DNA of 64,000 nucleotides. Source: Hephaestia sp. MAHUQ-44. Lineage in GTDB: Bacteria > Pseudomonadota > Alphaproteobacteria > Sphingomonadales > Sphingomonadaceae. Made by a program: the position numbers and the translations under genes. Positions 1 through 64,000 of the stretch are shown in pieces; positions within the stretch are counted from its first letter, which is position 1, and every line of letters starts with the position of its first letter. The DNA is taken from NCBI RefSeq assembly GCF_023806085.1, contig NZ_JAMSLX010000001.1, positions 1 to 64,000 on the forward strand, in the 5' to 3' direction. The notes under the pieces were generated by a model, which saw nothing but the letters and a program-made list of their open reading frames with translations, ran no database searches and had not been told where the DNA came from.

Positions 1-1
1 C

Positions 2-19
2 CATACGACTACTCGTATG
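2..19. repeat. 7-bp perfect inverted repeat at the window edge
   Basis: CATACGA at 2-8 and TCGTATG at 13-19 are exact reverse complements around a 4-base loop. The ATG of the following ORF is the last part of the right arm, so the structure could sit on the translation start. The left flank lies outside the window, so nothing more can be said. Confidence 0.4.
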
Positions 20-625
20 ACTACTCTCATCCGCTATGACTTCCTGATCCAACGCGCCGCTCCGCTGCCAGCGACAAGCATCGCAGCAATCCCCTCAGCG
101 GCAAGGCGGCCTACAGAACACGCTTACGTTGAGCGTCAACGCCTACGAGAGCAAGCGGCGAACCGTAAACGAAAACAACGGGACAGCGAGACCAAGAGGG
201 CATTGCGCAACCGTGAAATACCCCCGATCCTAGACGAACAGTTGATACGTGAGGCGACCCATCGCCGTATTCGCTACAGGCAGTATCGTAATTCTGGCGA
301 GGCACCTCGCCAAATCACGCTTGATCCAAACGGCGAGAACGACAGGTTCACCGTCGATGTGTGGTTGGCGCGCGAAAAGCTGACGATCCAAGAGCGGTCG
401 ACCACAGCGTATAGCATTGCAGGGGCTATGATAGAGGCGGAGCGTTCCTATGGTCTGGAACAGGAGGTTTTGCGGCAGCGGATCCTGTCAGCGTTAAAGC
501 GAATTAGTCTGCTCGAAGAGGCCCGGCTGCCCGGCACCTCTCAGCGAGTTTGGCCACCGTTCAATGCCAGACGCGCGCTTGACGAGTTGCTGGAGAGCAC
601 CCCCTACGAGAACGATGATCCGTGA
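17..625 (+). CDS. Hypothetical basic protein of the integrated element
   Basis: This 202-residue ORF encodes a hydrophilic protein very rich in Arg and Glu. A predicted helical, charged stretch lies at about residues 35-75. There is no signal peptide or membrane segment. I recognise no family. Base composition is lower in GC than the core genes further right, and it sits on the same side of the tRNA as the integrase, so I treat it as cargo of the integrated element. The start at 17 lies inside a short palindrome next to the window edge, and an upstream start outside the window cannot be excluded. Confidence 0.55.
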   Translation: MTTLIRYDFLIQRAAPLPATSIAAIPSAARRPTEHAYVERQRLREQAANRKRKQRDSETKRALRNREIPPILDEQLIREATHRRIRYRQYRNSGEAPRQITLDPNGENDRFTVDVWLAREKLTIQERSTTAYSIAGAMIEAERSYGLEQEVLRQRILSALKRISLLEEARLPGTSQRVWPPFNARRALDELLESTPYENDDP

Positions 626-743
626 GTGGTGAATCTCACTACGAATAAAGGTTCGATTCGGACATTTGACAAGTTTTTGTCCCGCCGAACGGCTCGAATC
701 CGCGCGAACGCCTCCCTACGAAAACCGTCACGCATTTCTGCAT

Positions 744-763
744 TCCTTCTTTTATAAGAAGGA
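744..763. repeat. 8-bp perfect hairpin, AT-rich loop
   Basis: TCCTTCTT (744-751) and AAGAAGGA (756-763) pair perfectly around the loop TTAT. It lies 120 bp past the end of the 17-625 ORF. Without a U-tract it is more likely a binding palindrome or a remnant than an intrinsic terminator. Function is unknown. Confidence 0.4.
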
Positions 764-913
764 CGGAAGGGGGTGCCTACAGCACCACCATCCTGAACTT
801 CAATGAAAATGGATTCCTCGGAGTGCCCGCCGTTCACCTTACGGCGGGTTCTGATTCAAATATCTCGCCCTCGGAGTGAACGCGAACATCAGATAGCGAT
901 GAACCCGGACAAT

Positions 914-932
914 GCTTGGCGGCGAGCCAAGC
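914..932 (-). terminator. Possible terminator of the repressor gene
   Basis: GCTTGGC (914-920) and GCCAAGC (926-932) form a perfect 7-bp stem with a 5-base loop. It lies 13 bases beyond the stop of the minus-strand regulator at 945. No clear U-run follows, so this is only a candidate. Confidence 0.35.
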
Positions 933-944
933 GGCGACGCCGTA

Positions 945-1493
945 TCAACGGCGAGACTCGGATGTGGCAAGAGCCTGGCGGATTGCTCTAAGGTCAGATC
1001 GGGAAAGCCCATGCTGCTGCATCGAGGGGCGAAGTTCGCGCAACAGGTCGACTACACCGGTCTCATGAACTGTTAACCACCGTCGTTGTGCCTGAGTGTC
1101 GGCAGCCGCCTCACGGATGACCTGACGTTGACCGGGCGTCAGTTCGTCCAGCAGCCGGCCCGCAGTCAGCTCGGTTACCAGTGGCATTGACTGGACAGCA
1201 TCGCTCGCTCCCAGCAGCGACCAATTGATGTCAGGGTGACGCTGATCAAGAACCGCGGCGAGGAAATCCCGTGGATCAATCTCAAGAGCGTCGGCAAGAT
1301 CCGTCGCTCGATCAATTGGGATGGGAACGCGGCCGAGCGCCATGTGCGAGAGCACTACGGCCTGCTTATAGCCCATCGCCTTGCCGAGTTGCCGGATGCT
1401 CATCCCCGTTCGTGCTACTGTCTGTTGCAGTCCCGAAGAGAGCATCCTGGCAGCCGGCGTATCTGCGTATGGATAGTCGGTCACTGACGTCAT
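945..1493 (-). CDS. Cro/CI-like helix-turn-helix regulator
   Basis: A 182-residue protein with an N-terminal helix-turn-helix of the XRE/Cro-CI type at about residues 20-75 (MSIRQLGKAMGYKQAVVLSH, then ALEIDPRDF). An uncharacterised C-terminal half of about 100 residues follows. I chose the ATG at 1493 because AGGAGGG lies six bases upstream; the longer frame from 1523 has no such site. It is divergent from the small ORF/integrase pair, and a perfect 28-bp palindrome lies between them. This is the usual layout of an element repressor controlling its own integration genes. Repression of the integrase is inferred from that layout. Confidence 0.7.
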   Translation of the reverse strand: MTSVTDYPYADTPAARMLSSGLQQTVARTGMSIRQLGKAMGYKQAVVLSHMALGRVPIPIDRATDLADALEIDPRDFLAAVLDQRHPDINWSLLGASDAVQSMPLVTELTAGRLLDELTPGQRQVIREAAADTQAQRRWLTVHETGVVDLLRELRPSMQQHGLSRSDLRAIRQALATSESRR

Positions 1494-1540
1494 GCGGCCC
1501 TCCTGCGGCTTGAAATATACCATTTATAACTCGAATTGTT

Positions 1541-1568
1541 CATATGCGTGTGCTATAACACGCATATG
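1541..1568. promoter_or_regulatory. Perfect 28-bp operator-like palindrome over the start codon
   Basis: CATATGCGTGT (1541-1551) and ACACGCATATG (1558-1568) are exact inverted repeats with a 6-base centre, GCTATA. The right arm contains the ATG (1566-1568) of the small ORF. The centre contains a -10-like TATAAC (1554-1559), placed so that transcription could begin at about the ATG. The site lies 48 bp upstream of the regulator start. The probable role is an operator for the adjacent Cro/CI-like regulator; this is inference. Confidence 0.65.
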
Positions 1569-1766
1569 ACGAAAGCCGCTGGTAGGATTTGCTACCCACC
1601 GACCCCGCAGATCAAGCGCATCCTCCATAGCCTCCGAGACTGTGGCGTGAGCGTGGGCAGCGTCGTTATCCATCCCGATGGCAGGATCGAGGTGGGCCAA
1701 TCCCCCATCGAGCCCTACGCACCCCAGAATGATTTCGATCGCCTCGACGCGGCGGGCCTCCTTTGA
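1566..1766 (+). CDS. Small hypothetical protein upstream of integrase
   Basis: A 66-residue protein starting MTKAAGRICYPP. It has a basic N-terminal half and a Pro- and Asp-containing tail, and no recognised domain. The ATG at 1566 is preferred over an upstream TTG at 1536, because that TTG would place the palindrome inside the coding region. Its TGA (1764-1766) overlaps the integrase TTG start, giving a TTGA junction. The two genes are therefore probably co-translated, and the small protein may be an accessory factor of the integrase. No excisionase similarity can be claimed. Confidence 0.5.
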   Translation: MTKAAGRICYPPTPQIKRILHSLRDCGVSVGSVVIHPDGRIEVGQSPIEPYAPQNDFDRLDAAGLL

Positions 1767-2899
1767 TTGCGGGCGTTCACATGGTGCGAAAGCGCCGCAA
1801 GGGCAAACCTGCTATCTGGTATGTTTATGCCTACCGTGGCGGCCCATGCGTTCTGCGCAAGGAAGGCGACCGGCGACCGGCGCTAGGTCCGGCCGAACTT
1901 CGCGTCATCGGGGATGTGCTCGACACGTTGCGACAACGCGAAACATCAACCCTGCGCACGCTCATTCGGCAATGGCGGTCGTGCGATCCCCAGCGTCCCT
2001 CGAGCCCGGAATGGGAGCGGCTTGCTCCGAGCACGAAGAAGACTTGGGGATCGGCGCTTGATACGATCGAAGCGAAGTGGGGCGGCACTCCCCTGCCCGT
2101 CTGGAACGATCCCCGCATAGTTGCGAAAGTCATCGCCTGGCGGGACAGCCGCAAGAGCACGCCGCGCGCTGCCGACATCGGCGTGACCGTGCTTCGTGCG
2201 CTGCTCGAGTTTGGGCGACTGCGGTCGATTGTGACGTTCAACGCTGCCGAAAAGATTCCGAAGATCTACCGCGGTGGCGACCGTGCCGAAATCATCTGGA
2301 CGGACACTGATATGGGCGCCTTCCTGGCAAAGGCCGCGGAGCTCGACATGATCCACGTAGCCGACGGGCTTCGGCTGGCGGCCTTGACTGGCCTGCGGCG
2401 GGAAGACCTTGTCACCTTGAAGTGGTTGCAGGTCACCGACGTCGCGATCACCAAGAAGGCGCACAAGCGCAGTCAGGGCAAACGCCTGTTTGCGAGTATG
2501 CCCCGCATCCCGGCGCTTGATGAGCTGCTGGACGAATTGAAGGGGCGGCACCGTGCCGGCGGCGTTGAGACAGTGCTGGTCAACAAGCATGGCCGTCCCT
2601 GGACCGGCAACGGCTTCACCGGCCGGTTCAACCGCGTAAGAGATGCAGCCGGTATCGCTCACATTGATGAGGACACGGGAACGCGGAGAGCGAAACACCT
2701 GCACGACGTTCGCGGCACATTCGCCACCAGGCTGATGACCGAAACCGACCTCACCGACCAGCAGATCGCCGACATCATGGGCTGGGCGCCTGACAAGGTC
2801 GCGCGCATCCGGCGAGTTTACGTTGACCAGAGCAGCGTCATTATGGCAATCGGCGAGCGCATCAAGCGATCCAGTGTAAACCGCGCTGTAAACCGCTGA
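1763..2899 (+). CDS. int: Tyrosine recombinase (phage/island integrase)
   Basis: A 378-residue site-specific recombinase. The catalytic domain shows Arg212 (ALTGLRREDL), the H-x-x-R box His314/Arg317 (HDVRG), Trp341 (GWAPDK) and the nucleophile Tyr353 (RRVYVDQ). A SAM-like core-binding domain fits residues 85-160. The first start is a TTG at 1763 that overlaps the preceding stop; an in-frame ATG at 1781 is the alternative. The stop lies 38 bp before tRNA-Gly(CCC), with a 12-bp palindrome (AAACCGCGGTTT, 2915-2926) between them. It would catalyse integration and excision of the element to the left. The tRNA is the likely attachment gene, but no att duplicate is visible in this window. Confidence 0.9.
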   Translation: MIAGVHMVRKRRKGKPAIWYVYAYRGGPCVLRKEGDRRPALGPAELRVIGDVLDTLRQRETSTLRTLIRQWRSCDPQRPSSPEWERLAPSTKKTWGSALDTIEAKWGGTPLPVWNDPRIVAKVIAWRDSRKSTPRAADIGVTVLRALLEFGRLRSIVTFNAAEKIPKIYRGGDRAEIIWTDTDMGAFLAKAAELDMIHVADGLRLAALTGLRREDLVTLKWLQVTDVAITKKAHKRSQGKRLFASMPRIPALDELLDELKGRHRAGGVETVLVNKHGRPWTGNGFTGRFNRVRDAAGIAHIDEDTGTRRAKHLHDVRGTFATRLMTETDLTDQQIADIMGWAPDKVARIRRVYVDQSSVIMAIGERIKRSSVNRAVNR

Positions 2900-2937
2900 C
2901 ATGCCAGAGACTGGAAACCGCGGTTTTCTGCGTCTTT

Positions 2938-3011
2938 GCGGGTGTAGCTCAATGGTAGAGCAGAAGCTTCCCAAGCTTACGACGAGGGTTCGATTCCCTT
3001 CACCCGCTCCA
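2938..3011 (+). tRNA. tRNA-Gly(CCC)
   Basis: A 74-base cloverleaf. The acceptor stem GCGGGTG (2938-2944) pairs with CACCCGC (3001-3007), followed by the discriminator T and an encoded CCA. The anticodon loop TTCCCAA gives anticodon CCC. The T-arm has the GTTCGATTC loop. The gene is intact and lies just downstream of an integrase on the same strand. Confidence 0.95.
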
Positions 3012-3068
3012 ACTTCAAGATCCCCGGCTCGCCCCGCCCTGTGGCACGCCTGATAGCTAGGTGCGCCC

Positions 3069-3266
3069 TCAGCGATCCCAATCGGCGCGGCGCGCCTTGG
3101 CCAGCGACCAACCGATGACGGCAGCCGGAACCGCCACGGCCAGCCCCGACAGAATGTCGAACCATCCGTCGCCCAGCAGGCCGACGACCAGCCCGACGAG
3201 GCTGGCGGTGCCCACCAGGATCGGCATGCCGAAGATCGCGCCGCGCCGCGCCCTGCGCGGCATCAT
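3069..3266 (-). CDS. Small two-helix membrane protein
   Basis: A 65-residue protein with a basic N-terminus (MMPRRARRG). Two hydrophobic segments, at about residues 10-31 and 38-55, are followed by a basic tail. The ATG at 3266 overlaps the TGA of the PepSY gene (ATGA junction), so it is the third gene of the iron operon and translationally coupled. The family is not recognised. A role as an inner-membrane partner of the PepSY protein is suggested by position only. Confidence 0.6.
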   Translation of the reverse strand: MMPRRARRGAIFGMPILVGTASLVGLVVGLLGDGWFDILSGLAVAVPAAVIGWSLAKARRADWDR

Positions 3267-4423
3267 TCCGCGGGTGCCATCACGGGGACCGGCTCGCCGC
3301 CGCGGCGCAGTTCGCGCAGCCGCACCTCGATCGACGTCCGTCGCTTGCCGAGCCATAGATACAGCCCGCTGCCGAGCACAACGATCGCGGCGATGTCGAG
3401 CAGCGCCCACAGGATCTTGAGCGGCAAGCCGGCATAGTCGCCGAAATGCAGCGGTTGCGACAGGCGCAGCGCCAGCATGTACCAGGGCATCGTCCGCATC
3501 GCGGTGAAGTCCCCGGTGCGCGCATCGACCAGCGCGGGGGTCAGCAACTGGCGCGTGGCCGGCGTCGCTCCCTTCAGCCACACCGCATAATGATGCTCGG
3601 TGGTGAAGCGCACGCCGGGAAAGGCAACGAACTGCGGCGTGGTGCCGGGGGCCTGACCGATCGCGGTCGCGACCGCGGAATCGAGCGAGGTGAAGCTGGC
3701 CGGCGGCACGGGGTCCTTGCCGGCATAGTCGCTGGTCAGCGCGGTGAGCTGGTTGGCGCGCCACACATCCACCAGCGGCTCCGACAAGGTGTTGATCACC
3801 CCGGTCACGCTGACGACGCTGAGCCACATCAGCGTGACGATGCCGAGCATATTGTGGGTGTCGAGCCACTTCACCCTCTTGCTGCGCAGCGTGCGCACCG
3901 TGCCGAAGCGCAATCGCCGCATGAACGGCACATAAAGGACCACGCCCGATACGATCGCGACGCAGAACAGCGTCCCCATGAAGCCCAGGAACAATTTTCC
4001 CGGCAGCCCGGCGAACATATCGACGTGCAGACTGAGGATGGTCGCCATCACGCCGGTCTCGTCCAGGTCCGCGACCTTCTGCGCGGTGCGCCGGTCGATC
4101 GCGGTGATGTGCATTTCGTTACGGTCCGATCGCGCGCGCGGGCCGGTGGTGACGTTCACCACCGGACGATCGACATCGAAGCTCAGGAACAGCGGCCGCT
4201 CGCCGGGATACATCCGCATCGCGGCGCGCACCATCTCGTCGAGCGGGAGCAGCGGCGTGTCGGCGGCCATCGCCGGGAGCGGATCGGAATCGAGGACCGC
4301 ATCGATTTCATCGTGGAAGATCAGCGGCAGGCCGGTGATGCACAACATCAGCGCGAAGGCCGTGCAGACGAGGCTGGTCCACTTGTGGACGAGATACCAT
4401 GCCTTGATCGTTCGATTGGTCAT
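3263..4423 (-). CDS. PepSY-associated inner-membrane protein
   Basis: A 386-residue PepSY_TM-type protein. An N-terminal basic motif followed by a membrane helix (WYLVHKWTSL, about 8-38) is followed by a large periplasmic loop, a helix near 150-175, another after the DTHNMLG motif near 205, and a final helix near 330-350. The long loop carries the PepSY-like folds. Proteins of this family accompany TonB siderophore receptors and are thought to reduce or release iron from siderophores in the periplasm. The start is the ATG at 4423, nine bases after the receptor stop, so the gene belongs to the Fur-box operon. Confidence 0.8.
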   Translation of the reverse strand: MTNRTIKAWYLVHKWTSLVCTAFALMLCITGLPLIFHDEIDAVLDSDPLPAMAADTPLLPLDEMVRAAMRMYPGERPLFLSFDVDRPVVNVTTGPRARSDRNEMHITAIDRRTAQKVADLDETGVMATILSLHVDMFAGLPGKLFLGFMGTLFCVAIVSGVVLYVPFMRRLRFGTVRTLRSKRVKWLDTHNMLGIVTLMWLSVVSVTGVINTLSEPLVDVWRANQLTALTSDYAGKDPVPPASFTSLDSAVATAIGQAPGTTPQFVAFPGVRFTTEHHYAVWLKGATPATRQLLTPALVDARTGDFTAMRTMPWYMLALRLSQPLHFGDYAGLPLKILWALLDIAAIVVLGSGLYLWLGKRRTSIEVRLRELRRGGEPVPVMAPAE

Positions 4424-4431
4424 CGCTCTGC

Positions 4432-6624
4432 CTAGAATTCTACGGTCACGGACGCCTTCACCGTCCGCGGCGCGCCCTGCAACAGATATCCCCCGAACGA
4501 CGACGCCCAATAGCCCTTGTTGGCGATATTGTCCGCACTCAGCCGCAGCGTGATCGGACGCGTATCGGTGACGAGGATATAGCGGAGCCCCAGGTCGAAC
4601 CGGGTCCATGCCGGAATCTGGCGCAGGTTGACGACGTCGACCTGCTGTTCGGCGGTATGGACGATGCGCCCCGTGATCGTCGCGTTGCGCAGGAACGGCG
4701 GCACGATCTCGGTGCCGAAATTAACCTGATAATCGGGCACGCCAACCGCCTGATTGCCGTCGTTGGTGCCATTCAGCGTGCGCGTCAGCTTGGCATCGTT
4801 GATCGTCAGGCCGCCGATGAAGCGGACGAAGCGGCTTGGTTCACCGTTGAGCGACAGCTCGATCCCACGGTTACGCTGCTCGCCATCGACCACGAAGGTA
4901 ACCGCATTGGGGTTCGCCGTGGTCGGCGTCGGCGCGTTGAAGCTGCTCGGCTGCGTCGTCTGGAATATCGCCGCGGTGGCGGTAAGCCCGCGGACCGCCA
5001 GCTTGGCGCCGACTTCATATTGCGTCGATTTGAACGGCGCGAACACCTCGCCCGCGTTGAGCGTGTTCGCATTGGTTGGCGCGGTCGGCCCCTGCGCCAG
5101 CCCTTCGACGCGATTGGCATAGAAGGACAGATGCTCGGTCGGGCGCGCGATGATGCCGATTACCGGCGTCGTCGCGCTTTCGTCGTAATGCGCGGTGCGG
5201 GCGCGGGTCGTGCGGTTGTACGCATCGACCTGGATGTTCTGCCGCCGCGCGCCGAGCGTCACGAGCAGGCGATCGTCGGCGATGCCGATCGTGTCGGATG
5301 CGAACACGCTCGCAAAGGCGCCCGTCGAGACACGCGGCACCTTGGTGAAGCTGCCCGAGACGAATCCGGGAATCGTCGAATCGGCGGGTTTGGCGACCTG
5401 CACCGGGGTATATAGATTGGTACAGAAAGCGGTCGCCCCGGCACCGCACGGCGCGCGCACGGCCGCGGGAAAATCGCCGAAGGCAAAACTGTTGCGGTTC
5501 TCGGTAAAGTTCACCGACACGCCGGCATTGATCTCGTGGCTGATGCCACCAGTTCGGAACTTGCCGCGGATACCGGCCTGACCGCTCTCATTATTGTCCT
5601 CGCGCGGCACGAACATGCGGCTGGCCGTCGCGGCGCCGGTCGCGCCATTGGTGATCGTCAGCGTCGAATATTCGCCATCCTCGCGCCCATCGCGCAAGCC
5701 GGCGGCGAGATAGAGCATCACCTCGGGGGCAAGATCGATCTCGGCGCGGGCCAGCGCATAGATGTCGCGCAGTTCGGTGAAGCTCCAGTCCTGCGCATAA
5801 TTGGCGTTGGCGCGCGGCGCGGCCGGAACTGCTGCCGAGGCGCCAAGCTGGACGATCGGCCGACCGGCATAGGCGCGCTGGTCCTCATAGCCGACGTCGA
5901 GGAAGAATCGCCCGGGGCCCTTGCGGAAGTCGAAACTGGCACCGGCCACCCGCACCTCGCGCTGCTCGCGGTCGATCGCGGTCTCGCCCTTGCGGTAGAC
6001 GCCGTTGACGCGGATGCCGAACGCGTCGCCAGCGCCAAAGCGGGTGCCGAGATCGACATTGCCGCCAAAGATCGAGTCCGCACTGAAGCTTCCGGTCGCG
6101 CGCAGCAGCGTCTTTTCCGCGCGTTTCGGTACCAGGTTGATGCTGCCGCCAATCCCCGATCCGCTCGGCGCGGCACCGAACAGGAAGGCATTGGCACCGT
6201 TGAGCACCTGAACGCTCTCGTAGAGTTCGGGCGATACAAGCTGGCGCGGGGTGACGCCGAACAGCCCGTCGATCGCGACATCGTCGCCGTAAAGCGCGAA
6301 CCCGCGGATCACGAACTGTTCGGACTGGTTGCCGAAACCATAGGTCGTGCGGACCGACGGCTCGTTCTTGAGCACGTCGCCGATCGTCTCGGACTGTTGA
6401 TCGAGCACGAGTTGCGCGGTGTAGGTGGTGACGTTGAAGGGGGTTTCGAGCGCGGTCTTGTTGCCCAGCACGCCGATAACGCCGTCGCTGACGACCTGCT
6501 TTTGCGCCTGCTGTGCGGTGACGACGATCTCCTCGGGCGGCGCGTCCTGCGCCGCCACGGCGGCAGGCATGGCAACAGGCGCGGCGATGGCGCTGAAGGT
6601 GAGTAGTCTGATCGCAAGGCGCAT
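4432..6624 (-). CDS. TonB-dependent siderophore receptor
   Basis: A 730-residue outer-membrane receptor. It has a signal peptide (cleavage near AVAAQD, about residue 25), a TonB-box region (EEIVVTAQ), a plug domain with the siderophore-receptor pattern (VIRGFALYGDDVAIDG; GSGIGGSINLVPKRA) and a C-terminal beta barrel ending in the required aromatic residue (TVEF). It resembles the FhuE/FoxA/FpvA type, so a ferric hydroxamate or similar siderophore is the likely cargo, although the exact ligand cannot be read from sequence. The ATG at 6624 was chosen because it begins the signal peptide. A near-consensus Fur box lies 55 bp upstream, indicating iron repression of the three-gene operon. Confidence 0.92.
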   Translation of the reverse strand: MRLAIRLLTFSAIAAPVAMPAAVAAQDAPPEEIVVTAQQAQKQVVSDGVIGVLGNKTALETPFNVTTYTAQLVLDQQSETIGDVLKNEPSVRTTYGFGNQSEQFVIRGFALYGDDVAIDGLFGVTPRQLVSPELYESVQVLNGANAFLFGAAPSGSGIGGSINLVPKRAEKTLLRATGSFSADSIFGGNVDLGTRFGAGDAFGIRVNGVYRKGETAIDREQREVRVAGASFDFRKGPGRFFLDVGYEDQRAYAGRPIVQLGASAAVPAAPRANANYAQDWSFTELRDIYALARAEIDLAPEVMLYLAAGLRDGREDGEYSTLTITNGATGAATASRMFVPREDNNESGQAGIRGKFRTGGISHEINAGVSVNFTENRNSFAFGDFPAAVRAPCGAGATAFCTNLYTPVQVAKPADSTIPGFVSGSFTKVPRVSTGAFASVFASDTIGIADDRLLVTLGARRQNIQVDAYNRTTRARTAHYDESATTPVIGIIARPTEHLSFYANRVEGLAQGPTAPTNANTLNAGEVFAPFKSTQYEVGAKLAVRGLTATAAIFQTTQPSSFNAPTPTTANPNAVTFVVDGEQRNRGIELSLNGEPSRFVRFIGGLTINDAKLTRTLNGTNDGNQAVGVPDYQVNFGTEIVPPFLRNATITGRIVHTAEQQVDVVNLRQIPAWTRFDLGLRYILVTDTRPITLRLSADNIANKGYWASSFGGYLLQGAPRTVKASVTVEF

Positions 6625-6678
6625 GTCGGTGATCCCCTGGCTGCGACGGTGCAGCCCCGGGTGGGCGTTAGTGCGAGT

Positions 6679-6697
6679 GTTAATGATAATCAATATC
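6679..6697. promoter_or_regulatory. Fur box
   Basis: The 19 bases from 6679 (GTTAATGATAATCAATATC) match the classical Fur box at 17 of 19 positions. The site is 55 bp upstream of the siderophore-receptor start, the usual place for iron-responsive repression. Whether the local Fur homologue uses this exact consensus is inferred. Confidence 0.8.
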
Positions 6698-6785
6698 AAA
6701 ATGACGCTGGCCGCGATACGCAGTCAGGCCGGCCCCGGATCGGCGTCGGTTTTATCGCGATGCCTCCGCTTCCCCAAAAATGCCC

Positions 6786-8306
6786 TCACCGCATGCCGAC
6801 ATAGGTGTCGCGCAGGGTCCGTTTCAGCACTTTGCCGATCTCGCTTCGCGGCAAGGTGTCGACGACGACGGCGTCCGCCAGTCGCTGGTTCTTGCCCAGC
6901 CGCGCGTTGACGCGCGCCATCACCGCCCCCGGCGCCACCCCGGCGCGGCGCGGCACCAGAAAGGCGACCGGCGTTTCGCCCCATGCCGCCGACGGCACCC
7001 CGACGACTGCCGCGTCCGCGACATCGGGATCGGCGCGCAGGACAATCTCGATGTCCGATGGATAGATATTGAACCCGCCCGAGATGATCACGTCCTTCTT
7101 GCGGTCGAGCAGGGTCAGGAAACCATCGGCATCGAAGCGACCGATATCGCCGGTGCGGATATAGCGGTGGCCGGCATCGTCGACCCACGTCGCGTCGGCC
7201 GTCAACCGGGGCTGGTTGTGATAGGCGGTCATCATCGCCACCGATCGGCCGACGATCTCGCCGGCCTCGCCCACCCCGACCTCGCGCCCGTCATCGTCGA
7301 TCAGCCGCATGATGTGCCCCTCGACCGGGCGACCGACCGTCTCGAGCTTGTCGGGGTGGAGGTGCGCGGCGAGCGTCGCGGTCGCCCCACCCTCGGTCAT
7401 CCCGTAGATCTCGACCAGCCCGCCCGGCCAGCGTGCGAGGATATCGGCCTTGAGCGCGGCGGAAAACGGCGCACTCGTGCAGGTCTTCATCCGAAAGCGC
7501 GACAGGTCGTATGCGTCGAAATCGGGATGCGCCATGATCCGCGCATATTGAACCGGTACGAGCATCGCGTGTGTCACCCGGTGCCGCATCGCCAGATCGA
7601 GGAAGCCGCCCGCATCGAATTTGCGCATCAGCACCAGCGTTCCCCCAAACGCCAGCGCCGGGATCATGCTCACCAGCGTCGTGTTCGAATAGAGCGGGGT
7701 GGAAAGCAATGTGACGGCATCGTCCGCATAGCCGGCCAGCCGTCCGCGCTGAATATGCGCCCAGCGCATCGCATGGCTCTGGACGATGCCCTTGGGAGTT
7801 CCGGTCGTCCCCGACGAATAGATGATGTTGAACCCGTCACCCGGCGCAACCGGCGTCGCGGCGATGCGCACGGCACCCGCCATCCATGGATCGAGCGCTT
7901 CCAGCGGGACGATGCGGACGTCGGTTGCGTCGCCGATGCGCGATGCCTGGGCCGCGTCGGCGAACAGCAGGGCAGCGCCACTATCCGCCAGCATCGTTGC
8001 GAGCTGATCGACGGTGGCGCCGGGCGGCAGCGGCACTGCCACGCCGCCCGCGCGCAAAATCGCGAGAAACATCTCGACGTAGCGCGCCGACATCCCTGCG
8101 AGGATCGCGACACGATCGCCAGGCCGCACACCATCACGCCGCAACGCCGCCGCACCACAGGATACGGCCGCGTCGAATGCCGCATAGCCGATGCGCGCGT
8201 CGCCATCGACGATCGCGACATGGTCTCCGCGATCGACGGCGTGCGCCGCCACCAGATCGGACAACGTCGAAAAATCGCGCGCCAGCAGAGCGTCCGCCGC
8301 GCTCAC
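6786..8306 (-). CDS. AMP-forming acyl-CoA synthetase-like ligase
   Basis: A 506-residue class I adenylate-forming enzyme. It has the P-loop YSSGTTGTPKG (163-173), the YGMTEGG adenine motif (about 297), the RTGD motif near 390 and the catalytic Lys492 (SEIGKVLKR). It would activate a carboxylic acid as acyl-AMP and then form acyl-CoA. It follows the GH5 gene with a 4-bp overlap (8303-8306), so the two are one transcript. It probably activates an acid released or oxidised in this pathway, possibly to feed the neighbouring phytanoyl-CoA-dioxygenase-like enzymes. Chain length and substrate cannot be read from sequence. Confidence 0.85.
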   Translation of the reverse strand: MSAADALLARDFSTLSDLVAAHAVDRGDHVAIVDGDARIGYAAFDAAVSCGAAALRRDGVRPGDRVAILAGMSARYVEMFLAILRAGGVAVPLPPGATVDQLATMLADSGAALLFADAAQASRIGDATDVRIVPLEALDPWMAGAVRIAATPVAPGDGFNIIYSSGTTGTPKGIVQSHAMRWAHIQRGRLAGYADDAVTLLSTPLYSNTTLVSMIPALAFGGTLVLMRKFDAGGFLDLAMRHRVTHAMLVPVQYARIMAHPDFDAYDLSRFRMKTCTSAPFSAALKADILARWPGGLVEIYGMTEGGATATLAAHLHPDKLETVGRPVEGHIMRLIDDDGREVGVGEAGEIVGRSVAMMTAYHNQPRLTADATWVDDAGHRYIRTGDIGRFDADGFLTLLDRKKDVIISGGFNIYPSDIEIVLRADPDVADAAVVGVPSAAWGETPVAFLVPRRAGVAPGAVMARVNARLGKNQRLADAVVVDTLPRSEIGKVLKRTLRDTYVGMR

Positions 8307-10300
8307 CGCGGGCTGATCTCGATCCGGGTGGGGCCTGCCTTGGCGGCGCGCACGCGCAGAAGCTGGCCGTCGAGCGAGGCCTCGCCATCGGTCCGCACGT
8401 CGATCCCCTCGGGATAATGGAAACCGGGAACGTAAATTTCGGTCGGCGCCGAAACCCCCATGTCGGCATCGAACGCGAGCGTGAAGGCGCGTGTCGCGCG
8501 ATCGAACCGCACGCTTTCGATCTGCCCCTGCACATGGCGTGCATAGGGGCGACAGAAACCGGCGATCCCCCGCCCGCCCGAATCCGGGTCCGACGGATCA
8601 TTCTGTTGATCGCGCGAAAAGATCGACAGATCCTCCTGATTCCAATTGTCGCCGATCCTGAGATCGTTGCGGTTCGACGCGGTGTAATTCCACTGCGTCG
8701 AATTGAGCTGCAACGCATCGAGCGCATCATACATCAACGACAGCAAAAGATCGTGGGTCGCCCAGATCGCCGGGCTACGCTCGCCGCGTTCCCACGCCGC
8801 ATAGGCCGCGCCCTCATCGAGATCGTATGGAATCCCGAATTCGCCGACCAGCGCGGGTGCCCCGTTGAGCGTCGAGGCCTTCGCCGACGTGGATTTGTGC
8901 GACATCTGCGCGATGAACCGCGCGCGCACCTGATCCTCGCCCACGGCGCGCTCGCCGGTCAGAAAATCGTATGAATTATTGGGGTCGAAGGTTTTCAGAT
9001 ACAGCGTGGTCGCATCGTACCAATGGCTCGCGTTGACCGTGCGTTCGGGCACGATCCTGGGGAATGGCCGGCCCGACGAGGCGCCGAACGCATCGAGTTC
9101 GGCGAACACCATCCAGTCGGGATTATGACGGCGCGTGGTTTCGGCGACGCCGTGAAACAGCGGGCCGAAGCCGTCTTCAGAAATGGTCACCCGCCGCCCG
9201 TCGCGCACGCGGAAAAACTCGTCGTCGAGGGCAATCGCCCGCCCGTCCTCCACCGTCCAGGCACCGGCAGCGCGGAACGGGCAGGATTGGCCGTCGCGCC
9301 AGATCGAGACGCCGTTGGGATTGATCCGGCGAACCCCGGCAGGTTCAGCCTGGCCGCTATCGCGGTTTCGCTTGAGCACCGGCACCTCTACCGTCAACCC
9401 GCTCGCCGCGGCGAGTCCGTCGAGCGCGGATATCGCGGCACCGGGGCGCGGACGCGTCTGGTTTTCCTCCGTCGCCGCGACATGGCGATAGCTCAGGCGC
9501 TCGCCGACCCATCCGGTGCCGGGCTCGTTGAGCGTATCGAAGCCGAGCACATGCGGCATATCGCGCAGCCGCGCCGCAATCGCCTCCATCGATCCCAGAT
9601 AATGACGCTGGAGATAATGCTGGATATTCTCGCCCCCGACCTTGTGATCGGGCGTGAACAATGCACCGCACCAGAACAGCGTCCACATGATCGTATTGCC
9701 CGGCAGGCGGTAATTCGATCCCCAGCTCATCTGCGGATATTGCGGCTGACGGCGCACATCGCTGCCATAATCGTAGACATGCTGCATGACGTGCGCGGCG
9801 TCGGCCGCGGCGAATTTCGTGAAATCGAGCCCCGCCGCCTCGAAGGTCCAGCCCGGCGCGCCGTCGCCCCCCGTCATCCGCGACCAGACATCCTGGTGGA
9901 AATCGACGAACAGATAGAGGCCGTGCTTTGCCGCGCGCGCGCAGACCTCGGTAAAATAATCCAGATATTCCTGATCGTGCCGGCCCGGGCCGCCATGCTC
10001 GACGGCTTCCCACGTGGTCAGCAACCGCAGGCAGTTGAACCCCCAATGGGCGAGACGACCAAGATGCTCGTCGGCCTCCGCGATCGGAAACGGGCGACCG
10101 ACGAACGAGACATCGCGATGATCGGCGAAGTCGCTGGGATATTGGGTGCCGCCATGCGGCGCGGGCACCTTGCAGTCTCCACCCAGATTAACCCCGCGCA
10201 AGATGGTGTGCCGTCCGGCGCTGTCGCGAAACCGGCTGCCGTCGATCCGCAGCACCGGGGTCGCACCGGCTCCCGCTCGCTCAAAAGTCGATTGCACCAT
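8303..10300 (-). CDS. GH5 glycosidase, steryl-glucosidase/glucocerebrosidase-like
   Basis: A 665-residue glycoside hydrolase family 5 protein. The TIM barrel carries the acid/base Glu259 (TLNEPG) and the nucleophile Glu487 (LVGEFG). Distinctive blocks such as FHQDVWSRMTGGDGAPGW (134-151) and a NIQHYLQRHY motif (225-234) recall fungal EGCrP1/EGCrP2, the intracellular glucocerebrosidase and sterylglucosidase of subfamily GH5_12. A C-terminal beta domain follows from about residue 590. No signal peptide is seen, so the enzyme should act in the cytoplasm on an imported glycoside. It is divergent from four oxygenase genes and co-transcribed with an acyl-CoA ligase. The subfamily assignment is from memory of motifs and needs a phylogeny. 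Confidence 0.82.
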   Translation of the reverse strand: MVQSTFERAGAGATPVLRIDGSRFRDSAGRHTILRGVNLGGDCKVPAPHGGTQYPSDFADHRDVSFVGRPFPIAEADEHLGRLAHWGFNCLRLLTTWEAVEHGGPGRHDQEYLDYFTEVCARAAKHGLYLFVDFHQDVWSRMTGGDGAPGWTFEAAGLDFTKFAAADAAHVMQHVYDYGSDVRRQPQYPQMSWGSNYRLPGNTIMWTLFWCGALFTPDHKVGGENIQHYLQRHYLGSMEAIAARLRDMPHVLGFDTLNEPGTGWVGERLSYRHVAATEENQTRPRPGAAISALDGLAAASGLTVEVPVLKRNRDSGQAEPAGVRRINPNGVSIWRDGQSCPFRAAGAWTVEDGRAIALDDEFFRVRDGRRVTISEDGFGPLFHGVAETTRRHNPDWMVFAELDAFGASSGRPFPRIVPERTVNASHWYDATTLYLKTFDPNNSYDFLTGERAVGEDQVRARFIAQMSHKSTSAKASTLNGAPALVGEFGIPYDLDEGAAYAAWERGERSPAIWATHDLLLSLMYDALDALQLNSTQWNYTASNRNDLRIGDNWNQEDLSIFSRDQQNDPSDPDSGGRGIAGFCRPYARHVQGQIESVRFDRATRAFTLAFDADMGVSAPTEIYVPGFHYPEGIDVRTDGEASLDGQLLRVRAAKAGPTRIEISPR

Positions 10301-10338
10301 GATTGTCGCGCCCCGCTGTTGTGATGGATCGTGGCAGA

Positions 10339-10367
10339 AATTGATCGAAAAATGATTTGTTTGTCAA
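10339..10367 (-). promoter_or_regulatory. Candidate promoter of the GH5-ligase operon
   Basis: On the minus strand TTGACA (10367-10362) lies 17 bases before a weak -10, TCAATT (10344-10339). An overlapping TCGATCAA (10348-10341) recurs near the promoters of both TonB receptors of this locus. It may be an operator for a common regulator. The 200-bp divergent region to the oxygenase genes is notably AT-rich. Confidence 0.45.
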
Positions 10368-10500
10368 TTCTGATATATTAATTGGTCAAGGTGCGATGCC
10401 GAACCAGGGTTTACCCGGCGTCAAAACGCTTGCGTCGACCCGTAAAAATAGATAGAGATTTTGATAATTCGTTAGTTTCGGTCGAATCAAGGATATCGCC

Positions 10501-11301
10501 ATGGACCTGGAGCGAAGCTGGAACGAGCAGGGCTTTTTCATCAAGCGCGGCTTGATCGATGAGGACGAAGTCGCTGCGATCGAAGCGGAAATCGTGGCCG
10601 CGATCCGCGCGGACCCGCCCCGCAACCATGGGGGCGAGCGGCTCTATCCCACCGTGGACGACCTGCTGATCTACCCGGAAAAATCACCGAGCCCGGCGGC
10701 CCGCAATCCGGAGGATTATATCGCCAAGGTGTTCAACGGCCATTGTGTCGGCACCGCGAAGGCGATCGCAACCGATCCCCGGCTGACCGATCCGCTCGCC
10801 CCCTTGCTGGGCGCGAATCTGGACTGTTTCCAAAGCCAGTTCATCTTCAAGAATCCGGGGGTGATCGGGCAACCGTGGCACCAGGATTCCTATTATTTCC
10901 GCTACGATCGGCAACCGCAGGCAACGGTGTGGGTCGCGCTCAGCGCAGCGACGCTCGACAACGGATGCCTGTGGGTCGTGCCGGGTTCGCACCGCGCGCA
11001 CGAGGTGTTCGATCACGTTCCCGACCAGCGCCCCGAAAGCCTGCAAGGCTATCTCGAGATCGTGTCGCAGGACACATCGATGGAAGAGCCGGTGCTGATG
11101 GAGCCCGGCGACGTCCTGTTCTTCCACAGCTATCTGATGCACCGCTCGACCGACAATATCGCCGACTACCGGCGCTCGGCGATGGTGTATCATTATGCCG
11201 AAAACGGCACCCAGCCGATCGACGCCCTCGCGGCCGCAACCCTGGCCCCGGTCAATCGCTGGATGCCCGCGCGCCGCGCCGCCACCCCGCTTTCCGCTTG
11301 A
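10501..11301 (+). CDS. PhyH-family Fe(II)/2-oxoglutarate oxygenase, copy 1
   Basis: A 266-residue phytanoyl-CoA-dioxygenase-like protein on the double-stranded beta-helix fold. The iron ligands are His127-x-Asp129 (WHQDSYY) and His214 (LMHRST). Arg224/225 (RRSAMVYH) is placed to bind 2-oxoglutarate. The NGCLWVVPGSHR block is typical of the family. AAGGA lies seven bases before the ATG. It is the first of four consecutive plus-strand oxygenases, divergent from the GH5 operon. The family hydroxylates lipids, CoA thioesters or natural products, and the substrate here is unknown. Confidence 0.85.
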   Translation: MDLERSWNEQGFFIKRGLIDEDEVAAIEAEIVAAIRADPPRNHGGERLYPTVDDLLIYPEKSPSPAARNPEDYIAKVFNGHCVGTAKAIATDPRLTDPLAPLLGANLDCFQSQFIFKNPGVIGQPWHQDSYYFRYDRQPQATVWVALSAATLDNGCLWVVPGSHRAHEVFDHVPDQRPESLQGYLEIVSQDTSMEEPVLMEPGDVLFFHSYLMHRSTDNIADYRRSAMVYHYAENGTQPIDALAAATLAPVNRWMPARRAATPLSA

Positions 11302-11315
11302 TAGGTGATACGACC

Positions 11316-12128
11316 ATGGACGTGCCTGCCCCTCGCCCGCATCAGCTCAACCGCGACTTCACCTGGCAGAACGTGCCCGGCGATCGCGCGCCGCGCCGGC
11401 TCAGCGCCGATCAGATCGCAGCCTTCGATCGCGATGGCTTCCTGCGGATCGAACAAGCCTTCAGCCGCGAGGAACTGGCGCGCGTCGAAGCCGCGATCGA
11501 CCCGATCGAGGAAGAGCACGCACGCTATGTCGCCGAACAGCAGGGTGGCAACTTCCGGCTCACATCGACCGGCGCGATCTCGTTTACCGCGCACCTCGTG
11601 GGCAAGGCGCCCGTGCTGCGCGATTTCGCCGCCCATCAGGTGATCGCCGATCTCTGCCACGACCTGATCGGCGAGCGGGTCCGGCTGTATTGGGATCAGT
11701 CGGTCTACAAGAAAACGCAGAAGAAACAGGAATTCCCCTGGCATCAGGATAATGGCTACACCTTTATCGAGCCCCAGCAATATCTGACCTTCTGGATTCC
11801 GCTGGTCGATGTCGACGAGGATAACGGATGCCCGTGGATCGTCCCCGGCCTCCACCTTGGCGGCACGCTGGAACATTGGGTGACGCCGATCGGGCTCAAA
11901 TGCCTTGAAGAGGCGCCCGACGCAGTCGCCGTGCCGGCGCGTGTCGGCGACATCATCCTGTTCTCGTCGCTCTCGCCCCACCGCACCGGGCCCAATTTGC
12001 GCGACGGCACCGTGCGCAAGGCCTATATCCTGCAATATGCCCCCGATGGTGCGCACACGATCGTCGACGGCAAGGTGATCCGTCAGGATGATCCGGTGCG
12101 TCAGTTCGTGATCGGAGACGCCGCATGA
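11316..12128 (+). CDS. PhyH-family Fe(II)/2-oxoglutarate oxygenase, copy 2
   Basis: A 270-residue paralogue with the facial triad intact: His143-x-Asp145 (PWHQDNGY) and His222 (SPHRTG), plus Arg234 for 2-oxoglutarate. The family block NGCPWIVPGLH is present. The ATG at 11316 begins 14 bases after the previous gene, and the 3' end overlaps the next gene by 4 bp. Together this argues for one transcript and coordinated dosage. The sequence between motifs differs strongly from copy 1, so a distinct step or substrate is likely. Confidence 0.85.
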   Translation: MDVPAPRPHQLNRDFTWQNVPGDRAPRRLSADQIAAFDRDGFLRIEQAFSREELARVEAAIDPIEEEHARYVAEQQGGNFRLTSTGAISFTAHLVGKAPVLRDFAAHQVIADLCHDLIGERVRLYWDQSVYKKTQKKQEFPWHQDNGYTFIEPQQYLTFWIPLVDVDEDNGCPWIVPGLHLGGTLEHWVTPIGLKCLEEAPDAVAVPARVGDIILFSSLSPHRTGPNLRDGTVRKAYILQYAPDGAHTIVDGKVIRQDDPVRQFVIGDAA

Positions 12129-13000
12129 CGGCCGCGACCGGGCTGGCGCGCGCCGATCTGGCGCTGCTCCAGCAACAATATGAACGCGACGGCTTCGTCG
12201 CGGTGCGCCAACTCATCGACCCCGCCGAACTCGCTGCGCTGGCATCGACGGTGATCGACGCCGTGGGTCGCCGCAAGGCGCATGACACGCGCTCGCTCGA
12301 CGAGAAATCGCGCTACGAACAATCGTTCGTGCAATGCCAATATCTGTGGGAAGACAATCCCGCGATCCGACCGCTCACCTTCCACCAGGCGGTGTGCGGC
12401 ATGGCGGCTGCATTGATGCATGCGCCCGCAGTCCGCCTGTGGCACGATCAGGCGCTCTTCAAGGAGCCTGGTGGCAAGCCGACCCAGGCGCATCAGGACC
12501 ATCCCTATTGGCCGATCGCCGAAGACCGGACGATCACGGCCTGGATTCCGCTGATCCCGGTCGATCGGACCACCGGCTGCATGGGCTATGTGCCCGGATC
12601 GCATCGCGAGGCCCCGCAATTCGTCGACATCTTCGCCGGTGACGACAGCGCCGGCCCGCAGATCGAAAGCAAGGCGGTGTTCGTGCCGGCCGAGCCGGGC
12701 GACGTGCTGTTCCATCACGGCCGCACGATGCACATGGCAATGCCCAACGCGTCCGATCACATGCGCCGCGCCTATACCGCGATCTATTTCGCCGACGGCT
12801 GCACGCGTGGCGGGGATCGCCCGCACCCTTCGGTCGATCGCGACGGCATCGCGGTCGGCAAGGTGATCGACGGCGCCGCAACCCCCATCGCATGGCCGCT
12901 GCCGCAAGGCCGTTTCCCCGAGCCCGGCCCCTGGCCGAATCTCGACAACGAACGCACCAGGCGCGCGCTGGAACTGGGGATCATTCCCTCGCGCGGCTGA
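12125..13000 (+). CDS. PhyH-family Fe(II)/2-oxoglutarate oxygenase, copy 3
   Basis: A 291-residue member with His123-x-Asp125 (QAHQDHPYW), His203 (TMHMAMPN) and Arg214/215. The VDRTTGCMGYVPGSHR block matches the PhyH consensus closely. The start ATGA overlaps the stop of copy 2. It is the longest of the four, with about 60 extra C-terminal residues ending in a Pro-rich stretch (PQGRFPEPGPWP). Like its neighbours it is soluble, with no signal peptide, so it should act in the cytoplasm. Substrate unknown. Confidence 0.85.
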   Translation: MTAATGLARADLALLQQQYERDGFVAVRQLIDPAELAALASTVIDAVGRRKAHDTRSLDEKSRYEQSFVQCQYLWEDNPAIRPLTFHQAVCGMAAALMHAPAVRLWHDQALFKEPGGKPTQAHQDHPYWPIAEDRTITAWIPLIPVDRTTGCMGYVPGSHREAPQFVDIFAGDDSAGPQIESKAVFVPAEPGDVLFHHGRTMHMAMPNASDHMRRAYTAIYFADGCTRGGDRPHPSVDRDGIAVGKVIDGAATPIAWPLPQGRFPEPGPWPNLDNERTRRALELGIIPSRG

Positions 13001-13028
13001 TACGGCGCCCGACAACGGAGCATCCACG

Positions 13029-13745
13029 ATGGCCGGCCTGCTTACCCAAGACAGCGTCGCCCGATATCACCGCGAGGGCTATTTGCGGATCGACCGGGTT
13101 GCCGGCCCGAACACGATCGACGCGCTGCGGCGCACCTACGACGCGATGCTCGACGGCCGGATCGATTGCAGCGCCACCGATCAACCGCTCGGGCGGCTGA
13201 CGCGCCAGATCATGATGCCGCACCATTACGCCGACATCTTCCGCACCAACGAGGCGATCGACACGTGCCGGGCGGTGGCATCGGCGCTGCTCGGGGTCGA
13301 CGCCCCCTGGTTCGGCTTCGACATGCTGATCTACAAGCCCCCGGGCCACGCGATCGACACCCCATGGCATCAGGATTTCGCCTATTCGGCGATGCCCTAT
13401 GCGGCCGCAGGGAGCGCGATCCCGTACGATTCGGTCGTGCAATTCTGGATCGCGCTCGACGATGTCGATGCCGATACCGGCTGCATGACCTTCCTTCCGG
13501 CAATGCACCGCCAGCCGCTGCTCGCGCACGAAGTGGTGGCCGGCGAGGTCGATTACAGCCAGCGGCTGCTGGCGATCGTCGATCCCGACGCGCTACCGCG
13601 CGATACCGCCGTCGCCTGCCCGCTGCGTGCCGGCGGGGCGACGGTGCACAGCTATGGCACGCCCCATTATACCGGGCCCAACCGCTCGGCCGATCGGCCG
13701 CGCCGCGCCTATATCCTCAATTTCCGCCGCAACGACCCCGCCTGA
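13029..13745 (+). CDS. PhyH-family Fe(II)/2-oxoglutarate oxygenase, copy 4
   Basis: A 238-residue member, the shortest of the four. The triad is His114-x-Asp116 (PWHQDFAY) and His213 (GTPHYTGPN), with Arg225/226 as the probable 2-oxoglutarate anchor. GGAG lies eight bases before the ATG, and the gene starts 28 bp after copy 3. It ends the plus-strand operon and converges on the GntR gene with only 23 bp between them. No strong terminator is visible in that gap. Confidence 0.85.
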   Translation: MAGLLTQDSVARYHREGYLRIDRVAGPNTIDALRRTYDAMLDGRIDCSATDQPLGRLTRQIMMPHHYADIFRTNEAIDTCRAVASALLGVDAPWFGFDMLIYKPPGHAIDTPWHQDFAYSAMPYAAAGSAIPYDSVVQFWIALDDVDADTGCMTFLPAMHRQPLLAHEVVAGEVDYSQRLLAIVDPDALPRDTAVACPLRAGGATVHSYGTPHYTGPNRSADRPRRAYILNFRRNDPA

Positions 13746-13768
13746 AAGCCTGGCGCACGCCCCAACCT

Positions 13769-14605
13769 TCAGGCCAGCGCGGGGCGACGCGCGCGCCGGC
13801 CTTTGGCACTCGCCGAGGCGCGCAGCCGGGCCCGGATCGTCTCGCGCATCGGCTCGCCACTCGCGAAGAATTTCTCAAGCAGCTTGTTCACGCTGCCGAT
13901 GTCGCCCGACACGATCGCGTCGACCAGCACGCGGTGTTCGGCATGGCTGTCGCGTTCGCGGTCGGTCGCCAGATCGGCGCACAGATTGACATAGCGTTCG
14001 GCCCGCGCGCCGAGGTCGCCGACGATCGTCTGAAGCAGCGGCGAGCCGCAGCCGGCGAGCAGTTCCTGATGCAGGTTCTTATAGGCCCATTGCCACAATT
14101 CGCGGGCCTCGGGCTCGGCGTCGGTCATCACCTTGCTGATCTTGAGCGAGCGATGGAGCGCGAGCACGACGCGCTCCTCCCACGCCTCGTCGGCGCGTTC
14201 CACCGCCATCATCAACGCAAGCTGATAGGTTCGCCAGTAAACATCGATCAAGTCGGAATAATCATCAAGCGAGATACCGGCGACGCGGTAACCCTTCTGA
14301 TGCTCATGAACGACCAGTCCGCTCGCGGAGAGAAGCAGGATCGCCTCGCGCACCGGGCTGTGGCCGACGCCGTAGAATTTGGTGAGCTGCTCGACCTTCA
14401 GCCGTTCCAACGGGGTAAACACGCCGCGCACGATATCGCGCCGCAGCCAGTGCGCGGCGGCCTGTGTCGGATTTCGCTGGGGGTCGATTCCCGCCTGAAG
14501 GCGCGGGTCGGTAAAAGTCGAGACCGAAACAAGACGATCAGCAGTCAACACGCGCCCCTTCTGGCTGGGTGATCGAACCTCGATCTTCATACCTTGTGCG
14601 AGCAT
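13769..14605 (-). CDS. GntR-family (FadR/FCD) transcriptional regulator
   Basis: A 278-residue regulator. A winged helix lies at about residues 46-110 (the HSPVREAILLLSASGLVVHE block is the GntR signature), followed by an all-helical FCD ligand domain at about 120-250. Such proteins usually sense carboxylic acids or sugar acids and repress catabolic genes. It sits between the oxygenase operon and the TonB/MFS genes and is the only regulator in the locus, so it probably controls it. The first ATG (14605) is used; a second in frame at 14590 has an AAGG nearby. Confidence 0.85.
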   Translation of the reverse strand: MLAQGMKIEVRSPSQKGRVLTADRLVSVSTFTDPRLQAGIDPQRNPTQAAAHWLRRDIVRGVFTPLERLKVEQLTKFYGVGHSPVREAILLLSASGLVVHEHQKGYRVAGISLDDYSDLIDVYWRTYQLALMMAVERADEAWEERVVLALHRSLKISKVMTDAEPEARELWQWAYKNLHQELLAGCGSPLLQTIVGDLGARAERYVNLCADLATDRERDSHAEHRVLVDAIVSGDIGSVNKLLEKFFASGEPMRETIRARLRASASAKGRRARRPALA

Positions 14606-14636
14606 GAGTTCAAAGCGTTAGCAATCGACGCACGAC

Positions 14637-14669
14637 GCGGGCGGGCCATCGATCGATCGGCCCGCCCGC
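14637..14669 (-). terminator. Strong hairpin after TonB receptor 1
   Basis: GCGGGCGGGCC (14637-14647) and GGCCCGCCCGC (14659-14669) form an 11-bp GC stem around an ATCGATCGATC loop. It lies 11 bases past the receptor stop at 14680 and upstream of the GntR gene. There is no U-run, but the position supports termination or RNA protection. Confidence 0.55.
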
Positions 14670-14679
14670 CGCGTTGATA

Positions 14680-17019
14680 TCAGAAGCGAACGTCGAAACC
14701 GACGCCGATCACCCGCCGCGATTCATAGATCGGATATTGCTGCGTACTCCCGGCCCCCGACCCGAGCACCGTCGCCGAGATATTGTTGGCGAAATATTTG
14801 TCGGCGAGATTGCGGCCGAAAACCGACAACCGCCAGCGATCCCCGTCGCCCGCGATGCCGATCGCGCCGTTCAGCAACGCATAGCGATTCTGGTAGAAGA
14901 GCGGGGAGATCGGGAAGCCCTGCGCGGTGCGTGACCGGTAATTGGCGTCGAAATCGATATGCAGCCGGAGATCCGAGCTGATGTCGGTCGCGTAATTCGC
15001 CATCACGTTCCACGAAAATTTGGGAGCGCGCGGCAGCACCGATCCCGACAGATCCTGCGTTCCCGTCGCCGGATCACAGCCGGTGGCCGCGGTCTGCCCG
15101 GAATAACATTGGGCATTGTCGAACCGCTTGAACTTGGCATCCATCCATGAGGCGCCGCCCGACAGCGTGAAATCGACATCGCCGATCGGCCGCCATGTGA
15201 AATCCACCTCGACCCCGTCCGACTGGAGCTTGGCGGCGTTGATGAGGCGATAGATCGACAGCGCCCCCGGCACGCGCGCGGAAATCTGATAATCCTCGAC
15301 GATCAGGTGGAACGCGGTGACGTTGAACGTGAGCCCGGCCGACGGCCAGCTCGTGCGGATGCCCGCTTCCATGCTGGTCGGAATTTCCGGATTGACCTCG
15401 GTCAGCTCGGGAAAGCCGATGCCCGTGTCCCAGCCGCCCGCCTTGAACCCGCGGGTGACGGTCGCGAAGACGTTCGCATCGGGGTTGAGGTCATATTGGG
15501 CGCCGAGCCGCCAGACGAACCCCGTATCGGTTTTCTTCTGCCGGTCGAAGCTGGTCAGCGTCGGCGTCCGCGTATCGACGCGATATTTGGAGGCAAAGGC
15601 GGTCTCGCTCAGCCAGCGCGCGCCGGTAATCAGGCGGAATTTCGGGGTAAGGTTGATGTTGGCCTGACCGAACACCGCATAATTGTCGGTGGTGGCGTCA
15701 TTGGTCACCGCGCGCGCGGCAAAGGCGGCCGCACTGCCGCGATTGTCCTGAAACGATACCGACGTGACGTCGCTATGGAAATAATAAAGGCCGACGACAT
15801 AATCGATCAGGCCGCCGGTCGGCGAGGTCAGGCGCAATTCCTGCGTGAACTGCTTCTGCCGGAAATCGGCGAAATTCTGGTCATAGATATTGGTCGGGCG
15901 TGAATCGGTATCGAGGCCATCGATCGTGTGCCATTGGCGAAAGGCGGTGATCGAACTCACCGTATAATCGCCGCCGACATCGAGATCGTTGTTGAGCGAG
16001 ACGCCCCAGCTATCGATATTCGACCGCACGTCGCCATTGACGTTCTGCTTGCTGTTCTTCGGCGACGGCACGATCCCGGCGGCAAGCTGCGATTGCTCGA
16101 GCGCATTCGGGGTCGGGCCCACGCTGCGCAACGTCCAGATGCAGCAATCGGCGCGCCGCCGCCACCAATCGCCGATCACGGTGGTGGTCAGATTGTCGAA
16201 ATCGCCCTTGATCTTGCCGCGGAAGCCGTAATCGTTGCGATCATTGAATTTCCGCCCGTCGAACACGTTGGTGACGAGGCCGTCGCGCTTGTTCATGCGG
16301 CCCGACACCAGGATGCCGATCTTGTCGCTGATCGGCCCGGTCACGAGCCCCGACAATTTGCGCTCGTTCTTGGGCCAGGCGAGGCTACCGGTGATGCGCG
16401 TTTCCCAATGATCGGACGGATCGCGCGTGACGACGTTGACCACACCCGCCGACGCATTCTTGCCGAACAGCGTCCCCTGCGGCCCGCGCAGTACTTCGAT
16501 GCGTTCGATATCGGGCAAATCGGAAAGCGACGCGCCCGACTGCCCCAGAACGACGCCGTCGACGACATAGGCAACGCTGCCTTCAACCGATTCCGATGAA
16601 AAGGAAGTCGTGCCCACGCCGCGAATGTAGAAGCCGAAGCTCCGCGGCCCGGCGGCGTTCAGCACCTGAACGCCGGGCACGAGATATTGCAGATCGGTCG
16701 CCTCATTGAAATTGAGCGCCGTCAGCGCCTCGCCGCCGATCACCGCGATCGAGATGGGGACGTCCTGCAACCGCTCCTCGCGCTTCTGCGCGGTCACGAT
16801 GATGTCGGCCGGTCCTGAGTCGCTGGCAACGGTCGGCGCCGTGCTCTGCACCGCATTCTGAACCGGACCGGCAGCGGCCGGGGCGTCGGGCGCGGCCACT
16901 TCCTCGGCCAGCGCAGGCACCGCCGCGAGCGACAGCATCGAAACGCCCCCCAAACCCATCAATCCCGCGATGCGTGCCGTGCGCTGCTGCGCGCCACGAA
17001 GACGAAGACGAAGACGCAT
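14680..17019 (-). CDS. TonB-dependent receptor 1 of the glycoside locus
   Basis: A 779-residue outer-membrane receptor. It has a long basic signal region (cleavage near PALAEE), a TonB box (DIIVTAQKREERLQDVP), and a plug with RGVGTTSFSSESVEGS, VLRGPQGTLFGKNASAG and VNVVTRDP. The beta barrel ends in GVGFDVRF. This is the sphingomonad type of receptor for organic nutrients, not the siderophore type. GGAGG stands six bases before the ATG. It closely resembles receptor 2 (21005-23287) across the plug, so the two are paralogues. Ligand unknown; context suggests an amphipathic glycoside. Confidence 0.92.
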   Translation of the reverse strand: MRLRLRLRGAQQRTARIAGLMGLGGVSMLSLAAVPALAEEVAAPDAPAAAGPVQNAVQSTAPTVASDSGPADIIVTAQKREERLQDVPISIAVIGGEALTALNFNEATDLQYLVPGVQVLNAAGPRSFGFYIRGVGTTSFSSESVEGSVAYVVDGVVLGQSGASLSDLPDIERIEVLRGPQGTLFGKNASAGVVNVVTRDPSDHWETRITGSLAWPKNERKLSGLVTGPISDKIGILVSGRMNKRDGLVTNVFDGRKFNDRNDYGFRGKIKGDFDNLTTTVIGDWWRRRADCCIWTLRSVGPTPNALEQSQLAAGIVPSPKNSKQNVNGDVRSNIDSWGVSLNNDLDVGGDYTVSSITAFRQWHTIDGLDTDSRPTNIYDQNFADFRQKQFTQELRLTSPTGGLIDYVVGLYYFHSDVTSVSFQDNRGSAAAFAARAVTNDATTDNYAVFGQANINLTPKFRLITGARWLSETAFASKYRVDTRTPTLTSFDRQKKTDTGFVWRLGAQYDLNPDANVFATVTRGFKAGGWDTGIGFPELTEVNPEIPTSMEAGIRTSWPSAGLTFNVTAFHLIVEDYQISARVPGALSIYRLINAAKLQSDGVEVDFTWRPIGDVDFTLSGGASWMDAKFKRFDNAQCYSGQTAATGCDPATGTQDLSGSVLPRAPKFSWNVMANYATDISSDLRLHIDFDANYRSRTAQGFPISPLFYQNRYALLNGAIGIAGDGDRWRLSVFGRNLADKYFANNISATVLGSGAGSTQQYPIYESRRVIGVGFDVRF

Positions 17020-17061
17020 TCTGACCTCCCCTATAATTTATATCACTTTCTTGTTTTGATA

Positions 17062-17090
17062 AATTTTGATCGAATTTATGATAATGTCAA
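17062..17090 (-). promoter_or_regulatory. Candidate promoter of TonB receptor 1
   Basis: On the minus strand TTGACA (17090-17085) stands 17 bases before AAAATT (17067-17062), and TCGATCAA (17073-17066) lies between or over them. GATCGAA (17068-17074) also has an inverted partner, TTCGATC, at 17094-17100. The same -35 and octamer recur before the GH5 operon and near receptor 2. Confidence 0.45.
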
Positions 17091-17108
17091 CAGTTCGATC
17101 ATTTTCAA

Positions 17109-18491
17109 TTAGTGCGGATCGGCTGGCGCCAGGGCCATTTGTCGTCCCACGAGATCGTTCGATATCCGGTCATGGACGCCGCGCCGCAGCGGGTGGTGCC
17201 AGATCGCCACCGCCGCAATTGCCAGGCCGGCCAGCGGAAAGCAGATCATGACCAGCTTGATCCCCGCCAGCGTCGCTTGAGACTGTTCGACATTGGGGAC
17301 GAACCCCACCCAATCGAGCGCGATCCCAAACACGCCGGCGGCGACGCCGAGCGCGACTTTCTGGAAGAAGATCCCGAACCCGAAAATGAACGATTCGGTC
17401 CGCAACCCCGATCGCCATTCACCATATTCGACCGTATCGGGCAGCATCGACCAATAGGTCATGTTGAGGCCCAGCGTCGCGACGTGGAGCAACAGAAAGA
17501 CGATTCCCGCGCCGATCGCATCGCGCACATCGAGCAAGGCGAACAGCAACAACACGCCGACTGCCCAGCTACTCGCCACGAACCATGCGCCGCGCTTGTC
17601 GGTGAATTTGGTCACCTGCACCCAGGCTGGAATGATGAGGAGCCCGGCGGCTGCCTTGGCCGACAGCGCGTAGCGCGCGCTGGCTTCGTCATGAACGAAA
17701 TATTTGTAATAATAGAGGATCGATTTGCCGATCACCGTGCTGCACAGCGCCGCCGACGTAACCGCAATCATCACGAGCCAGAACGCACGGTTGACGCGGA
17801 TCGCGCGCCAATAATCGCTGAGCCGTGCGGTGGAGATGCTGTCGGACGCCAGCACCGGCTCGCGCGTGTTGAACACGACGATCGGCAGGATCGCGGTCGC
17901 GATCGTCGCGATCACGCACGCCGCGTAGAAAAAGCCGGTTGCCGCATCGCCGCCACCGAACCACGCCACCATCGGCTGGGTCAGGAACGACACCGTCAAC
18001 CCGGCCAATGTCGCAAAGAACATCCGAAAGCCGGCAAGCGAACTTCGCTCGTCCGAACGCTGCGTGATCCGCGCCGTCAGCGAGCAATAGGGAATCGACA
18101 CCGCCGTATAGGCGACGCGGAAAAACAAATGGGTCACCAGCACGATCGCGAGCAGCCCCAGCCCGGTTGCTGCCGGTTTCCAGTAAAGCCCGGCAAACGA
18201 CAGCCCTAGTGGGAGCGCCCCGGCCAGAATCCACGGTCGGTAGCGGCCCCACCGCGTCCGTGTGCGGTCGGCGACCGCGCCCATCAGCGGATCGATCGCG
18301 CCATCGAAGATCGACGCGATCATATAGATCAGTCCCGCCGTGCCCGCCGACAGCCCCACCACGTCGGTGTAATAGAACATCAGAAACAGCGAGATGCTTT
18401 GCCAATAGAGATTGCAGGCATAGTCGCCGATGGCGAACCCCGCTTTTCCCCGGAAGCTCAAGGAGGCCGCGGCGTTGTCACGATCGGGCAA
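17109..18491 (-). CDS. GPH-family sugar:cation symporter 1 (MFS)
   Basis: A 460-residue, 12-helix transporter of the glycoside-pentoside-hexuronide:cation symporter family (MelB-like). The signature FDGAIDPLMGAVADRT followed by RTRWGRYRPW marks the loop between helices 2 and 3, and DTVEYGEWRSGLRTES is a second family block. The start is a TTG at 18491 preceded by GGAG at a seven-base spacing; no better ATG is in frame. It probably carries the sugar or whole glycoside across the inner membrane after receptor 1. It is a paralogue of the next transporter. Confidence 0.88.
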   Translation of the reverse strand: MPDRDNAAASLSFRGKAGFAIGDYACNLYWQSISLFLMFYYTDVVGLSAGTAGLIYMIASIFDGAIDPLMGAVADRTRTRWGRYRPWILAGALPLGLSFAGLYWKPAATGLGLLAIVLVTHLFFRVAYTAVSIPYCSLTARITQRSDERSSLAGFRMFFATLAGLTVSFLTQPMVAWFGGGDAATGFFYAACVIATIATAILPIVVFNTREPVLASDSISTARLSDYWRAIRVNRAFWLVMIAVTSAALCSTVIGKSILYYYKYFVHDEASARYALSAKAAAGLLIIPAWVQVTKFTDKRGAWFVASSWAVGVLLLFALLDVRDAIGAGIVFLLLHVATLGLNMTYWSMLPDTVEYGEWRSGLRTESFIFGFGIFFQKVALGVAAGVFGIALDWVGFVPNVEQSQATLAGIKLVMICFPLAGLAIAAVAIWHHPLRRGVHDRISNDLVGRQMALAPADPH

Positions 18492-18670
18492 AGGCGCTCT
18501 CCATACGCAAACAAATTTAGATTCGAATTACAGGTATTTCTCTTATTCGATTTATTTGTAGCAATCGCCACTCGCCCGACAAGCCCCCTTGGACAGGCGC
18601 ATTCCCGGCATCGGCAGCCGCCGTCGGCGCTGTCGGGGAAGGCCGCGAAACCGGGTGCAGGCAGCCGCGT

Positions 18671-20050
18671 CTACTCAGGCGACACGCGGCCGCTGCTACG
18701 GCGCTCCGCGATCTCGCGCACGATCTGTTCGTGCATCCGCCCGCGCAGCGGATAGAAGATCATGATCGCCCCTGCGAGCACCAGGCCCACGGCGGGCAGC
18801 GCCGTCATCAGCAATTTCATATTGGCCAGCGTTTCGGCGGTTTGCGGCATATTGGCGCGGTATCCGATCCGTTCGAGCAACCAGCCGTACAGCCCCGCAC
18901 CCAGCCCCAGCGCGACCTTCAGAAAGAATTGCCCCAACCCGAAGACGAAACTCTCGGTCCGCAGCCCGGTGCGCCATTCGCCATATTCGACCGTATCGGG
19001 AAGGATCGACCAGAAGCCAAACGCGATTCCCAGCCCTGCAACCTGCATCCACAGGAAGAAGGTAATCGCCCCGGCGGTGCTGCGCACATCGAACATGGCG
19101 AAAGTGGCGAGCCCCATCAGCCCCAGCACGACAGCGGCAAACCAGGCGTTGCGCTTGCCGATCCATTTGGTGACCATCACCCAACACGGCACCACCGCGA
19201 GCCCGGAGGCCGCCGCAAGCGTCAGCGCGAGACGCCCCCCGTTTTCATCGCCGACATAGTATTTGAAATAATAGAGGATCGATTTGCCGATCGCGGTCGA
19301 GCAGATCACCCCCGCGCACGCCGCGAGCACCATCGCCCACAGCGCACGATTTTCCCGCAGCGCCACCCAATATTCGCCCAAATTATGCGGGCTGCGGTCC
19401 TCACCGGTTTCGGCCGGTTCCTGCGTCGCGAAGAACACGATCGGCAACACGATACTGGCAACCACCGCGAAGATCGCCGCCGCCCAGAAGAACCCGGTGG
19501 CCGGATCGTCGTCGCCGAAGCGTTCGGCCAGCGGCTGCGTGAAATACGCCACGGTAAACCCGGCCAGCGTCGCGAAGATGATGCGCCCCCCCGCGACCAC
19601 GCTGCGCTCGCCCGAATCCGAGGTGATCCGCGCCGACAGCGCGGTAAAGGGTATCGAGACGATGGTGTAGGCGAGGCGGAAGATGATGTGGGCGCCGAGC
19701 ATCCATGCGGCCAGCCACACCCCCTCGAACGGCGGGCGGTAGTAAAGCAGCATGAACGCTATCGCCACCAACGGCGTACCGCCCAGAATATAGGGGCGAT
19801 ACCGGCCCCAGCGCGTCCGCGTGCGATCGGCGATCGCGCCCATGATCGGATCGATCGCGGCATCGAAGATCGACGCGATCATATAGATCAGCCCGGCCGT
19901 CGCCGCACTCAGCCCCACCGCATCGGTGTAGAAGAACAGCAGGTAGAGCGAGACGCTCTGCCAATAGAGATTGAAGGCATAATCGCCGACGGTGAAGCCG
20001 ATAATACGCTTGGCACCGAGCCGCTGCCCGGCATTGACTGCCCCCACCAT
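18671..20050 (-). CDS. GPH-family sugar:cation symporter 2 (MFS)
   Basis: A 459-residue paralogue of the preceding transporter. It shares the NLYWQS start of helix 1, AAIDPIMGAIADRTRTRWGRY, KSILYYFKYYV and DTVEYGEWRTGLRTESFVFG. Twelve membrane segments are evident. It lies between symporter 1 and the isomerase gene, separated from the latter by 71 bp that contain TCGATATTAT (20084-20093), also found upstream of receptor 2. The duplicate transporter/receptor sets suggest two related substrates or two regulatory states. Confidence 0.88.
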   Translation of the reverse strand: MVGAVNAGQRLGAKRIIGFTVGDYAFNLYWQSVSLYLLFFYTDAVGLSAATAGLIYMIASIFDAAIDPIMGAIADRTRTRWGRYRPYILGGTPLVAIAFMLLYYRPPFEGVWLAAWMLGAHIIFRLAYTIVSIPFTALSARITSDSGERSVVAGGRIIFATLAGFTVAYFTQPLAERFGDDDPATGFFWAAAIFAVVASIVLPIVFFATQEPAETGEDRSPHNLGEYWVALRENRALWAMVLAACAGVICSTAIGKSILYYFKYYVGDENGGRLALTLAAASGLAVVPCWVMVTKWIGKRNAWFAAVVLGLMGLATFAMFDVRSTAGAITFFLWMQVAGLGIAFGFWSILPDTVEYGEWRTGLRTESFVFGLGQFFLKVALGLGAGLYGWLLERIGYRANMPQTAETLANMKLLMTALPAVGLVLAGAIMIFYPLRGRMHEQIVREIAERRSSGRVSPE

Positions 20051-20121
20051 CCTCGCCTTACCTCGCTTTTTTGATACGCTGGATCGATATTATCGAGAAC
20101 GGTTCGGGGGTGCGCGTCGCC

Positions 20122-21003
20122 TCATGACGCAAGCGCCTGCTTCGCTGCATCGAAACATTGTTCGGCGACCGCGATCAGAAACGCCGCCTCGGTCCACCGG
20201 TCGCTTTCCTCGCGCAGAACCCCGTCGGGGCCCGGCACCATCTTGGGATAAAAGGCGCGCGCCGGCAGCAATTCGGGGTGAACCGCGATATAATCGCCCG
20301 GCCCGGCGCTCCGTAGGAAACCCTCGAACGCCGCAATCCACATCCGCTTGTAATAATCGAGGTGACGGCTTTCGGCGGGATCACTGGCGGTGACCTGACC
20401 GAAGGCGTTCGACGACAGGCGCAGATGCAGAAAGCGCGTCCGCTCGAAGACCGGGCGCAGCGCCGCGAACTTCATCTCCATATCGCCATAAGTGAATTCG
20501 TGGCCGATATACCAATGGCCGAAATCGCCGTTGAACCGCAACTCGGGCAAGCGCTCGATCAGGTCGAGCGTGCGACGGATATCCTGCGTCATCGTCGCCC
20601 GGTGGGTTTCCAGATAGACCGGATGGCGCTCGGTCAAGGCGATGTCGAGCATCGCCTCGGCCAGCCGCAGCATCTCATCGTCGCTCTCGAAGCCGGTGCC
20701 CAGATGGGCGGTGGTGCAATCGCACCCGGCATCGCGACGCGCCTTCACGGCATCGCGCATCTGGCCGACATCGTCGAACACCCGGATCAGCCCGGTCGGG
20801 ATCAACCCCGCATCGGTGGCGATCGCGGGATCGAGGCATTGATACGCTTCATACCCCGCCGCCTTGATCGCCGCGGCGATCTCCGCCGCCGTGCCGCGCG
20901 GCCCCGCCGACCAGTCCGGCAGGTCCGCGGGGGTGACGAAGCTCATCCCGTGCAACAACCGCGGCGGGCGGTCGGTGCCGTCGTTGGTGTTCGGCACGCC
21001 CAT
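20122..21003 (-). CDS. Sugar phosphate isomerase/epimerase-like TIM-barrel protein
   Basis: A 293-residue protein of the xylose-isomerase/AP-endonuclease-2 TIM-barrel superfamily. Plausible metal ligands are the Glu in VYLETHRAT, Asp and His in GDFGHWYIGHE, and the Glu in AVHPELLP. I chose the ATG at 21003, one base after the stop of receptor 2, over longer starts that would overlap that gene. It should be translated from the receptor 2 mRNA. In similar loci such proteins isomerise, epimerise or cleave modified sugars, such as 3-keto-glycosides. The reaction here is not determined. Confidence 0.75.
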   Translation of the reverse strand: MGVPNTNDGTDRPPRLLHGMSFVTPADLPDWSAGPRGTAAEIAAAIKAAGYEAYQCLDPAIATDAGLIPTGLIRVFDDVGQMRDAVKARRDAGCDCTTAHLGTGFESDDEMLRLAEAMLDIALTERHPVYLETHRATMTQDIRRTLDLIERLPELRFNGDFGHWYIGHEFTYGDMEMKFAALRPVFERTRFLHLRLSSNAFGQVTASDPAESRHLDYYKRMWIAAFEGFLRSAGPGDYIAVHPELLPARAFYPKMVPGPDGVLREESDRWTEAAFLIAVAEQCFDAAKQALAS

Positions 21004-21004
21004 G

Positions 21005-23287
21005 TCAGAAAGCGACATCGAGCGACACGCCGACGCTGCGGCGTGCTTCATAGGGATTGTACTGGCTCAGGCTCTGCGGCGTGCCGAAGGGGGTCGCGAA
21101 CATCGCCGAGACGAAATGTTGATCGAGCAGGTTCTTGGCATAGACCGACACCCGCCAGCGATCGGTGTCGCCGACCAGCCCGATCGATCCATTGAGCAGC
21201 AGATAGCCGTCCTGCACGGTATCGGGATGGTTGGGAAACGACACGAACGTCGCCGACCGGTAATTGGCGCCGAGATCGAACGCGAGCCCCATCCGATCGC
21301 TCACCGGAGCGACATAATTGGCGCCGACCGCGAATTGCCATTCGGGCGAGAAGGGCAAGCGGAAGCCGGTGAGATCCTGCTGACCCGACACGCAGCCAAG
21401 CGCCGCCGTCTGGCCTGAATAGCAGGGCGCGTTGGGGAAATCCCCCCAGCGCGCGTCGACATAGGAACCGTTGGCGTTGAGCGTCAGATTGGTACCGCGC
21501 GGACGATAGGCGATTTCGACCTCGACCCCCTTGGTCCGCGCCTTGCTGCTGGTGATCGGATAGGTGCTGGTCGCCGCATCGCGGCCCGCGGTCTGGTAAT
21601 TCTCCACATCCATCCAGAAGCCGGTGACGTTGAAGGTCAGCCCGGCACCGGGCCACGAGGTGCGCACGCCGACCTCATAGTTGGTCGGTCGCTCGGGCTC
21701 GACCTCGCGCAGCAGGTTGTTGCCGATATTGGTATCGAATCCGCCGCCCTTGAACCCGCGGGTGACCGTGGCGAACACATTCGCATCGGGCGACAGCGTA
21801 TATTGCATTCCCCCGCGCCACACGACCGCATTAGTTTCCTTGCGCGCGGCCACCGCATCGGCAAGATCGAGGCGATAATCGGTGCGGCGCTTGGCGGCAT
21901 CGATCGTCTCGCGCACGACACGCACGCCCCCGATCAGCTTGAAGGCCTCCGTGATGTGGAGATTGGCCTGGCCGAACAGCGCCATATTTTCGGTATCGGC
22001 GCGAACATACACATCGCGCGCGAAGAACGGCAGCGGCACCTGCGGGAAGAATTGCTCCGAATTGGAATGGACGTTGGAGACGAAATAATAGGCGCCCGCG
22101 ACGAAATCGATCAGCTTGCCGGTGGGCGACGCGATCCGCAGTTCCTGGCTGAACTGCGATTGCCGGAAGAAGTTGGCGAAATTGACATTGAGCAGATCAA
22201 GCGGCGACGAATCGGAATCGAGCCCGTCGCTCGTATTCCATTCGCGCAACGCGCTGATCGAGGTCAGCATGTAATCGCCCATGCCCCAATCGACCTGCAG
22301 CGATCCGCCATAACTGGTTGCGTTCGAACGCACCTCGCCGTCGACATTCTGTTTCTCGTTGCGCGCACCGGGTACGATCCCCGCGTCGATCGCCAATTGT
22401 TCGGTGGCCGAAGGCGGCGAACCGACGTCGCGGAAGGTCCACAGGCAGCAATCCGCGTTGCGCGCGTAATAATCGCCGATCATCGTGATGGTGACATCCG
22501 AGGTTGGCGTCATCTCGATCTTGCCGCGAAACCCGTAATCGTCGCGCCCGTTCAGGCGACGGCCGTCGAAGACGTTGGTGATATGCCCGTCGCGCAGATT
22601 GCGCCGCCCCGACACCGAGAAGCGGACGACATCGTTGATCGGGCCGCTGACATACAGGCTGAAGCGGCGGTCGTTATCGGGCCAGCCCCAACTGGCGCTG
22701 CCGCGTACCTCGAGCGTTTCGGAGGGGCTTCGGGTGATGACGTTGACGACACCGGCCGAGGCGTTCTTTCCGAACAGCGTCCCCTGCGGCCCGCGCAGCA
22801 CCTCGATCCGTTCGACATCGGGAAGATCGGTCACCGATGCCCCCGCCTGGCCGAGCACCACGCCGTCGAGAACATAGGCCGTGCTCGCCTCGATCGCCTC
22901 GGACGAAAACGAACTGGTGCCGATCCCGCGTACGAAAAAGCCGAAATTGCGCGGCCCCGCGGTGCTGAAGGCGGTCACCCCCGGCACCAGATATTGCAGA
23001 TCGGACGATTCGTTGAATTTCAGCGTGTCGATCGTATCGCCCTGCACGACGGCGACCGACAGCGGAACGTCCTGAAGCCGCTCGCTTCGGCGTTGTGCGG
23101 TAACGATGATGTCACCGGCGGCGTCAGCTTTCGACGACGATGTCTCCTGCGCGGGCGCGACCGCCGATGCCGGCTCTTGTGGATCGGCCCCGGCCGTCTG
23201 GGCGATCGCCGCCGGTACGGCCCCTGCCATAGCGACACCAGCGACAGCCTGCAGCAGCACGGCTTTCCGCCATCTCAGATCGAGCAT
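21005..23287 (-). CDS. TonB-dependent receptor 2 of the glycoside locus
   Basis: A 760-residue outer-membrane receptor. It has a signal peptide (MLDLRWRKAVLLQAVAG..., cleavage near AAIAQ), a TonB box (DIIVTAQRRSERLQDVP), a plug with the RGIGTSSFSSEAIEAS and LRGPQGTLFGKNASAG blocks, and a barrel ending in SLDVAF. The start at 23287 is chosen because GGAGG stands about ten bases upstream; the frame also opens at 23314. It is a paralogue of receptor 1, sharing long near-identical plug blocks and the barrel motif PCYSGQTAA. The isomerase-like gene follows one base after its stop. Confidence 0.92.
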   Translation of the reverse strand: MLDLRWRKAVLLQAVAGVAMAGAVPAAIAQTAGADPQEPASAVAPAQETSSSKADAAGDIIVTAQRRSERLQDVPLSVAVVQGDTIDTLKFNESSDLQYLVPGVTAFSTAGPRNFGFFVRGIGTSSFSSEAIEASTAYVLDGVVLGQAGASVTDLPDVERIEVLRGPQGTLFGKNASAGVVNVITRSPSETLEVRGSASWGWPDNDRRFSLYVSGPINDVVRFSVSGRRNLRDGHITNVFDGRRLNGRDDYGFRGKIEMTPTSDVTITMIGDYYARNADCCLWTFRDVGSPPSATEQLAIDAGIVPGARNEKQNVDGEVRSNATSYGGSLQVDWGMGDYMLTSISALREWNTSDGLDSDSSPLDLLNVNFANFFRQSQFSQELRIASPTGKLIDFVAGAYYFVSNVHSNSEQFFPQVPLPFFARDVYVRADTENMALFGQANLHITEAFKLIGGVRVVRETIDAAKRRTDYRLDLADAVAARKETNAVVWRGGMQYTLSPDANVFATVTRGFKGGGFDTNIGNNLLREVEPERPTNYEVGVRTSWPGAGLTFNVTGFWMDVENYQTAGRDAATSTYPITSSKARTKGVEVEIAYRPRGTNLTLNANGSYVDARWGDFPNAPCYSGQTAALGCVSGQQDLTGFRLPFSPEWQFAVGANYVAPVSDRMGLAFDLGANYRSATFVSFPNHPDTVQDGYLLLNGSIGLVGDTDRWRVSVYAKNLLDQHFVSAMFATPFGTPQSLSQYNPYEARRSVGVSLDVAF

Positions 23288-23353
23288 TGCGCACCCCCTC
23301 CGAAAGCGAGGCATTTTTAGCCCCCACCAGAGAATTTATCTAAAATAGCATTA

Positions 23354-23380
23354 TGTCAAGTTTTCGATATTATTGATCGA
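23354..23380 (-). promoter_or_regulatory. Candidate promoter/operator of TonB receptor 2
   Basis: On the minus strand TTGACA (23359-23354) is preceded by TCGATCAA (23380-23373) and by a TCGAT/ATCGA inverted pair around ATTATTG (23364-23380). No clear -10 at 17-bp spacing is present; TAAATT at a 15-bp spacing is the best. The shared -35 and octamer link it to the other promoters of the locus. Confidence 0.4.
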
Positions 23381-23411
23381 GTGCTGTTGTTATCGCCCGG
23401 CAGCATGCGTG

Positions 23412-23449
23412 CGAACGGCCAGCGCATCCGAGGATGCGCTGGCCGTTCG
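23412..23449. terminator. 18-bp perfect hairpin between receptor 2 and the signalling operon
   Basis: Bases 23412-23429 and 23432-23449 are exact reverse complements around the dinucleotide GA, giving an 18-bp stem that two wobble pairs could extend. It lies 90 bp past the 3' end of the diguanylate cyclase gene and upstream of the receptor 2 promoter. It lacks a U-run. It could stop read-through from the signalling operon into the receptor's upstream region. Confidence 0.55.
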
Positions 23450-23538
23450 TGGGAGCCGGTTCTTGTTGGGAAAGACCGCGCCCGACGCCTGCTACGCCGG
23501 TCGCAGAGCGCGCCACCGGACGAGAAGGAGCGCCGCCG

Positions 23539-24510
23539 TCAGAGCGCGGCGGACCTCGGATAGCTGATGCCGGCCGGGAGCCGCATCAGCGTGTCATTGC
23601 CCATCGTCCCGAATTTGGTCGCGCAGATGCGGTCGCGGCCGGCAAGTTTGCTGCGGTAAAGCTGTTCGTCGGCTTCCGCGATCCACCGATCCGGTGCGGC
23701 ACCCATGCCACACCGGGCGCTGGCGACGCCGATGCTCACCGTCACATACGGGCTCACCTGCGATCCCTCGTGCGGGATGTTGAGCGCCTGCAACTGCAAT
23801 CTGATTTCCTGCGCCACCGTTTCAGCCGCCGTGGGATCGGAGCCGGGCAGAATGCAGGCGAATTCCTCCCCGCCATAGCGCGCAGTGATATCGCTCGCCC
23901 GCTTCACCGCGCGCATCAGCGCGGACGCGACCATCGTAATACAGCGATCGCCCGCCTGATGCCCGTAGGTGTCGTTGAACTGCTTGAAGAAATCGATGTC
24001 GACCATGATCACCGACAGCCAATCCTGCGTCCGGCCAAGCCGGGCACATTCGGTCGTCAGGTGCTGCTCCAGCGAACGACGGTTATGCAACCCGGTGAGC
24101 GCATCGCGGACCGCGAGATCGGCGAGTTGATCGCGCAACCGCTTCAGTTCGATATGGTTGCTCACGCGCGCGCGCAGGATCACGGGCTGGACCGGCTTGG
24201 TCACATAATCGATCGCGCCCAGCGACAGGCCGCGGATTTCATCCTCGGTATCGCCAAGGCCGGTCGTGAAGATGATCGGTATGTCGGCCAGCAACGGGTC
24301 GCTCTTGATCGCCTTGCACACCTCGAATCCGTCGAGGCCCGGCATCAGGATATCGAGCAGCACCAGATCGGGTGGCGCGCGCCGCGCGGTTTCCAGCGCC
24401 TCCTCGCCCGACATCGCGAAACACACGTCATACTCGTCTTCGAGCACGGCGTTCATGATCTCGATGTTCGAAATCTCGTCGTCGACGATCAGGATGGTCG
24501 GGCGCGTCAT
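23539..24510 (-). CDS. Response-regulator diguanylate cyclase
   Basis: A 323-residue protein with an N-terminal receiver domain (acidic Asp10/Asp11, phosphoacceptor Asp53 in LLDILMPG, Lys105 in YVTKPVQP) and a C-terminal GGDEF domain with the active signature GGEEF (213-217). An RxxD inhibitory site (Arg204-Asp207) lies five residues before it, so product inhibition by c-di-GMP is expected. It makes c-di-GMP from GTP on phosphorylation. The ATG overlaps the stop of the hybrid kinase by 4 bp, so the kinase or its Hpt domain is the probable phosphodonor. Confidence 0.92.
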   Translation of the reverse strand: MTRPTILIVDDEISNIEIMNAVLEDEYDVCFAMSGEEALETARRAPPDLVLLDILMPGLDGFEVCKAIKSDPLLADIPIIFTTGLGDTEDEIRGLSLGAIDYVTKPVQPVILRARVSNHIELKRLRDQLADLAVRDALTGLHNRRSLEQHLTTECARLGRTQDWLSVIMVDIDFFKQFNDTYGHQAGDRCITMVASALMRAVKRASDITARYGGEEFACILPGSDPTAAETVAQEIRLQLQALNIPHEGSQVSPYVTVSIGVASARCGMGAAPDRWIAEADEQLYRSKLAGRDRICATKFGTMGNDTLMRLPAGISYPRSAAL

Positions 24511-27323
24511 GCAGCTGTCTCCACTGGGACCGGCGCATCGATCAGCGCCAATGCCGTGTCATAATCCAAGCGTTGCAGCGCCTCGTGCAGCGGGTGCGCC
24601 GCACGCTGGGCGGGGGCCAGATCAAGCGCGTCGGCCAGTGCCTCGAACGCGCCCCGTGCACCCAGACTGCGGCGCATCACGAGGTCGCGAAGCGTCGCCC
24701 GCGCCAGCTTGGCGGTCAGCGATTCCCCAACCAGCGTTACCGCCGGGTCCGCAGCACCCGCGTTCTGGACGTCAAGCGTCCGGGCCGCCTGCACCGCAGG
24801 CTCAAGCGCGGCTTGCAGCGCCGCCAGCGTGTCGAGCGCCGGCTGGGCCGATCCCGCCGCAAGCAGCATTTCGACGGTCTGCGCTTTCGCCTGCAGGTCG
24901 CCGAGTTCGAGCGACCCCGCGACCCCCTTCAGCGTGTGCGCGAGCCGCCTGGCATCGGCCAGCAACCCGGTCGCGATCTGCACGCGCAACTCATTGGTGA
25001 TGTTCTCATAGGTCCGCGCGAAATCGAGGATGAGTTTGCGGAGCAATACCTCCTTGCCGTTCACACGCCGCAGTGCGGCAGGAATGTCGAACGGCGGGAG
25101 ATGCACTGGCAGCATCGCTGCCGACGCAGCCGCCCCACCCGCCGCGACGGGCGTCTGACGTCCCTCCACCGGTCGCAGCCGGCGGTTGAGCGTGGCGATA
25201 AGAAGCGGCGGATCGATCGGCTTGGCGACGTGATCGTCCATGCCGACATCGAAGCAGCGTTGCCGCTCCTCCTCGAACGCATGGGCGGTCATCGCGATGA
25301 TCGGCAAGGCCTCGTGCGACCAGGTTTGACGGATGATCCGCGTCGCCTCGATGCCGTCCATTTCCGGCATCTGCAAATCCATCAATACCGCGGCATACGC
25401 ATGGCCATCGGCCGCGACGCGCGTGCAGGCAATCCGGCCGTTTTCAGCGCAATCGACGACCAGCCCGGCATCGGTCAGCAATTCGATCGCGATCTCGCGA
25501 TTGATCTCATTGTCCTCGACCAGCAGCACGCGCGCCCCGCGCAACGGCGCGGCAAGCGCCACCGTCGCCTCGGGCGATTCATGTCCCCCGGCCATGCCGA
25601 TACCGGTCGCCGGAAAAAGGTTGGTGATCGCCGCCAGCAACGCGGCCGGATCCATCGGTTTGGACAGGAATGCCGAAATCCCCGCCTGCCCCGCCCGGCC
25701 GGAGAGTTCCTCGGTGCCATAAGCGGTAATGATCAGCGTGACCGGCAACGGGCCGAGTTCGGGGATGTCGTGCAGGGCACGGATCGTTTCCATGCCGTCC
25801 ATGCCGGGCATCTTCCAGTCGAGCATCACCAGATCATATGGCTGTCCGCTCGACGCCGCCCCGCGGCACGCGGCGATCGCTTCGCCCCCCGAGGCGACGA
25901 GATCGATCGACATGCCCCAGCCGGCGAAAATTTCCTCGACGATCTGGCGCGCTGCCGGATTGTCGTCCGCCGCCAGCACACGAAGCCCTCGAATATGGTC
26001 GGGGGCCTGCCCGGTGGCGGCGGATATATGGGTCTCGGCTGGCGCGAGCGTGAACAGACAGGTGAAAACGCTGCCCCCGCCGATCGTGCTCTCCACGCCG
26101 ATGCTGCCGCCCATCTGCTCGACGATCTGGCGGCAGATGGCCAGGCCAAGCCCGGTGCCGCCGAAGCGGCGCGTCGTCGAACTGTCGGCCTGCGTGAACG
26201 AGCTGAACAGGCGCGCCTGATCCTCGATCGGGATACCGATGCCATTGTCCCGCACCGACAAGGCGATCGTCACCCCGGCCGCCTCCACCGCTTCGACACC
26301 GACCGAGATTTTCACCTCGTCATTGTGCGAGAATTTCACCGCATTGCTGAGCAGGTTGAGCAACACCTGCCCGATCCGCATTTCATCCCCCAGCAGCGCC
26401 GACGGCAACGCGGGATCGATCGACGCGGTGACGCGCACCCCGCGGGCCTGTGCATCGCCCGAAACGAGCTGGATCTGCCCTTCCACCATCCGGCGCAGAT
26501 CGAACGGGCGCAGTTCGAGCGTGAGCTTGCCCGCTTCGTTCTTGGAGAAATCGAGAATGTCGTTGATCAGCCGCAGCAGCGCCACCGCCGATCCGTTGAT
26601 CTTGGAGATATAGTCGCGCTGTTTGTCGTCGAGCGCGGTCCGCCCGACGAGGTGGCAGAAACCGAGGATCGCGTTCATCGGCGTGCGGATCTCGTGGCTC
26701 ATGTTCGCGAGGAACAGGCTCTTGGCCTCGCTGGCGTTCTCGGCTTCGCGCGTCCGCTCCTCCAGCGCCTTGTTCTTGACGATGATCTCCTGGCGCATGC
26801 CGTCGATCCGGACGAAGCTGCCGACCAGCATGTTGCTGAGCCAGATCAGGGCGGCGGTCTGGAAAGAGACGATCGCCGCGTGGAACAGCACGCGCCCCAG
26901 ATTGCCCTCGCCCGGGAAGACCGCAAAAGGCAGCAGGTGCAGCAACAACAGATGGTGGACCGCGACAACCGTCGCGGCGACGAGGATCGCGCGCCGGTCG
27001 CACCACGCGATGGTGAGCGCCAGCATCGCGAAGAAATACATGTGCATGTCCATCTGCCACGGATGGCCCTTCAGCAGGAACAGCAGGACCGCCGGCTCGG
27101 CCATCAACGCAACCGCGGACAGATAGCGCGTCGCCGGGGCGATTCCATAACGCCACCACGCCAGTTGATAGACGATCGCGACGATCGCCCCCGCCGCCGC
27201 CGCGCTCGACGGCGCCTGGCCGTTCAACCACGCGGCAAGCGCCAGAACGGGCACGTGCGCCCAGAATAGCCAGACCAGAAAACGCCCGAAGCGTGTCCGG
27301 AGGGCATCGAGTTCCACGATCAT
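24507..27323 (-). CDS. Membrane hybrid histidine kinase (HK-REC-REC-Hpt)
   Basis: A 938-residue sensor. Residues 1-170 hold about five membrane helices rich in His (HPWQMDMHMYFF near 87-98, AVHHLLLLHLLPF near 121-133), an N-terminal module I have seen in other kinases and chemoreceptors. A coiled linker precedes HisKA with His210 (MSHEIRTP), then HATPase_c (DNGIGI, GGTGLGL), two receiver domains (LDWKMPGMDG and MDLQMPEMDG) and an Hpt domain (LAHTLKGVAGS). The start at 27323 has a GGGGA site. It is coupled by ATGA overlaps to both neighbours. The clustered membrane His residues could bind a metal or haem, which is only a guess. Confidence 0.92.
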   Translation of the reverse strand: MIVELDALRTRFGRFLVWLFWAHVPVLALAAWLNGQAPSSAAAAGAIVAIVYQLAWWRYGIAPATRYLSAVALMAEPAVLLFLLKGHPWQMDMHMYFFAMLALTIAWCDRRAILVAATVVAVHHLLLLHLLPFAVFPGEGNLGRVLFHAAIVSFQTAALIWLSNMLVGSFVRIDGMRQEIIVKNKALEERTREAENASEAKSLFLANMSHEIRTPMNAILGFCHLVGRTALDDKQRDYISKINGSAVALLRLINDILDFSKNEAGKLTLELRPFDLRRMVEGQIQLVSGDAQARGVRVTASIDPALPSALLGDEMRIGQVLLNLLSNAVKFSHNDEVKISVGVEAVEAAGVTIALSVRDNGIGIPIEDQARLFSSFTQADSSTTRRFGGTGLGLAICRQIVEQMGGSIGVESTIGGGSVFTCLFTLAPAETHISAATGQAPDHIRGLRVLAADDNPAARQIVEEIFAGWGMSIDLVASGGEAIAACRGAASSGQPYDLVMLDWKMPGMDGMETIRALHDIPELGPLPVTLIITAYGTEELSGRAGQAGISAFLSKPMDPAALLAAITNLFPATGIGMAGGHESPEATVALAAPLRGARVLLVEDNEINREIAIELLTDAGLVVDCAENGRIACTRVAADGHAYAAVLMDLQMPEMDGIEATRIIRQTWSHEALPIIAMTAHAFEEERQRCFDVGMDDHVAKPIDPPLLIATLNRRLRPVEGRQTPVAAGGAAASAAMLPVHLPPFDIPAALRRVNGKEVLLRKLILDFARTYENITNELRVQIATGLLADARRLAHTLKGVAGSLELGDLQAKAQTVEMLLAAGSAQPALDTLAALQAALEPAVQAARTLDVQNAGAADPAVTLVGESLTAKLARATLRDLVMRRSLGARGAFEALADALDLAPAQRAAHPLHEALQRLDYDTALALIDAPVPVETAA

Positions 27324-27730
27324 TTCTGTTCCCCAGGGATCGACGATGTTGAACAACCCCAATCGCCCGGCGCCGGCACCACCAGCCATGCGCCGGCCCC
27401 GCGCAGCACACGCGCGAAGTCCGCCTGCTCCGACGTTGCGATCAGCACATTGGCAAAGCGCCCTTGCCGCAGCAGTCTGCCGTCACCGGCAAGAATGAGG
27501 TTGATGGTGCGAGCTGCGGACCAATCGGGCGGCGCGACCACCAGATATTGGTTCCTGCTGTCGACGGACAGGAAGTAGCTCACCGCAAGGACACCAAGCA
27601 GGAATAGGCCGAGCCCGATGGCCGGGATCAAATCGCGCAAACCACCGCGATCGATACCCGAACCCTTCGGGTTCTCCGCGACGTTGCGTATGGCTGGCGC
27701 CCATGCACGTGAGGTCAACCGTCCTTCCAT
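27320..27730 (-). CDS. Small single-pass membrane protein of the signalling operon
   Basis: A 136-residue protein with one hydrophobic segment (about residues 34-53, AIGLGLFLLGVLAVSYFLSV). A short cytoplasmic N-terminus precedes it and an 80-residue, probably periplasmic domain (ILAGDGRLLRQGRFANVLIA) follows. The stop overlaps the kinase start (ATGA), so it is translated with the kinase. No family is recognised. A sensory or accessory partner of the kinase is likely from position only. Confidence 0.65.
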   Translation of the reverse strand: MEGRLTSRAWAPAIRNVAENPKGSGIDRGGLRDLIPAIGLGLFLLGVLAVSYFLSVDSRNQYLVVAPPDWSAARTINLILAGDGRLLRQGRFANVLIATSEQADFARVLRGAGAWLVVPAPGDWGCSTSSIPGEQK

Positions 27731-27942
27731 GTGGCGAGCGTTATGGGGGGCGCCTTATTTTCTGGTTAACCAGCGGCATCAGACCATTCCCTCGGGCAGC
27801 GCGCGTCGCCACGGGGGCAAGAAACGGAGCCCGTCCGGCGCCAATCGGTATCAACCAGCCGCGCGTCGGGGTAACGCTTGCGATACGCACATCGGGGCCT
27901 CCTGTCGGGCCGGCCTGATACGCGGGTAGGATCGGTCGCTTC

Positions 27943-28779
27943 ATGCTTCACATGCCAGACGTCATCACTATTGGCCCGCTCATGCTTTCGTTCGAGCGCC
28001 TGGTGGCACTCGTCCTGATCGGGCTCTTCGTGGCCGGGGCCGGATGGGCGTTGCGGTCGTCGCGCGTCGATCCCACGCGGATACCATGGCTGGCGGTCGT
28101 GGCCGGTCTGGTCGCCGCCCGGACCGGCTTCGTCGCATTGCACTGGACAGCCTACAAGGGAGAGCCGCTCTCCTCGCTCTACCTTTGGCAGGGCGGCTTT
28201 TGGGCGCCCGCCGGGATGGCAGCGGCGCTCGCGACACTGCTGATCGCATTGGGCTGGAAGCGGCGGCTCGCGGGGCCGGCTGTCATCCTCGCGACGGCGA
28301 GCCTGGCCTGGTTCGGCTATGTGCAGCTCGACCGGGCAGGCCCGAGGGAAGCGTTCCCGGCATCGGTGCCGGTAACAAATCTGGCGGGGCAGCCGGTCGA
28401 TCTGGACAGCCTTCGGGGCCGGCCCTTCGTGGTCAATCTCTGGGCGACCTGGTGTCCCCCGTGCCGCCGTGAGATGCCCATGCTCGCCGCCGCCGCGCAC
28501 GAGACCCGGGACGTGCCGATATTACTCGTCAATCAGGGCGAACATCCCGATCTGATCCGGGATTTTCTCCGCACCGAGGGGCTGCACGACACGAACGTGC
28601 TGTCGGACAGAGCGGGCGTCCTGTTGCGCCGTAGCAGCGGCGCTGGGCTACCGACGACGCTCTTCGTGCGCGCGGACGGCAAGATCGACCATGTCTATGT
28701 GGGGGAATTATCGCGCGCCGCCTTATCGGTCGGCATCGCACGGGTTAAAGGCGCCCCGCCCGAGCGGATCGTGAAATAG
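27943..28779 (+). CDS. TlpA-like thioredoxin with multi-helix membrane domain
   Basis: A 278-residue protein. About four membrane helices at residues 12-128 resemble the arrangement of prolipoprotein diacylglyceryl transferase-like domains. A TlpA/ResA-type thioredoxin fold follows, with the active site Cys171-Pro-Pro-Cys174 (WATWCPPCRRE) and the cis-Pro loop GLPTTLFV. It would act as a periplasmic thiol reductase or oxidoreductase tethered to the inner membrane. The start is uncertain between the ATGs at 27943 and 27952. Its 3' end overlaps the convergent YczE-like gene by 85 bp. Confidence 0.82.
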   Translation: MLHMPDVITIGPLMLSFERLVALVLIGLFVAGAGWALRSSRVDPTRIPWLAVVAGLVAARTGFVALHWTAYKGEPLSSLYLWQGGFWAPAGMAAALATLLIALGWKRRLAGPAVILATASLAWFGYVQLDRAGPREAFPASVPVTNLAGQPVDLDSLRGRPFVVNLWATWCPPCRREMPMLAAAAHETRDVPILLVNQGEHPDLIRDFLRTEGLHDTNVLSDRAGVLLRRSSGAGLPTTLFVRADGKIDHVYVGELSRAALSVGIARVKGAPPERIVK

Positions 28780-29336
28780 GGCAGCGTCAGGTGCACGATC
28801 GGCCCGATCGTGACGGCAAACAGCACCGTACCAATGCCGACGGTGCCGCCGAGCCCCCATCCCACCGCGAGGACCGTGAGTTCGATTCCCGTGCGCACGG
28901 CTCGGATCGACCAGCCCGTCCGGGCTGCCAGCCCCGTCATCAGCCCGTCGCGAGGGCCGGGACCGAACCCCGCTCCGATGTATGTGCTGGTCGCGACGCC
29001 GTTGAGGAATATCCCGATCGCGAGGATCGCGGCCCGGATGAGCGGCGATCCGATCTCGGGGATCAGCCACAGGCCGAAATCCGCGGCAAGACCGATCCCG
29101 ATGATGTTGCTCACCGTCCCCAGGCCGGGCCGCTGCCGAAGCGGGATCCACAGCAACAGGACGATCGCCCCGGCGACGATCACGACCGTGCCGAAGCTGA
29201 GGGGGGTACGGTCTCCTACGCCCTGATGGAACACATCCCAGGGATTGAGCCCGAAATCGGAGCGGACCATCATCGCCGAGGACATGCCGAAAGCGAACAG
29301 CCCCGCGTAGAGTTGAATGAGGCGCCGGATCATCAT
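28695..29336 (-). CDS. YczE/YitT-like membrane protein
   Basis: A 213-residue membrane protein with about five or six hydrophobic segments. It has the family-typical opening GLFAFGMSSAMMVRSDFGLNPWDVFHQG, a TYIGAGFGPGPRDGLM loop and an RTGIELTVL segment. It resembles the YczE family of uncharacterised integral membrane proteins, sometimes linked to export or storage. No partner genes are nearby. Its 3' end runs 85 bp into the convergent TlpA-like gene, which is unusual for two folded proteins. Confidence 0.75.
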   Translation of the reverse strand: MMIRRLIQLYAGLFAFGMSSAMMVRSDFGLNPWDVFHQGVGDRTPLSFGTVVIVAGAIVLLLWIPLRQRPGLGTVSNIIGIGLAADFGLWLIPEIGSPLIRAAILAIGIFLNGVATSTYIGAGFGPGPRDGLMTGLAARTGWSIRAVRTGIELTVLAVGWGLGGTVGIGTVLFAVTIGPIVHLTLPYFTIRSGGAPLTRAMPTDKAARDNSPT

Positions 29337-29445
29337 CGCCGCTCCTTACCGGAACGTCGCTCGGGTAAAAGGGCGATAAAGCAAAACTTTTGCCGCAAGG
29401 GGGCCCCGGCGCGGCGGTGACTCCCGATATGCGCCTCGATCGGCC

Positions 29446-30651
29446 CTAGTCGATTCTTTCGATGACGGTCGCGATGCCTTGGCCGACCCCGATGCACATC
29501 GTGCACAAGGCATATCGCCCGCCGCTGCGCACCAGTTGCTCGGTCGCCGTCAGCAACAGCCGGGTGCCAGACATGCCCAGCGGATGCCCGAGCGCGATCG
29601 CCCCGCCATTCGGGTTCACATGATCGGCCGCCTCGGGGACGCCCAATGCCCGCAGCACCGCCAGAGCCTGCGCCGCAAAGGCCTCGTTCAGTTCGATCAT
29701 GTCCATGGCGCCGATCGACAAACCGAGCCGGTCGAGCAGCTTCTGAGCGGCAGGCACCGGGCCGATTCCCATCACCCGGGGCGCGACCCCGGCGACAGCG
29801 CCGCCCAGAATGCGCGCACGCGGCACAAGCTGGTACGCATCGACCGCGCGCCCGCTCGCGATGATCATCGCGGCGGCACCGTCGTTCACCCCCGAACTGT
29901 TGCCCGCAGTCACGCTGCCGTCGGGACAGACGATCGGTTGCAGCCGCGCCAATGCGTCCATCGTCGTTGCCCGCGGGTGTTCATCGGTGTCGACGATGCG
30001 CGGATCGCCCTTCTTTTGTGCAATCGCGATCGGCACGATTTCCGCGGCAAACCGGCCCTCGGCCTGTGCGACGGCCGCGCGGCGCTGGCTTTCCAGCGCG
30101 AAACGGTCCTGATCTTCGCGGCCGATCGAAAAGTCGCGCGCAACATGTTCAGCCGTTTCCGGCATCGCGTCGGTGCCGAACGCCGCGTGCATGGCCTTGT
30201 TGACGAAGCGCCAGCCGATGGTCGTGTCGTACACCGCATTGCCGCGCGAGAAAGCGGTCTCCGCCTTGGGCATGACGAACGGCGCACGGCTCATACTTTC
30301 GACGCCGCCGGCGACCGTTACCTGCGCCTCGCCGGCCTTGATCGCACGCGCCGCGATCAGGGCCGCATCCATGCCGGACCCGCACAGACGGTTGACCGTC
30401 GTCCCGGTCGCCGTCTCGCCAAGCCCGGCCAACAGCGCGGCCATGCGCGCGACATTGCGGTTGTCTTCACCGGCCTGATTGGCGCAGCCGAGGACGATGT
30501 CGTCGAGCCCGGCCCAATCGAGATCGGGATTGCGCGCGTGCAGCGTCCTCAGGACATGCGCCGCCAGATCGTCGGGGCGCGTCGACGCCAGCGCACCGCC
30601 ATAGCGCCCGATCGGCGTCCGCACCGCATCACAGATAAAGGCTTCACGCAC
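29446..30651 (-). CDS. pcaF: 3-oxoadipyl-CoA thiolase
   Basis: A 401-residue thiolase very close in sequence to PaaJ/PcaF from the start (MREAFICDAVRTPIGRYGGAL) to the end (LCTMCIGVGQGIA). The acyl-enzyme Cys90 (RLCGSGMDA), the His in ALGHPLGMSG and the C-terminal Cys in CTMCIG are all present. It cleaves 3-oxoadipyl-CoA to acetyl-CoA and succinyl-CoA at the end of the protocatechuate or phenylacetate pathway. No other pca or paa gene is in the window, so it stands alone here. It might alternatively serve the oxygenase locus as a general thiolase. Confidence 0.88.
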   Translation of the reverse strand: MREAFICDAVRTPIGRYGGALASTRPDDLAAHVLRTLHARNPDLDWAGLDDIVLGCANQAGEDNRNVARMAALLAGLGETATGTTVNRLCGSGMDAALIAARAIKAGEAQVTVAGGVESMSRAPFVMPKAETAFSRGNAVYDTTIGWRFVNKAMHAAFGTDAMPETAEHVARDFSIGREDQDRFALESQRRAAVAQAEGRFAAEIVPIAIAQKKGDPRIVDTDEHPRATTMDALARLQPIVCPDGSVTAGNSSGVNDGAAAMIIASGRAVDAYQLVPRARILGGAVAGVAPRVMGIGPVPAAQKLLDRLGLSIGAMDMIELNEAFAAQALAVLRALGVPEAADHVNPNGGAIALGHPLGMSGTRLLLTATEQLVRSGGRYALCTMCIGVGQGIATVIERID

Positions 30652-30939
30652 GCCGCTCGCTCCCGCTCCAATAAGGTCACAGCCGGTCTGTTGACCGTGC
30701 CACGGGCCTCCTTAGCGACATCGCCGAGGAATTGCGCCACTCCATCGCACGCCGTGCCATCGCCCCGACCGAAAGGCATTTTCGGGTGACCGACGCCGAA
30801 CCGAGCGGACGGGGACAACAACCGGGCGAGTACAGACCACTGCCGGGACGAACCTCCCCGCTGGGGTAGCGCGCGGCCGGTTGACGACGCCTTGAGACCG
30901 CCCCAACCTCGCCGGAAAAGCAGCAGAGAGGATGGGATC

Positions 30940-32106
30940 ATGGCGCAGTTCGGCGATTATCAGAACGAGATATACGCCGCCGGGCTGCGCGGTGTGCTCC
31001 CCAGGCTCCCCGTCGATGCCGCGACGCTCGAAGCGCGCGCCGAAGCGGCGATGCCGCCGCACGTGCTCGATTACGTTCAGGGCGGCTGCGGCGACGAGGC
31101 GACCCAGCGCCGCAACAGCGCCGCCTTCGCCGATTGGGGGATGGTACCGCGGATGATGGTCGACACGCGCGTGCGCGATCTGTCGATCGAGTTGTTCGGG
31201 CAAACACTCCCTACCCCGCTGTTCCTCAGCCCGATCGGCGTCACCGGCATCTGCACGCCCGACGGGCATGGCGATCTCGCCGCCGCGCGCGCTGCGGCCG
31301 CAACCGGCGTGCCGATGATGGTCTCGACGCTCGCCAACGATCCGCTCGAACGCGTCGCCGAAGCGCTGGGCGATACACCAGGCTTCTTCCAACTCTACAC
31401 CCCCAAACATGAGGGGCTGACCGAAAGCCTCGTCAGCCGTGCCGAGGCGGCGGGCTATAAGGGGATCGTCGTCACGCTCGATACCTGGGTCACGGGCTGG
31501 CGGCCGCGCGATCTCAACGCGGGCAATTTCCCCCAGTTGCGCGGGGCTGTGCTGACCAATTACTTCACCGACCCGGTGTTCCGCTCGATGCTCGCGCGGC
31601 CACCCGAGGAGGATCCGGCCGCCGCGGTGATGACCTGGGCGGCGACCTTCGGACGCGTGCTGACCTGGGACGACATGGCGTGGCTACGCTCGCTGACGTC
31701 GCTGCCGATCATCCTCAAGGGCATCTGCCACCCCGATGATGCGCGCCGCGCAATCGATGCGGGCGCCGATGCGATCTTCTGTTCGAACCACGGCGGGCGG
31801 CAGGCCAATGGCGGGATCGCGGCGATCGACATGCTCGGCGATGTGGTCGCTGCGGCGGGCGCGGTGCCGGTGCTGTTCGATTCGGGGGTGCGATCGGGGA
31901 GCGATGTCGTGAAAGCGCTCGCGCTCGGCGCTCGCGCGGTCGGGATCGGCCGCCCGTTCGTCTACGGCCTCGCGCTCGACGGCGCCGAAGGCGCGACGCA
32001 CGTTATCAAATGCCTGCTTGCCGAGGCCGATCTGCTGATGGCGGTCAACGGTTATCCCACGCTCGCGGACGTCCGCGCGGCAGGCGCAAAGCGGCAGCCT
32101 CGCTAG
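30940..32106 (+). CDS. FMN-dependent alpha-hydroxy acid oxidase/dehydrogenase
   Basis: A 388-residue FMN enzyme of the lactate/glycolate oxidase family. Lys260 (IILKGI), the catalytic His284 and Arg287 (CSNHGGRQ) and the FMN-binding FDSGVRSGSDV and GRPFVYG blocks are in place. The N-terminal YQNEIYAAGLRG together with LNAGNFPQLRG resembles lactate 2-monooxygenase more than membrane lactate dehydrogenase. The ATG at 30940 has GAGAGGA upstream. It would oxidise an L-2-hydroxyacid to the keto acid, or oxidatively decarboxylate it. It is divergent from pcaF across 288 bp in which I see no clear element. Confidence 0.85.
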   Translation: MAQFGDYQNEIYAAGLRGVLPRLPVDAATLEARAEAAMPPHVLDYVQGGCGDEATQRRNSAAFADWGMVPRMMVDTRVRDLSIELFGQTLPTPLFLSPIGVTGICTPDGHGDLAAARAAAATGVPMMVSTLANDPLERVAEALGDTPGFFQLYTPKHEGLTESLVSRAEAAGYKGIVVTLDTWVTGWRPRDLNAGNFPQLRGAVLTNYFTDPVFRSMLARPPEEDPAAAVMTWAATFGRVLTWDDMAWLRSLTSLPIILKGICHPDDARRAIDAGADAIFCSNHGGRQANGGIAAIDMLGDVVAAAGAVPVLFDSGVRSGSDVVKALALGARAVGIGRPFVYGLALDGAEGATHVIKCLLAEADLLMAVNGYPTLADVRAAGAKRQPR

Positions 32107-32177
32107 GCGCGCGTCTCCCCCGTTCGTGCTGAGCCTGCCGAAACACCGCCTTCTCTACCGGCGGAGAACCAAGCCCT

Positions 32178-32516
32178 TCAGGCGATGATCGTGGTCTCGA
32201 TCCCGGCGGTACGCAATGCGGCGCGGTAGATCACCTGATCGAGCGGTTCGAGGAACACGCAGCCCGAGGCATATTGGTCGCTCCACACGACGCGCGCGAG
32301 TTGCGGTTCGCTGTCGGCGAGCTTGAGCCACACCGAGCTTCCCGGTGTCAGCCGCTCGGCGGCGACGCGGAAGCCGTAGCGCGAGATATCGAGCAGCCGC
32401 GTCTCGACGTGACGCTTGCCGGGGCTGCGCACGCCAACGCGTGCTGCCGTCGGCCGCCGCCGCGCGCGGCGCTTGTCGGAAACCTCGATGATCGGCGCTT
32501 CGAGACCCATTCGCAA
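32178..32516 (-). CDS. PilZ-domain protein
   Basis: A 112-residue single-domain protein. The c-di-GMP binding pattern is visible: an Arg-rich box (KRRARRRPTAARVGV, about 15-29) and the second motif DISRYGFRVA (about 43-52), close to the D/N-x-S-x-x-G consensus. It would be a c-di-GMP effector in the cytoplasm. The nearest cyclase is at 23.5-24.5 kb, but there is no operon link. An internal ATG at 32510 is a possible alternative start. Confidence 0.8.
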   Translation of the reverse strand: MRMGLEAPIIEVSDKRRARRRPTAARVGVRSPGKRHVETRLLDISRYGFRVAAERLTPGSSVWLKLADSEPQLARVVWSDQYASGCVFLEPLDQVIYRAALRTAGIETTIIA

Positions 32517-32630
32517 TTCCCCGCGAGCATGTGTGCCCGCATCACGCTAGATCGACATAGCTAACGCGACGTTAAGAGTCCGATTCGAAATCCGCCGCCG
32601 GCTGATTTCGGATCGGCCCCTTGAGACGCG

Positions 32631-33389
32631 TCAAATTCCGCCATCGACCGGCGCATGTCCTGCCGCCACCAGCCGCGCGACCAGATCGGCGACGCAGGCA
32701 TCGAGCAGCGCGGCGTCGGTTGCGCGGACGACGAAGTTCGCGCCCCCGGCCCCGGCGCGGAAGAAGGGATAGCTGCCGATGACGGCGCCTTCATGGTCAT
32801 GCTCGGTCGAGCGCAGCAGATCGGCGACCTCGCTTTCGGCGACCCAGCAGCCGATCGTCCGGCTGATCAGCGGCGCCCCGCCCTCGAGTTGCCCCGTCAG
32901 CGCGTCGAGCATGCCGGCGGTGATGTGTGGCACCCCCGCCATCACGAAGATGTTGCCGATCCGGATTCCCGGCGCACCCGACCGGCGATTCTCGATCAGA
33001 TCGGCGCCTTGCGGCACGCGCGCCATCCGCTTGCGCGCCTCGGTCAACCCGCCGCGCGTCGTGTAATAACGCTCGAGGATCGCGAGCGCCTGCGGGTGAT
33101 GCACCACCGGCACGCCCAGCGCGGTCGCGATCGCATCGACGGTGATGTCGTCATGCGTCGGCCCGATGCCGCCGGTGGTGAACAGATAATCGTTGCGCGC
33201 GCGCAATTGGTTGACCGCCTCGACGATCGCGTCGGTCTGGTCGCCGACGATCCGCACTTCGACCAGCCGGATGCCCTGCGCGCCCAGCCAGGTCGCGATC
33301 TGCGCGACATTGCTGTCCTGCGTTCGGCCGGAAAGGATTTCGTCGCCGATCACCGCCAGCGCGGCGGTCCAGATGCGCTTTTGTGCCAT
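32631..33389 (-). CDS. CinA-like molybdopterin-binding-domain protein
   Basis: A 252-residue protein matching the N-terminal (COG1058/MoCF-like) domain of CinA: VIGDEILSGRTQDSN near the start, FTTGGIGPTHDDIT, and VMAGVPHI. The C-terminal amidohydrolase (PncC) domain of full-length CinA is absent, as in the short family members. Related proteins bind or hydrolyse nucleotide pyrophosphates such as ADP-ribose or FAD. The start at 33389 (MAQKRIW) was chosen over a longer frame. It is divergent from map, with 66 bp between starts. Confidence 0.85.
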   Translation of the reverse strand: MAQKRIWTAALAVIGDEILSGRTQDSNVAQIATWLGAQGIRLVEVRIVGDQTDAIVEAVNQLRARNDYLFTTGGIGPTHDDITVDAIATALGVPVVHHPQALAILERYYTTRGGLTEARKRMARVPQGADLIENRRSGAPGIRIGNIFVMAGVPHITAGMLDALTGQLEGGAPLISRTIGCWVAESEVADLLRSTEHDHEGAVIGSYPFFRAGAGGANFVVRATDAALLDACVADLVARLVAAGHAPVDGGI

Positions 33390-33455
33390 CGCCCGCCCGC
33401 ATAGCCGAGGAAAGTCCTCTCGCAAAGCGCCGCTTCACACGCTATACCGCCGCCC

Positions 33456-34283
33456 ATGACCGATTATGTGACCGTCACCGCCGATGCGCCGATGGGCCGC
33501 ACCGGCGCGATCAAACTGTTCGACAAGGCGGCGTTCGAGGGGATGCACCGCGCCGGCCAGCTCGCCGCCGAGGTGCTCGATATGCTCGTGCCCCACGTCG
33601 TGCCCGGCGTCGAGACGCAGGCGCTCGACGATATGGTGCGCAACCATATCATCCGTGCCGGCGGCGTGCCCGCGACGCTCGGCTATCGCGGCTATACGCA
33701 TTCGAGCTGCATCTCGATCAACCATGTCGTGTGCCACGGCATTCCGGGGAGCAAGACGCTCAAGAAGGGCGATATCGTCAATGTCGACGTCACGCCGATC
33801 CTCGATGGCTGGCACGGCGATTCGAGCCGGATGTATCTGGTCGGCGATGTCGGGGTGAAAGCAAAGCGGCTGGTCGACGTCACTTACGAGTGCCTGATGA
33901 TCGGCATCGAGCAGGCGAAGCCCGGCAATCATCTCGGCGATATCGGCCACGCGATCCAGCGCCACGCCGAATCGCATCGCTACGGCGTGGTTCGCGATTT
34001 CTGCGGACACGGCCTCGGCCGGCTGTTCCACGACGCGCCCGAGGTCGTCCATGCCGGCCGCCCCGGCACCGGCCCCGAATTGAAGCCCGGCATGATCTTC
34101 ACGATCGAGCCGATGATCAATATCGGCCGCCCCGACGTGAAGATCCTCGACGACGGCTGGACCGCGGTAACGCGTGATCGCTCGCTCTCGGCGCAGTTCG
34201 AACATTCGATCGGTATCACCGAGACCGGCTGCGAGATTTTCACCACCAGCCCCAAGGGCTTCCACAACCCGCCTTACGCATAA
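33456..34283 (+). CDS. map: Methionine aminopeptidase type I
   Basis: A 275-residue metalloprotease that removes the initiator Met. The pita-bread fold ligands are evident: the Asp pair in VNVDVTPILDGWHGDSSRM, the His in FCGHGLGRLFH, the Glu in TIEPMIN and the Glu in FEHSIGITETG. The GYTHSSCISINHVVCHG block is typical of type I enzymes. The N-terminus has about 15 extra residues (TDYVTVTADAPMGRTG), often seen in alphaproteobacteria. It is divergent from the CinA-like gene and followed by a repeat element. Confidence 0.95.
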   Translation: MTDYVTVTADAPMGRTGAIKLFDKAAFEGMHRAGQLAAEVLDMLVPHVVPGVETQALDDMVRNHIIRAGGVPATLGYRGYTHSSCISINHVVCHGIPGSKTLKKGDIVNVDVTPILDGWHGDSSRMYLVGDVGVKAKRLVDVTYECLMIGIEQAKPGNHLGDIGHAIQRHAESHRYGVVRDFCGHGLGRLFHDAPEVVHAGRPGTGPELKPGMIFTIEPMINIGRPDVKILDDGWTAVTRDRSLSAQFEHSIGITETGCEIFTTSPKGFHNPPYA

Positions 34284-34309
34284 GCGGAAAGATATCCCCG
34301 AATTTCATT

Positions 34310-34395
34310 TCATGCCGGGCTGATTCCGGCATCCGGGCGCCAGCGAGCGCCACCGTGCTAAGGCACGTTGCCTCCCGGAACAGGTTCGGGGTGAC
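34310..34395. repeat. Interspersed inverted repeat, diverged copy (map-glnB gap)
   Basis: An 86-bp element with ends TCATGCCGGGCTGATTCCGG and CCCGGAACAGGTTCGGGGTG. It aligns along its whole length with the reverse complement of 36586-36672, including the CACGTTG/CGCGTTG core. The two are opposite-orientation copies of one REP/MITE-like family. It is non-coding and lies between map and the glnB control region. Confidence 0.7.
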
Positions 34396-34410
34396 GCGTG
34401 CCCATCCCGA

Positions 34411-34433
34411 TGCTGCCTCATTTTCAGGCAGCA
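34411..34433. promoter_or_regulatory. Possible NtrC enhancer site upstream of glnB
   Basis: TGCTGCCT (34411-34418) and AGGCAGCA (34426-34433) form a perfect inverted repeat with a 7-base centre. The inner TGCC-N9-GGCA has the 17-bp span of NtrC sites. Its centre is about 117 bp before the predicted sigma-54 start, where NtrC enhancers usually lie. Assignment to NtrC is inferred from spacing and context. Confidence 0.5.
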
Positions 34434-34512
34434 ATCGCCCGGCTGCGCGCGAATCGGGCACCGCCGATCGAGATCGGCGCGCACGACACACGCTTTCTTG
34501 CCGATCACCGAC

Positions 34513-34899
<387 letters not shown>

Positions 34900-34907
34900 C
34901 CATTTCT

Positions 34908-34992
34908 CCCCTCCCGCTTGCGGGAGGGGTCGGGGGAGGGCCCGTCCTCCCTTAACACGCCCTCCCCTGGCCCCTCCCGCAAGCGGGAGGGG
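34908..34992. repeat. Double-hairpin GC-rich repeat between glnB and glnA
   Basis: Two 22-base palindromes, each a 10-bp perfect stem CCCCTCCCGC/GCGGGAGGGG with a TT or AA loop, lie at 34908-34929 and 34971-34992. Their flanks extend to a larger inverted repeat of about 34-bp arms enclosing a short spacer. This is a REP-like element inside an operon, positioned to attenuate transcription or set differential mRNA stability of glnB versus glnA. Confidence 0.75.
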
Positions 34993-35015
34993 AATGAAAA
35001 AGGAAAGCACAAGAC

Positions 35016-36428
35016 ATGGCGAAGACGGCCGCAGACATTCTCGCGCAGATCAAGGACGAGCAGATCGAATGGGTCGATCTCCGCTTCACCGATCCCAAGG
35101 GCAAATGGCAGCATCTGACGATGGTCGCCGGGCTGATCGGCGAGGATGAGCTCACCGACGGGCTGATGTTCGACGGCTCGTCGATCGCCGGCTGGAAGGC
35201 GATCAACGAGAGCGACATGGTGCTCCTGCCCGATCTCGACGCGGTCTATACCGATCCCTTCTCGGCCACGCCGATGCTGATCGTGTTCTGCGACATCGTC
35301 GAGCCCGGCAGCGGTGAAGGCTATTCGCGCGATCCGCGCACCACCGCCAAGCGCGCCGAGGCCTATCTGGGCGCCACCGGGATCGGCGACACCGTCTATG
35401 TCGGCCCCGAGGCCGAATTCTTCATGTTCGACGACGTCCGCTTCGAGAACAGCTATTCGACCAGCTATTACAAGATCGACGATATCGAACTGCCGGGCAA
35501 TACGGGCCGCGAATATGAAGGCGGCAACATGGGCCACCGCCCGCGCGCCAAGGGCGGCTATTTCCCCGTCGCGCCGGTCGATTCGGCGGTCGACATCCGC
35601 GGCGAGATGGTCGCGACGATGATCGAGATGGGGCTGCCGTGCGACAAGCACCACCACGAGGTCGCCGCCGCGCAGCACGAACTCGGCCTCACCTTCGGCA
35701 CGCTGACGCAGACCGCGGACCGGATGCAGATCCACAAATACGTCGTCCACCAGGTCGCGCACGCCTACGGCAAGACGGCAACCTTCATGCCCAAGCCGAT
35801 CAAGGACGATAACGGCTCGGGGATGCACACCCATTTCTCGATCTGGGAAAAGGGCAAGCCGCTGTTCGCGGGCAACGGCTATGCCGGGCTGTCGGATATG
35901 TGCCTCTATTTCATCGGCGGCGTCATCCGCCACGCGCGCGCGCTCAACGCCTTCACCAACCCGACCACGAACAGCTACAAACGGCTGGTGCCGGGCTTCG
36001 AAGCGCCAGTGCTGCTCGCTTATTCGAGCCGCAACCGCTCGGCCTCGTGCCGCATCCCTTATGGCACCGGCGCCAAGGCCAAGCGCGTCGAATTCCGCTT
36101 CCCCGACGCGCTGGCGAACCCGTACCTGTGCTATGCCGCGATCCTGATGGCCGGGCTCGACGGCATCCAGAACAAGATCCACCCCGGCGAGGCGATCGAC
36201 AAGAACCTCTACGATCTTCCCCCCGCCGAACTGGTCAACGTCCCCACGGTGTGCGGCAGCCTGCGCCAGGCGCTGGTCGCGCTTCAGGAGGATTACGATT
36301 TCCTGCTGAAAGGCGACGTCTTCACCAAGGAACAGATCGATTCCTATGCCGACCTGAAGTGGGAAGAGGTGATCCGCTACGAGACCACCCCGAGCCCGGT
36401 GGAATATGATATGTACTACAGCGGGTAA
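35016..36428 (+). CDS. glnA: Glutamine synthetase type I
   Basis: A 470-residue class I glutamine synthetase, the usual length. It shows the DGSSIAGW block near residue 50, [10 protein letters not shown], the HHEVA metal-binding motif, the ATP-binding [12 protein letters not shown] block and the Glu-flap region. The adenylylation site lies in [10 protein letters not shown] near residue 398. It makes glutamine from glutamate, ammonia and ATP in the cytoplasm as a dodecamer. It follows glnB and is probably transcribed with it from the sigma-54 promoter. A hairpin (36451-36470) and a terminator (36540-36575) follow. Confidence 0.97.
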
Positions 36429-36539
36429 GGCGCGGCCACGACCGCGCCGGTGCGCCGCACTAGCGGCGCATACGCGCTGTCGGCCGGCCTCGCGCCAGCG
36501 AGGTCCGACGGCGCGGCTTTGCCGCGACGACGTTTCGAG

Positions 36540-36575
36540 AAAAGGGCGCCAGGAGCAAATCCGGGCGCCCTTTTT
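36540..36575. terminator. Bidirectional terminator after glnA
   Basis: AAAAGGGCGCC (36540-36550) pairs with GGCGCCCTTTT (36564-36574) around a 13-base loop, giving an 11-bp stem with a T-run on the plus strand and an A-run on the other side. It can stop both glnA (plus) and the ArsB-type gene (minus). An additional 8-bp hairpin (TGCGCCGC/GCGGCGCA) lies at 36451-36470. Confidence 0.8.
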
Positions 36576-36585
36576 CCATCCACCC

Positions 36586-36672
36586 GTCACCCCGGACTTG
36601 TTCCGGGGGTCCAACGCGCCTCAAACGCTGACGCTCGAGGAAGGCTGGATGCCGGAACAAGTCCGGCATGAC
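36586..36672. repeat. Interspersed inverted repeat with CCGGACTTGTTCCGG ends
   Basis: An 87-bp element. The left arm (36586-36609, GTCACCCCGGACTTGTTCCG) and the right arm (36650-36672, ending CAAGTCCGGCATGAC) are imperfect inverted repeats, each internally palindromic. A diverged copy in opposite orientation lies at 34310-34395. It sits nine bases from the end of the ArsB-type gene. Confidence 0.75.
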
Positions 36673-36680
36673 CCACGCCC

Positions 36681-37925
36681 CTACCCCAGCGCCAACCGCG
36701 CCCCGATCGCGAGCACCAACGCGGGCGGCATCACTGCCACGCCAACCTTGAGGAAGCGCCAGAAGGTCACGTGCTCGCCCTCGCGCCGGATCGCCGCGAG
36801 CCACAGGATCGTCGCGAGGCTGCCGGTGATCGACAGATTGGGGCCGAGATCGACCCCGATCAGCAGCGCGTCTGTCACCATCTGGGGCGGATTGGCCGCC
36901 GCGACGGTCGCACTTGCAACCAGCCCGGCGGGCAGGTTGTTGACGAGGTTCGCAGCAATCGCGATCCCGCCGCCCGCGATCGCGGCGGTCGCGCGCGGAT
37001 CGCCGCCCCCGCCCAGCCATGCCGCCAGCAAATCGACCAGCCCGATCCGCTCGAGCCCCGCCACAAGCACGAACAATCCGGCGACGAGCAGCAGCACGCT
37101 CCACGACACCTGCCGCAGCACCGGCGCCATATCCTGCGGCCGCTTGAGGAACACGAGCCCCGCGGTTACCGCCCCCGCGACGAAGGTCGGCACGCCCAGC
37201 GCCCGATCGGCAAGCGACATGCCGAGCAACAGCAAGGCGGTCGCGCCGATCGCCGCCAGTGCCAGCCGCCCGCCCCCGCCGAGCACCGGCGCCGCGATCT
37301 CCACGCGACATGGCGCCCGCAGCCGATCGCGCTCGACCAGACGCAGCATCACGAAGGTCGCGCCGATCGCCATGATCGAAGGCAAGCCGAATGCCGCCAG
37401 CCACGCACCCAGCGGCGGCATCTGCCCGCCGTAGAGAACAAGGTTCGCCGGGTTCGAGATCGGCAGCACGAAGCTCGCGGCATTGGCGACGAACGCGCAC
37501 GCGAACAGCGACGGCAGCGGATCGACCTCGGCCTGCCGCGCGGCGGCATAGACCGCCGGCGTCATCACCACCGCGGTCGCGTCGTTCGAAAGCAGCGCCG
37601 TCACCCCGATGCCGACCGCATAGACCAACGCGAACAGCCGTGCCGACGATCCTCTCGCCCAGCCCACCGCGTGCGCGGCAAGCCAATCGAACACGCCTTC
37701 GCGCCGCGCGATCTCGGACAGCAGCATCATCCCGCCCAGGAACAGATAGACGTCGCCGCCCCGCGCGATTGCGGCCAGCGCCTCTCGCCACGGCAGCAGG
37801 CCGAACGCGACGAGGCACCCCGCCCCCGCGATTGCCCACACCGCCTCGGGCCAGCGCAGCGGGCGCGCGAGCACCCCGGCGATGGCGGCAATGCAGATCA
37901 GGATGGTGGCAAGCGCGCTCGTCAT
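36681..37925 (-). CDS. ArsB/SLC13-like membrane transporter
   Basis: A 414-residue protein with about 11 hydrophobic segments. It has the family blocks LLSNDATAVVMTPAVY (near 111-126), LPISNPANLVLYGG (near 153-166), and in the second half NNLPAGLV and GVDLGPNLSITGSLATILW, the inverted-repeat signatures of the ArsB/NhaD ion transporter superfamily. It may export arsenite or antimonite, but no arsR, arsC or arsA is adjacent, so another anion is possible. Its 3' end faces a repeat element and the glnA terminator. Confidence 0.8.
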   Translation of the reverse strand: MTSALATILICIAAIAGVLARPLRWPEAVWAIAGAGCLVAFGLLPWREALAAIARGGDVYLFLGGMMLLSEIARREGVFDWLAAHAVGWARGSSARLFALVYAVGIGVTALLSNDATAVVMTPAVYAAARQAEVDPLPSLFACAFVANAASFVLPISNPANLVLYGGQMPPLGAWLAAFGLPSIMAIGATFVMLRLVERDRLRAPCRVEIAAPVLGGGGRLALAAIGATALLLLGMSLADRALGVPTFVAGAVTAGLVFLKRPQDMAPVLRQVSWSVLLLVAGLFVLVAGLERIGLVDLLAAWLGGGGDPRATAAIAGGGIAIAANLVNNLPAGLVASATVAAANPPQMVTDALLIGVDLGPNLSITGSLATILWLAAIRREGEHVTFWRFLKVGVAVMPPALVLAIGARLALG

Positions 37926-38130
37926 GGGGTGGCGGAACCATTGCCCGCGCCGGCCGGTTCGACAAGCGGCGATCCCGGTTCGGAGATTTCGGCATGGCGA
38001 TCAAGACGCTGGCGGCGCGCGGCGCGGCTTCGGTCAGCGGCACCCGGCGCGCGCGCCACGCAGCCTCCCCGATTGCGCCCTATTCTTGACACGCCCGCAC
38101 GCCACGCCACGGGCTTATGGTGATCCGGTC

Positions 38131-40533
38131 ATGCTCATGATGTCGCAATTGTCCCGCCTCCCGTTGCTGCTGGGCCTGTCGCTCGCGATCGGGCTGGCCG
38201 CACCGATGCCAGCGCACGCGGCAGCCTCACCGTTCGATCTTGCCGGCCCTGGCCTCCAGATCGCGGTGACGCATAACGGGCGGACGCTGCCGATCGCGCG
38301 CGTCCCCAATCTGTCCGAAGGCGACCGCCTCTCGATCAAGCTCGACCTTCCCGAAGAACAGGGCGCGCGGATGCTGCTGATCGCGGCTTTCCTGCGCGGC
38401 GCGACCAATCCGCCGCCCAAGGACTGGTTCTTCAAATCGAAGACGTGGAAAAAAGGCGGCACCGAATTGTCGCTCACCGTGCCCGCGGGCGCGCGCCAGA
38501 TCGTCCTGTTCCTCGCCCCCGACGACAATAGCGATTACGACGCGGTCGTCGAGGCGGTGCGCGAACGCCCCGGCACCTTCGTGCGGGCGTCGCAGGAACT
38601 CAATCAGGCCTCGCTCGATCGCGCCCGGCTCGATCGCTTCCTCGGCCAGATCCGCTGGCTCGAGGCCACGCATCCCGATCGGATCGCCGCGGCCTCACCG
38701 GTGCTGACGCGCAGCCTGTCGATCAAGCTCAACGCGCAATGCCTCGATCAGCCGACCGATCTCCAGGCGGCCTGTCTGACGCAGAACCGCGAGACATTGC
38801 TGCTTGCCGACACACACACCTCGGCGCTCGCCGAGACGCTGGCGGGCGCGCCGACCGATCTCGCCTATCGGATCAGTTCGACGCGGCAGGCGGGCTACGG
38901 TTACTACAGCCCCTATATCGGCGTGGTGCGCGATATCGCGCGGCTGTTCGGCGCGTTCCAGTCGACCCAGCTCCAATATATTCCGGCGCTGTCGCGGATC
39001 GACGACGATCGCGTCACGCTGCTGCTCAACGCGGCGCCCAATTTCGGCCGGCCGACCTCGGTGATGGTGGTGGCGCTGCCCTCGATCGAGCCGCCGCGCG
39101 TTCCGCCGCTGCGCCATCCGGCAACGCTCGAGGCACTGTGCGCGGCCCCCGGCACCGTCCTCCCCGTCGATGGCGCGCCGCTGGTCTACGCCACGCGCTA
39201 CGCCCAGAACATGCGGCTGCGCGTGGTGCGCGAGAACGGCCCGAGCCTCGATCTGCCCGTCACCGCCGATCCGATGCGCGGCGGCTATGTGCTCGCGGCT
39301 CCCGTCGCGACGTACCACGGGCTCGGTGCCACGATCACCGGCACGCTCCACGGCGATTGGGGTTTCGCGCAATTCGACGGCCCGACCTTCAGCCTCGCCA
39401 ATCCCGAAGGCGCGGCATGGGCCACCGTCTCGCGCGACGCCGCGGTGCTGCCGGTCGGCCGCGACAATGCGGTCGAACTCATCGGCGGCGCCCCCGCCTG
39501 CGTCGATCGCATCACGATGGCCGATGGCGCCCCGCTGGCGTGGAAGCCGGGGGCGGGCAATCGGCTTTCGGTAACGGTGCCGGTGGCCCCCGCCGCGCCC
39601 GACGCGTTGACGCTGCTCGTTCATCCCAAGGGCGGCGGCGCGCCCGTCAGCGTCGCGCTCGCCACCACCACCGAACAGCTCCGGCTCGATCGGCTGACGC
39701 TCCACGCGAACGACAGCAGCGCCGAGCTCACCGGCACCGGGCTCGACAAGGTGACCGCGGTCTCGCTCGGCGGCCTGGCGCTCCAGCCGGGCGCAATTCT
39801 GCGCGCCGACGGCACCGATCGGCTGAGCCTGGCCGCCGTCGACCCCCAAAAGGTGGCCGCGCTCGACCCCGGTCACCGCGAGACCGCCACCGTGACGCTC
39901 GCCGACGGCCGCGAGCGCTCGCTGCCGGTCGTCGTCGCCGCGCCGCGCCCGGCCGCCACGCTGATCGGGCTCACCGCGACCCCCGTCGCTGCCGCCGGCC
40001 AATTGCCGATCGCGATCGCCGACACGAAGGTCGTGCCGCTGGGCGCACCGCTGACCTTCTCGTTCCGCGCCGCGCCCGCAACCCGGCTCACCGGCCGCGA
40101 GACGATCGAGATCGCGACCGTCGACGGCCGCCTGTCGGCACGGATCGCGCCGGGCGCGGGCTATGCCGTCCAGAATGCGGGGGTCGGCGTGGTCAAGGCC
40201 GATCTCGCGGCAACGCTGGGTGCGTCGGCTTATGGCCCGCTGCGCTTCCGCATCCTCCAGGATGGCGTCTCCGGTGCCTGGGCACCGCTCGCGACGCTGG
40301 TCCGCCTGCCGACGCTCGACGGGCTGCGGTGCGACGATCAAGGCTGCCACCTGACGGGAAGCGACCTCTATCTCCTCGCCTCGGTCGCCACGACCGCCGA
40401 TGGCGCGGCCGCTACCGAGGTGCCCGACGGCTTTACCGGCACGATGATCGCAATCCCTCAGCCGGCGACCGGGCAGATCTTCCTGCGGCTGCGCGACGAT
40501 CCGGCCGCGGCGGCAACCGTCACGCTCAGGTAA
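38131..40533 (+). CDS. Large exported protein of unknown function
   Basis: An 800-residue protein with a clear Sec signal peptide (hydrophobic core LLLGLSLAIGLAAPM, cleavage near AHAA). Residues 30-150 look like a beta-rich domain. A helical part at about 150-290 contains a QAGYGYYSPYIGVVRDIARLF-like segment. The rest appears to be repeated beta domains with regular Leu/Val strands and many Gly/Pro turns. No catalytic motif or membrane anchor is seen. The ATG at 38131 begins the signal peptide; the frame opens much earlier, but those residues would be basic and unrelated. I do not recognise the family. A periplasmic or surface location is inferred. Confidence 0.75.
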   Translation: MLMMSQLSRLPLLLGLSLAIGLAAPMPAHAAASPFDLAGPGLQIAVTHNGRTLPIARVPNLSEGDRLSIKLDLPEEQGARMLLIAAFLRGATNPPPKDWFFKSKTWKKGGTELSLTVPAGARQIVLFLAPDDNSDYDAVVEAVRERPGTFVRASQELNQASLDRARLDRFLGQIRWLEATHPDRIAAASPVLTRSLSIKLNAQCLDQPTDLQAACLTQNRETLLLADTHTSALAETLAGAPTDLAYRISSTRQAGYGYYSPYIGVVRDIARLFGAFQSTQLQYIPALSRIDDDRVTLLLNAAPNFGRPTSVMVVALPSIEPPRVPPLRHPATLEALCAAPGTVLPVDGAPLVYATRYAQNMRLRVVRENGPSLDLPVTADPMRGGYVLAAPVATYHGLGATITGTLHGDWGFAQFDGPTFSLANPEGAAWATVSRDAAVLPVGRDNAVELIGGAPACVDRITMADGAPLAWKPGAGNRLSVTVPVAPAAPDALTLLVHPKGGGAPVSVALATTTEQLRLDRLTLHANDSSAELTGTGLDKVTAVSLGGLALQPGAILRADGTDRLSLAAVDPQKVAALDPGHRETATVTLADGRERSLPVVVAAPRPAATLIGLTATPVAAAGQLPIAIADTKVVPLGAPLTFSFRAAPATRLTGRETIEIATVDGRLSARIAPGAGYAVQNAGVGVVKADLAATLGASAYGPLRFRILQDGVSGAWAPLATLVRLPTLDGLRCDDQGCHLTGSDLYLLASVATTADGAAATEVPDGFTGTMIAIPQPATGQIFLRLRDDPAAAATVTLR

Positions 40534-40736
40534 CGGCCCGCCGCATGGCTTGACTTTTTGCAGCGCAGCATCTAGATGGCCGCCATCGAGGCGTCATGCA
40601 GCGTGATCGAATCCCACGGGATTCAGGCTCCGCCTCGGTCGATTTTCGGGCTTCCCATATCACGCGGGGTGTCATTTTTCCCCCGCCCCTCGTGTGCCTG
40701 ATGGCGCGCGAGCCCGGCGCTTATTGAAAGTTTTCC

Positions 40737-42326
40737 ATGTCTTTTTCCACGCTCGGTCTCGCCGAACCCCTCGTTCGCGCGCTTGAGGCCAAGGGCTATA
40801 CGCAGCCCACGCCGATCCAGCAGCAGGCCATCCCGACGCTGCTCCAGGGCCGCGACCTGCTCGGCATCGCGCAGACCGGCACCGGCAAGACCGCCGCGTT
40901 CGTGCTGCCCTCGCTCCAGCGCCTCGACGAGGCCGGCAAGCGCCCGCTGCCCTATCATTGCCGGATGCTCGTGCTTACCCCGACGCGCGAACTGGCCACG
41001 CAGATCGCCGACAACGCGCGCGATTATGCCAAATTCTCACGGTTCGCGGTCGCAACCGTGTTCGGCGGCACCAGCATCAACAAGAACCGGCAGGATATGG
41101 CGCGCGGCGTCGATCTGCTCGTCGCCACGCCGGGCCGGCTGATCGACCTGATCGAGCAGCGCTACGTCAATCTCTCGATGCTCGAAATCCTCGTGCTCGA
41201 CGAGGCCGATCAGATGCTCGATCTGGGCTTCATCCACGCATTGCGCCGGATCGTGACCTTGCTGCCGAAGCAGCGCCAGTCGCTGTTCTTCTCGGCAACG
41301 ATGCCCAAGACGATCCGCACGCTGGCCGATCAGTTCCTCACCGATCCCGCGACCGTCGCGATCAAGCCCGCGGCGACCACCGCCGAGCGCGTCGATCAGT
41401 TCGTCACCTTTGTCGGCCAGAAGGAAAAGCAGGCGCTGCTGACGATCAAACTCGGCGATCCGGGTATCGAACGCGCCCTGGTTTTCACGCGCACCAAGCA
41501 CGGTGCCGATCGAGTGGTGAAGCTGCTCGGCGGTAACGGCATCGCCGCGCATGCGATCCACGGCAACAAGAGCCAGCCGCAGCGCGAGCGCGCGCTCGCC
41601 GCGTTCAAATCGGGCCAGGTCCGCGTGCTCGTCGCGACCGATATCGCCGCGCGCGGGATCGACGTGTCGGGCGTCAGCCACGTCTTCAACTTCGAACTGC
41701 CCAACGTCCCCGAACAATATGTCCACCGCATCGGCCGCACCGCGCGCGCCGGCGCGAGCGGCGTCGCGATCAGCTTCTGCGCCGATGACGAGCGTCCCTA
41801 TCTGCGCGACATCGAGCGGGTGACCCGCCAGAAGGTGACGATCGAGCCGCTGCCGGCCGATTTCGTCGCGCGGTCGCACGAAATTCAGGCGACGCGCAAA
41901 AAGGCGATCGGCGCCGATCCCGCCCCGCGCGAGGATCGCGAGCGCGGCCCGCGCCGACCGCGCGCGACGCACAAGGCTGTTCCCGCCGGCGGCGCGCGCC
42001 GGCCGGGTGGCGGCAATCGTCACGGTGACGCACGGCGCCCCGAGGGTGAGCAGCCGCGCCGCGACGCGCACGGCGATCGCCGTCCGAATCGTAGCGGCGA
42101 GGCCCGCGCGGCCGCGCACGATGGCCAGCGTCAGCCGCAGCGCCCGCAAGGTGGCCGCCCGGCCGGCGCGCAGGACGGTCAGCACAAGCCGCATCGCGGG
42201 GGCGACAACCGCCCGCAGGGTGGCCAGCACGCCGACGGCCGCCGCAACGACGGCCAGCCCGCCCGCGATCGTCGCCGGCCGGGCGCCAACCACCATCGCG
42301 GCCAGCGCCGCCCGCAAGCGGTGTAA
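40737..42326 (+). CDS. rhlE: DEAD-box RNA helicase (RhlE type)
   Basis: A 529-residue ATP-dependent RNA helicase. Motifs in order are the Q-motif (PTPIQQQAIP), AQTGTGKT, PTRELA, TPGR, DEAD, SAT, ARGID and HRIGRTAR, filling residues 1-380. From about residue 390 the protein is a long low-complexity tail rich in Arg, Gly, Gln and His, likely disordered and RNA-binding. It remodels RNA during ribosome assembly, decay or cold adaptation. A strong hairpin follows 25 bp after the stop. The RhlE label is by overall type and tail; other DEAD-box subgroups are possible. Confidence 0.9.
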   Translation: MSFSTLGLAEPLVRALEAKGYTQPTPIQQQAIPTLLQGRDLLGIAQTGTGKTAAFVLPSLQRLDEAGKRPLPYHCRMLVLTPTRELATQIADNARDYAKFSRFAVATVFGGTSINKNRQDMARGVDLLVATPGRLIDLIEQRYVNLSMLEILVLDEADQMLDLGFIHALRRIVTLLPKQRQSLFFSATMPKTIRTLADQFLTDPATVAIKPAATTAERVDQFVTFVGQKEKQALLTIKLGDPGIERALVFTRTKHGADRVVKLLGGNGIAAHAIHGNKSQPQRERALAAFKSGQVRVLVATDIAARGIDVSGVSHVFNFELPNVPEQYVHRIGRTARAGASGVAISFCADDERPYLRDIERVTRQKVTIEPLPADFVARSHEIQATRKKAIGADPAPREDRERGPRRPRATHKAVPAGGARRPGGGNRHGDARRPEGEQPRRDAHGDRRPNRSGEARAAAHDGQRQPQRPQGGRPAGAQDGQHKPHRGGDNRPQGGQHADGRRNDGQPARDRRRPGANHHRGQRRPQAV

Positions 42327-42350
42327 ACTCGCATCCAGCTATGTTCGGAT

Positions 42351-42394
42351 AGCGGCACCGGGTTCTTCCTCCACAGGGAACGGCCGGTGCCGCT
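42351..42394 (+). terminator. Terminator after the helicase
   Basis: AGCGGCACCGG (42351-42361) and CCGGTGCCGCT (42384-42394) form a perfect 11-bp stem followed by TCTGTTTCTGG. It lies 25 bases after the helicase stop. Similar GCACCGG-type hairpins occur at 48087-48121 and 62611-62640. Confidence 0.7.
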
Positions 42395-42478
42395 TCTGTT
42401 TCTGGCCCGCGCCACCGGAAAATGCACCAGCGCGGAGCCGCACGCGCGCTCGCACGTTGATCCGGCGGGAGAACCGCC

Positions 42479-42744
42479 ATGCCCATCAGCACCCCCCCGT
42501 CGCCGAACGCATCGCGCGCGTCCTTGCCGGCCAGCGGATCAGCGCCAACGCCGAGGGCGACGCGGAATCGGCATCGCGCGAGGTCGAGGAAAGCTGGAAG
42601 GATTATCTGCCCGACGCCGCCGCCGTCCTGCGCACGCTGCGCGAACCCGATTCCGCGATGGCCGCCGCGGGCGATCCGGCAGTGTGGGAAAGGATGATCC
42701 TCGCCGCAATCAAGGAAGCCCGCCCCCGAACCATAGTGCTTTAA
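42479..42744 (+). pseudogene. Small hypothetical gene with apparent frameshift in a C7 tract
   Basis: An ATG at 42479 with GGGAGA upstream opens MPISTPP. The reading then goes out of phase with a plausible protein in another frame (VAERIARVLAGQ, then ASREVEESWKDYLPDAAAVLRTLREPDSAM, ending at 42744). The switch falls in a run of seven C (42492-42498); one extra C would give one continuous product of about 88 residues. I recall similar small sphingomonad proteins, but the family has no named function. It may be a sequencing error, a true pseudogene or a slippage-controlled gene. Confidence 0.55.
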
Positions 42745-42789
42745 CGCACGACCTGCTGCCCCGGAAGCGCGGCAAACATTACATCTGCA

Positions 42790-42880
42790 CCGTTCGCCCT
42801 GAGCTTGTCGAAGGGCCGTTCTTCTCTCGCTCGGGAGATCAGGACAAACGGCAATGCTTCGACAAGCTCAGCATGAACGG
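42790..42880. repeat. Interspersed inverted repeat (CTGAGCTTGTCGAAG family)
   Basis: The left arm at 42790-42813 (CCGTTCGCCCTGAGCTTGTC...) and the right arm at 42857-42880 (CTTCGACAAGCTCAGCATGA...) are near-perfect inverted repeats 43 bp apart. It is a REP-like intergenic element between two convergent genes. A lone degraded half-element (CGTTCGTGCTGAGCCTGCCG) lies at about 32121-32140. Confidence 0.75.
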
Positions 42881-42909
42881 GGACGGAGGCGCCGATTTGA
42901 CGCCGGCTG

Positions 42910-43341
42910 CTACACCCCGACCGGCGTCACACCCAGCCGTGGGATCTCGATCGCCGGGCAGCGATCCATCACCACCTTGAGCCCCGCCGCCTCGGCGCGC
43001 GCGGCCGCCGCCTCGTTGACGACGCCCAATTGCATCCACACCGCCCTGGCGCCCGCCGCGATCGCCTGATCGACCGCCTCGCCCGCGGCCGCCGGCCGGC
43101 GGAAGATATCGACCAGATCGATCGGATCGCCGAGTTGCGACAGATCGCGCCACACGAATTCGCCGTGGATATGCTCGCCGGTGATCTGCGGGTTGACCGG
43201 CAGCACGCGATACCCCTGCCCTTGCAGGAACGCCATGACATGGTTCGAATCGCGGTCCGGACGATCCGAGGCGCCGATCATCGCGATCGTGCGCGTCTTC
43301 GCCAGCAGATCGCGAATATCCTCGTCACGCGTGAGCGGCAT
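42910..43341 (-). CDS. CoA-binding (YccU-like) protein
   Basis: A 143-residue Rossmann-type CoA-binding domain protein. IAMIGASDRPDRDSNHV is the nucleotide loop, and GYRVLPVNPQITGEHIHGE, DLVDIFRRP and ARAVWMQLGVVNEAAAARAEAAGL follow the family pattern, ending with the CPAIEIPRL block. Single-domain members bind CoA with no known reaction. The ATG at 43341 shares one base with the mrp stop (TGATG), so the gene is coupled to mrp. Confidence 0.88.
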   Translation of the reverse strand: MPLTRDEDIRDLLAKTRTIAMIGASDRPDRDSNHVMAFLQGQGYRVLPVNPQITGEHIHGEFVWRDLSQLGDPIDLVDIFRRPAAAGEAVDQAIAAGARAVWMQLGVVNEAAAARAEAAGLKVVMDRCPAIEIPRLGVTPVGV

Positions 43342-44303
43342 CAGGCACCCTCGGTCATCCACGCCCCCACGGCATCGGCAATATGGATGAACGCGGCGGC
43401 TTCCTCGCCGGTTCCGGCGACCGGGGGCGTTCCCGCATCGGAGGCGGTGCGAATCGCGATGTCGAGCGGCACCCGGCCGAGGAACGGCACACCCAGTTCG
43501 GTCGCCGCCGCCTCGGCGCCGCCGCGCCCGAACGGATCGGAGATCCCGCCGCAATGCGGGCAGGCATAGCCCGCCATATTCTCGACCACGCCGATGATCG
43601 GCACGCCGGTCTGGCGGAACAGGTCGATCGCGCGCCGCGCATCGATCAGCGCGACGTCCTGCGGGGTGGAGACGATCACCGCGCCCGCGGGCTTGTGCTT
43701 CTGGACCATCGACAGCTGCACATCGCCCGTTCCCGGCGGCAGATCGATCACCAGCGTGTCGACCTCGCCCCAATTGGCATCGACGAGCTGGCCCAGCGCG
43801 CCGCTCACCATCGGCCCGCGCCAGGCGATCGCCTTGTCGGCGTCGACGAGCTGGCCCATCGACAGCAACGGCACATCATAAGGTGTCGCCACCGGCTGGA
43901 GCACTTTGCCGCGCGCCTGCGGGCGGCTGCCCTCGACGCCGAGCAATTTGGGCTGCGAGGGGCCGTAGATATCGGCATCGACCAGCCCGACGGCGCGGCC
44001 GGCCCGGCGCAGCGCGATCGCCAGATTGGCGGCGACGGTCGATTTGCCGACCCCCCCCTTGCCGCTCGCGACCGCAATCAGGCGCCGCGCGGTGCGCTCG
44101 AGCGTCAGCGCGACGCGGACGTCGGTAACGCCGGGCACGGCCGCCGCCGCCGCGCGAACGTCCCGTTCAAGCGCATCGTGCGTGCTGGGCGGCAACCCGG
44201 TGACGTTGAGAATGATGCTCGCTTTACCGTCGGCGAGCCGCGCCGTGGCGCGACCGGCAGCCACCGGCGCGAGCGCGGCGGAGAGGGCCTCGTTGTCAGA
44301 CAT
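43341..44303 (-). CDS. mrp: Mrp/ApbC-type Fe-S cluster carrier ATPase
   Basis: A 320-residue P-loop protein. It has an N-terminal MIP18-like (DUF59) domain at about 1-70, the deviant Walker A GKGGVGKST (81-89), LVDADIYGPS, the DLPPGTGD block, and a Cys248-x-x-Cys251 pair (ACPHCGG) that binds a bridging [4Fe-4S] cluster. It carries Fe-S clusters to apoproteins in the cytoplasm. The ATG at 44303 was taken from the start of the DUF59 domain. It is divergent from hflK by about 100 bp and coupled to the CoA-binding gene. Confidence 0.93.
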   Translation of the reverse strand: MSDNEALSAALAPVAAGRATARLADGKASIILNVTGLPPSTHDALERDVRAAAAAVPGVTDVRVALTLERTARRLIAVASGKGGVGKSTVAANLAIALRRAGRAVGLVDADIYGPSQPKLLGVEGSRPQARGKVLQPVATPYDVPLLSMGQLVDADKAIAWRGPMVSGALGQLVDANWGEVDTLVIDLPPGTGDVQLSMVQKHKPAGAVIVSTPQDVALIDARRAIDLFRQTGVPIIGVVENMAGYACPHCGGISDPFGRGGAEAAATELGVPFLGRVPLDIAIRTASDAGTPPVAGTGEEAAAFIHIADAVGAWMTEGA

Positions 44304-44411
44304 AATGGCGAGATAGGCCGCTTGGGCGTTCTTGCCACTGTTTTTCTCAATTTGCCCACCTATAAAGACGGGATGACGATCCTGACACGTTGGTGGCGGC
44401 GCCTTCCTATT

Positions 44412-45503
44412 ATGGCAAATATGAGCAAGGGCCCCTGGGGCTCGGGCGGAGACGATGACGGCAAGGGCGGCGGCGATCGCGGGCCGCGCAACCCGTGGTC
44501 GGTGCCGCCGGGCGGCCCGCGCGGCCGCGCCACGCGGCCGACGGTGCTCGACGAATTTCTGAAACGCGCGCGCAGCGGCGGTGGCGGCTCGGGCGGCGGT
44601 GGCGGCGGCGGGCTCCCCGGCGGCGCCAACGGGCGCAGCCTTGCGATCATCGGCATCGCGCTGCTGCTCGGCGTGTGGCTGGTGTTCACCAGTTTCCACA
44701 TCATCGGCCCGCAGCAGCGCGGCGTCGTGACCTTTTTCGGCCGCTACACCAAGACGCTCGATCCCGGCTATAAGATGACGCTGCCGGCACCGTTCAATTC
44801 GGTGCAGAAAGTCGACGTGCAGGCGATCCGCACCGACGATTTCCCCGAAGGCGATTCCACCAACCTGATGCTGACCGGCGACCAGAATCTGATCGATCTC
44901 AATTATCAGGTGCGCTGGAACGTCAAGAATCCGCAGAATTACGTGTTCGAGATCAAGGACCCGGCTGCAACGCTGCGCGCCACCGCCGAAAGCGCGATGC
45001 GCGCGGTGATCGCCACCTCGACGCTCAACGACGCGATCGGCCCCGGCCAGAGCCGGATCACGATGGGCGTGCAGGAACTGATGCAGCAGATCCTCGACAG
45101 CTACGGCTCGGGGCTTCAGGTGCAGGGCGTCGCGCTGCGCCGGGTCGATCCGCCCGCGCAGGTGATCGACGAATTCAAGGCGGTGTCCGCCGCCCAGCAG
45201 AGCGCGCAGTCCGACATCAACCAGGCGCATACCTATGCCGAACAGATCAGCGCCCGCGCGCAGGGCGAGGCGGCGCAGTTCGACAAGGTGTACGAGCAAT
45301 ACCGGCTCGCGCCGGAGGTGACGCGGCGGCGTATGTATTATGAGACGATGGAGAATGTGCTGAGCAAGGCGCACAAGACGGTGATCGAGGATACGCGCAG
45401 CGGCGTGATCCCCTATCTGCCGCTCAACAACGCGACCAGCCCGCGCGCGGCGGCGCCCGCCGCTGCCGCTCCGGCTGCGTCCGCGCAGGGAGCTGGCCAA
45501 TGA
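44412..45503 (+). CDS. hflK: HflK, FtsH-modulating membrane protein
   Basis: A 363-residue SPFH/prohibitin-family protein. A Gly-rich cytoplasmic N-terminus (MANMSKGPWGSGGDD) precedes one membrane helix (SLAIIGIALLLGVWLVF, about 76-95). The periplasmic SPFH domain follows (VVTFFGRYTKTLDPGYKMTLP; VRWNVKNP), with an Ala-rich C-terminus. With HflC it forms a large complex around FtsH and limits its proteolysis. The start is uncertain: ATGs at 44373, 44412 and 44421 are in frame. The stop overlaps hflC (ATGA). Confidence 0.92.
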   Translation: MANMSKGPWGSGGDDDGKGGGDRGPRNPWSVPPGGPRGRATRPTVLDEFLKRARSGGGGSGGGGGGGLPGGANGRSLAIIGIALLLGVWLVFTSFHIIGPQQRGVVTFFGRYTKTLDPGYKMTLPAPFNSVQKVDVQAIRTDDFPEGDSTNLMLTGDQNLIDLNYQVRWNVKNPQNYVFEIKDPAATLRATAESAMRAVIATSTLNDAIGPGQSRITMGVQELMQQILDSYGSGLQVQGVALRRVDPPAQVIDEFKAVSAAQQSAQSDINQAHTYAEQISARAQGEAAQFDKVYEQYRLAPEVTRRRMYYETMENVLSKAHKTVIEDTRSGVIPYLPLNNATSPRAAAPAAAAPAASAQGAGQ

Positions 45504-46378
45504 CCCCGTCGCTCCGCAACCCCGTCGTCGCCGGCATCCTCGCCTTGCTGGTGGTGATATTGCTCGCCAGCACGCTGGCGATCGTTCCCGAGACGCGCCA
45601 GGCCGTGATCCTGCGGCTCGAAAAGCCGATCGGGGTCGTCAACGCCTGGAAGCCGGGCCAGCAATTCGGCAATACCGGCGCCGGGCTGGTCGCGCGCGTG
45701 CCGTTCATCGACAAGCTGGTCTGGGTCGACAAGCGCGTGCTCGATGTCGATCTCGACAACCAGCAGGTGCTCTCGACCGATCAGCTCCGGCTCGAAGTCG
45801 ATGCCTATGCGCGCTTCCGCATCGTCGATCCGCTCAAGGCGGTGGTCGCGACCGGCAGTTCGTCGGCCACCGAACAGCGCGTCGCCGATCAGCTCCAGCC
45901 GATCCTCGGCTCGGCGCTGCGGAGCGAGCTGGGCAAGCGGCCGTTCGTGGCGCTGCTCAGCCCCGAACGCGGCGAGGTGATGGATAATATCCAGGCCGGG
46001 CTGCAGCGCGTCGCCAACCAATATGGCGTCGAGATCGTCGACGTGCGCATCCGCCACGCCGATCTGCCCGACGGCACGCCGCTCACCAGCGCGCTCCAGC
46101 GCATGGCGACCGCGCGCCAGCAGGAAGCCGCGACGATCCGCGCGCAGGGCCAGAAACAGGCGCAGATCATCCGCGCCGAAGCCGATGCCGAGGCTTCCAA
46201 AACCTATGCCGAAAGCTTCAGCAAGGATGCGGCCTTCTACGATTTCTATCGCGCGATGCAGTCCTACCAGCGGACCTTCGTCGATGATGGCGATCCCTCG
46301 ACCCCCAAGGACCGGACCGACATCATCCTCTCGCCCGACAGCGAGTATCTCCGCCAGTTCGCGGGGCGTGGCCGCTGA
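45500..46378 (+). CDS. hflC: HflC, FtsH-modulating membrane protein
   Basis: A 292-residue SPFH-family partner of HflK. An N-terminal membrane anchor (GILALLVVILLASTLAI, about 12-29) is followed by the SPFH domain (VNAWKPGQQFGNTGAGLVARVP, VWVDKRVLDVDLDNQQVLSTDQ) and the coiled-coil region with AEADAEASKTYAESFSKDAAFY. The ATG overlaps the hflK stop. The order hflK-hflC followed by a Do protease is common in alphaproteobacteria and links membrane and periplasmic protein quality control. Confidence 0.95.
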   Translation: MTPSLRNPVVAGILALLVVILLASTLAIVPETRQAVILRLEKPIGVVNAWKPGQQFGNTGAGLVARVPFIDKLVWVDKRVLDVDLDNQQVLSTDQLRLEVDAYARFRIVDPLKAVVATGSSSATEQRVADQLQPILGSALRSELGKRPFVALLSPERGEVMDNIQAGLQRVANQYGVEIVDVRIRHADLPDGTPLTSALQRMATARQQEAATIRAQGQKQAQIIRAEADAEASKTYAESFSKDAAFYDFYRAMQSYQRTFVDDGDPSTPKDRTDIILSPDSEYLRQFAGRGR

Positions 46379-46468
46379 CGATCCGTTCATATTCAATCGA
46401 GGTTCAGCAAATAAACGGCACAAAGCCGCACAATGCCTGAAACCGACAAGAGAAGAGGAAAACCCCAC

Positions 46469-47992
46469 GTGCGCTACGCCTTTGCGATAACCGGTGCCCT
46501 GTTGCTCGGCGGCGCGGCCGCCACGATGACCCTCGAACAGCCGCTCGGCGCGCAGCAGGCGCAGAACGAGCCCGGCACGATCAACGCGGTGGCGCCCAAG
46601 CAGGGCGCGCCGATGAGCTTCGCCGACATGGTGGCCAAGCTCCAGCCGGCGGTGGTCAACATCTCGACCACCCAGCACATCAAGATCCAGCAGCAGAACC
46701 CGTTCGCGGGCACGCCGTTCGAGGATTTCTTCCAGCAATTCGGCGGCGGTGGCGGCAGCGGCCCGATCACGCGCGAAGGCGAATCGCTCGGCTCGGGCTT
46801 CCTGATCTCGCCCGACGGCTATGTCGTCACCAACAATCATGTGATCGCGCCGGGTGCGCAGGGTGCGAGCGTCGATACGATCACGGTCACGCTCACCGAC
46901 CGCAAGGAATACAAGGCCCGCGTCGTCGGCCGCGATGCCAAATCGGACCTCGCGGTGCTCAAGATCGACGCCACCGACCTGCCCTATGTCAAATTCGGCG
47001 ATTCGGGGAATGCGCGCGTCGGTGACTGGGTGGTCGCGATCGGCAACCCGTTCGGGATCGGCTCGTCGGTGACGGCGGGGATCATTTCGGCGGTGCACCG
47101 CACCACCGGGCTTGGCGGCGCCGATCATTTCATCCAGACCGACGCCTCGATCAACCGGGGCAATTCGGGCGGCCCGATGTTCGATATGCAGGGCAATGTC
47201 ATCGGCGTGAATTCGCAGATCCTGTCGCCCACCGGCGGCAACGTCGGCATCGGCTTCGCGATTCCCGCCGAAGAGGCCCGGCCGATCGTCGACACGCTGA
47301 TGAAGGGCGGCAAGATCGAGCGCGGCTATCTCGGCGTCGGTATCCAGCCGGTGACCGAAGACATTGCCGCCGCGCTGGGCCTGCAGAAGAACCGCGGCGA
47401 GATCGTCGCGCGTGTCGAGCCAGACGGCCCCGCCGCCAAGGCCGGGATCAAGCAGGGCGACGTCGTCGTCCGCGTCAACGGGCAGGAAGTCACCCCCGAT
47501 CAGTCGCTCAGCTATCTGGTCGCCAACCTGACGCCGGGCACGCGCGTGCCGATCGAGCTGATCCGCGACGGCAAGCGCAGCACCGTCACCGCGACGATGG
47601 CGATGCGCCCGTCCGAAGAGGAGCTCGCCGGGTTCAACCCCGATGCCGATGCCGACACGCCCGATCAGGGCGATTCGTCGAGCGATCAATCGGTCAACGA
47701 CGCGATCGGGCTCACCACCACGGTGCTCACGCCGACGATCGCGCGGCAGGTGGGGGTCGATGCCTCGACCACCGGGCTCGTCGTCACTGCGGTCGATCCG
47801 TCGAGCAACGCCGCGCAGAAGCTGCGCCGCGGCGACGTCATCGTCTCGGCAAACGGCGCGCAGGTCTCGAGCCCCAAGGATCTCGCCAACATCGTGGCCG
47901 CCGCAAAGCGCGACAATCGCGATCAGGTGCTGCTGTTCGTCCAGCGCGGGCGCGGCGGCAGCGGGTTCATCCCGGTCAAGCTCAAGAAATAA
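46469..47992 (+). CDS. degP: Do-type periplasmic serine protease (DegP/HtrA)
   Basis: A 507-residue protease/chaperone from a GTG at 46469, preceded by an AGAGGA site; an ATG at 46433 would add 12 polar residues before the signal peptide. The export signal RYAFAITGALLLGGAAATM is followed by the protease domain with triad His124 (TNNHVI), Asp160 (AKSDLAV) and Ser233 (GNSGGPM), then two PDZ domains (about 275-370 and 410-500). It degrades or refolds misfolded periplasmic proteins. It lies 90 bp after hflC and ends before a cluster of hairpins. Which of DegP or DegQ it matches best is undecided. Confidence 0.92.
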   Translation: MRYAFAITGALLLGGAAATMTLEQPLGAQQAQNEPGTINAVAPKQGAPMSFADMVAKLQPAVVNISTTQHIKIQQQNPFAGTPFEDFFQQFGGGGGSGPITREGESLGSGFLISPDGYVVTNNHVIAPGAQGASVDTITVTLTDRKEYKARVVGRDAKSDLAVLKIDATDLPYVKFGDSGNARVGDWVVAIGNPFGIGSSVTAGIISAVHRTTGLGGADHFIQTDASINRGNSGGPMFDMQGNVIGVNSQILSPTGGNVGIGFAIPAEEARPIVDTLMKGGKIERGYLGVGIQPVTEDIAAALGLQKNRGEIVARVEPDGPAAKAGIKQGDVVVRVNGQEVTPDQSLSYLVANLTPGTRVPIELIRDGKRSTVTATMAMRPSEEELAGFNPDADADTPDQGDSSSDQSVNDAIGLTTTVLTPTIARQVGVDASTTGLVVTAVDPSSNAAQKLRRGDVIVSANGAQVSSPKDLANIVAAAKRDNRDQVLLFVQRGRGGSGFIPVKLKK

Positions 47993-48019
47993 TGCCCCGC
48001 GGGCATTGAGCACCTCATC

Positions 48020-48055
48020 CCGCCGCCGGACGCTGGTTCGGCGGCGGTTTCGTTT
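48020..48055 (+). terminator. Intrinsic terminator after degP
   Basis: CCGCCGCCG (48020-48028) pairs with CGGCGGCGG (48039-48047) and is followed by TTTCGTTT. It is 28 bases after the protease stop and has the form of a standard rho-independent terminator. Confidence 0.75.
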
Positions 48056-48063
48056 GCGGTCGG

Positions 48064-48121
48064 TTTCAGTCGCACTGAAACAGGCCGCACCGGCCCACTC
48101 CCCACCGGAGCGGGCCGGTGC
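48064..48121. repeat. Two tandem hairpins between degP and the HerA-like gene
   Basis: The first is TTTCAGT (48064-48070)/ACTGAAA (48074-48080), a perfect 7-bp stem with a CGC loop. The second is GCACCGGCCC (48087-48096)/GGGCCGGTGC (48112-48121), a perfect 10-bp stem. With the terminator just upstream this gives three hairpins in 100 bp. They may isolate the two transcription units or form a small structured RNA. Confidence 0.55.
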
Positions 48122-48211
48122 CGCTTTCACGACAGCAGAACAAACGCTACGCTTCCGTATCGCGCGGCATCCGCGCATTATCGGCGGCATCATTGGTCGG
48201 GAGCGACACAC

Positions 48212-49804
48212 GTGGCGGACAGCATCTTCATCGGCACCACGGCCGCAGGCGAGCGGCAGGAATTGCAGCTCAAGCGCGCCAACCGCCACGGGCTGATCGC
48301 GGGCGCGACCGGCACCGGCAAGACGGTGACGCTCCAGGGCATTATCGAAGGGCTGTCGGCCGAGGGCGTGCCGTGCTTCGTCGCCGATGTGAAGGGCGAT
48401 CTCTCCGGCCTCGCGATGGCGGGCTCGCCCACCGCCAAGACGCACGAACCCTTCGCCGCGCGCGCCGCCGAGATCGGTTATGCCGATTGGGCCTATGCCG
48501 ACAATCCGGTCCAGTTCTGGGATCTGTTCGGCGAACAGGGCCACCCGATCCGCACCACCATCTCCGAAATGGGGCCACTGCTGCTCGCGCGGCTGATGGA
48601 TTTGAACGAAGTGCAGGAAGGCGTGCTGACGATCGCCTTCACCGTCGCCGACAAGGAAGGGCTGCTGCTGCTCGACCTCGACGATCTGCAGGCGATGCTG
48701 GTCGCGTGCGGCGCGCGCGCCGACGAGCTGACGACGACCTACGGCAATGTCTCGAAACAATCGGTGGGTGCGATCCAGCGCTCGCTGCTCCAGCTTCGCA
48801 GCCAGGGCGGCGACCGTTTCTTCGGCGAGCCCGCGCTCGCGATGAGCGACTTTATCGGCAAGGACGATTCGGGCCGCGGCATCGTCAACATCCTCGCCGC
48901 CGACAAATTGATGGCGAGCCCCAAGCTCTACGCTACCTTCCTGCTGTGGCTGCTGAGCGAATTGTTCGAGCAGCTTCCCGAGGTCGGCGATCCCGACAAG
49001 CCCGTGCTCGCCTTCTTCTTCGACGAAGCACACCTGCTGTTCGACGGCGCGCCGTCGGCGTTGCTCGACAAGATCGAACAGGTCGTGCGGCTGATCCGCT
49101 CGAAGGGCGTCGGCGTCTATTTCATCACCCAGAACCCGATCGACATTCCAGACAAGGTCGCCGGCCAGCTCGGCAACCGCGTCCAGCACGCGCTGCGCGC
49201 CTTCACCCCGCGCGATCAGGCGGCGGTCAAATCGGCGGCGCAGACCTTCCGCGCCAACCCCGGCGTCGATGTCACCACCGCGATCACCGAACTCAAGGTT
49301 GGCGAGGCGCTGGTGTCGCTGCTCCAGCCCGACGGCGCCCCCGAGCCGGTGACGCGCACGCTGGTCAAGCCACCGCGCAGCCGGGTCGGCCCGGTGACGA
49401 AGGTCGAACGCGGGGTGCTGATCCAGACTGATGCGATCGGCAGCAAATACGACACACCGATCAATCGCGAATCGGCCGAGGAAATCCTGAAGGCCAAGGC
49501 CGATGAAGCGGCGGCGGCCGCCGCCGAGATCAAGGCGCAGGGCGAGGCCGAAAAGGCCGCCGCCGCCAAGGCCAAGGAAGACGCGCGCGCCGCCAAGGAG
49601 GCCGAACGCGCGCGCCTCGCCGCCGAGCGCGAGGCAAAGAACTCGCCGTGGAACCGCGCCGTCACCTCGGCCACCCGCTCGGCCTCGTCGGCCGTGGGCA
49701 GGCAGGTCGCGACGCAGGTCTCCAAGGCGGTGTTCGGCAGTTCGCGCGGGGTCGGCGCCAGCATCGTGCGGGGCATCCTCGGCGGGCTGTTCCGGGGGCG
49801 ATAG
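48212..49804 (+). CDS. HerA/DUF853-family ATPase
   Basis: A 530-residue P-loop ATPase of the HerA-FtsK superfamily (YjgR/DUF853 type). Walker A is GATGTGKT (31-38), Walker B is [10 protein letters not shown] near 270, and [28 protein letters not shown] supplies the sensor/Arg region. Residues about 420-490 form an Ala/Glu/Lys-rich coiled coil ([20 protein letters not shown]), followed by a basic, Gly-rich tail that could touch membrane or DNA. The cellular role of this family is not established. The GNAT gene starts 7 bp after its stop. Confidence 0.88.
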
Positions 49805-49810
49805 GGGCCG

Positions 49811-50317
49811 ATGCGCAGCGCCCTCTTCTGGCGGCCGATGGCCCCCGCCGATCTGCCCGCGGTCGGCGCGATCGCACGCGCGTCCTATCCCGACCATCCC
49901 GAAGACGCCGAAATTTTCCACGAACGCCTCAGCCTGTTCCCCCAAGGTTGTTTCGTGCTCGAGCGCGACACGGCGGTGGTGGGCTATATCCTCAGCTACC
50001 CCGCGCGCTTCGGCGATCCGCCGCCGCTCAACCAGTTGCTCGGCAGCCTGCCCGCGCACGCCGATTGCTATTACATCCACGATCTGGCGCTGCTTCCCCC
50101 GGCGCGCGGCACCGGCGCAGCGCAACAGATCATCGCGCGGGTCGCCGCTCTGGCGGCACAGCTTGGCTTTGCCCGCATCACGCTGGTTTCGGTCAACGGC
50201 ACGGTGCCGTTCTGGACGCGCAGCGGCTTCGTGCCCGAACACGCGCCCGCCATCGCCGCCAAACTCGCCTCTTATGGTGGCGAGAGCGCCTATCTGTGCG
50301 CCCCCTCGCCCGCCTGA
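49811..50317 (+). CDS. GNAT-family N-acetyltransferase
   Basis: A 168-residue acetyltransferase fold. YILSYPARFG is in the central strand, the acetyl-CoA loop is LPPARGTGAAQQI (about 96-108), and VSVNGTVPFWTRSGF is the GNAT C-terminal block (NxxAxxFYxxxGF-like). It would transfer an acetyl group to a small molecule or a protein N-terminus, and the substrate cannot be told. It is sandwiched with 7 bp to the HerA-like gene and 22 bp to the oxidoreductase, so the three probably share an mRNA. Confidence 0.85.
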   Translation: MRSALFWRPMAPADLPAVGAIARASYPDHPEDAEIFHERLSLFPQGCFVLERDTAVVGYILSYPARFGDPPPLNQLLGSLPAHADCYYIHDLALLPPARGTGAAQQIIARVAALAAQLGFARITLVSVNGTVPFWTRSGFVPEHAPAIAAKLASYGGESAYLCAPSPA

Positions 50318-50339
50318 GGGCGCGACAAGGAGAGAGACG

Positions 50340-51443
50340 ATGATCGACCTGAGCAGACGCGACGTGATGATGGCCGCCGGCGGCCTCGCCGCGCTCACGC
50401 TTCCCGGTGCCGACGTGCGGGCGCAGCCCGGCCGCAAGCTCGGCTATGCGATCGTCGGGCTCGGCGGCTATGGCCTCGGCAAGATCATCCCCGAATTCGC
50501 GAATTGCACCCACAGCCGCCTCGCGGGCGTCGTCAGCGGCGACCGCGCCAAGGCCGAGCGCGTCGCCGCCGAGCACAATCTGCCCGCGCGCAGCATCTAC
50601 AGTTACGACAATTTCGATCGCATCGCCGACAATCCGGATATCGACATCGTCTATGTCTGCCTGCCCAATGCGATGCACGCCGCCTACACGATCCGCGCCG
50701 CCAAAGCGGGCAAGCACGTGCTGTGCGAAAAGCCGATGGCGATCTCGGTCGCCGAAAGCGAGGCGATGATCGCGGCGTGCAAAGCGGCGAACCGCAAGCT
50801 GATGATCGGCTATCGCTGCCATTTCGAGGCGACCAACCTCGAGGCGATGCGCCGCGCGCGTGCCGGCGAGATCGGCAAATTGCGCTATTTCCGTTCCGAA
50901 CATGCCTATCCGCAGGGCGATCCGTCGCAATGGCGGCTCAAGAGGGCGCTGTCGGGCGGCGGCTCGCTGATGGATTACGGCATCTACGCGCTCCAGGCCG
51001 CGCGCTACATGACCGGCGAGGAACCGATCGCGGTCTATGCGCACGAATCGACCGACCGCAGCGATCCGCGCTTCCACGAGGTCGAGGACCAGATCGAGTT
51101 TCAGCTCGAATTTCCCTCGGGCGTGATCGGCTCGTGCCTGTCGGGCTATAGCGCCAACCAGAACCACGTCCTGCTGCTGGGGGACAAGGCACGGATCGAA
51201 ATGGAGCCCGCGACCGGCTATGCCGGCCACCGGCTGTGGGTCGGCAACCGCCGCGACACCGAGATCACCCCCCGCCCCGGCCCCGGCAAGACGCAATGGG
51301 CGGGCCAGCTCGATCATCTGGCGCATTGTGTGATCGAAGACCGCGAACCGATCGTCTCGGGCGAGGAAGGCCTGCGCGACATGCGCATCATTGAGGCGAT
51401 CTATCGCTCGGCGCGGGAACGGACGCGGGTGGTGCTGGCCTGA
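50340..51443 (+). CDS. Tat-exported Gfo/Idh/MocA-family oxidoreductase
   Basis: A 367-residue protein with a twin-arginine signal (SRRDVMMAAGGLAAL, residues 5-19, cleavage near VRAQ). An NAD(P)-binding Rossmann fold (YAIVGLGGYGLGKI) follows, with the family's CEKPMA motif near 130 (Lys in the active site) and a C-terminal alpha/beta domain (GGGSLMDYGIYAL). It resembles periplasmic glucose-fructose oxidoreductase of Zymomonas, which keeps its cofactor bound and is exported folded through Tat. The sugar substrate is unknown. GGAGAGA precedes the ATG. Confidence 0.88.
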   Translation: MIDLSRRDVMMAAGGLAALTLPGADVRAQPGRKLGYAIVGLGGYGLGKIIPEFANCTHSRLAGVVSGDRAKAERVAAEHNLPARSIYSYDNFDRIADNPDIDIVYVCLPNAMHAAYTIRAAKAGKHVLCEKPMAISVAESEAMIAACKAANRKLMIGYRCHFEATNLEAMRRARAGEIGKLRYFRSEHAYPQGDPSQWRLKRALSGGGSLMDYGIYALQAARYMTGEEPIAVYAHESTDRSDPRFHEVEDQIEFQLEFPSGVIGSCLSGYSANQNHVLLLGDKARIEMEPATGYAGHRLWVGNRRDTEITPRPGPGKTQWAGQLDHLAHCVIEDREPIVSGEEGLRDMRIIEAIYRSARERTRVVLA

Positions 51444-51533
51444 GCGACCGTTCGATGATGCGCCTTTGGGCGCATGGCGGGCGCCATGCCGACCGCCACC
51501 ATGATCGGCGGCAGCGGGTGAATACCGATCGCG

Positions 51534-51836
51534 CTACCGCTTGCGGACGAACTCGGCGCGCAGCACGAGGCCCTTGATGCCCTCGAACTTGCAGTCGATT
51601 TCCTGGCTGTCGCCGGTCAGCCGGATGGCCTTGATCAGCGTGCCGCGCTTGAGCGTCTGCCCGGCGCCCTTGACGTCGAGATCCTTGATCAGCGTCACCT
51701 GATCGCCATCGGCGAGCAGATTGCCCACCGAGTCGCGAACCTCCACCGTCTCGGCGGTGCGTTGCCGGCTCGCCAGTTCGGATGCCGGCATCCATTCGCC
51801 GCTTTCCTCGTCGTACACATAATCGTCGTCGGACAC
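51534..51836 (-). CDS. YjdM/PhnA-like protein lacking the zinc ribbon
   Basis: A 100-residue protein whose C-terminal 68 residues (VRDSVGNLLADGDQVTLIKD through VLRAEFVRKR) match the PhnA/YjdM KOW-like domain, including the DCKFEGIKG turn. The N-terminus lacks the Cys-rich zinc ribbon of E. coli YjdM; instead it has an acidic segment (SDDDYVYDEESGEW). I chose the GTG at 51836, which has GGAG six bases upstream, over an ATG at 51860. No phosphonate genes are nearby, so the historical phn name should not be read as a function. Confidence 0.8.
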   Translation of the reverse strand: MSDDDYVYDEESGEWMPASELASRQRTAETVEVRDSVGNLLADGDQVTLIKDLDVKGAGQTLKRGTLIKAIRLTGDSQEIDCKFEGIKGLVLRAEFVRKR

Positions 51837-52073
51837 GCTGGTCTCCGTGCAAAAGATCATCGATGGCGTCGCGCCCGCCTGCCGGCTCTATGCGGGGAAG
51901 CGCGCGCGAAGTCACGTCGGCGCGCCCAATTATCCCTGTCCTACACCCCGCCTGTTATGCCACAACCGCGCGATGCTTCTGCGCGCTTCCTCCCGCTGCC
52001 CGACTCTCGCGTCCGAGCGGCGGCAAGGCACCCGCGCCACCCTGTCAACTTCGTCAATTTCGGGGGCCTCGAT

Positions 52074-54074
52074 TTGACCGACACCGCCACCACCGCGCGG
52101 CCTGCGCGCCCGCTCGCCGAACTCACGCTGCGCGGTATCCTGCTCGGCGGGATCATCACGCTGCTGTTCACCGCGGCGAACGTCTATCTCGGGCTCAAGG
52201 TCGGGCTCACCTTCGCCACCTCGATCCCCGCCGCGGTCATCTCGATGGCGATCCTTCGCGGGTTCAAGGATTCGACGATCCTCGAAAACAACATCGTCCA
52301 GACGGTCGCCTCGGCGGCAGGCACGCTGGCGGCGATCATCTTCGTGCTGCCCGGCCTGATCATGATCGGCTGGTGGCAAGGCTTTCCCTATTGGACGACC
52401 GCCGCGATCACCGGCACCGGCGGCATCCTCGGCGTGCTGTTCTCGGTGCCGCTGCGGCGCGCGCTCGTCGTCGATACCCCCTTGCCCTATCCCGAAGGCC
52501 GCGCGGCGGCCGAGGTGCTGCGCGTCGGCTCGGGCTCGCGCGCGGGCGCCGAGGAAAGCAGCAAGGGGCTCACCATCCTGATCTGGAACGGCGTCGCCTC
52601 GACGCTGTTCGCGATCCTCACCCAAACCCGCCTGCTCGTCGGTGAAGCCTCGGTCTGGTTCCGCGCCGGGCCGGGCGCGACCGGCATCGCCGGCAGCCTG
52701 TCGCTCGCCTTGATGGGGGTCGGCCATCTGGTCGGCATTTCGGTGGGCGCGGCGATGTTCCTCGGGCTCGTCGTCGGCTGGTGGGTGCTGCTGCCGTTCC
52801 TGACCGCCACAAACCCGCTTCCCGGCGGGGTCGAGACCTGGGCGGGGACGATCTTCTCGTCCGATGTGCGCTTTTTCGGCGCGGGCGTGATCGGCGTCGC
52901 GGCGGTGTGGACGCTGGTCAAGATCGCCGGCCCGGTCATCGGCGGCATCCGATCGGCGATGGCCGCCAGCCGCGCGCGCGACCATGGCGACACGCTGCCG
53001 CTCGAGGAACGCGATCTGCCGATCGGGATCGTGTTCGGCGGATCGCTCGCCATGATGCTGCCGATCGGCTGGCTGCTGTGGAGCGTACTCCAGGGCGGCA
53101 CGCTGACCGGATCGGCAGCGATCCTGATCCTCGGCGCGCTGCTGTTCGTGCTCGTGATCGGGCTGCTGATCGCGGCGGTGTGCGGCTATATGGCCGGGCT
53201 GATCGGCGCGTCGAACAGCCCTGTCTCGGGGATCGGCATCCTCTCGGTGGTCGCCGCCGCGCTGCTCTTGGTCGGGCTGTTCGGGCGCAATAACGACGTC
53301 ACCATGACGCAGGAACTGGTCGCCTATGCGCTGATCGTCACCGGCATCGTGTTCGGCGTCGCGACGATCTCGAACGACAACCTTCAGGATCTCAAGACCG
53401 GCCAGCTCGTCGGGGCGACACCGTGGAAGCAGCAGGTCGCGCTCGTCATCGGCGTGATCTTCGGCTCGCTCATCATCCCGCCGGTGCTCGATCTGCTCAA
53501 CACCGCGTTCGGGTTCGCCGGCGTCCCCGGTGCCGGGCCGGACGCGCTTCCCGCCCCGCAGGCAGCGCTGATCTCGGCGCTCGCCAAGGGCGTGCTCGGC
53601 GGCAGCCTCAACGCCGCGATGATCGGCTGGGGGGCGCTTGCCGGCGTGGGGTTCATCGTGCTCGACGAGGTGTTGGGTTTCCTAAAGAAACTGCGCCTGC
53701 CGCCGCTTGCGGTGGGGATGGGCATCTATCTGCCGATGAGCCTGATCCTGCCGACGGTGATCGGCGCGGTCGTCGGGCGGTTCTACGAACATTGGGCGGA
53801 CAAGCGCCCCAACCCCGATTTCGCGCGACGGATGGGCGTGCTCACCGCAACCGGGCTGATCGTCGGCGAATCGCTATGGGGCGTGGTGTTCGCCGGCATC
53901 GTCGCGGGCTCGGGTAGCGGCGCGGGCTCGGGCGGCGCTAAGCCGCTCGCGCTGGTGGGGGATGACTTCGCGCCGATCGCGCGCGTCGCCGGCATCTTGC
54001 TCTATTTCGCGCTCGCCTGGTTCCTCTACCGCCGCACGCGCGCGGCGGTCACATCGTCGCCAGCAGCGCACTGA
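52074..54074 (+). CDS. OPT-family oligopeptide transporter
   Basis: A 666-residue transporter with about 15 or 16 hydrophobic segments. The opening block (LTLRGILLGGIITLLFTAANVYLG, then KVGLTFATSIPAAVISMAIL) and the later NNIVQTVASAAGTLA, NLQDLKTGQLVGATPWKQQ and LPPLAVGMGIYLPM blocks define the bacterial OPT family. It would import oligopeptides or a metal-chelate substrate across the inner membrane. The chosen start is a TTG at 52074 with GGGGG upstream, matching family length; an in-frame ATG at 51957 would add 39 unrelated residues. The 3' end overlaps the GH130 gene by 26 bp. Confidence 0.88.
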   Translation: MTDTATTARPARPLAELTLRGILLGGIITLLFTAANVYLGLKVGLTFATSIPAAVISMAILRGFKDSTILENNIVQTVASAAGTLAAIIFVLPGLIMIGWWQGFPYWTTAAITGTGGILGVLFSVPLRRALVVDTPLPYPEGRAAAEVLRVGSGSRAGAEESSKGLTILIWNGVASTLFAILTQTRLLVGEASVWFRAGPGATGIAGSLSLALMGVGHLVGISVGAAMFLGLVVGWWVLLPFLTATNPLPGGVETWAGTIFSSDVRFFGAGVIGVAAVWTLVKIAGPVIGGIRSAMAASRARDHGDTLPLEERDLPIGIVFGGSLAMMLPIGWLLWSVLQGGTLTGSAAILILGALLFVLVIGLLIAAVCGYMAGLIGASNSPVSGIGILSVVAAALLLVGLFGRNNDVTMTQELVAYALIVTGIVFGVATISNDNLQDLKTGQLVGATPWKQQVALVIGVIFGSLIIPPVLDLLNTAFGFAGVPGAGPDALPAPQAALISALAKGVLGGSLNAAMIGWGALAGVGFIVLDEVLGFLKKLRLPPLAVGMGIYLPMSLILPTVIGAVVGRFYEHWADKRPNPDFARRMGVLTATGLIVGESLWGVVFAGIVAGSGSGAGSGGAKPLALVGDDFAPIARVAGILLYFALAWFLYRRTRAAVTSSPAAH

Positions 54075-55329
54075 CGGCGACGAAGGCGAACGCGATCGAG
54101 CTGTCGGCGACGCCGTAAGGGATGAAGATGTTATCCCCCTGGCGCAGCGCGCCGCAGCTATAGACGACGTTGGGGACATAGCCCTCGCGATCCTCGTCGG
54201 CGGCGGCGAGGATCGGCTCGCGCGTCCGCCCGATCACCTTGGAGGGGTCATGCTTGTCGAGCAGCACCGCGCCGATCGAATATTTGCGCATCGCGCCGAC
54301 GCCGTGGGTCAAGAGCAGCCAGCCCTCGTCAAGCTCGATCGGCGGCCCGCAATTGCCGATCTGGACGAGTTCCCACGGATATTCGGGCTTGAGCAGCAGC
54401 GTGCCTTCGTCCCAATGCGTCAATTGATTGGAGGTGATCAGGAACAGATTTTCGCCGTCCTGCCGCCCGATCATCATATATTGGCCGCCGATCTTGCGCG
54501 GGAACAGCGCCATCCCCTTGTTGCGCGCCGCACTGCCCGTCATCGGGACAAGATCGAACGCCCGGAAATCGCGCGTCCGCATCAGTTCGGACTGGATCAC
54601 CGAACCGTTATACGCGGTGTAGGTGCCAAGCCATTCGTAGCTGCCGTCGCCATGTTCGAAGCGCACCAGCCGCAGATCCTCGAGCCCCTTCGACTGGGCA
54701 TGGGTGATCGGGAAGATCACCGTGCCCGACAGCGTGGAATCGCGGTGGCGATGGACGGTGACGGCGCCTTGCGGCAGTTCGCCTTCATGGTCGGCCACGT
54801 CGGTCGCGGTGGCGAAGGGCGGCTCGGGCGCGAGCTTGAGCTTGCGGTCGTCGGTGATGATGCCTTCGCGAAACGCGATCGACGAAATATGCCCCTCGCC
54901 CACCGCGCGCATCGACATCAGGATGCGCAGACTGCCCGGCGGCATCCCCGATTGGTCGAAATGCGGCACCGCGCTCGGGTTCATCAGCGCGGCAGCGGCA
55001 TAACTGTATTCGTGGCAGAAATAGGCGCCGATCAGCTGCCGCTTCTCGTCGCTGATCGTGGCGCCATCGAGCCCGAGCGCCGCCTCGATCTCGTCATAGC
55101 GGGTCATGAACACGCGCCGCGTCTGCCAGTGGCGCGCCTCGAAATCCTTGAGCACCGCCTTCAATTGCGCGCGCGCTTCCTCGGGCCGCATCGCCAGCAC
55201 CGCCGCGACCATGCGCTCGACCCGCGCCGAGGCCGCGCCATTCTCTCCCCAGCCGATATGAAAGGGGCGCACCACGACGCGCGACGGATCGGCGTGCAGG
55301 CGCAGTGCGTGGTTGAACAACTCGAGCAC
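54049..55329 (-). CDS. GH130-family glycoside phosphorylase
   Basis: A 426-residue protein of the GH130 five-bladed beta-propeller family. It shows MTRYDEIE after a helical N-terminus, DLRLVRFEHGDGSYEWLGTYTAYNG, DLVPMTGSAARNKGMALFPRKI and GNCGPPIELDEGWLLLTHGVG, typical of beta-mannoside phosphorylases. Such enzymes split beta-linked mannosides with phosphate, giving mannose 1-phosphate. The GTG at 55329 is chosen because the longer ATG frame from 55443 would overlap the upstream gene and add a basic, unrelated leader. It is transcribed after the GT4 gene. Confidence 0.82.
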   Translation of the reverse strand: MLELFNHALRLHADPSRVVVRPFHIGWGENGAASARVERMVAAVLAMRPEEARAQLKAVLKDFEARHWQTRRVFMTRYDEIEAALGLDGATISDEKRQLIGAYFCHEYSYAAAALMNPSAVPHFDQSGMPPGSLRILMSMRAVGEGHISSIAFREGIITDDRKLKLAPEPPFATATDVADHEGELPQGAVTVHRHRDSTLSGTVIFPITHAQSKGLEDLRLVRFEHGDGSYEWLGTYTAYNGSVIQSELMRTRDFRAFDLVPMTGSAARNKGMALFPRKIGGQYMMIGRQDGENLFLITSNQLTHWDEGTLLLKPEYPWELVQIGNCGPPIELDEGWLLLTHGVGAMRKYSIGAVLLDKHDPSKVIGRTREPILAAADEDREGYVPNVVYSCGALRQGDNIFIPYGVADSSIAFAFVAVSALLATM

Positions 55330-55376
55330 AGGAGGCCCCCCGCGGCTGACTTCGGTACAAGCGCGACGCGAACGAA

Positions 55377-57662
55377 CTAGGCGACGGCGCGTTCCGGCTT
55401 TGCCACGGGTCCGGCCAGTTTTGAAAGGGCCGAAATCGCACATGAGGCGAGTTGAAGCGCCAGAATCGATTCAGCGCCCTGGTTTCGATTGATCCCGCCG
55501 GGCATCAACCCGTCGAAACAGCCACCATCCTGCGGCGAGGTCAGCGGCGTCCCGAGATCGTTGACGCCGAGGAACCAGCGATACGCCCGCCATGCCTCCT
55601 CGACCCAGCGCGGGTCATTGGTGGCGGCAAAAGCGACCGCGCAGGCATCGATCGTCGCCTGCGCTTCGAGCGGCTGCTGATCGAACGGCATCGGCTCGGC
55701 ATATTCGCGGCCGAAGCTTTCGGTGCCGACCGCGCGAAACCGGCCGTCGGGCGAGGTCTGCCGCGCGATGATCCAGCCGAGCGTATCGAGGCCGCACGCG
55801 ATCAGATCGTCACGCTCCAGCGCAACCCCGGCACGCAGCAACGCCTGAGGAAGCCGCGCATTGTCATAGGCGAGCACGATCTCGAACCATTGCCATTCGG
55901 GCCGCCGCGCGCTGCCAAGCAGCTTGAGGAAGCCATCGCCGAACTCGGCGAGCGTCCGCCGGGCGATCGCATGGTCGGGGCGGATATCGAGCATCGCCGC
56001 CGCGCCCAGCATCGCAAACGCCTCAGCGCGCGGGCTGCCGAGTTCGAACGCCAGCGCGGCGGTCTGATCGTAGAGCGAGCGGGCCCAATCGCGATGTTTC
56101 CCCATCTGCGCATCGCGTGCGACCATGCCAAGCGCCCACAAGGCGCGGCCGTTCGAATCCTCCGAGCCGGTTTCCTCGCACCAGGTGCGATCGAAATTCA
56201 TGAAATTGCGGAACCGCCCCGCATCGGCATTCCACGCATGCTGGACGAACGACGCGTAGATCGTCGTCCACCGATCGCGGACATCGTCGGCAAGATCCTC
56301 GATCTGCGTCATCAGGATCAGCGCGCGCGCATTATCGTCGATACAATAACCGTGGCGGCGATCGGGCACCGAATAGAGAGCATGCTGGAGCATCCCGGTG
56401 CCGTCGCTCATCCGTTCGACCGCGTCGAGATTGGGCGCGAGCAGCGTCAGCGCGTGGCGCGTCGGGGCCAGTCGGCGCGGCGTCGCGGCCACCGCGGCAT
56501 CGATCTGGTCGACCACCGCCTCGGCGACGCGCGGCCAGATCATCGTCCGGCCGCGGGCATAAGCGCGCTCGGAAAGGTGCCGGCGGCTGTCGTCATCGGA
56601 CAGCAAGCGGACGATTTCGCGCGCGAACCCCGCGCTGCTGCCGAAGTCGACGAGAACGCCATGATCGTCGGCGAGGATTTCGGTGGCGTGGACATAGGGC
56701 GTCGAGATCACCGCCTTGCCGACGCCGACCGCATAGGAAAGCGTGCCCGAGGTGATCTGCGCCGGATTGGTGTAAGGCGTGACGTAGAGATCGGCGGCCT
56801 GGAGATAGTCGATCAGTTCGTCCTGCTCGACGAACGCATCGATAAACGCAACGTTGTTTCCCACTCCAAGATCGTGCGCCAGCGCCTTCAGCCGGTCGCG
56901 ATACGCCTCGCCTTCGTGCGCGACGAGATTGGGATGCGTCGCGCCCAGCACGACGTACAGCAGATCGGGCACGTGCGCGACCGCGGCGGGCAGCGCCTCG
57001 ATCATCGTCTCGATCCCCTTGCTCGGGGCAAGCAGCCCGAAGGTCAGCACCACCTTGCGGCCGTCCCAGCCGAAACGCGCCTTGAAATCGTCGGGATCGG
57101 CGAACGGGTGATTGGGCACGCCGTGCGGGATCATCGCGATCGTCTTGGGCTCGGCATCATAGACGTGCTCGAGAATCTCACGCCCGCGTTCGGCCATCAC
57201 GATCACTCTCGACGAGCGCCGCAGCAGCGCATTCATCACCCGGCGTTCATCCTCGCTGGGGCGTTCGAGCACGGTATGGAGCGTGACGATCAGCGGCAGC
57301 GTGACCCGCTCCAGCAGCGCGAGCAGATAATCGCCCGCCACGCCGCCATAGATACCGTATTCGTGCTGGACCCATATTGCCTGCGCGCCGCTCTCCTCGA
57401 TCGCGCGCGCGGCGTCCGAATACGCGAGCCGATCGTCCTGCGGGATCGCGCGGATGACCTCGGGGGGGAAATCATAGGTGCCGCGATCGTCCATCGCGTA
57501 CACATCGACCTGAAGATCGGGAAAGCGTTCACGCAGCGCGTTGAACGTGTGAGTGGTGAAGGTCGCGAGTCCGCATTTGCGCGGCAGAAAATTGCCGATG
57601 AGGGCGATGTGGTCGACGTGGCCGATCCGCCGCCGATCATTCACAATCACCTCCATCGCCAA
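55377..57662 (-). CDS. GT4 glycosyltransferase fused to a C-terminal helical domain
   Basis: A 761-residue protein. Residues 10-390 are a GT-B glycosyltransferase of family 4: LPRKCGLATFTTH, HEYGIYGGVAGDYLL, FGLLAPSKGIETMIEALP, VTPYTNPAQITSGTLSYA and VISTPYVHATE, the EX7E-like end. Residues about 410-750 form an all-helical alpha/alpha-barrel-like domain (HGYCIDDNARALILM, NFDRTWCEETGSEDSNGRALW, ATIDACAVAF) like those of GH-type six-hairpin enzymes. The pairing with GH130 suggests synthesis or turnover of a mannose-containing oligosaccharide. Product and donor are unknown. Confidence 0.85.
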   Translation of the reverse strand: MAMEVIVNDRRRIGHVDHIALIGNFLPRKCGLATFTTHTFNALRERFPDLQVDVYAMDDRGTYDFPPEVIRAIPQDDRLAYSDAARAIEESGAQAIWVQHEYGIYGGVAGDYLLALLERVTLPLIVTLHTVLERPSEDERRVMNALLRRSSRVIVMAERGREILEHVYDAEPKTIAMIPHGVPNHPFADPDDFKARFGWDGRKVVLTFGLLAPSKGIETMIEALPAAVAHVPDLLYVVLGATHPNLVAHEGEAYRDRLKALAHDLGVGNNVAFIDAFVEQDELIDYLQAADLYVTPYTNPAQITSGTLSYAVGVGKAVISTPYVHATEILADDHGVLVDFGSSAGFAREIVRLLSDDDSRRHLSERAYARGRTMIWPRVAEAVVDQIDAAVAATPRRLAPTRHALTLLAPNLDAVERMSDGTGMLQHALYSVPDRRHGYCIDDNARALILMTQIEDLADDVRDRWTTIYASFVQHAWNADAGRFRNFMNFDRTWCEETGSEDSNGRALWALGMVARDAQMGKHRDWARSLYDQTAALAFELGSPRAEAFAMLGAAAMLDIRPDHAIARRTLAEFGDGFLKLLGSARRPEWQWFEIVLAYDNARLPQALLRAGVALERDDLIACGLDTLGWIIARQTSPDGRFRAVGTESFGREYAEPMPFDQQPLEAQATIDACAVAFAATNDPRWVEEAWRAYRWFLGVNDLGTPLTSPQDGGCFDGLMPGGINRNQGAESILALQLASCAISALSKLAGPVAKPERAVA

Positions 57663-57800
57663 TCCTTTCGCTTGCGCAATATCGCCCCTACGCCCGTACG
57701 ATCACCCCACACTCAACACTTTACGTCGAGTATGGTTGCATATTTTGTGCAGTGCAGCAAGAAAATTCGCGGCGGCCCGGGCCCTGGCCGCGCCGATCGG

Positions 57801-58247
57801 TCACCCGCGGCCGCGATACCCCGGCACATCCTGCGCGGGAATCCAGACGTCGGCAGGCGGCGCCCCGGTCTGCCAGAAAACGTCGATCGGAATACCCCCG
57901 CGCGGATACCAATAGCCGCCGATCCGCAGCCAGTGCGGCTTCATCTCGCGGGCCAGGCGATCGCCGATACCCACGGTGCAATCCTCGTGAAACGCCGCAT
58001 GGTTGCGGAAGCTGCCAAGGAACAGCTTGAGCGATTTCGATTCGACAATCGTCGCGTCGGGAACGTAATCGATCACCAGATGCGCGAAATCGGGCTGCGC
58101 GGTGACGGGGCACAGCGACGTGAATTCGGGCACGGCGAAGCGCACCAGATAGCGCTGCCCCGGCCGCGGGTTGGGGACGTAATCGAGCTGAGCGGCCTCG
58201 GGCGAGGCGGGCAGCGGGGCGGGCTTGCCGAGATGGGTCGTTTCCAT
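57801..58247 (-). CDS. queF: NADPH-dependent 7-cyano-7-deazaguanine reductase
   Basis: A 148-residue QueF of the short, YkvM-like type. The covalent-catalysis Cys46 ([11 protein letters not shown]), the acid Asp53 and the ESKSLKLF motif with Glu69, plus HEDC near 87-90, are all present. It reduces preQ0 to preQ1 in queuosine biosynthesis. The ATG at 58247 (METTHLGKP) is chosen because residues upstream in the frame are not family-like. It is divergent from sseA by about 80 bp. No other que gene is in the window. Confidence 0.93.
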
Positions 58248-58326
58248 CTCCGCCCTATAGGCCGCCATCGCCCCGGTGAAAACGCCTCCGCTCGACGCCC
58301 GCGCCCGGCCGCGATAGGAAGGGTGG

Positions 58327-59166
58327 ATGGACGCGCTTGTCTCCACCGATTGGCTCGAGGCCGAACTGGGCGCGCCCAACCTGCGCGTGGTCGATGCCTC
58401 CTATTTCCTCCCCGACCATCGCCGCGATGCGCGGGCCGAGTTCGAGGCCGCGCACATTCCCGGCGCGGCTTTCCTCGATCTGGCGACGCTCGCCGATCCG
58501 GACAGTCCCCTGCCCTCGACGGTGCCGCCCGCAGCGTTCTTCGCCGATCGGATGCGCGCGCTGGCAATCGACGATGCCAGCCGGATCGTGCTCTACGACG
58601 ATTCGCCGCTCCGCTCGTCGGCCCGTGCGTGGTGGCTGATGCGGCTGTTCGGCAAGCGCGAGGTCGCGATCCTCGATGGCGGGCTCGCTGCGTGGCGCGC
58701 CGAAGGCCGCCCCCTCGAGACAGGCCCCTCGCCGATCGGCGAGGCGCGCTTCACGCCCCATGAGGATCGCGCCGACCTGCGCACGATCGACGATATGCGT
58801 GCCAATCTCGATCAGCGCACCGAGCAGGTGATCGATGCCCGCGCCCGCGCGCGGTTTCGCGGCGACGAGCCCGAACATCGCCCCGGCGTCGAGCCCGGCC
58901 ACATTCCCGGATCGCGCCACCTCCATTATGCGCGCCTGTTCGACGACGACGGCAAGTGGAAGCGCGGCCCCGAGTTGGCAGCCGAATTCCGCACCGCCGG
59001 GGTCGATCTCGACCAACCGATGGCTGCGACCTGCGGTTCGGGGATCACCGCCGCGGTGCTCGTGTTCGGCGCGCACCTGCTCGGGCGCCGCGCGGCGCTC
59101 TACGATGGATCATGGACCGAATGGGGCGGTGATCCCACCACCCCCAAAACGAAGGGAGACGCGTGA
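58327..59166 (+). CDS. sseA: 3-mercaptopyruvate sulfurtransferase
   Basis: A 279-residue two-domain rhodanese. The active-site loop is Cys236-Gly-Ser-Gly-Ile-Thr ([11 protein letters not shown]), the CGSGxT form that marks mercaptopyruvate sulfurtransferase rather than thiosulfate:cyanide sulfurtransferase. Domain 1 holds [10 protein letters not shown] and domain 2 holds [10 protein letters not shown]. It transfers sulfur from 3-mercaptopyruvate to thiol acceptors. The stop overlaps the next gene's start (GTGA), so it is coupled to metC and shares its sulfur-amino-acid context. Confidence 0.93.
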
Positions 59167-60347
59167 GCAAGCGCGACGGTATCGGGGCAGGCACGCGGCT
59201 CGTGACGGCGGGGCGGCGCGCGGAATGGACGCAAGGCATCGTCAATCCGCCGGTGTGGCGGGCGTCGACGATCCTGTACGATTCGATCGCCGACATGCGC
59301 GCGACCGGGGGCGACACCCACCACCGGCTCTATTACGGTCGCCGCGGCACGCCCACGCAATGGGCGCTCGCCGACGCGCTGACCGAGCTTGAACCCGGCG
59401 CCGAAGGCACCTTCCTCTACTGCTCGGGGGTCGCCGCGATCGCGGCGGCGCTGCTGTCGGTGCTCTCGCCCGGTGACGAATTGCTGCTCGTCGACAGCGC
59501 CTATGAACCGACGCGCGCGATGGCCAGGGGGCTGCTCGCACGGTTCGGCATCACCACGCGCTTCTACGATCCGCTGGTAGGCGCTGGGATCGCCGGGCTG
59601 ATCGGTGACAGGACGCGCGCGATCCTGATGGAATCGCCGGGCAGCCTGACCTTCGAGGTGCAGGACGTGCCCGCGATCGTCGCCGCCGCCAAGGCGCGCG
59701 GGGTGACGACGCTGATCGACAATACCTGGGCGACCCCATTGTTCTTCCCGGCGATCGCCGCCGGGGTCGATCTCTCGATTCTCGCCTGCACCAAATATGT
59801 CGTCGGCCATTCGGACGTGATGATGGGCTCGGTCACCGCCGGGCCGGGCCATTTCGCCAAACTTCGCCAGACCAGCTTCGAACTGGGTCAGGTCGCCGCG
59901 CCCGACGATTGCTGGCTCGGCTCGCGCGGGCTTCGGACGATGGGGGTCCGCCTCAGGCATCACGAACAGAGCGCGCTGGAGATCGCGCGCTGGCTCGACG
60001 CGCGCGACGAGGTTGGCGCCGTGCTCCACCCCGCGCTGCCCTCATGCCCCGGACACGAGAATTTCGTGCGCGACTTCAAGGGATCGTCGGGGCTGTTCGC
60101 GTTCGTCCTCAACAACGCCGACGAGGCGAGCCGCGCGGCCTTTATCGACGCGCTCGACCTGTTCGGGATCGGCTATAGCTGGGGTGGCTTCGAAAGTCTC
60201 GCGACCCCGGCAGATCCGCATCGCGCGCTCGGCGAGCGTGACTGGGGCGGCGCGATCGTGCGGTTCCAGATCGGGCTCGAGGACACCGCCGATCTGATCG
60301 CCGATATCGATCAGGCGCTGGCCGCGTTCCGGGATGCCCGGGGGTGA
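59163..60347 (+). CDS. metC: Cystathionine beta-lyase
   Basis: A 394-residue PLP enzyme of the Cys/Met metabolism family. The Schiff-base Lys211 lies in ACTKYVVGHSDVMMG. YYGRRGTPTQ binds the phosphate of the neighbouring subunit, and SGVAAIAAALLS and DNTWATPLFF are conserved. The lack of a gamma-synthase-type substrate loop and the GYSWGGFESL block favour beta-lyase, which makes homocysteine, pyruvate and ammonia from cystathionine. The start is a GTG overlapping the sseA stop, and the end overlaps the mscS start, again as GTGA. Confidence 0.9.
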   Translation: MSKRDGIGAGTRLVTAGRRAEWTQGIVNPPVWRASTILYDSIADMRATGGDTHHRLYYGRRGTPTQWALADALTELEPGAEGTFLYCSGVAAIAAALLSVLSPGDELLLVDSAYEPTRAMARGLLARFGITTRFYDPLVGAGIAGLIGDRTRAILMESPGSLTFEVQDVPAIVAAAKARGVTTLIDNTWATPLFFPAIAAGVDLSILACTKYVVGHSDVMMGSVTAGPGHFAKLRQTSFELGQVAAPDDCWLGSRGLRTMGVRLRHHEQSALEIARWLDARDEVGAVLHPALPSCPGHENFVRDFKGSSGLFAFVLNNADEASRAAFIDALDLFGIGYSWGGFESLATPADPHRALGERDWGGAIVRFQIGLEDTADLIADIDQALAAFRDARG

Positions 60348-61639
60348 ACGGGCTCAACCGCTGGCTCGCCGAAAACGCTATCGTCGTGCCAACCGGCCCG
60401 GTGCTGACCGAGGCCGCAGTCGCGCTGGGGATCGTGCTGATTTGCCTCGCGCTCGGCTACGCCGCCGGGCGCGCGCTGGGCCCGCGGGTCGCTCAATTCT
60501 GGACGCGCCGGGTGGGTGGTCATGCCGAGGGGCTCGGGCCCCGCATGGGCCTCATCATCCGCCATCTGGTCGCGTTCCTGTTGCTGTCGATCGTGTTCCG
60601 ATCGCAGCACGAATGGCAAACGCCGGCGAGTATCGTGTTCGGCCTCGCGCTCGGCTACACCGCCGCGCTTGCCGCGGTGCAGGTCTTGCGCGGGCTCAAT
60701 CTGCCGCGCTGGATGTCGTGGCTGATCGCCGGGGTGCTGTTCGTCGCGCTGCTGAGCAACGCCGTCGGCGGCCTCGACAAGATCACCGAGACGCTCGACA
60801 TGATCGGGTTCAATCTCGGCAAGCACCGCTTCTCGCTGATGGCGCTGGTCACGATCCTCGTGACGTTCGTCGCACTGTTCGCCGCCTTCCGCCTGATCAA
60901 CCGCGTGCTCAGCCATACGATCGGCCAGGCGCGGTCGCTCGATCCGACGCAGAAACTGCTCGCGCAGAAGCTCGCCGCGATCGCGGTGATCGTCGTCGCC
61001 TTCTTCTTCGGAATCGATCTGCTTGGGCTCGATCTCACCACCTTCGCGGTATTTTCGGGCGCGTTCGGCCTTGCGGTCGGCTTCGGGTTGCAGAAAACGA
61101 TCGGCAATCTGATCGCGGGCATCATCCTGCTGATGGACCGATCGATCAAACCCGGCGACATCATCGTCGTCGGCGACAGCTTCGGCTGGGTCAACAAGAT
61201 CGGGGTGCGCGCGGTCTCGGTGCTGACACGCGACGGCAAGGAACATCTGATTCCAAACGAGAATCTGATGACGCAGGAAGTCGAGAACTGGTCCTATTCG
61301 GATCGTAACGTGCGCGTGCGCATTCCGGTGCGGGTTTCGTACAAATCCGATCTCGAACTGGCACAAGCGCTGATGATGCGCGCCGCGGTCGAAAGCCCGC
61401 GCACGCTCGACAGCCCCAAGCCCACCGTCCGGCTGACCGCATTTGCCGACAGCGCCGTCGAGCACGACATTCTGGTGTGGATCTCCGACCCCGAAGGCGG
61501 GGTCGGCAGCGTGCATTCGGATGTCCTCATCCGGCTGTGGCAATTGTTCAAGGAGCACGGGATCGAGATCCCGCTCGCACAGCGCGACATCCACCTCCAC
61601 CACGCCACCGCCACGGAAAAGGCAAGCGACGACGCCTGA
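60344..61639 (+). CDS. MscS-family mechanosensitive channel
   Basis: A 431-residue channel with several N-terminal membrane helices (about residues 22-200). The pore helix has the Gly/Ala pattern FSGAFGLAVGFGLQKTIGNLIAGI (about 237-260), followed by the MscS beta domain (DIIVVGDSFGWVNKIGVR; LIPNENLMTQEVENWS) and a C-terminal alpha/beta domain. It is larger than E. coli MscS because of extra helices before the core. It would release solutes on hypo-osmotic shock. The GTG start overlaps the metC stop; the functional link with sulfur metabolism is not obvious. Confidence 0.92.
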   Translation: MNGLNRWLAENAIVVPTGPVLTEAAVALGIVLICLALGYAAGRALGPRVAQFWTRRVGGHAEGLGPRMGLIIRHLVAFLLLSIVFRSQHEWQTPASIVFGLALGYTAALAAVQVLRGLNLPRWMSWLIAGVLFVALLSNAVGGLDKITETLDMIGFNLGKHRFSLMALVTILVTFVALFAAFRLINRVLSHTIGQARSLDPTQKLLAQKLAAIAVIVVAFFFGIDLLGLDLTTFAVFSGAFGLAVGFGLQKTIGNLIAGIILLMDRSIKPGDIIVVGDSFGWVNKIGVRAVSVLTRDGKEHLIPNENLMTQEVENWSYSDRNVRVRIPVRVSYKSDLELAQALMMRAAVESPRTLDSPKPTVRLTAFADSAVEHDILVWISDPEGGVGSVHSDVLIRLWQLFKEHGIEIPLAQRDIHLHHATATEKASDDA

Positions 61640-61643
61640 TCCG

Positions 61644-61661
61644 TGTTGCGCCCGCGCAACA
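61644..61661 (+). terminator. Hairpin after the mscS-type gene
   Basis: TGTTGCGC (61644-61651) and GCGCAACA (61654-61661) form a perfect 8-bp stem with a CC loop, five bases after the stop. No U-run follows directly. It is a probable 3' end structure of the sseA-metC-mscS transcript. Confidence 0.5.
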
Positions 61662-61818
61662 GGCCCGCCCCGAACGATCGCCCGACACGCCATTTTTTGT
61701 TGTGCGATGCAGCAAGTTCGGGCACTTTCCCGATGCCGGTCGAACGGGGCGCAATGAGACGCCGCACGGCAGGCGCAGGCGGGAACATCGGCTTTCTTCA
61801 ATCAAGGACAGGAAAACG

Positions 61819-62604
61819 ATGCGCTTCACCACCCTCCATGCGGGCGCGCTTGTGCTGCCCGTCATCGCGTTGCTCGCGGCGCTGCCCGCTGCCGCCCAGG
61901 ATACCGCGCCACCGCCGCCGGTCCGCATCACGGGCAATGTCACGCTCGTGTCGGACTATCGCTTTCGCGGCCTCACCGAATCGGGCGAGGACGGCGCGGC
62001 GCAGGCGACGCTCAACCTCAATTCGGCGTCCGGCTTCTATGTCGGCACCTTCGTCTCGACGATCGACGGCAAGGTCTCGCTGCCGGGCTATGGCGGCGGC
62101 GAGATCGATCTGTACGGCGGCTATGCCAAAACGATGTCGAACGGCATCGGGGTCGATGTCGGGCTGCTCTATTATTATTATCCCGATCACGCCCGCGGTC
62201 TCAACACCGACTATTTCGAGCCTTATGCCTCGATCAGCTACACGATCGGCCCGGTTTCGGCGGAACTGGGCGGCACCTATGCCTGGGGCGGCCAGAAGGG
62301 CCTCGATTTCACCACCGGCAATGACGACAATCTCTACCTTTACGGTGAGGCGTCGCTCGGCATCCCCTCGACCCCGATCACGCTCAAGGGGCATGTCGGC
62401 CACACCAAGGGGGCGCTCGGGCTCTACAACCCGCTTCCGGGCGATGACAAATATTGGGATTGGTCGGTCTCCGCCACCGCGACCGGCGGCCCGCTCACGG
62501 TCGGGGTAAGCTATCTCGACACCGACATTTCCAACGCCGGCGGTTTCGCACAGCGGCACGGCCGCGGCGCGACCGTGCTGGGTTCGGTCGGCGTCGCCTT
62601 CTGA
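61819..62604 (+). CDS. TorF-family putative outer-membrane porin
   Basis: A 261-residue exported beta-barrel protein. The signal peptide MRFTTLHAGALVLPVIALLA ends near PAAAQD. The mature part has regular aromatic strand ends (VTLVSDYRFRGLTES, GFYVGTFVSTID, IDLYGGYAKTM, LLYYYYPDH) and finishes with SVGVAF, as expected for an outer-membrane barrel. It fits the TorF (TIGR02001) family of putative porins. GGA lies just before the ATG at 61819. A strong hairpin follows directly. Confidence 0.85.
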   Translation: MRFTTLHAGALVLPVIALLAALPAAAQDTAPPPPVRITGNVTLVSDYRFRGLTESGEDGAAQATLNLNSASGFYVGTFVSTIDGKVSLPGYGGGEIDLYGGYAKTMSNGIGVDVGLLYYYYPDHARGLNTDYFEPYASISYTIGPVSAELGGTYAWGGQKGLDFTTGNDDNLYLYGEASLGIPSTPITLKGHVGHTKGALGLYNPLPGDDKYWDWSVSATATGGPLTVGVSYLDTDISNAGGFAQRHGRGATVLGSVGVAF

Positions 62605-62610
62605 ATCAAG

Positions 62611-62641
62611 AACGGGGAGCGGCACCGGCCGCTCCCCGTTT
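62611..62641. terminator. Bidirectional terminator between porin and bamF
   Basis: AACGGGGAGCGGC (62611-62623) and GCCGCTCCCCGTT (62628-62640) form a perfect 13-bp stem with an ACCG loop, seven bases past the porin stop and 28 bp from the convergent bamF end. Its A and T flanks are short, but both orientations are suitable. Confidence 0.75.
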
Positions 62642-62668
62642 AATCGTTCATCGCGGGCAACAGGAGCC

Positions 62669-63079
62669 TCAGGGCGTGGTCGTGCGCGCGCTCTGGCCGT
62701 CGCCTTCGGGCGCGGCGACGATGTCGCGTGTCGTGCTGCCCTTGTCGACGACATTGGTTCCGGCATCGCCCACCGCCGAACGGATACCCGGATCGGCCTG
62801 ATTGCGCCCGGCTTCGCTCAGCGTCGTGGCTTCGGCGGCGCTACGCGCGGCGGGGCCGCCGAACATCGCGTCGAGCGCCTGCTGGCTCGGGTTGTTGTCC
62901 TGCGGGCGCGGCGCGCCGGGCTGCGGCGGCACCAGCGCGAAGCTGGGCGGAATGACGAGCGGCGCCTGGCGCGCGACCGCGAATTCGTTGGGCCCGCCGC
63001 CGAGGCGACGGCTGCCGCCGCAACTCGCGAGCAGCCCGGCCACCGCAAACGCGGCGGCAATCGGCACGATCTTACGCAT
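62669..63079 (-). CDS. bamF: BamF-like lipoprotein (DUF3035)
   Basis: A 136-residue lipoprotein. The lipobox is LLAS-Cys20 after a short signal peptide, followed by a Gly/Arg linker and the DUF3035 core (GPNEFAVARQAPLVIPPSFAL, PQPGAPRPQ, PSQQALDAMFG). In Caulobacter, proteins of this family are the BamF subunit of the outer-membrane protein assembly machine. It ends the ileS-lspA-bamF run and overlaps the lspA end by 8 bp. As a substrate of the lipoprotein pathway, it depends on its neighbour LspA. Confidence 0.85.
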   Translation of the reverse strand: MRKIVPIAAAFAVAGLLASCGGSRRLGGGPNEFAVARQAPLVIPPSFALVPPQPGAPRPQDNNPSQQALDAMFGGPAARSAAEATTLSEAGRNQADPGIRSAVGDAGTNVVDKGSTTRDIVAAPEGDGQSARTTTP

Positions 63080-63587
63080 TCACATTCTCCACAGAAGCTG
63101 GCGATTTCGGCTTTTCGCGGACCAGGAGCGCCCGGACCAACAGGATCAACACGCCTATCGTAATCGCCGCGTCGGCGACATTGAAGACCAAAAACGGGCT
63201 CCACTCACCGAAGTGCAGATCGGCGAAATCGGTGACATAGCCCAACCGCACGCGATCGAGGATATTGCCCAGCGCGCCGCCCAGCACCATGCCGAGCGCG
63301 ATCAGATCGGCACGATGCCGCTCGCGCAGCATCCAGACCGCAACCCCGATCGCGATCCCGACCGTGAGGACGACCAGCGCCCAGCGCGCCGCATCGCTGC
63401 TCGCGGGCAGCAACCCCAGCGACACCCCGACATTGGGCACGAAGCGCAGCCGGAAGATCGGCAGCACGTCCATCATATCGCCGAGCTGGCGGATGCCGAG
63501 CCCCTGCGTGACGACCCATTTGACGATCTGATCGACCACGAACACGACCAGCGCGACGATCGGGCCCCACCAGCGGATATTCTTCAC
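63072..63587 (-). CDS. lspA: Lipoprotein signal peptidase
   Basis: A 171-residue, four-helix membrane aspartyl protease. The catalytic Asp residues lie in GALGNILDRVRLGYVTDF and FNVADAAITIG, and helix 1 carries VDQIVKW. It cleaves the signal peptide of diacylglyceryl-modified prolipoproteins in the inner membrane. The start is a GTG at 63587 overlapping the ileS stop (GTGA junction); the longer upstream frame is within ileS. The order ileS-lspA is widespread in bacteria. Confidence 0.95.
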   Translation of the reverse strand: MKNIRWWGPIVALVVFVVDQIVKWVVTQGLGIRQLGDMMDVLPIFRLRFVPNVGVSLGLLPASSDAARWALVVLTVGIAIGVAVWMLRERHRADLIALGMVLGGALGNILDRVRLGYVTDFADLHFGEWSPFLVFNVADAAITIGVLILLVRALLVREKPKSPASVENVNA

Positions 63588-64000
63588 GACACCACCTCCG
63601 TGCAGCGATCGCACAAGGCGCCGTCCTCGACGACCTCGGGCAGCAGCCGCCAGCAGCGGCCGCATTTGTGATAATCGGTATGCGCCACCGACACGCTATC
63701 CCCTTGCCGCACTGTCGCGACGATGAACACCTCGGCAAGGCTGGCGGCATCGAGCGGCAGCTCGGGCACGCTCACCTCGGCTTCGAGGCTCGATCGGATC
63801 ACCTTTTCGCGCCTGAGCGGCTCGATCGCCTCGGTCACCGTCTCGCGCAGCCGCCGCACATCGTCCCAATTGGTGCCGATCGCCTGATCGCCGGGAAGCG
63901 CCGGCAGCTCGGGCCATTCGAGGAAATGCACCGAGCCGTCGTCGCTCGGGAAACGCGCCTGCCACACTTCCTCGGCCGTAAAGACGAGGATCGGCGCCGC
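63584..64000 (-). CDS. ileS: Isoleucyl-tRNA synthetase, C-terminal part (cut by window edge)
   Basis: The last ~138 residues of IleRS are present, and the gene continues past 64000. AAPILVFTAEEVWQ is the end of the anticodon-binding helical domain. The C-terminal zinc finger is KCGRCWRLLPEV followed by LCDRC, which is specific to bacterial-type IleRS. The catalytic domain is outside the window. The stop overlaps the lspA start. Confidence 0.95.
   Translation of the reverse strand, partial: AAPILVFTAEEVWQARFPSDDGSVHFLEWPELPALPGDQAIGTNWDDVRRLRETVTEAIEPLRREKVIRSSLEAEVSVPELPLDAASLAEVFIVATVRQGDSVSVAHTDYHKCGRCWRLLPEVVEDGALCDRCTEVVS

What the first reader, a model, noticed from the sequence alone, without database searches (positions are those of the whole stretch)
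6786..23287. Candidate new catabolic locus: cytoplasmic GH5 glycosidase, acyl-CoA ligase, four PhyH oxygenases, paired receptors and symporters
Seen: GH5 and ligase overlap by 4 bp and are divergent from four consecutive PhyH-type genes; a GntR/FCD regulator, two TonB receptors, two GPH symporters and a TIM-barrel isomerase-like gene follow. Known: EGCrP-type GH5 enzymes cleave steryl glucosides or glucosylceramide inside cells, PhyH enzymes hydroxylate acyl-CoAs or lipids, and GPH proteins move glycosides. Inference: the cell imports an intact glycosylated lipid-like molecule, cuts off the sugar in the cytoplasm, activates the aglycone or a side chain as CoA ester and oxidises it in several steps. 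I know of no described pathway with this exact gene set.
Basis: partly seen in the sequence, partly recalled or inferred. Interest (0 to 1): 0.82.

Follow-up and report, generated by a model that had tools for sequence, protein, structure and literature searches.

The report
Sphingomonad glucoside-lipid uptake and oxidation locus
A sphingomonad bacterium carries a set of genes, most of them sharing one putative control site, that look built to import a small glucose-bearing oily molecule, cut off the glucose inside the cell with an enzyme resembling the fungal enzyme that splits sterol glucosides, and oxidise what is left; the exact molecule is still unknown.

Summary
The gene set is real and is more than a chance neighbourhood. 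The GH5 (8303-10300) is closest in sequence and predicted fold to fungal sterylglucosidases; all eleven Sgl1 residues checked are identical, including the Trp that restricts Sgl1 to one sugar. All four PhyH proteins keep the HxD...H and Arg residues. A PhyH2 orthologue lies near GH5 in 8 of 32 GH5 loci, and GH5 and PhyH2 divergence track each other (r 0.85). A motif, AAAATTTATCGAAA, learned only from two other species, scores at least 12 bits upstream of four of five transcription units here (GH5|PhyH, TBDR1, GPH1, TBDR2) and in 0 of 42 control intergenic regions; S. colocasiae carries it on two contigs. Most likely: a regulon importing an intact mono-beta-glucoside with a bulky hydrophobic aglycone (steroid or terpenoid favoured), hydrolysing it in the cytoplasm and oxidising the aglycone. 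Substrate, order of steps, PhyH targets and the motif-binding regulator are inferred. The ligase and PhyH4 are not part of the conserved core; the TIM-barrel protein is only weakly placed. Ten searches of an open-access library showed no paper on this gene set.

The parts
6786..8306 (-). Acyl-CoA ligase-type AMP-binding enzyme (506 aa), 4-bp overlap with the GH5 gene
   Evidence: PF00501 E 2.2e-70; the 25 NCBIfam hits shown are all below their curated cut-offs, so substrate class undefined; 61% orthologue downstream of GH5 in S. colocasiae
8303..10300 (-). GH5, sterylglucosidase (Sgl1/SglA)-like beta-glucosidase, 665 aa, no hydrophobic N-terminal stretch seen by eye
   Evidence: phmmer 8exd 6.4e-73, 7lpo 5e-72; AF2 pLDDT 86.6; Foldseek Sgl1 E 1.4e-56, TM 0.85; VIA Z 37.7 over 623 residues; catalytic E259/E487 and sugar-gate W553 conserved
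10337..10350 (+). Shared motif site between GH5 and PhyH1
   Evidence: 18.9 bits with motif trained on other species
10501..11301 (+). PhyH1, Fe(II)/2-oxoglutarate oxygenase
   Evidence: PF05721 1.2e-32; HxD...H...R intact
11316..12128 (+). PhyH2, the oxygenase most often found with GH5
   Evidence: PF05721 1.3e-29; present near GH5 in 8 of 32 loci incl. this one, others 51-77% identical; best PDB hits SnoK, EctD, EvdO2
12125..13000 (+). PhyH3
   Evidence: PF05721 7.4e-34; orthologues in S. mali and S. colocasiae C1
13029..13745 (+). PhyH4, not the best match of any gene in the other 31 GH5 loci
   Evidence: PF05721 3.1e-28
13769..14605 (-). GntR/FCD regulator; candidate (untested) for binding the shared motif
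   Evidence: GntR 6.5e-15, FCD 9.3e-12; relatives in S. mali (two, 59 and 73%) and S. colocasiae (80%)
14680..17019 (-). TonB-dependent receptor 1
   Evidence: 71-73% orthologue in S. colocasiae
17054..17067 (-). Shared motif site upstream of TBDR1
   Evidence: 16.0 bits held-out; overlaps a sigma70-like site
17109..18491 (-). GPH symporter 1
   Evidence: TIGR00792 333.9 bits, cut-off 231.35
18545..18558 (-). Shared motif site upstream of GPH1
   Evidence: 14.0 bits held-out
18671..20050 (-). GPH symporter 2
   Evidence: TIGR00792 350.2 bits; no good motif site of its own (3.6 bits)
20122..21003 (-). Xylose-isomerase-like TIM-barrel protein; E132, D160, H193, E244 conserved in 3 of 3 orthologues (proposed as metal ligands by analogy, recalled)
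   Evidence: S. colocasiae orthologue hits AP_endonuc_2; low-confidence fold nearest DgpC/ketoglycoside lyases/epimerases
21005..23287 (-). TonB-dependent receptor 2
   Evidence: partial 54% match at the edge of the S. mali locus
23331..23344 (+). Shared motif site upstream of the TBDR2-TIM-GPH2 run
   Evidence: 16.7 bits held-out

Best explanation
A substrate-inducible sphingomonad regulon for scavenging a mono-beta-glucoside with a bulky hydrophobic aglycone. TBDR1 and TBDR2 bring the glucoside across the outer membrane and the GPH symporters bring it, intact, across the inner membrane. The cytoplasmic GH5, built like fungal sterylglucosidases, removes the single glucose. The PhyH enzymes (PhyH2 is the conserved one) hydroxylate the aglycone, or the glucoside before cleavage, using Fe(II), O2 and 2-oxoglutarate. 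The ligase activates a carboxylate as CoA ester for breakdown. The operons are tied together by an AAAATTTATCGAAA-type operator, probably bound by the GntR/FCD regulator. Shown by computation: gene identities, GH5 active site and fold, PhyH ligand motifs, synteny, shared motif. Inferred: import of the intact glucoside, PhyH target, ligase target, order, regulator. The aglycone class (steroid or terpenoid) is the weakest link: about 0.4 on its own.
For: GH5: best sequence matches are sterylglucosidases. The model aligns to Sgl1 over 623 residues, Z 37.7, against 408-419 residues for endoglycoceramidases and roughly 280-325 for cellulase-type GH5s. Residues equivalent to Sgl1 K47, H142, D144, N269, E270, Y453, L458, E520, W570, W584 and E587 are identical (roles from PMC8497620). 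PhyH: H, D, H and R identical in 14 of 14 aligned proteins. Synteny: PhyH2 orthologue in 8 of 32 GH5 loci. Of 298 family genomes 36 have some PhyH2-like match, but only 3 have one of 50% identity or more, and all 3 are among the 7 with a strong GH5 match (p 8e-6; the 50% line was drawn after seeing the list). GH5/PhyH2 identities correlate, r 0.85. Regulation: held-out motif reaches 12 bits in 4 of 5 window upstream regions against 0 of 42 intergenic controls and 0 of 36 AT-rich tiles; the exact consensus (not held out) occurs twice in the 3.5-Mb genome, both here. Lipid-type context in other lineages: acyl-CoA-dehydrogenase pairs, FMO-like protein, sulfatase; FadD4-like ligase, MaoC, beta-lactamase-fold (esterase-type) proteins, TauD.
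Against: No biochemistry or expression data. The ligase orthologue is in 2 of 32 loci and PhyH4 in 1 of 32; 24 of 32 GH5 loci have no PhyH2 nearby, though some contigs are short. Two Sphingomonadaceae loci with this GH5 sit beside a GH106 rhamnosidase without PhyH in the region fetched; another sits by an L-ribulokinase and a weak fucose-isomerase match; another by an L-rhamnose symporter-like gene. So the glycoside differs between members, and GH5_12 also contains a flavonoid beta-glucosidase and glucosylceramidases (PMC3526467 passages). GPH2 has no good motif (3.6 bits); in S. colocasiae TBDR1 (6.4) and GntR (10.5) and in S. mali two of four regions (11.9, 9.5) fall below 12. One-mismatch sites occur elsewhere in all three genomes, one of them upstream of a TBDR-like gene near a PepSY-type gene in the own genome. 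No known steroid-ring degradation gene was recognised among the genes scanned in the locus. In the GH5 tree S. colocasiae C1 groups with two loci that lack PhyH.
Confidence: 0.55

Rival explanations
1. The substrate is an aryl or flavonoid glucoside (or hydroxycinnamoyl glucoside): GH5 removes glucose and the ligase activates a cinnamate- or benzoate-like acid; the PhyH genes hydroxylate side groups.
For: GH5_12 contains a yeast flavonoid beta-glucosidase (PMC3526467 passages). The two best ligase PDB hits are named fatty-acyl-CoA synthase and feruloyl-CoA synthetase. GH106 rhamnosidase beside two related GH5s.
Against: Four PhyH genes are not needed for known aromatic routes (recalled); no ring-cleavage or ring-hydroxylating gene among the genes scanned in the locus. 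Active-site residues and overall fold, cap included, follow the sterol enzyme, though of the residues lining the sterol only L458 was tested.
Confidence: 0.2
2. PhyH enzymes and the TIM-barrel protein act on the sugar part: the glycoside is oxidised on the sugar ring and opened by a ketoglycoside lyase/isomerase, with GH5 as a parallel or follow-up hydrolase.
For: TIM model's top rows are DgpB/C- and AgCarB2/C2-type C-deglycosidase entries (Z 11.3-11.8), with 3-keto-beta-glucopyranoside 1,2-lyases at 10.1-10.4. S. colocasiae has a Gfo/Idh/MocA gene directly beside the TIM gene. PhyH2's PDB hits include SnoK, SnoN, EvdO1 and EvdO2, which act on glycosidic sugars (recalled).
Against: TIM model is low confidence (pLDDT 61); IolE ties within 1 Z and sugar epimerases lie within about 1.5 Z of the top. 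No Gfo/Idh/MocA gene in the window's locus; the only one in the window (50340-51443) is just 28% identical to the S. colocasiae one.
Confidence: 0.15
3. The locus remodels the cell's own glycolipids (glycosphingolipid or hopanoid glycoside) rather than feeding on imported ones.
For: Sphingomonads make glycosphingolipids (recalled); fungal relatives are described as acting in glucosylceramide quality control and in vacuoles (titles seen).
Against: Two TBDRs and a GPH symporter carry the same upstream motif; rare, patchy distribution (8 of 298 family genomes) does not suit a housekeeping lipid.
Confidence: 0.06
4. The neighbours are unrelated genes brought together by chance.
For: PhyH4, the ligase and TBDR2 are poorly conserved at the locus.
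Against: Repeated GH5-PhyH2 linkage, co-divergence and a shared motif.
Confidence: 0.03

Closest known systems
Fungal sterylglucosidases Sgl1/EGCrP2 (Cryptococcus) and SglA (Aspergillus), GH5_12
   Same: Fold over about 600-623 residues, both catalytic Glu, glucose-binding residues, single-sugar gate Trp
   Different: About 27-32% identity; bacterial; 665 aa against 779-797; sits in an import/oxidation locus; activity unknown
Rhodococcus endoglycoceramidases (GH5_28/29)
   Same: GH5 catalytic domain plus C-terminal beta-sandwich (PF18564 in the window protein)
   Different: They are extracellular (PMC3526467 passage); only 408-419 residues align; EGCase II lacks the enclosed cavity and sugar-gate of Sgl1 (PMC8497620)
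Sphingobium sp. RC1 steroidal glycoalkaloid (tomatine) catabolism (PMC10653915, passages read)
   Same: Sphingomonad removing sugars from a plant steroid glycoside
   Different: Uses GH3, GH39, GH78, GH106 enzymes; 'GH5', 'phytanoyl', 'dioxygenase' and 'TonB' do not occur in the main text
C-glycoside deglycosidases DgpABC/CarBC
   Same: TIM-barrel relative by weak fold match; Gfo/Idh/MocA neighbour in S. colocasiae
   Different: Gfo/Idh/MocA absent from the window's locus; a DgpB-type partner was not searched for; fold match rests on a low-confidence model

Membership tests
Sterylglucosidase-type GH5 (GH5_12) | Two catalytic glutamates (Sgl1 E270, E520) | tested here: met
   E259 and E487
Sterylglucosidase-type GH5 (GH5_12) | Glucose-binding residues K47, H142, D144, N269, Y453, W570, E587 | tested here: met
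   7 of 7 identical
[quoted passage not shown]
   W553; identical in 28 of 28 aligned GH5s
Sterylglucosidase-type GH5 (GH5_12) | Cap region forming an enclosed hydrophobic Y-shaped pocket | tested here: inconclusive
   Model aligns over 623 residues to Sgl1 and the span between the catalytic Glu is 228 residues against 250 in Sgl1, but the cavity itself was not measured
Sterylglucosidase-type GH5 (GH5_12) | Hydrolysis of steryl glucoside or glucosylceramide | not testable with these tools
   needs enzyme assay
Sterylglucosidase-type GH5 (GH5_12) | CAZy subfamily assignment | not testable with these tools
   no CAZy subfamily models; literature says GH5_12 has a bacteria-dominated clade
Polysaccharide-active GH5 | Closest relatives are cellulases, mannanases or xylanases | tested here: not met
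   Those rank far below (best non-ceramidase, non-sterylglucosidase Foldseek E 1.8e-10 against 1.4e-56); none in the sequence list at E 0.001
PhyH (PF05721) Fe/2OG oxygenases | HxD...H iron triad and 2OG-binding Arg (roles recalled) | tested here: met
   All four window proteins; all above Pfam cut-off
PhyH (PF05721) Fe/2OG oxygenases | Acyl-CoA as substrate (phytanoyl-CoA type) | not testable with these tools
   PDB hits are mixed: PHYHD1, phytanoyl-CoA dioxygenase, SnoK, EctD, EvdO2
GPH:cation symporters | Score over TIGR00792 cut-off | tested here: met
   333.9 and 350.2 against 231.35 bits
Sphingobium-type saponin catabolic cluster | GH3/GH39/GH78/GH106 glycosidases | tested here: not met
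   None among the genes scanned from 4432 to 23314; S. mali does carry a GH3 nearby
C-glycoside deglycosidase (DgpBC-type) | DgpC-like TIM barrel | tested here: inconclusive
   Low-confidence model, Z 11.8, nearly tied with other superfamily members
C-glycoside deglycosidase (DgpBC-type) | Small beta-subunit partner (DgpB) | not tested
   no dedicated search for DgpB was run

The most novel reading that the evidence does not exclude
A previously undescribed bacterial route for steryl or triterpenoid glucosides: intact import by TBDR/GPH, cytoplasmic cleavage by the bacterial branch of GH5_12, and stepwise aglycone attack by a set of PhyH 2-oxoglutarate oxygenases instead of the cytochrome P450 or 9,10-seco enzymes used by known steroid degraders (recalled), all under one new operator.
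Probability: 0.3. Interest if true: 0.75.

Novelty: new variant of a known kind. Interest (0 to 1): 0.55.

Why it matters
Steryl and terpenoid glucosides are abundant in plants and fungi (recalled), and I found no description of a bacterial pathway of this make-up in the library searched. The GH5 subfamily review (passage read) describes a GH5_12 clade dominated by bacterial enzymes and, in that passage, names no characterised bacterial member. The conserved GH5-PhyH2 pair plus a predictable operator makes the question testable in two named cultured strains (S. mali NBRC 15500, S. colocasiae JCM 31229): which glucoside induces the regulon, and what the oxygenases do to the aglycone. It could also supply new glucosidases and C-H hydroxylases for terpenoid or steroid chemistry.

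Tried and rejected
Third TBDR (4432-6699) as part of the locus: left out, paired with PepSY_TM. Genes to the right (GGDEF response regulator, hybrid kinase, 23539-27389): no reason found to include them. The Gfo/Idh/MocA gene at 50340-51443 as the missing partner of the TIM protein: rejected, 28% identity and unrelated neighbours; the genome's other Gfo/Idh/MocA genes (8 matches in all) were not compared. Distant TIM homologues led to a different locus (GH31, FGGY kinase, ligase, PhyH), not informative for the substrate. Hexamer counting (ATCGAA in 12 of 15 upstream regions, 0 of 1000 shuffles reaching it) overstates the case, because 12 of 38 AT-rich tiles outside the locus also hold the hexamer; I rely on the held-out 14-column motif instead. 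S. mali gave only 2 control regions, so its test says little. With one mismatch allowed the consensus matches 6, 12 and 15 places in the three genomes, the backwards control 0, 1 and 2. Of these, 8 one-mismatch places outside the loci plus the exact S. colocasiae C23 site were inspected: 7 of the 9 lie inside a called reading frame; of the two intergenic ones, one (own genome C36, L115) is upstream of a TBDR-like gene in a PepSY-type neighbourhood and one (S. colocasiae C14, L111) upstream of small antitoxin-like genes (my reading); no further regulon member was recognised. The remaining one-mismatch sites, among them all of S. mali's, were not inspected. Palindromic versions of the motif fitted worse. 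Literature: ten searches showed no paper describing this gene set; several lists were capped (for example 15 of 36 and 12 of 341) and were judged by title and start of abstract; subscription papers and preprints are not held. Papers read: PMC8497620 (passages and section 8), PMC3526467 and PMC10653915 (passages); all others seen as listings only.

Rows dropped before counts: repeats of the same locus (L044=L012, L034/L050=L016, L021/L023=L040, L022=window, L024-L028, L030-L033 and L085-L096 as short copies of loci later fetched longer) were merged; five marginal GH5 hits (E 2e-7 to 1e-3) were left out of the 32; the tree left out the broken G052 copy and L100. L013/L014 and L098/L099/L100 and L105/L107 are close relatives and were counted separately.

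Full report
Observation. GH5 (8303-10300) and the AMP-binding ligase (6786-8306) share 4 bp on the minus strand. Four PhyH genes run the other way from 10501 to 13745. A GntR/FCD regulator, two TBDRs, two GPH symporters and a TIM-barrel gene follow on the minus strand to 23287. The own genome (3.5 Mb, 46 contigs) has 7 PhyH matches, 4 of them here. The genome belongs to Sphingomonadaceae in the tool's grouping: S. colocasiae is 'same family', and a MAG named Sphingomonas sp. D1_Bin_48 appears to be 'same genus', inferred from the matching contig length.

The glycosidase. Sequence comparison puts it with the fungal sterylglucosidases SglA (E 6.4e-73) and Sgl1 (E 5e-72), well before endoglycoceramidases (E 8e-14 and weaker), with no cellulase-type entry in the list at E 0.001. 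A 28-sequence AlphaFold2 model (pLDDT 86.6) gives Sgl1 as top structural match (Foldseek E 1.4e-56, TM 0.85). VIA-align aligns 623 of 665 residues to Sgl1 (Z 37.7, rmsd 2.8), 408-419 to endoglycoceramidases (Z 31.5-33.3) and roughly 280-325 to other GH5s such as cellulases (Z 25.2 and below). Residues that mutation or docking ties to glucose binding and catalysis in Sgl1 (PMC8497620, passages and section 8) were mapped by hand through the alignment, the chain numbering being one higher than the paper's. K47, H142, D144, N269, E270, Y453, L458, E520, W570 and E587, and the gate residue W584, correspond to K44, H135, D137, N258, E259, Y428, L433, E487, W537, E556 and W553, all identical. Across 28 bacterial GH5s these eleven positions are identical in every row except L019 (Bacteroidota) at four positions and a gap at one position in L107, whose range I had given too short. 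[quoted passage not shown] I could not run CAZy subfamily models, so membership in GH5_12 is very likely but not formally tested.

The oxygenases. In an alignment of 14 PhyH proteins from the window and four other genomes, the HxD...H triad and the Arg expected to bind 2-oxoglutarate (roles recalled) are invariant, so all four window proteins look active. Solved relatives are diverse: SnoK, EctD and EvdO2 lead for PhyH2, PHYHD1 and phytanoyl-CoA dioxygenase for PhyH1; PhyH3 and PhyH4 were not compared with the PDB. They do not settle whether an acyl-CoA, a terpenoid or a sugar is oxidised.

Synteny. Some contigs are short, so misses may be false. A PhyH2 orthologue is in 8 of 32: window, S. 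mali (two copies), S. colocasiae C13 and C1, Blastomonas (L012), L009, L017, L101 (51-77% identity to the window's). GPH symporters matching the window's are in 7 of 32. The clearest parallels are S. colocasiae C13 (GH5-ligase operon, then GPH1, TBDR1, GntR, Gfo/Idh/MocA, TIM, GPH2, PhyH2; 61-82% identity where there is a window counterpart), S. colocasiae C1 (PhyH1-PhyH2-PhyH3-GH5 in one run) and S. mali (TIM, GntR, GPH2, a second PhyH2, PhyH1-2-3, GntR, GH5). The PhyH-linked GH5s fall in separate parts of the GH5 tree: a sphingomonad group (window, S. mali, S. colocasiae C13, and C1 next to two loci without PhyH), the L009/L017/L101 clade, and L012. Pairwise identities of GH5 and PhyH2 over the eight loci correlate (Pearson 0.85 over 28 pairs, which are not independent). 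In 298 family genomes, 36 have some PhyH2-like match, but matches of 50% identity or more occur in only 3, all of them among the 7 with strong GH5 matches (hypergeometric p 8e-6, with the 50% line chosen after seeing the list). Against a strict reading: the ligase orthologue is in 2 of 32 loci and PhyH4 in 1 of 32.

Context in other lineages. In L009, L017 and L101 the pair sits with an acyl-CoA-dehydrogenase pair and an SDR, and in L017 and L101, whose stretches are longer, also with a sulfatase and an FMO-like protein (the L017 dehydrogenases are nearest pimeloyl-CoA dehydrogenase models but below their cut-offs). In families f11, f17 and f128 of the class, GH5 lies in varying combinations by acyl-CoA ligases, MaoC, prolyl-oligopeptidase, beta-lactamase-fold (esterase-type) proteins, nitronate monooxygenase, GMC oxidoreductase and TauD; ten proteins from L097, L098 and L107 were scanned with Pfam, one ligase with NCBIfam (FadD4-like, below cut-off), the rest assigned by BLAST to these. 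9 of the 12 class loci carry a ligase-type hit, at 28-31% to the window's. This favours lipid-like aglycones. Other members sit by a GH106 rhamnosidase (L042, L043), by an L-ribulokinase and a weak fucose-isomerase match (L016), or by an L-rhamnose-symporter-type gene (L108), so not every GH5 of this kind has the same substrate.

A shared operator. Upstream regions of the window (5), S. mali (4) and S. colocasiae (6) share AAAATTTATCGAAA. The clean test trains the motif on two species and scores the third. With S. mali and S. colocasiae as training, window sites score 18.9 (GH5|PhyH1), 16.7 (TBDR2), 16.0 (TBDR1), 14.0 (GPH1) and 3.6 (GPH2). Of 42 other intergenic regions fetched from this genome none reaches 12 (top 10.8), nor does any of 36 AT-rich tiles (top 11.1); shuffled copies of the five regions reach 12 in 0.23 regions on average, at most 2. 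For S. colocasiae 4 of 6 reach 12, including both loci, which lie on different contigs, against 0 of 25 intergenic regions and 1 of 50 AT-rich tiles. S. mali: 2 of 4, with only 2 controls. A consensus taken from all three species (so not held out) occurs exactly 5 times in three whole genomes (about 15.3 Mb): twice in this genome, both here; once in S. mali, between GH5 and GntR; twice in S. colocasiae, once upstream of PhyH1-2-3-GH5 and once inside a GTPase-type gene (my reading). GPH2 probably rides on the TBDR2-TIM-GPH2 run (inference). The GntR/FCD regulator, kept in all three species, is the obvious candidate binder, but this is untested.

The TIM-barrel gene. Three orthologues share E132, D160, H193 and E244, in the manner of xylose-isomerase-like metal sites (analogy recalled). 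The model is weak (pLDDT 61). Its best structural rows are DgpC-type C-deglycosidases, then IolE, epimerases and ketoglycoside lyases, the 50 rows shown spanning Z 11.8 to 9.4. A Gfo/Idh/MocA gene sits directly beside it in S. colocasiae, which makes a ketoglycoside role possible and is listed as a rival.

Verdict. I rate it a new variant of a known kind (sphingomonad glycoside-uptake and catabolic regulons), interest 0.55. Ten literature searches in an open-access library showed no description of this set, judged by listed titles and abstract starts; the nearest seen, tomatine catabolism in Sphingobium (PMC10653915, passages), uses other glycosidase families.

Noticed in passing
L078-L083 (G021 C4:288001-320000, G201 C1:183001-223000, S. 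colocasiae C18:180001-215000): A separate conserved locus in three sphingomonads: GH31, acyl-CoA ligase, FGGY kinase, DAO with alpha-glycerophosphate-oxidase C-terminal domain, FAD oxidase, Fe-ADH, PhyH, distant TIM-barrel, TBDR, MFS-type and a Cons_hypoth698 protein; looks like breakdown of a glycosyl-glycerolipid, perhaps a sulfolipid (guess). Pfam was run on the S. colocasiae copy, the others matched by BLAST.
   Followed up: partly
L042 3513-11334 and L043 9747-17749: Related GH5s beside a GH106 alpha-L-rhamnosidase, LacI-type regulator and GPH symporter, without PhyH in the region fetched: suggests rhamnosylated glucosides as substrates there.
   Followed up: partly
L108 3605-12443: GH5 with an L-rhamnose/proton symporter-type gene, a fuconolactonase-like gene (below cut-off) and SDRs nearby.
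   Followed up: no
L051 (S. mali) 89-9021: A GH3, TBDR, SapC, Cupin_8 and tryptophan-halogenase-like set directly beside the GH5/PhyH locus, typical of sphingomonad sugar-uptake clusters (recalled).
   Followed up: no
G052 C2:269826-271778 (L045): A GH5 copy broken into several reading-frame pieces.
   Followed up: no
window 3263-6699: PepSY_TM protein next to a TonB receptor, an iron-uptake-like pair bordering the locus.
   Followed up: no
window 23419-23442: Perfect inverted repeat with 10-bp arms (CCAGCGCATC/GATGCGCTGG, loop 4) between the TBDR2 upstream region and the GGDEF gene; terminator-like but without a T run.
   Followed up: no
L115 9592 (own genome C36:161592): One-mismatch copy of the shared motif upstream of a TBDR-like gene near a PepSY-type gene; chance or a further regulon member.
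   Followed up: no
L098/L099/L100/L105/L107: Conserved GH5 neighbourhood in other alphaproteobacterial families with acyl-CoA ligase, MaoC, prolyl oligopeptidase, beta-lactamase-fold proteins, and in L105/L107 also TauD: another catabolic context for this GH5 branch.
   Followed up: partly
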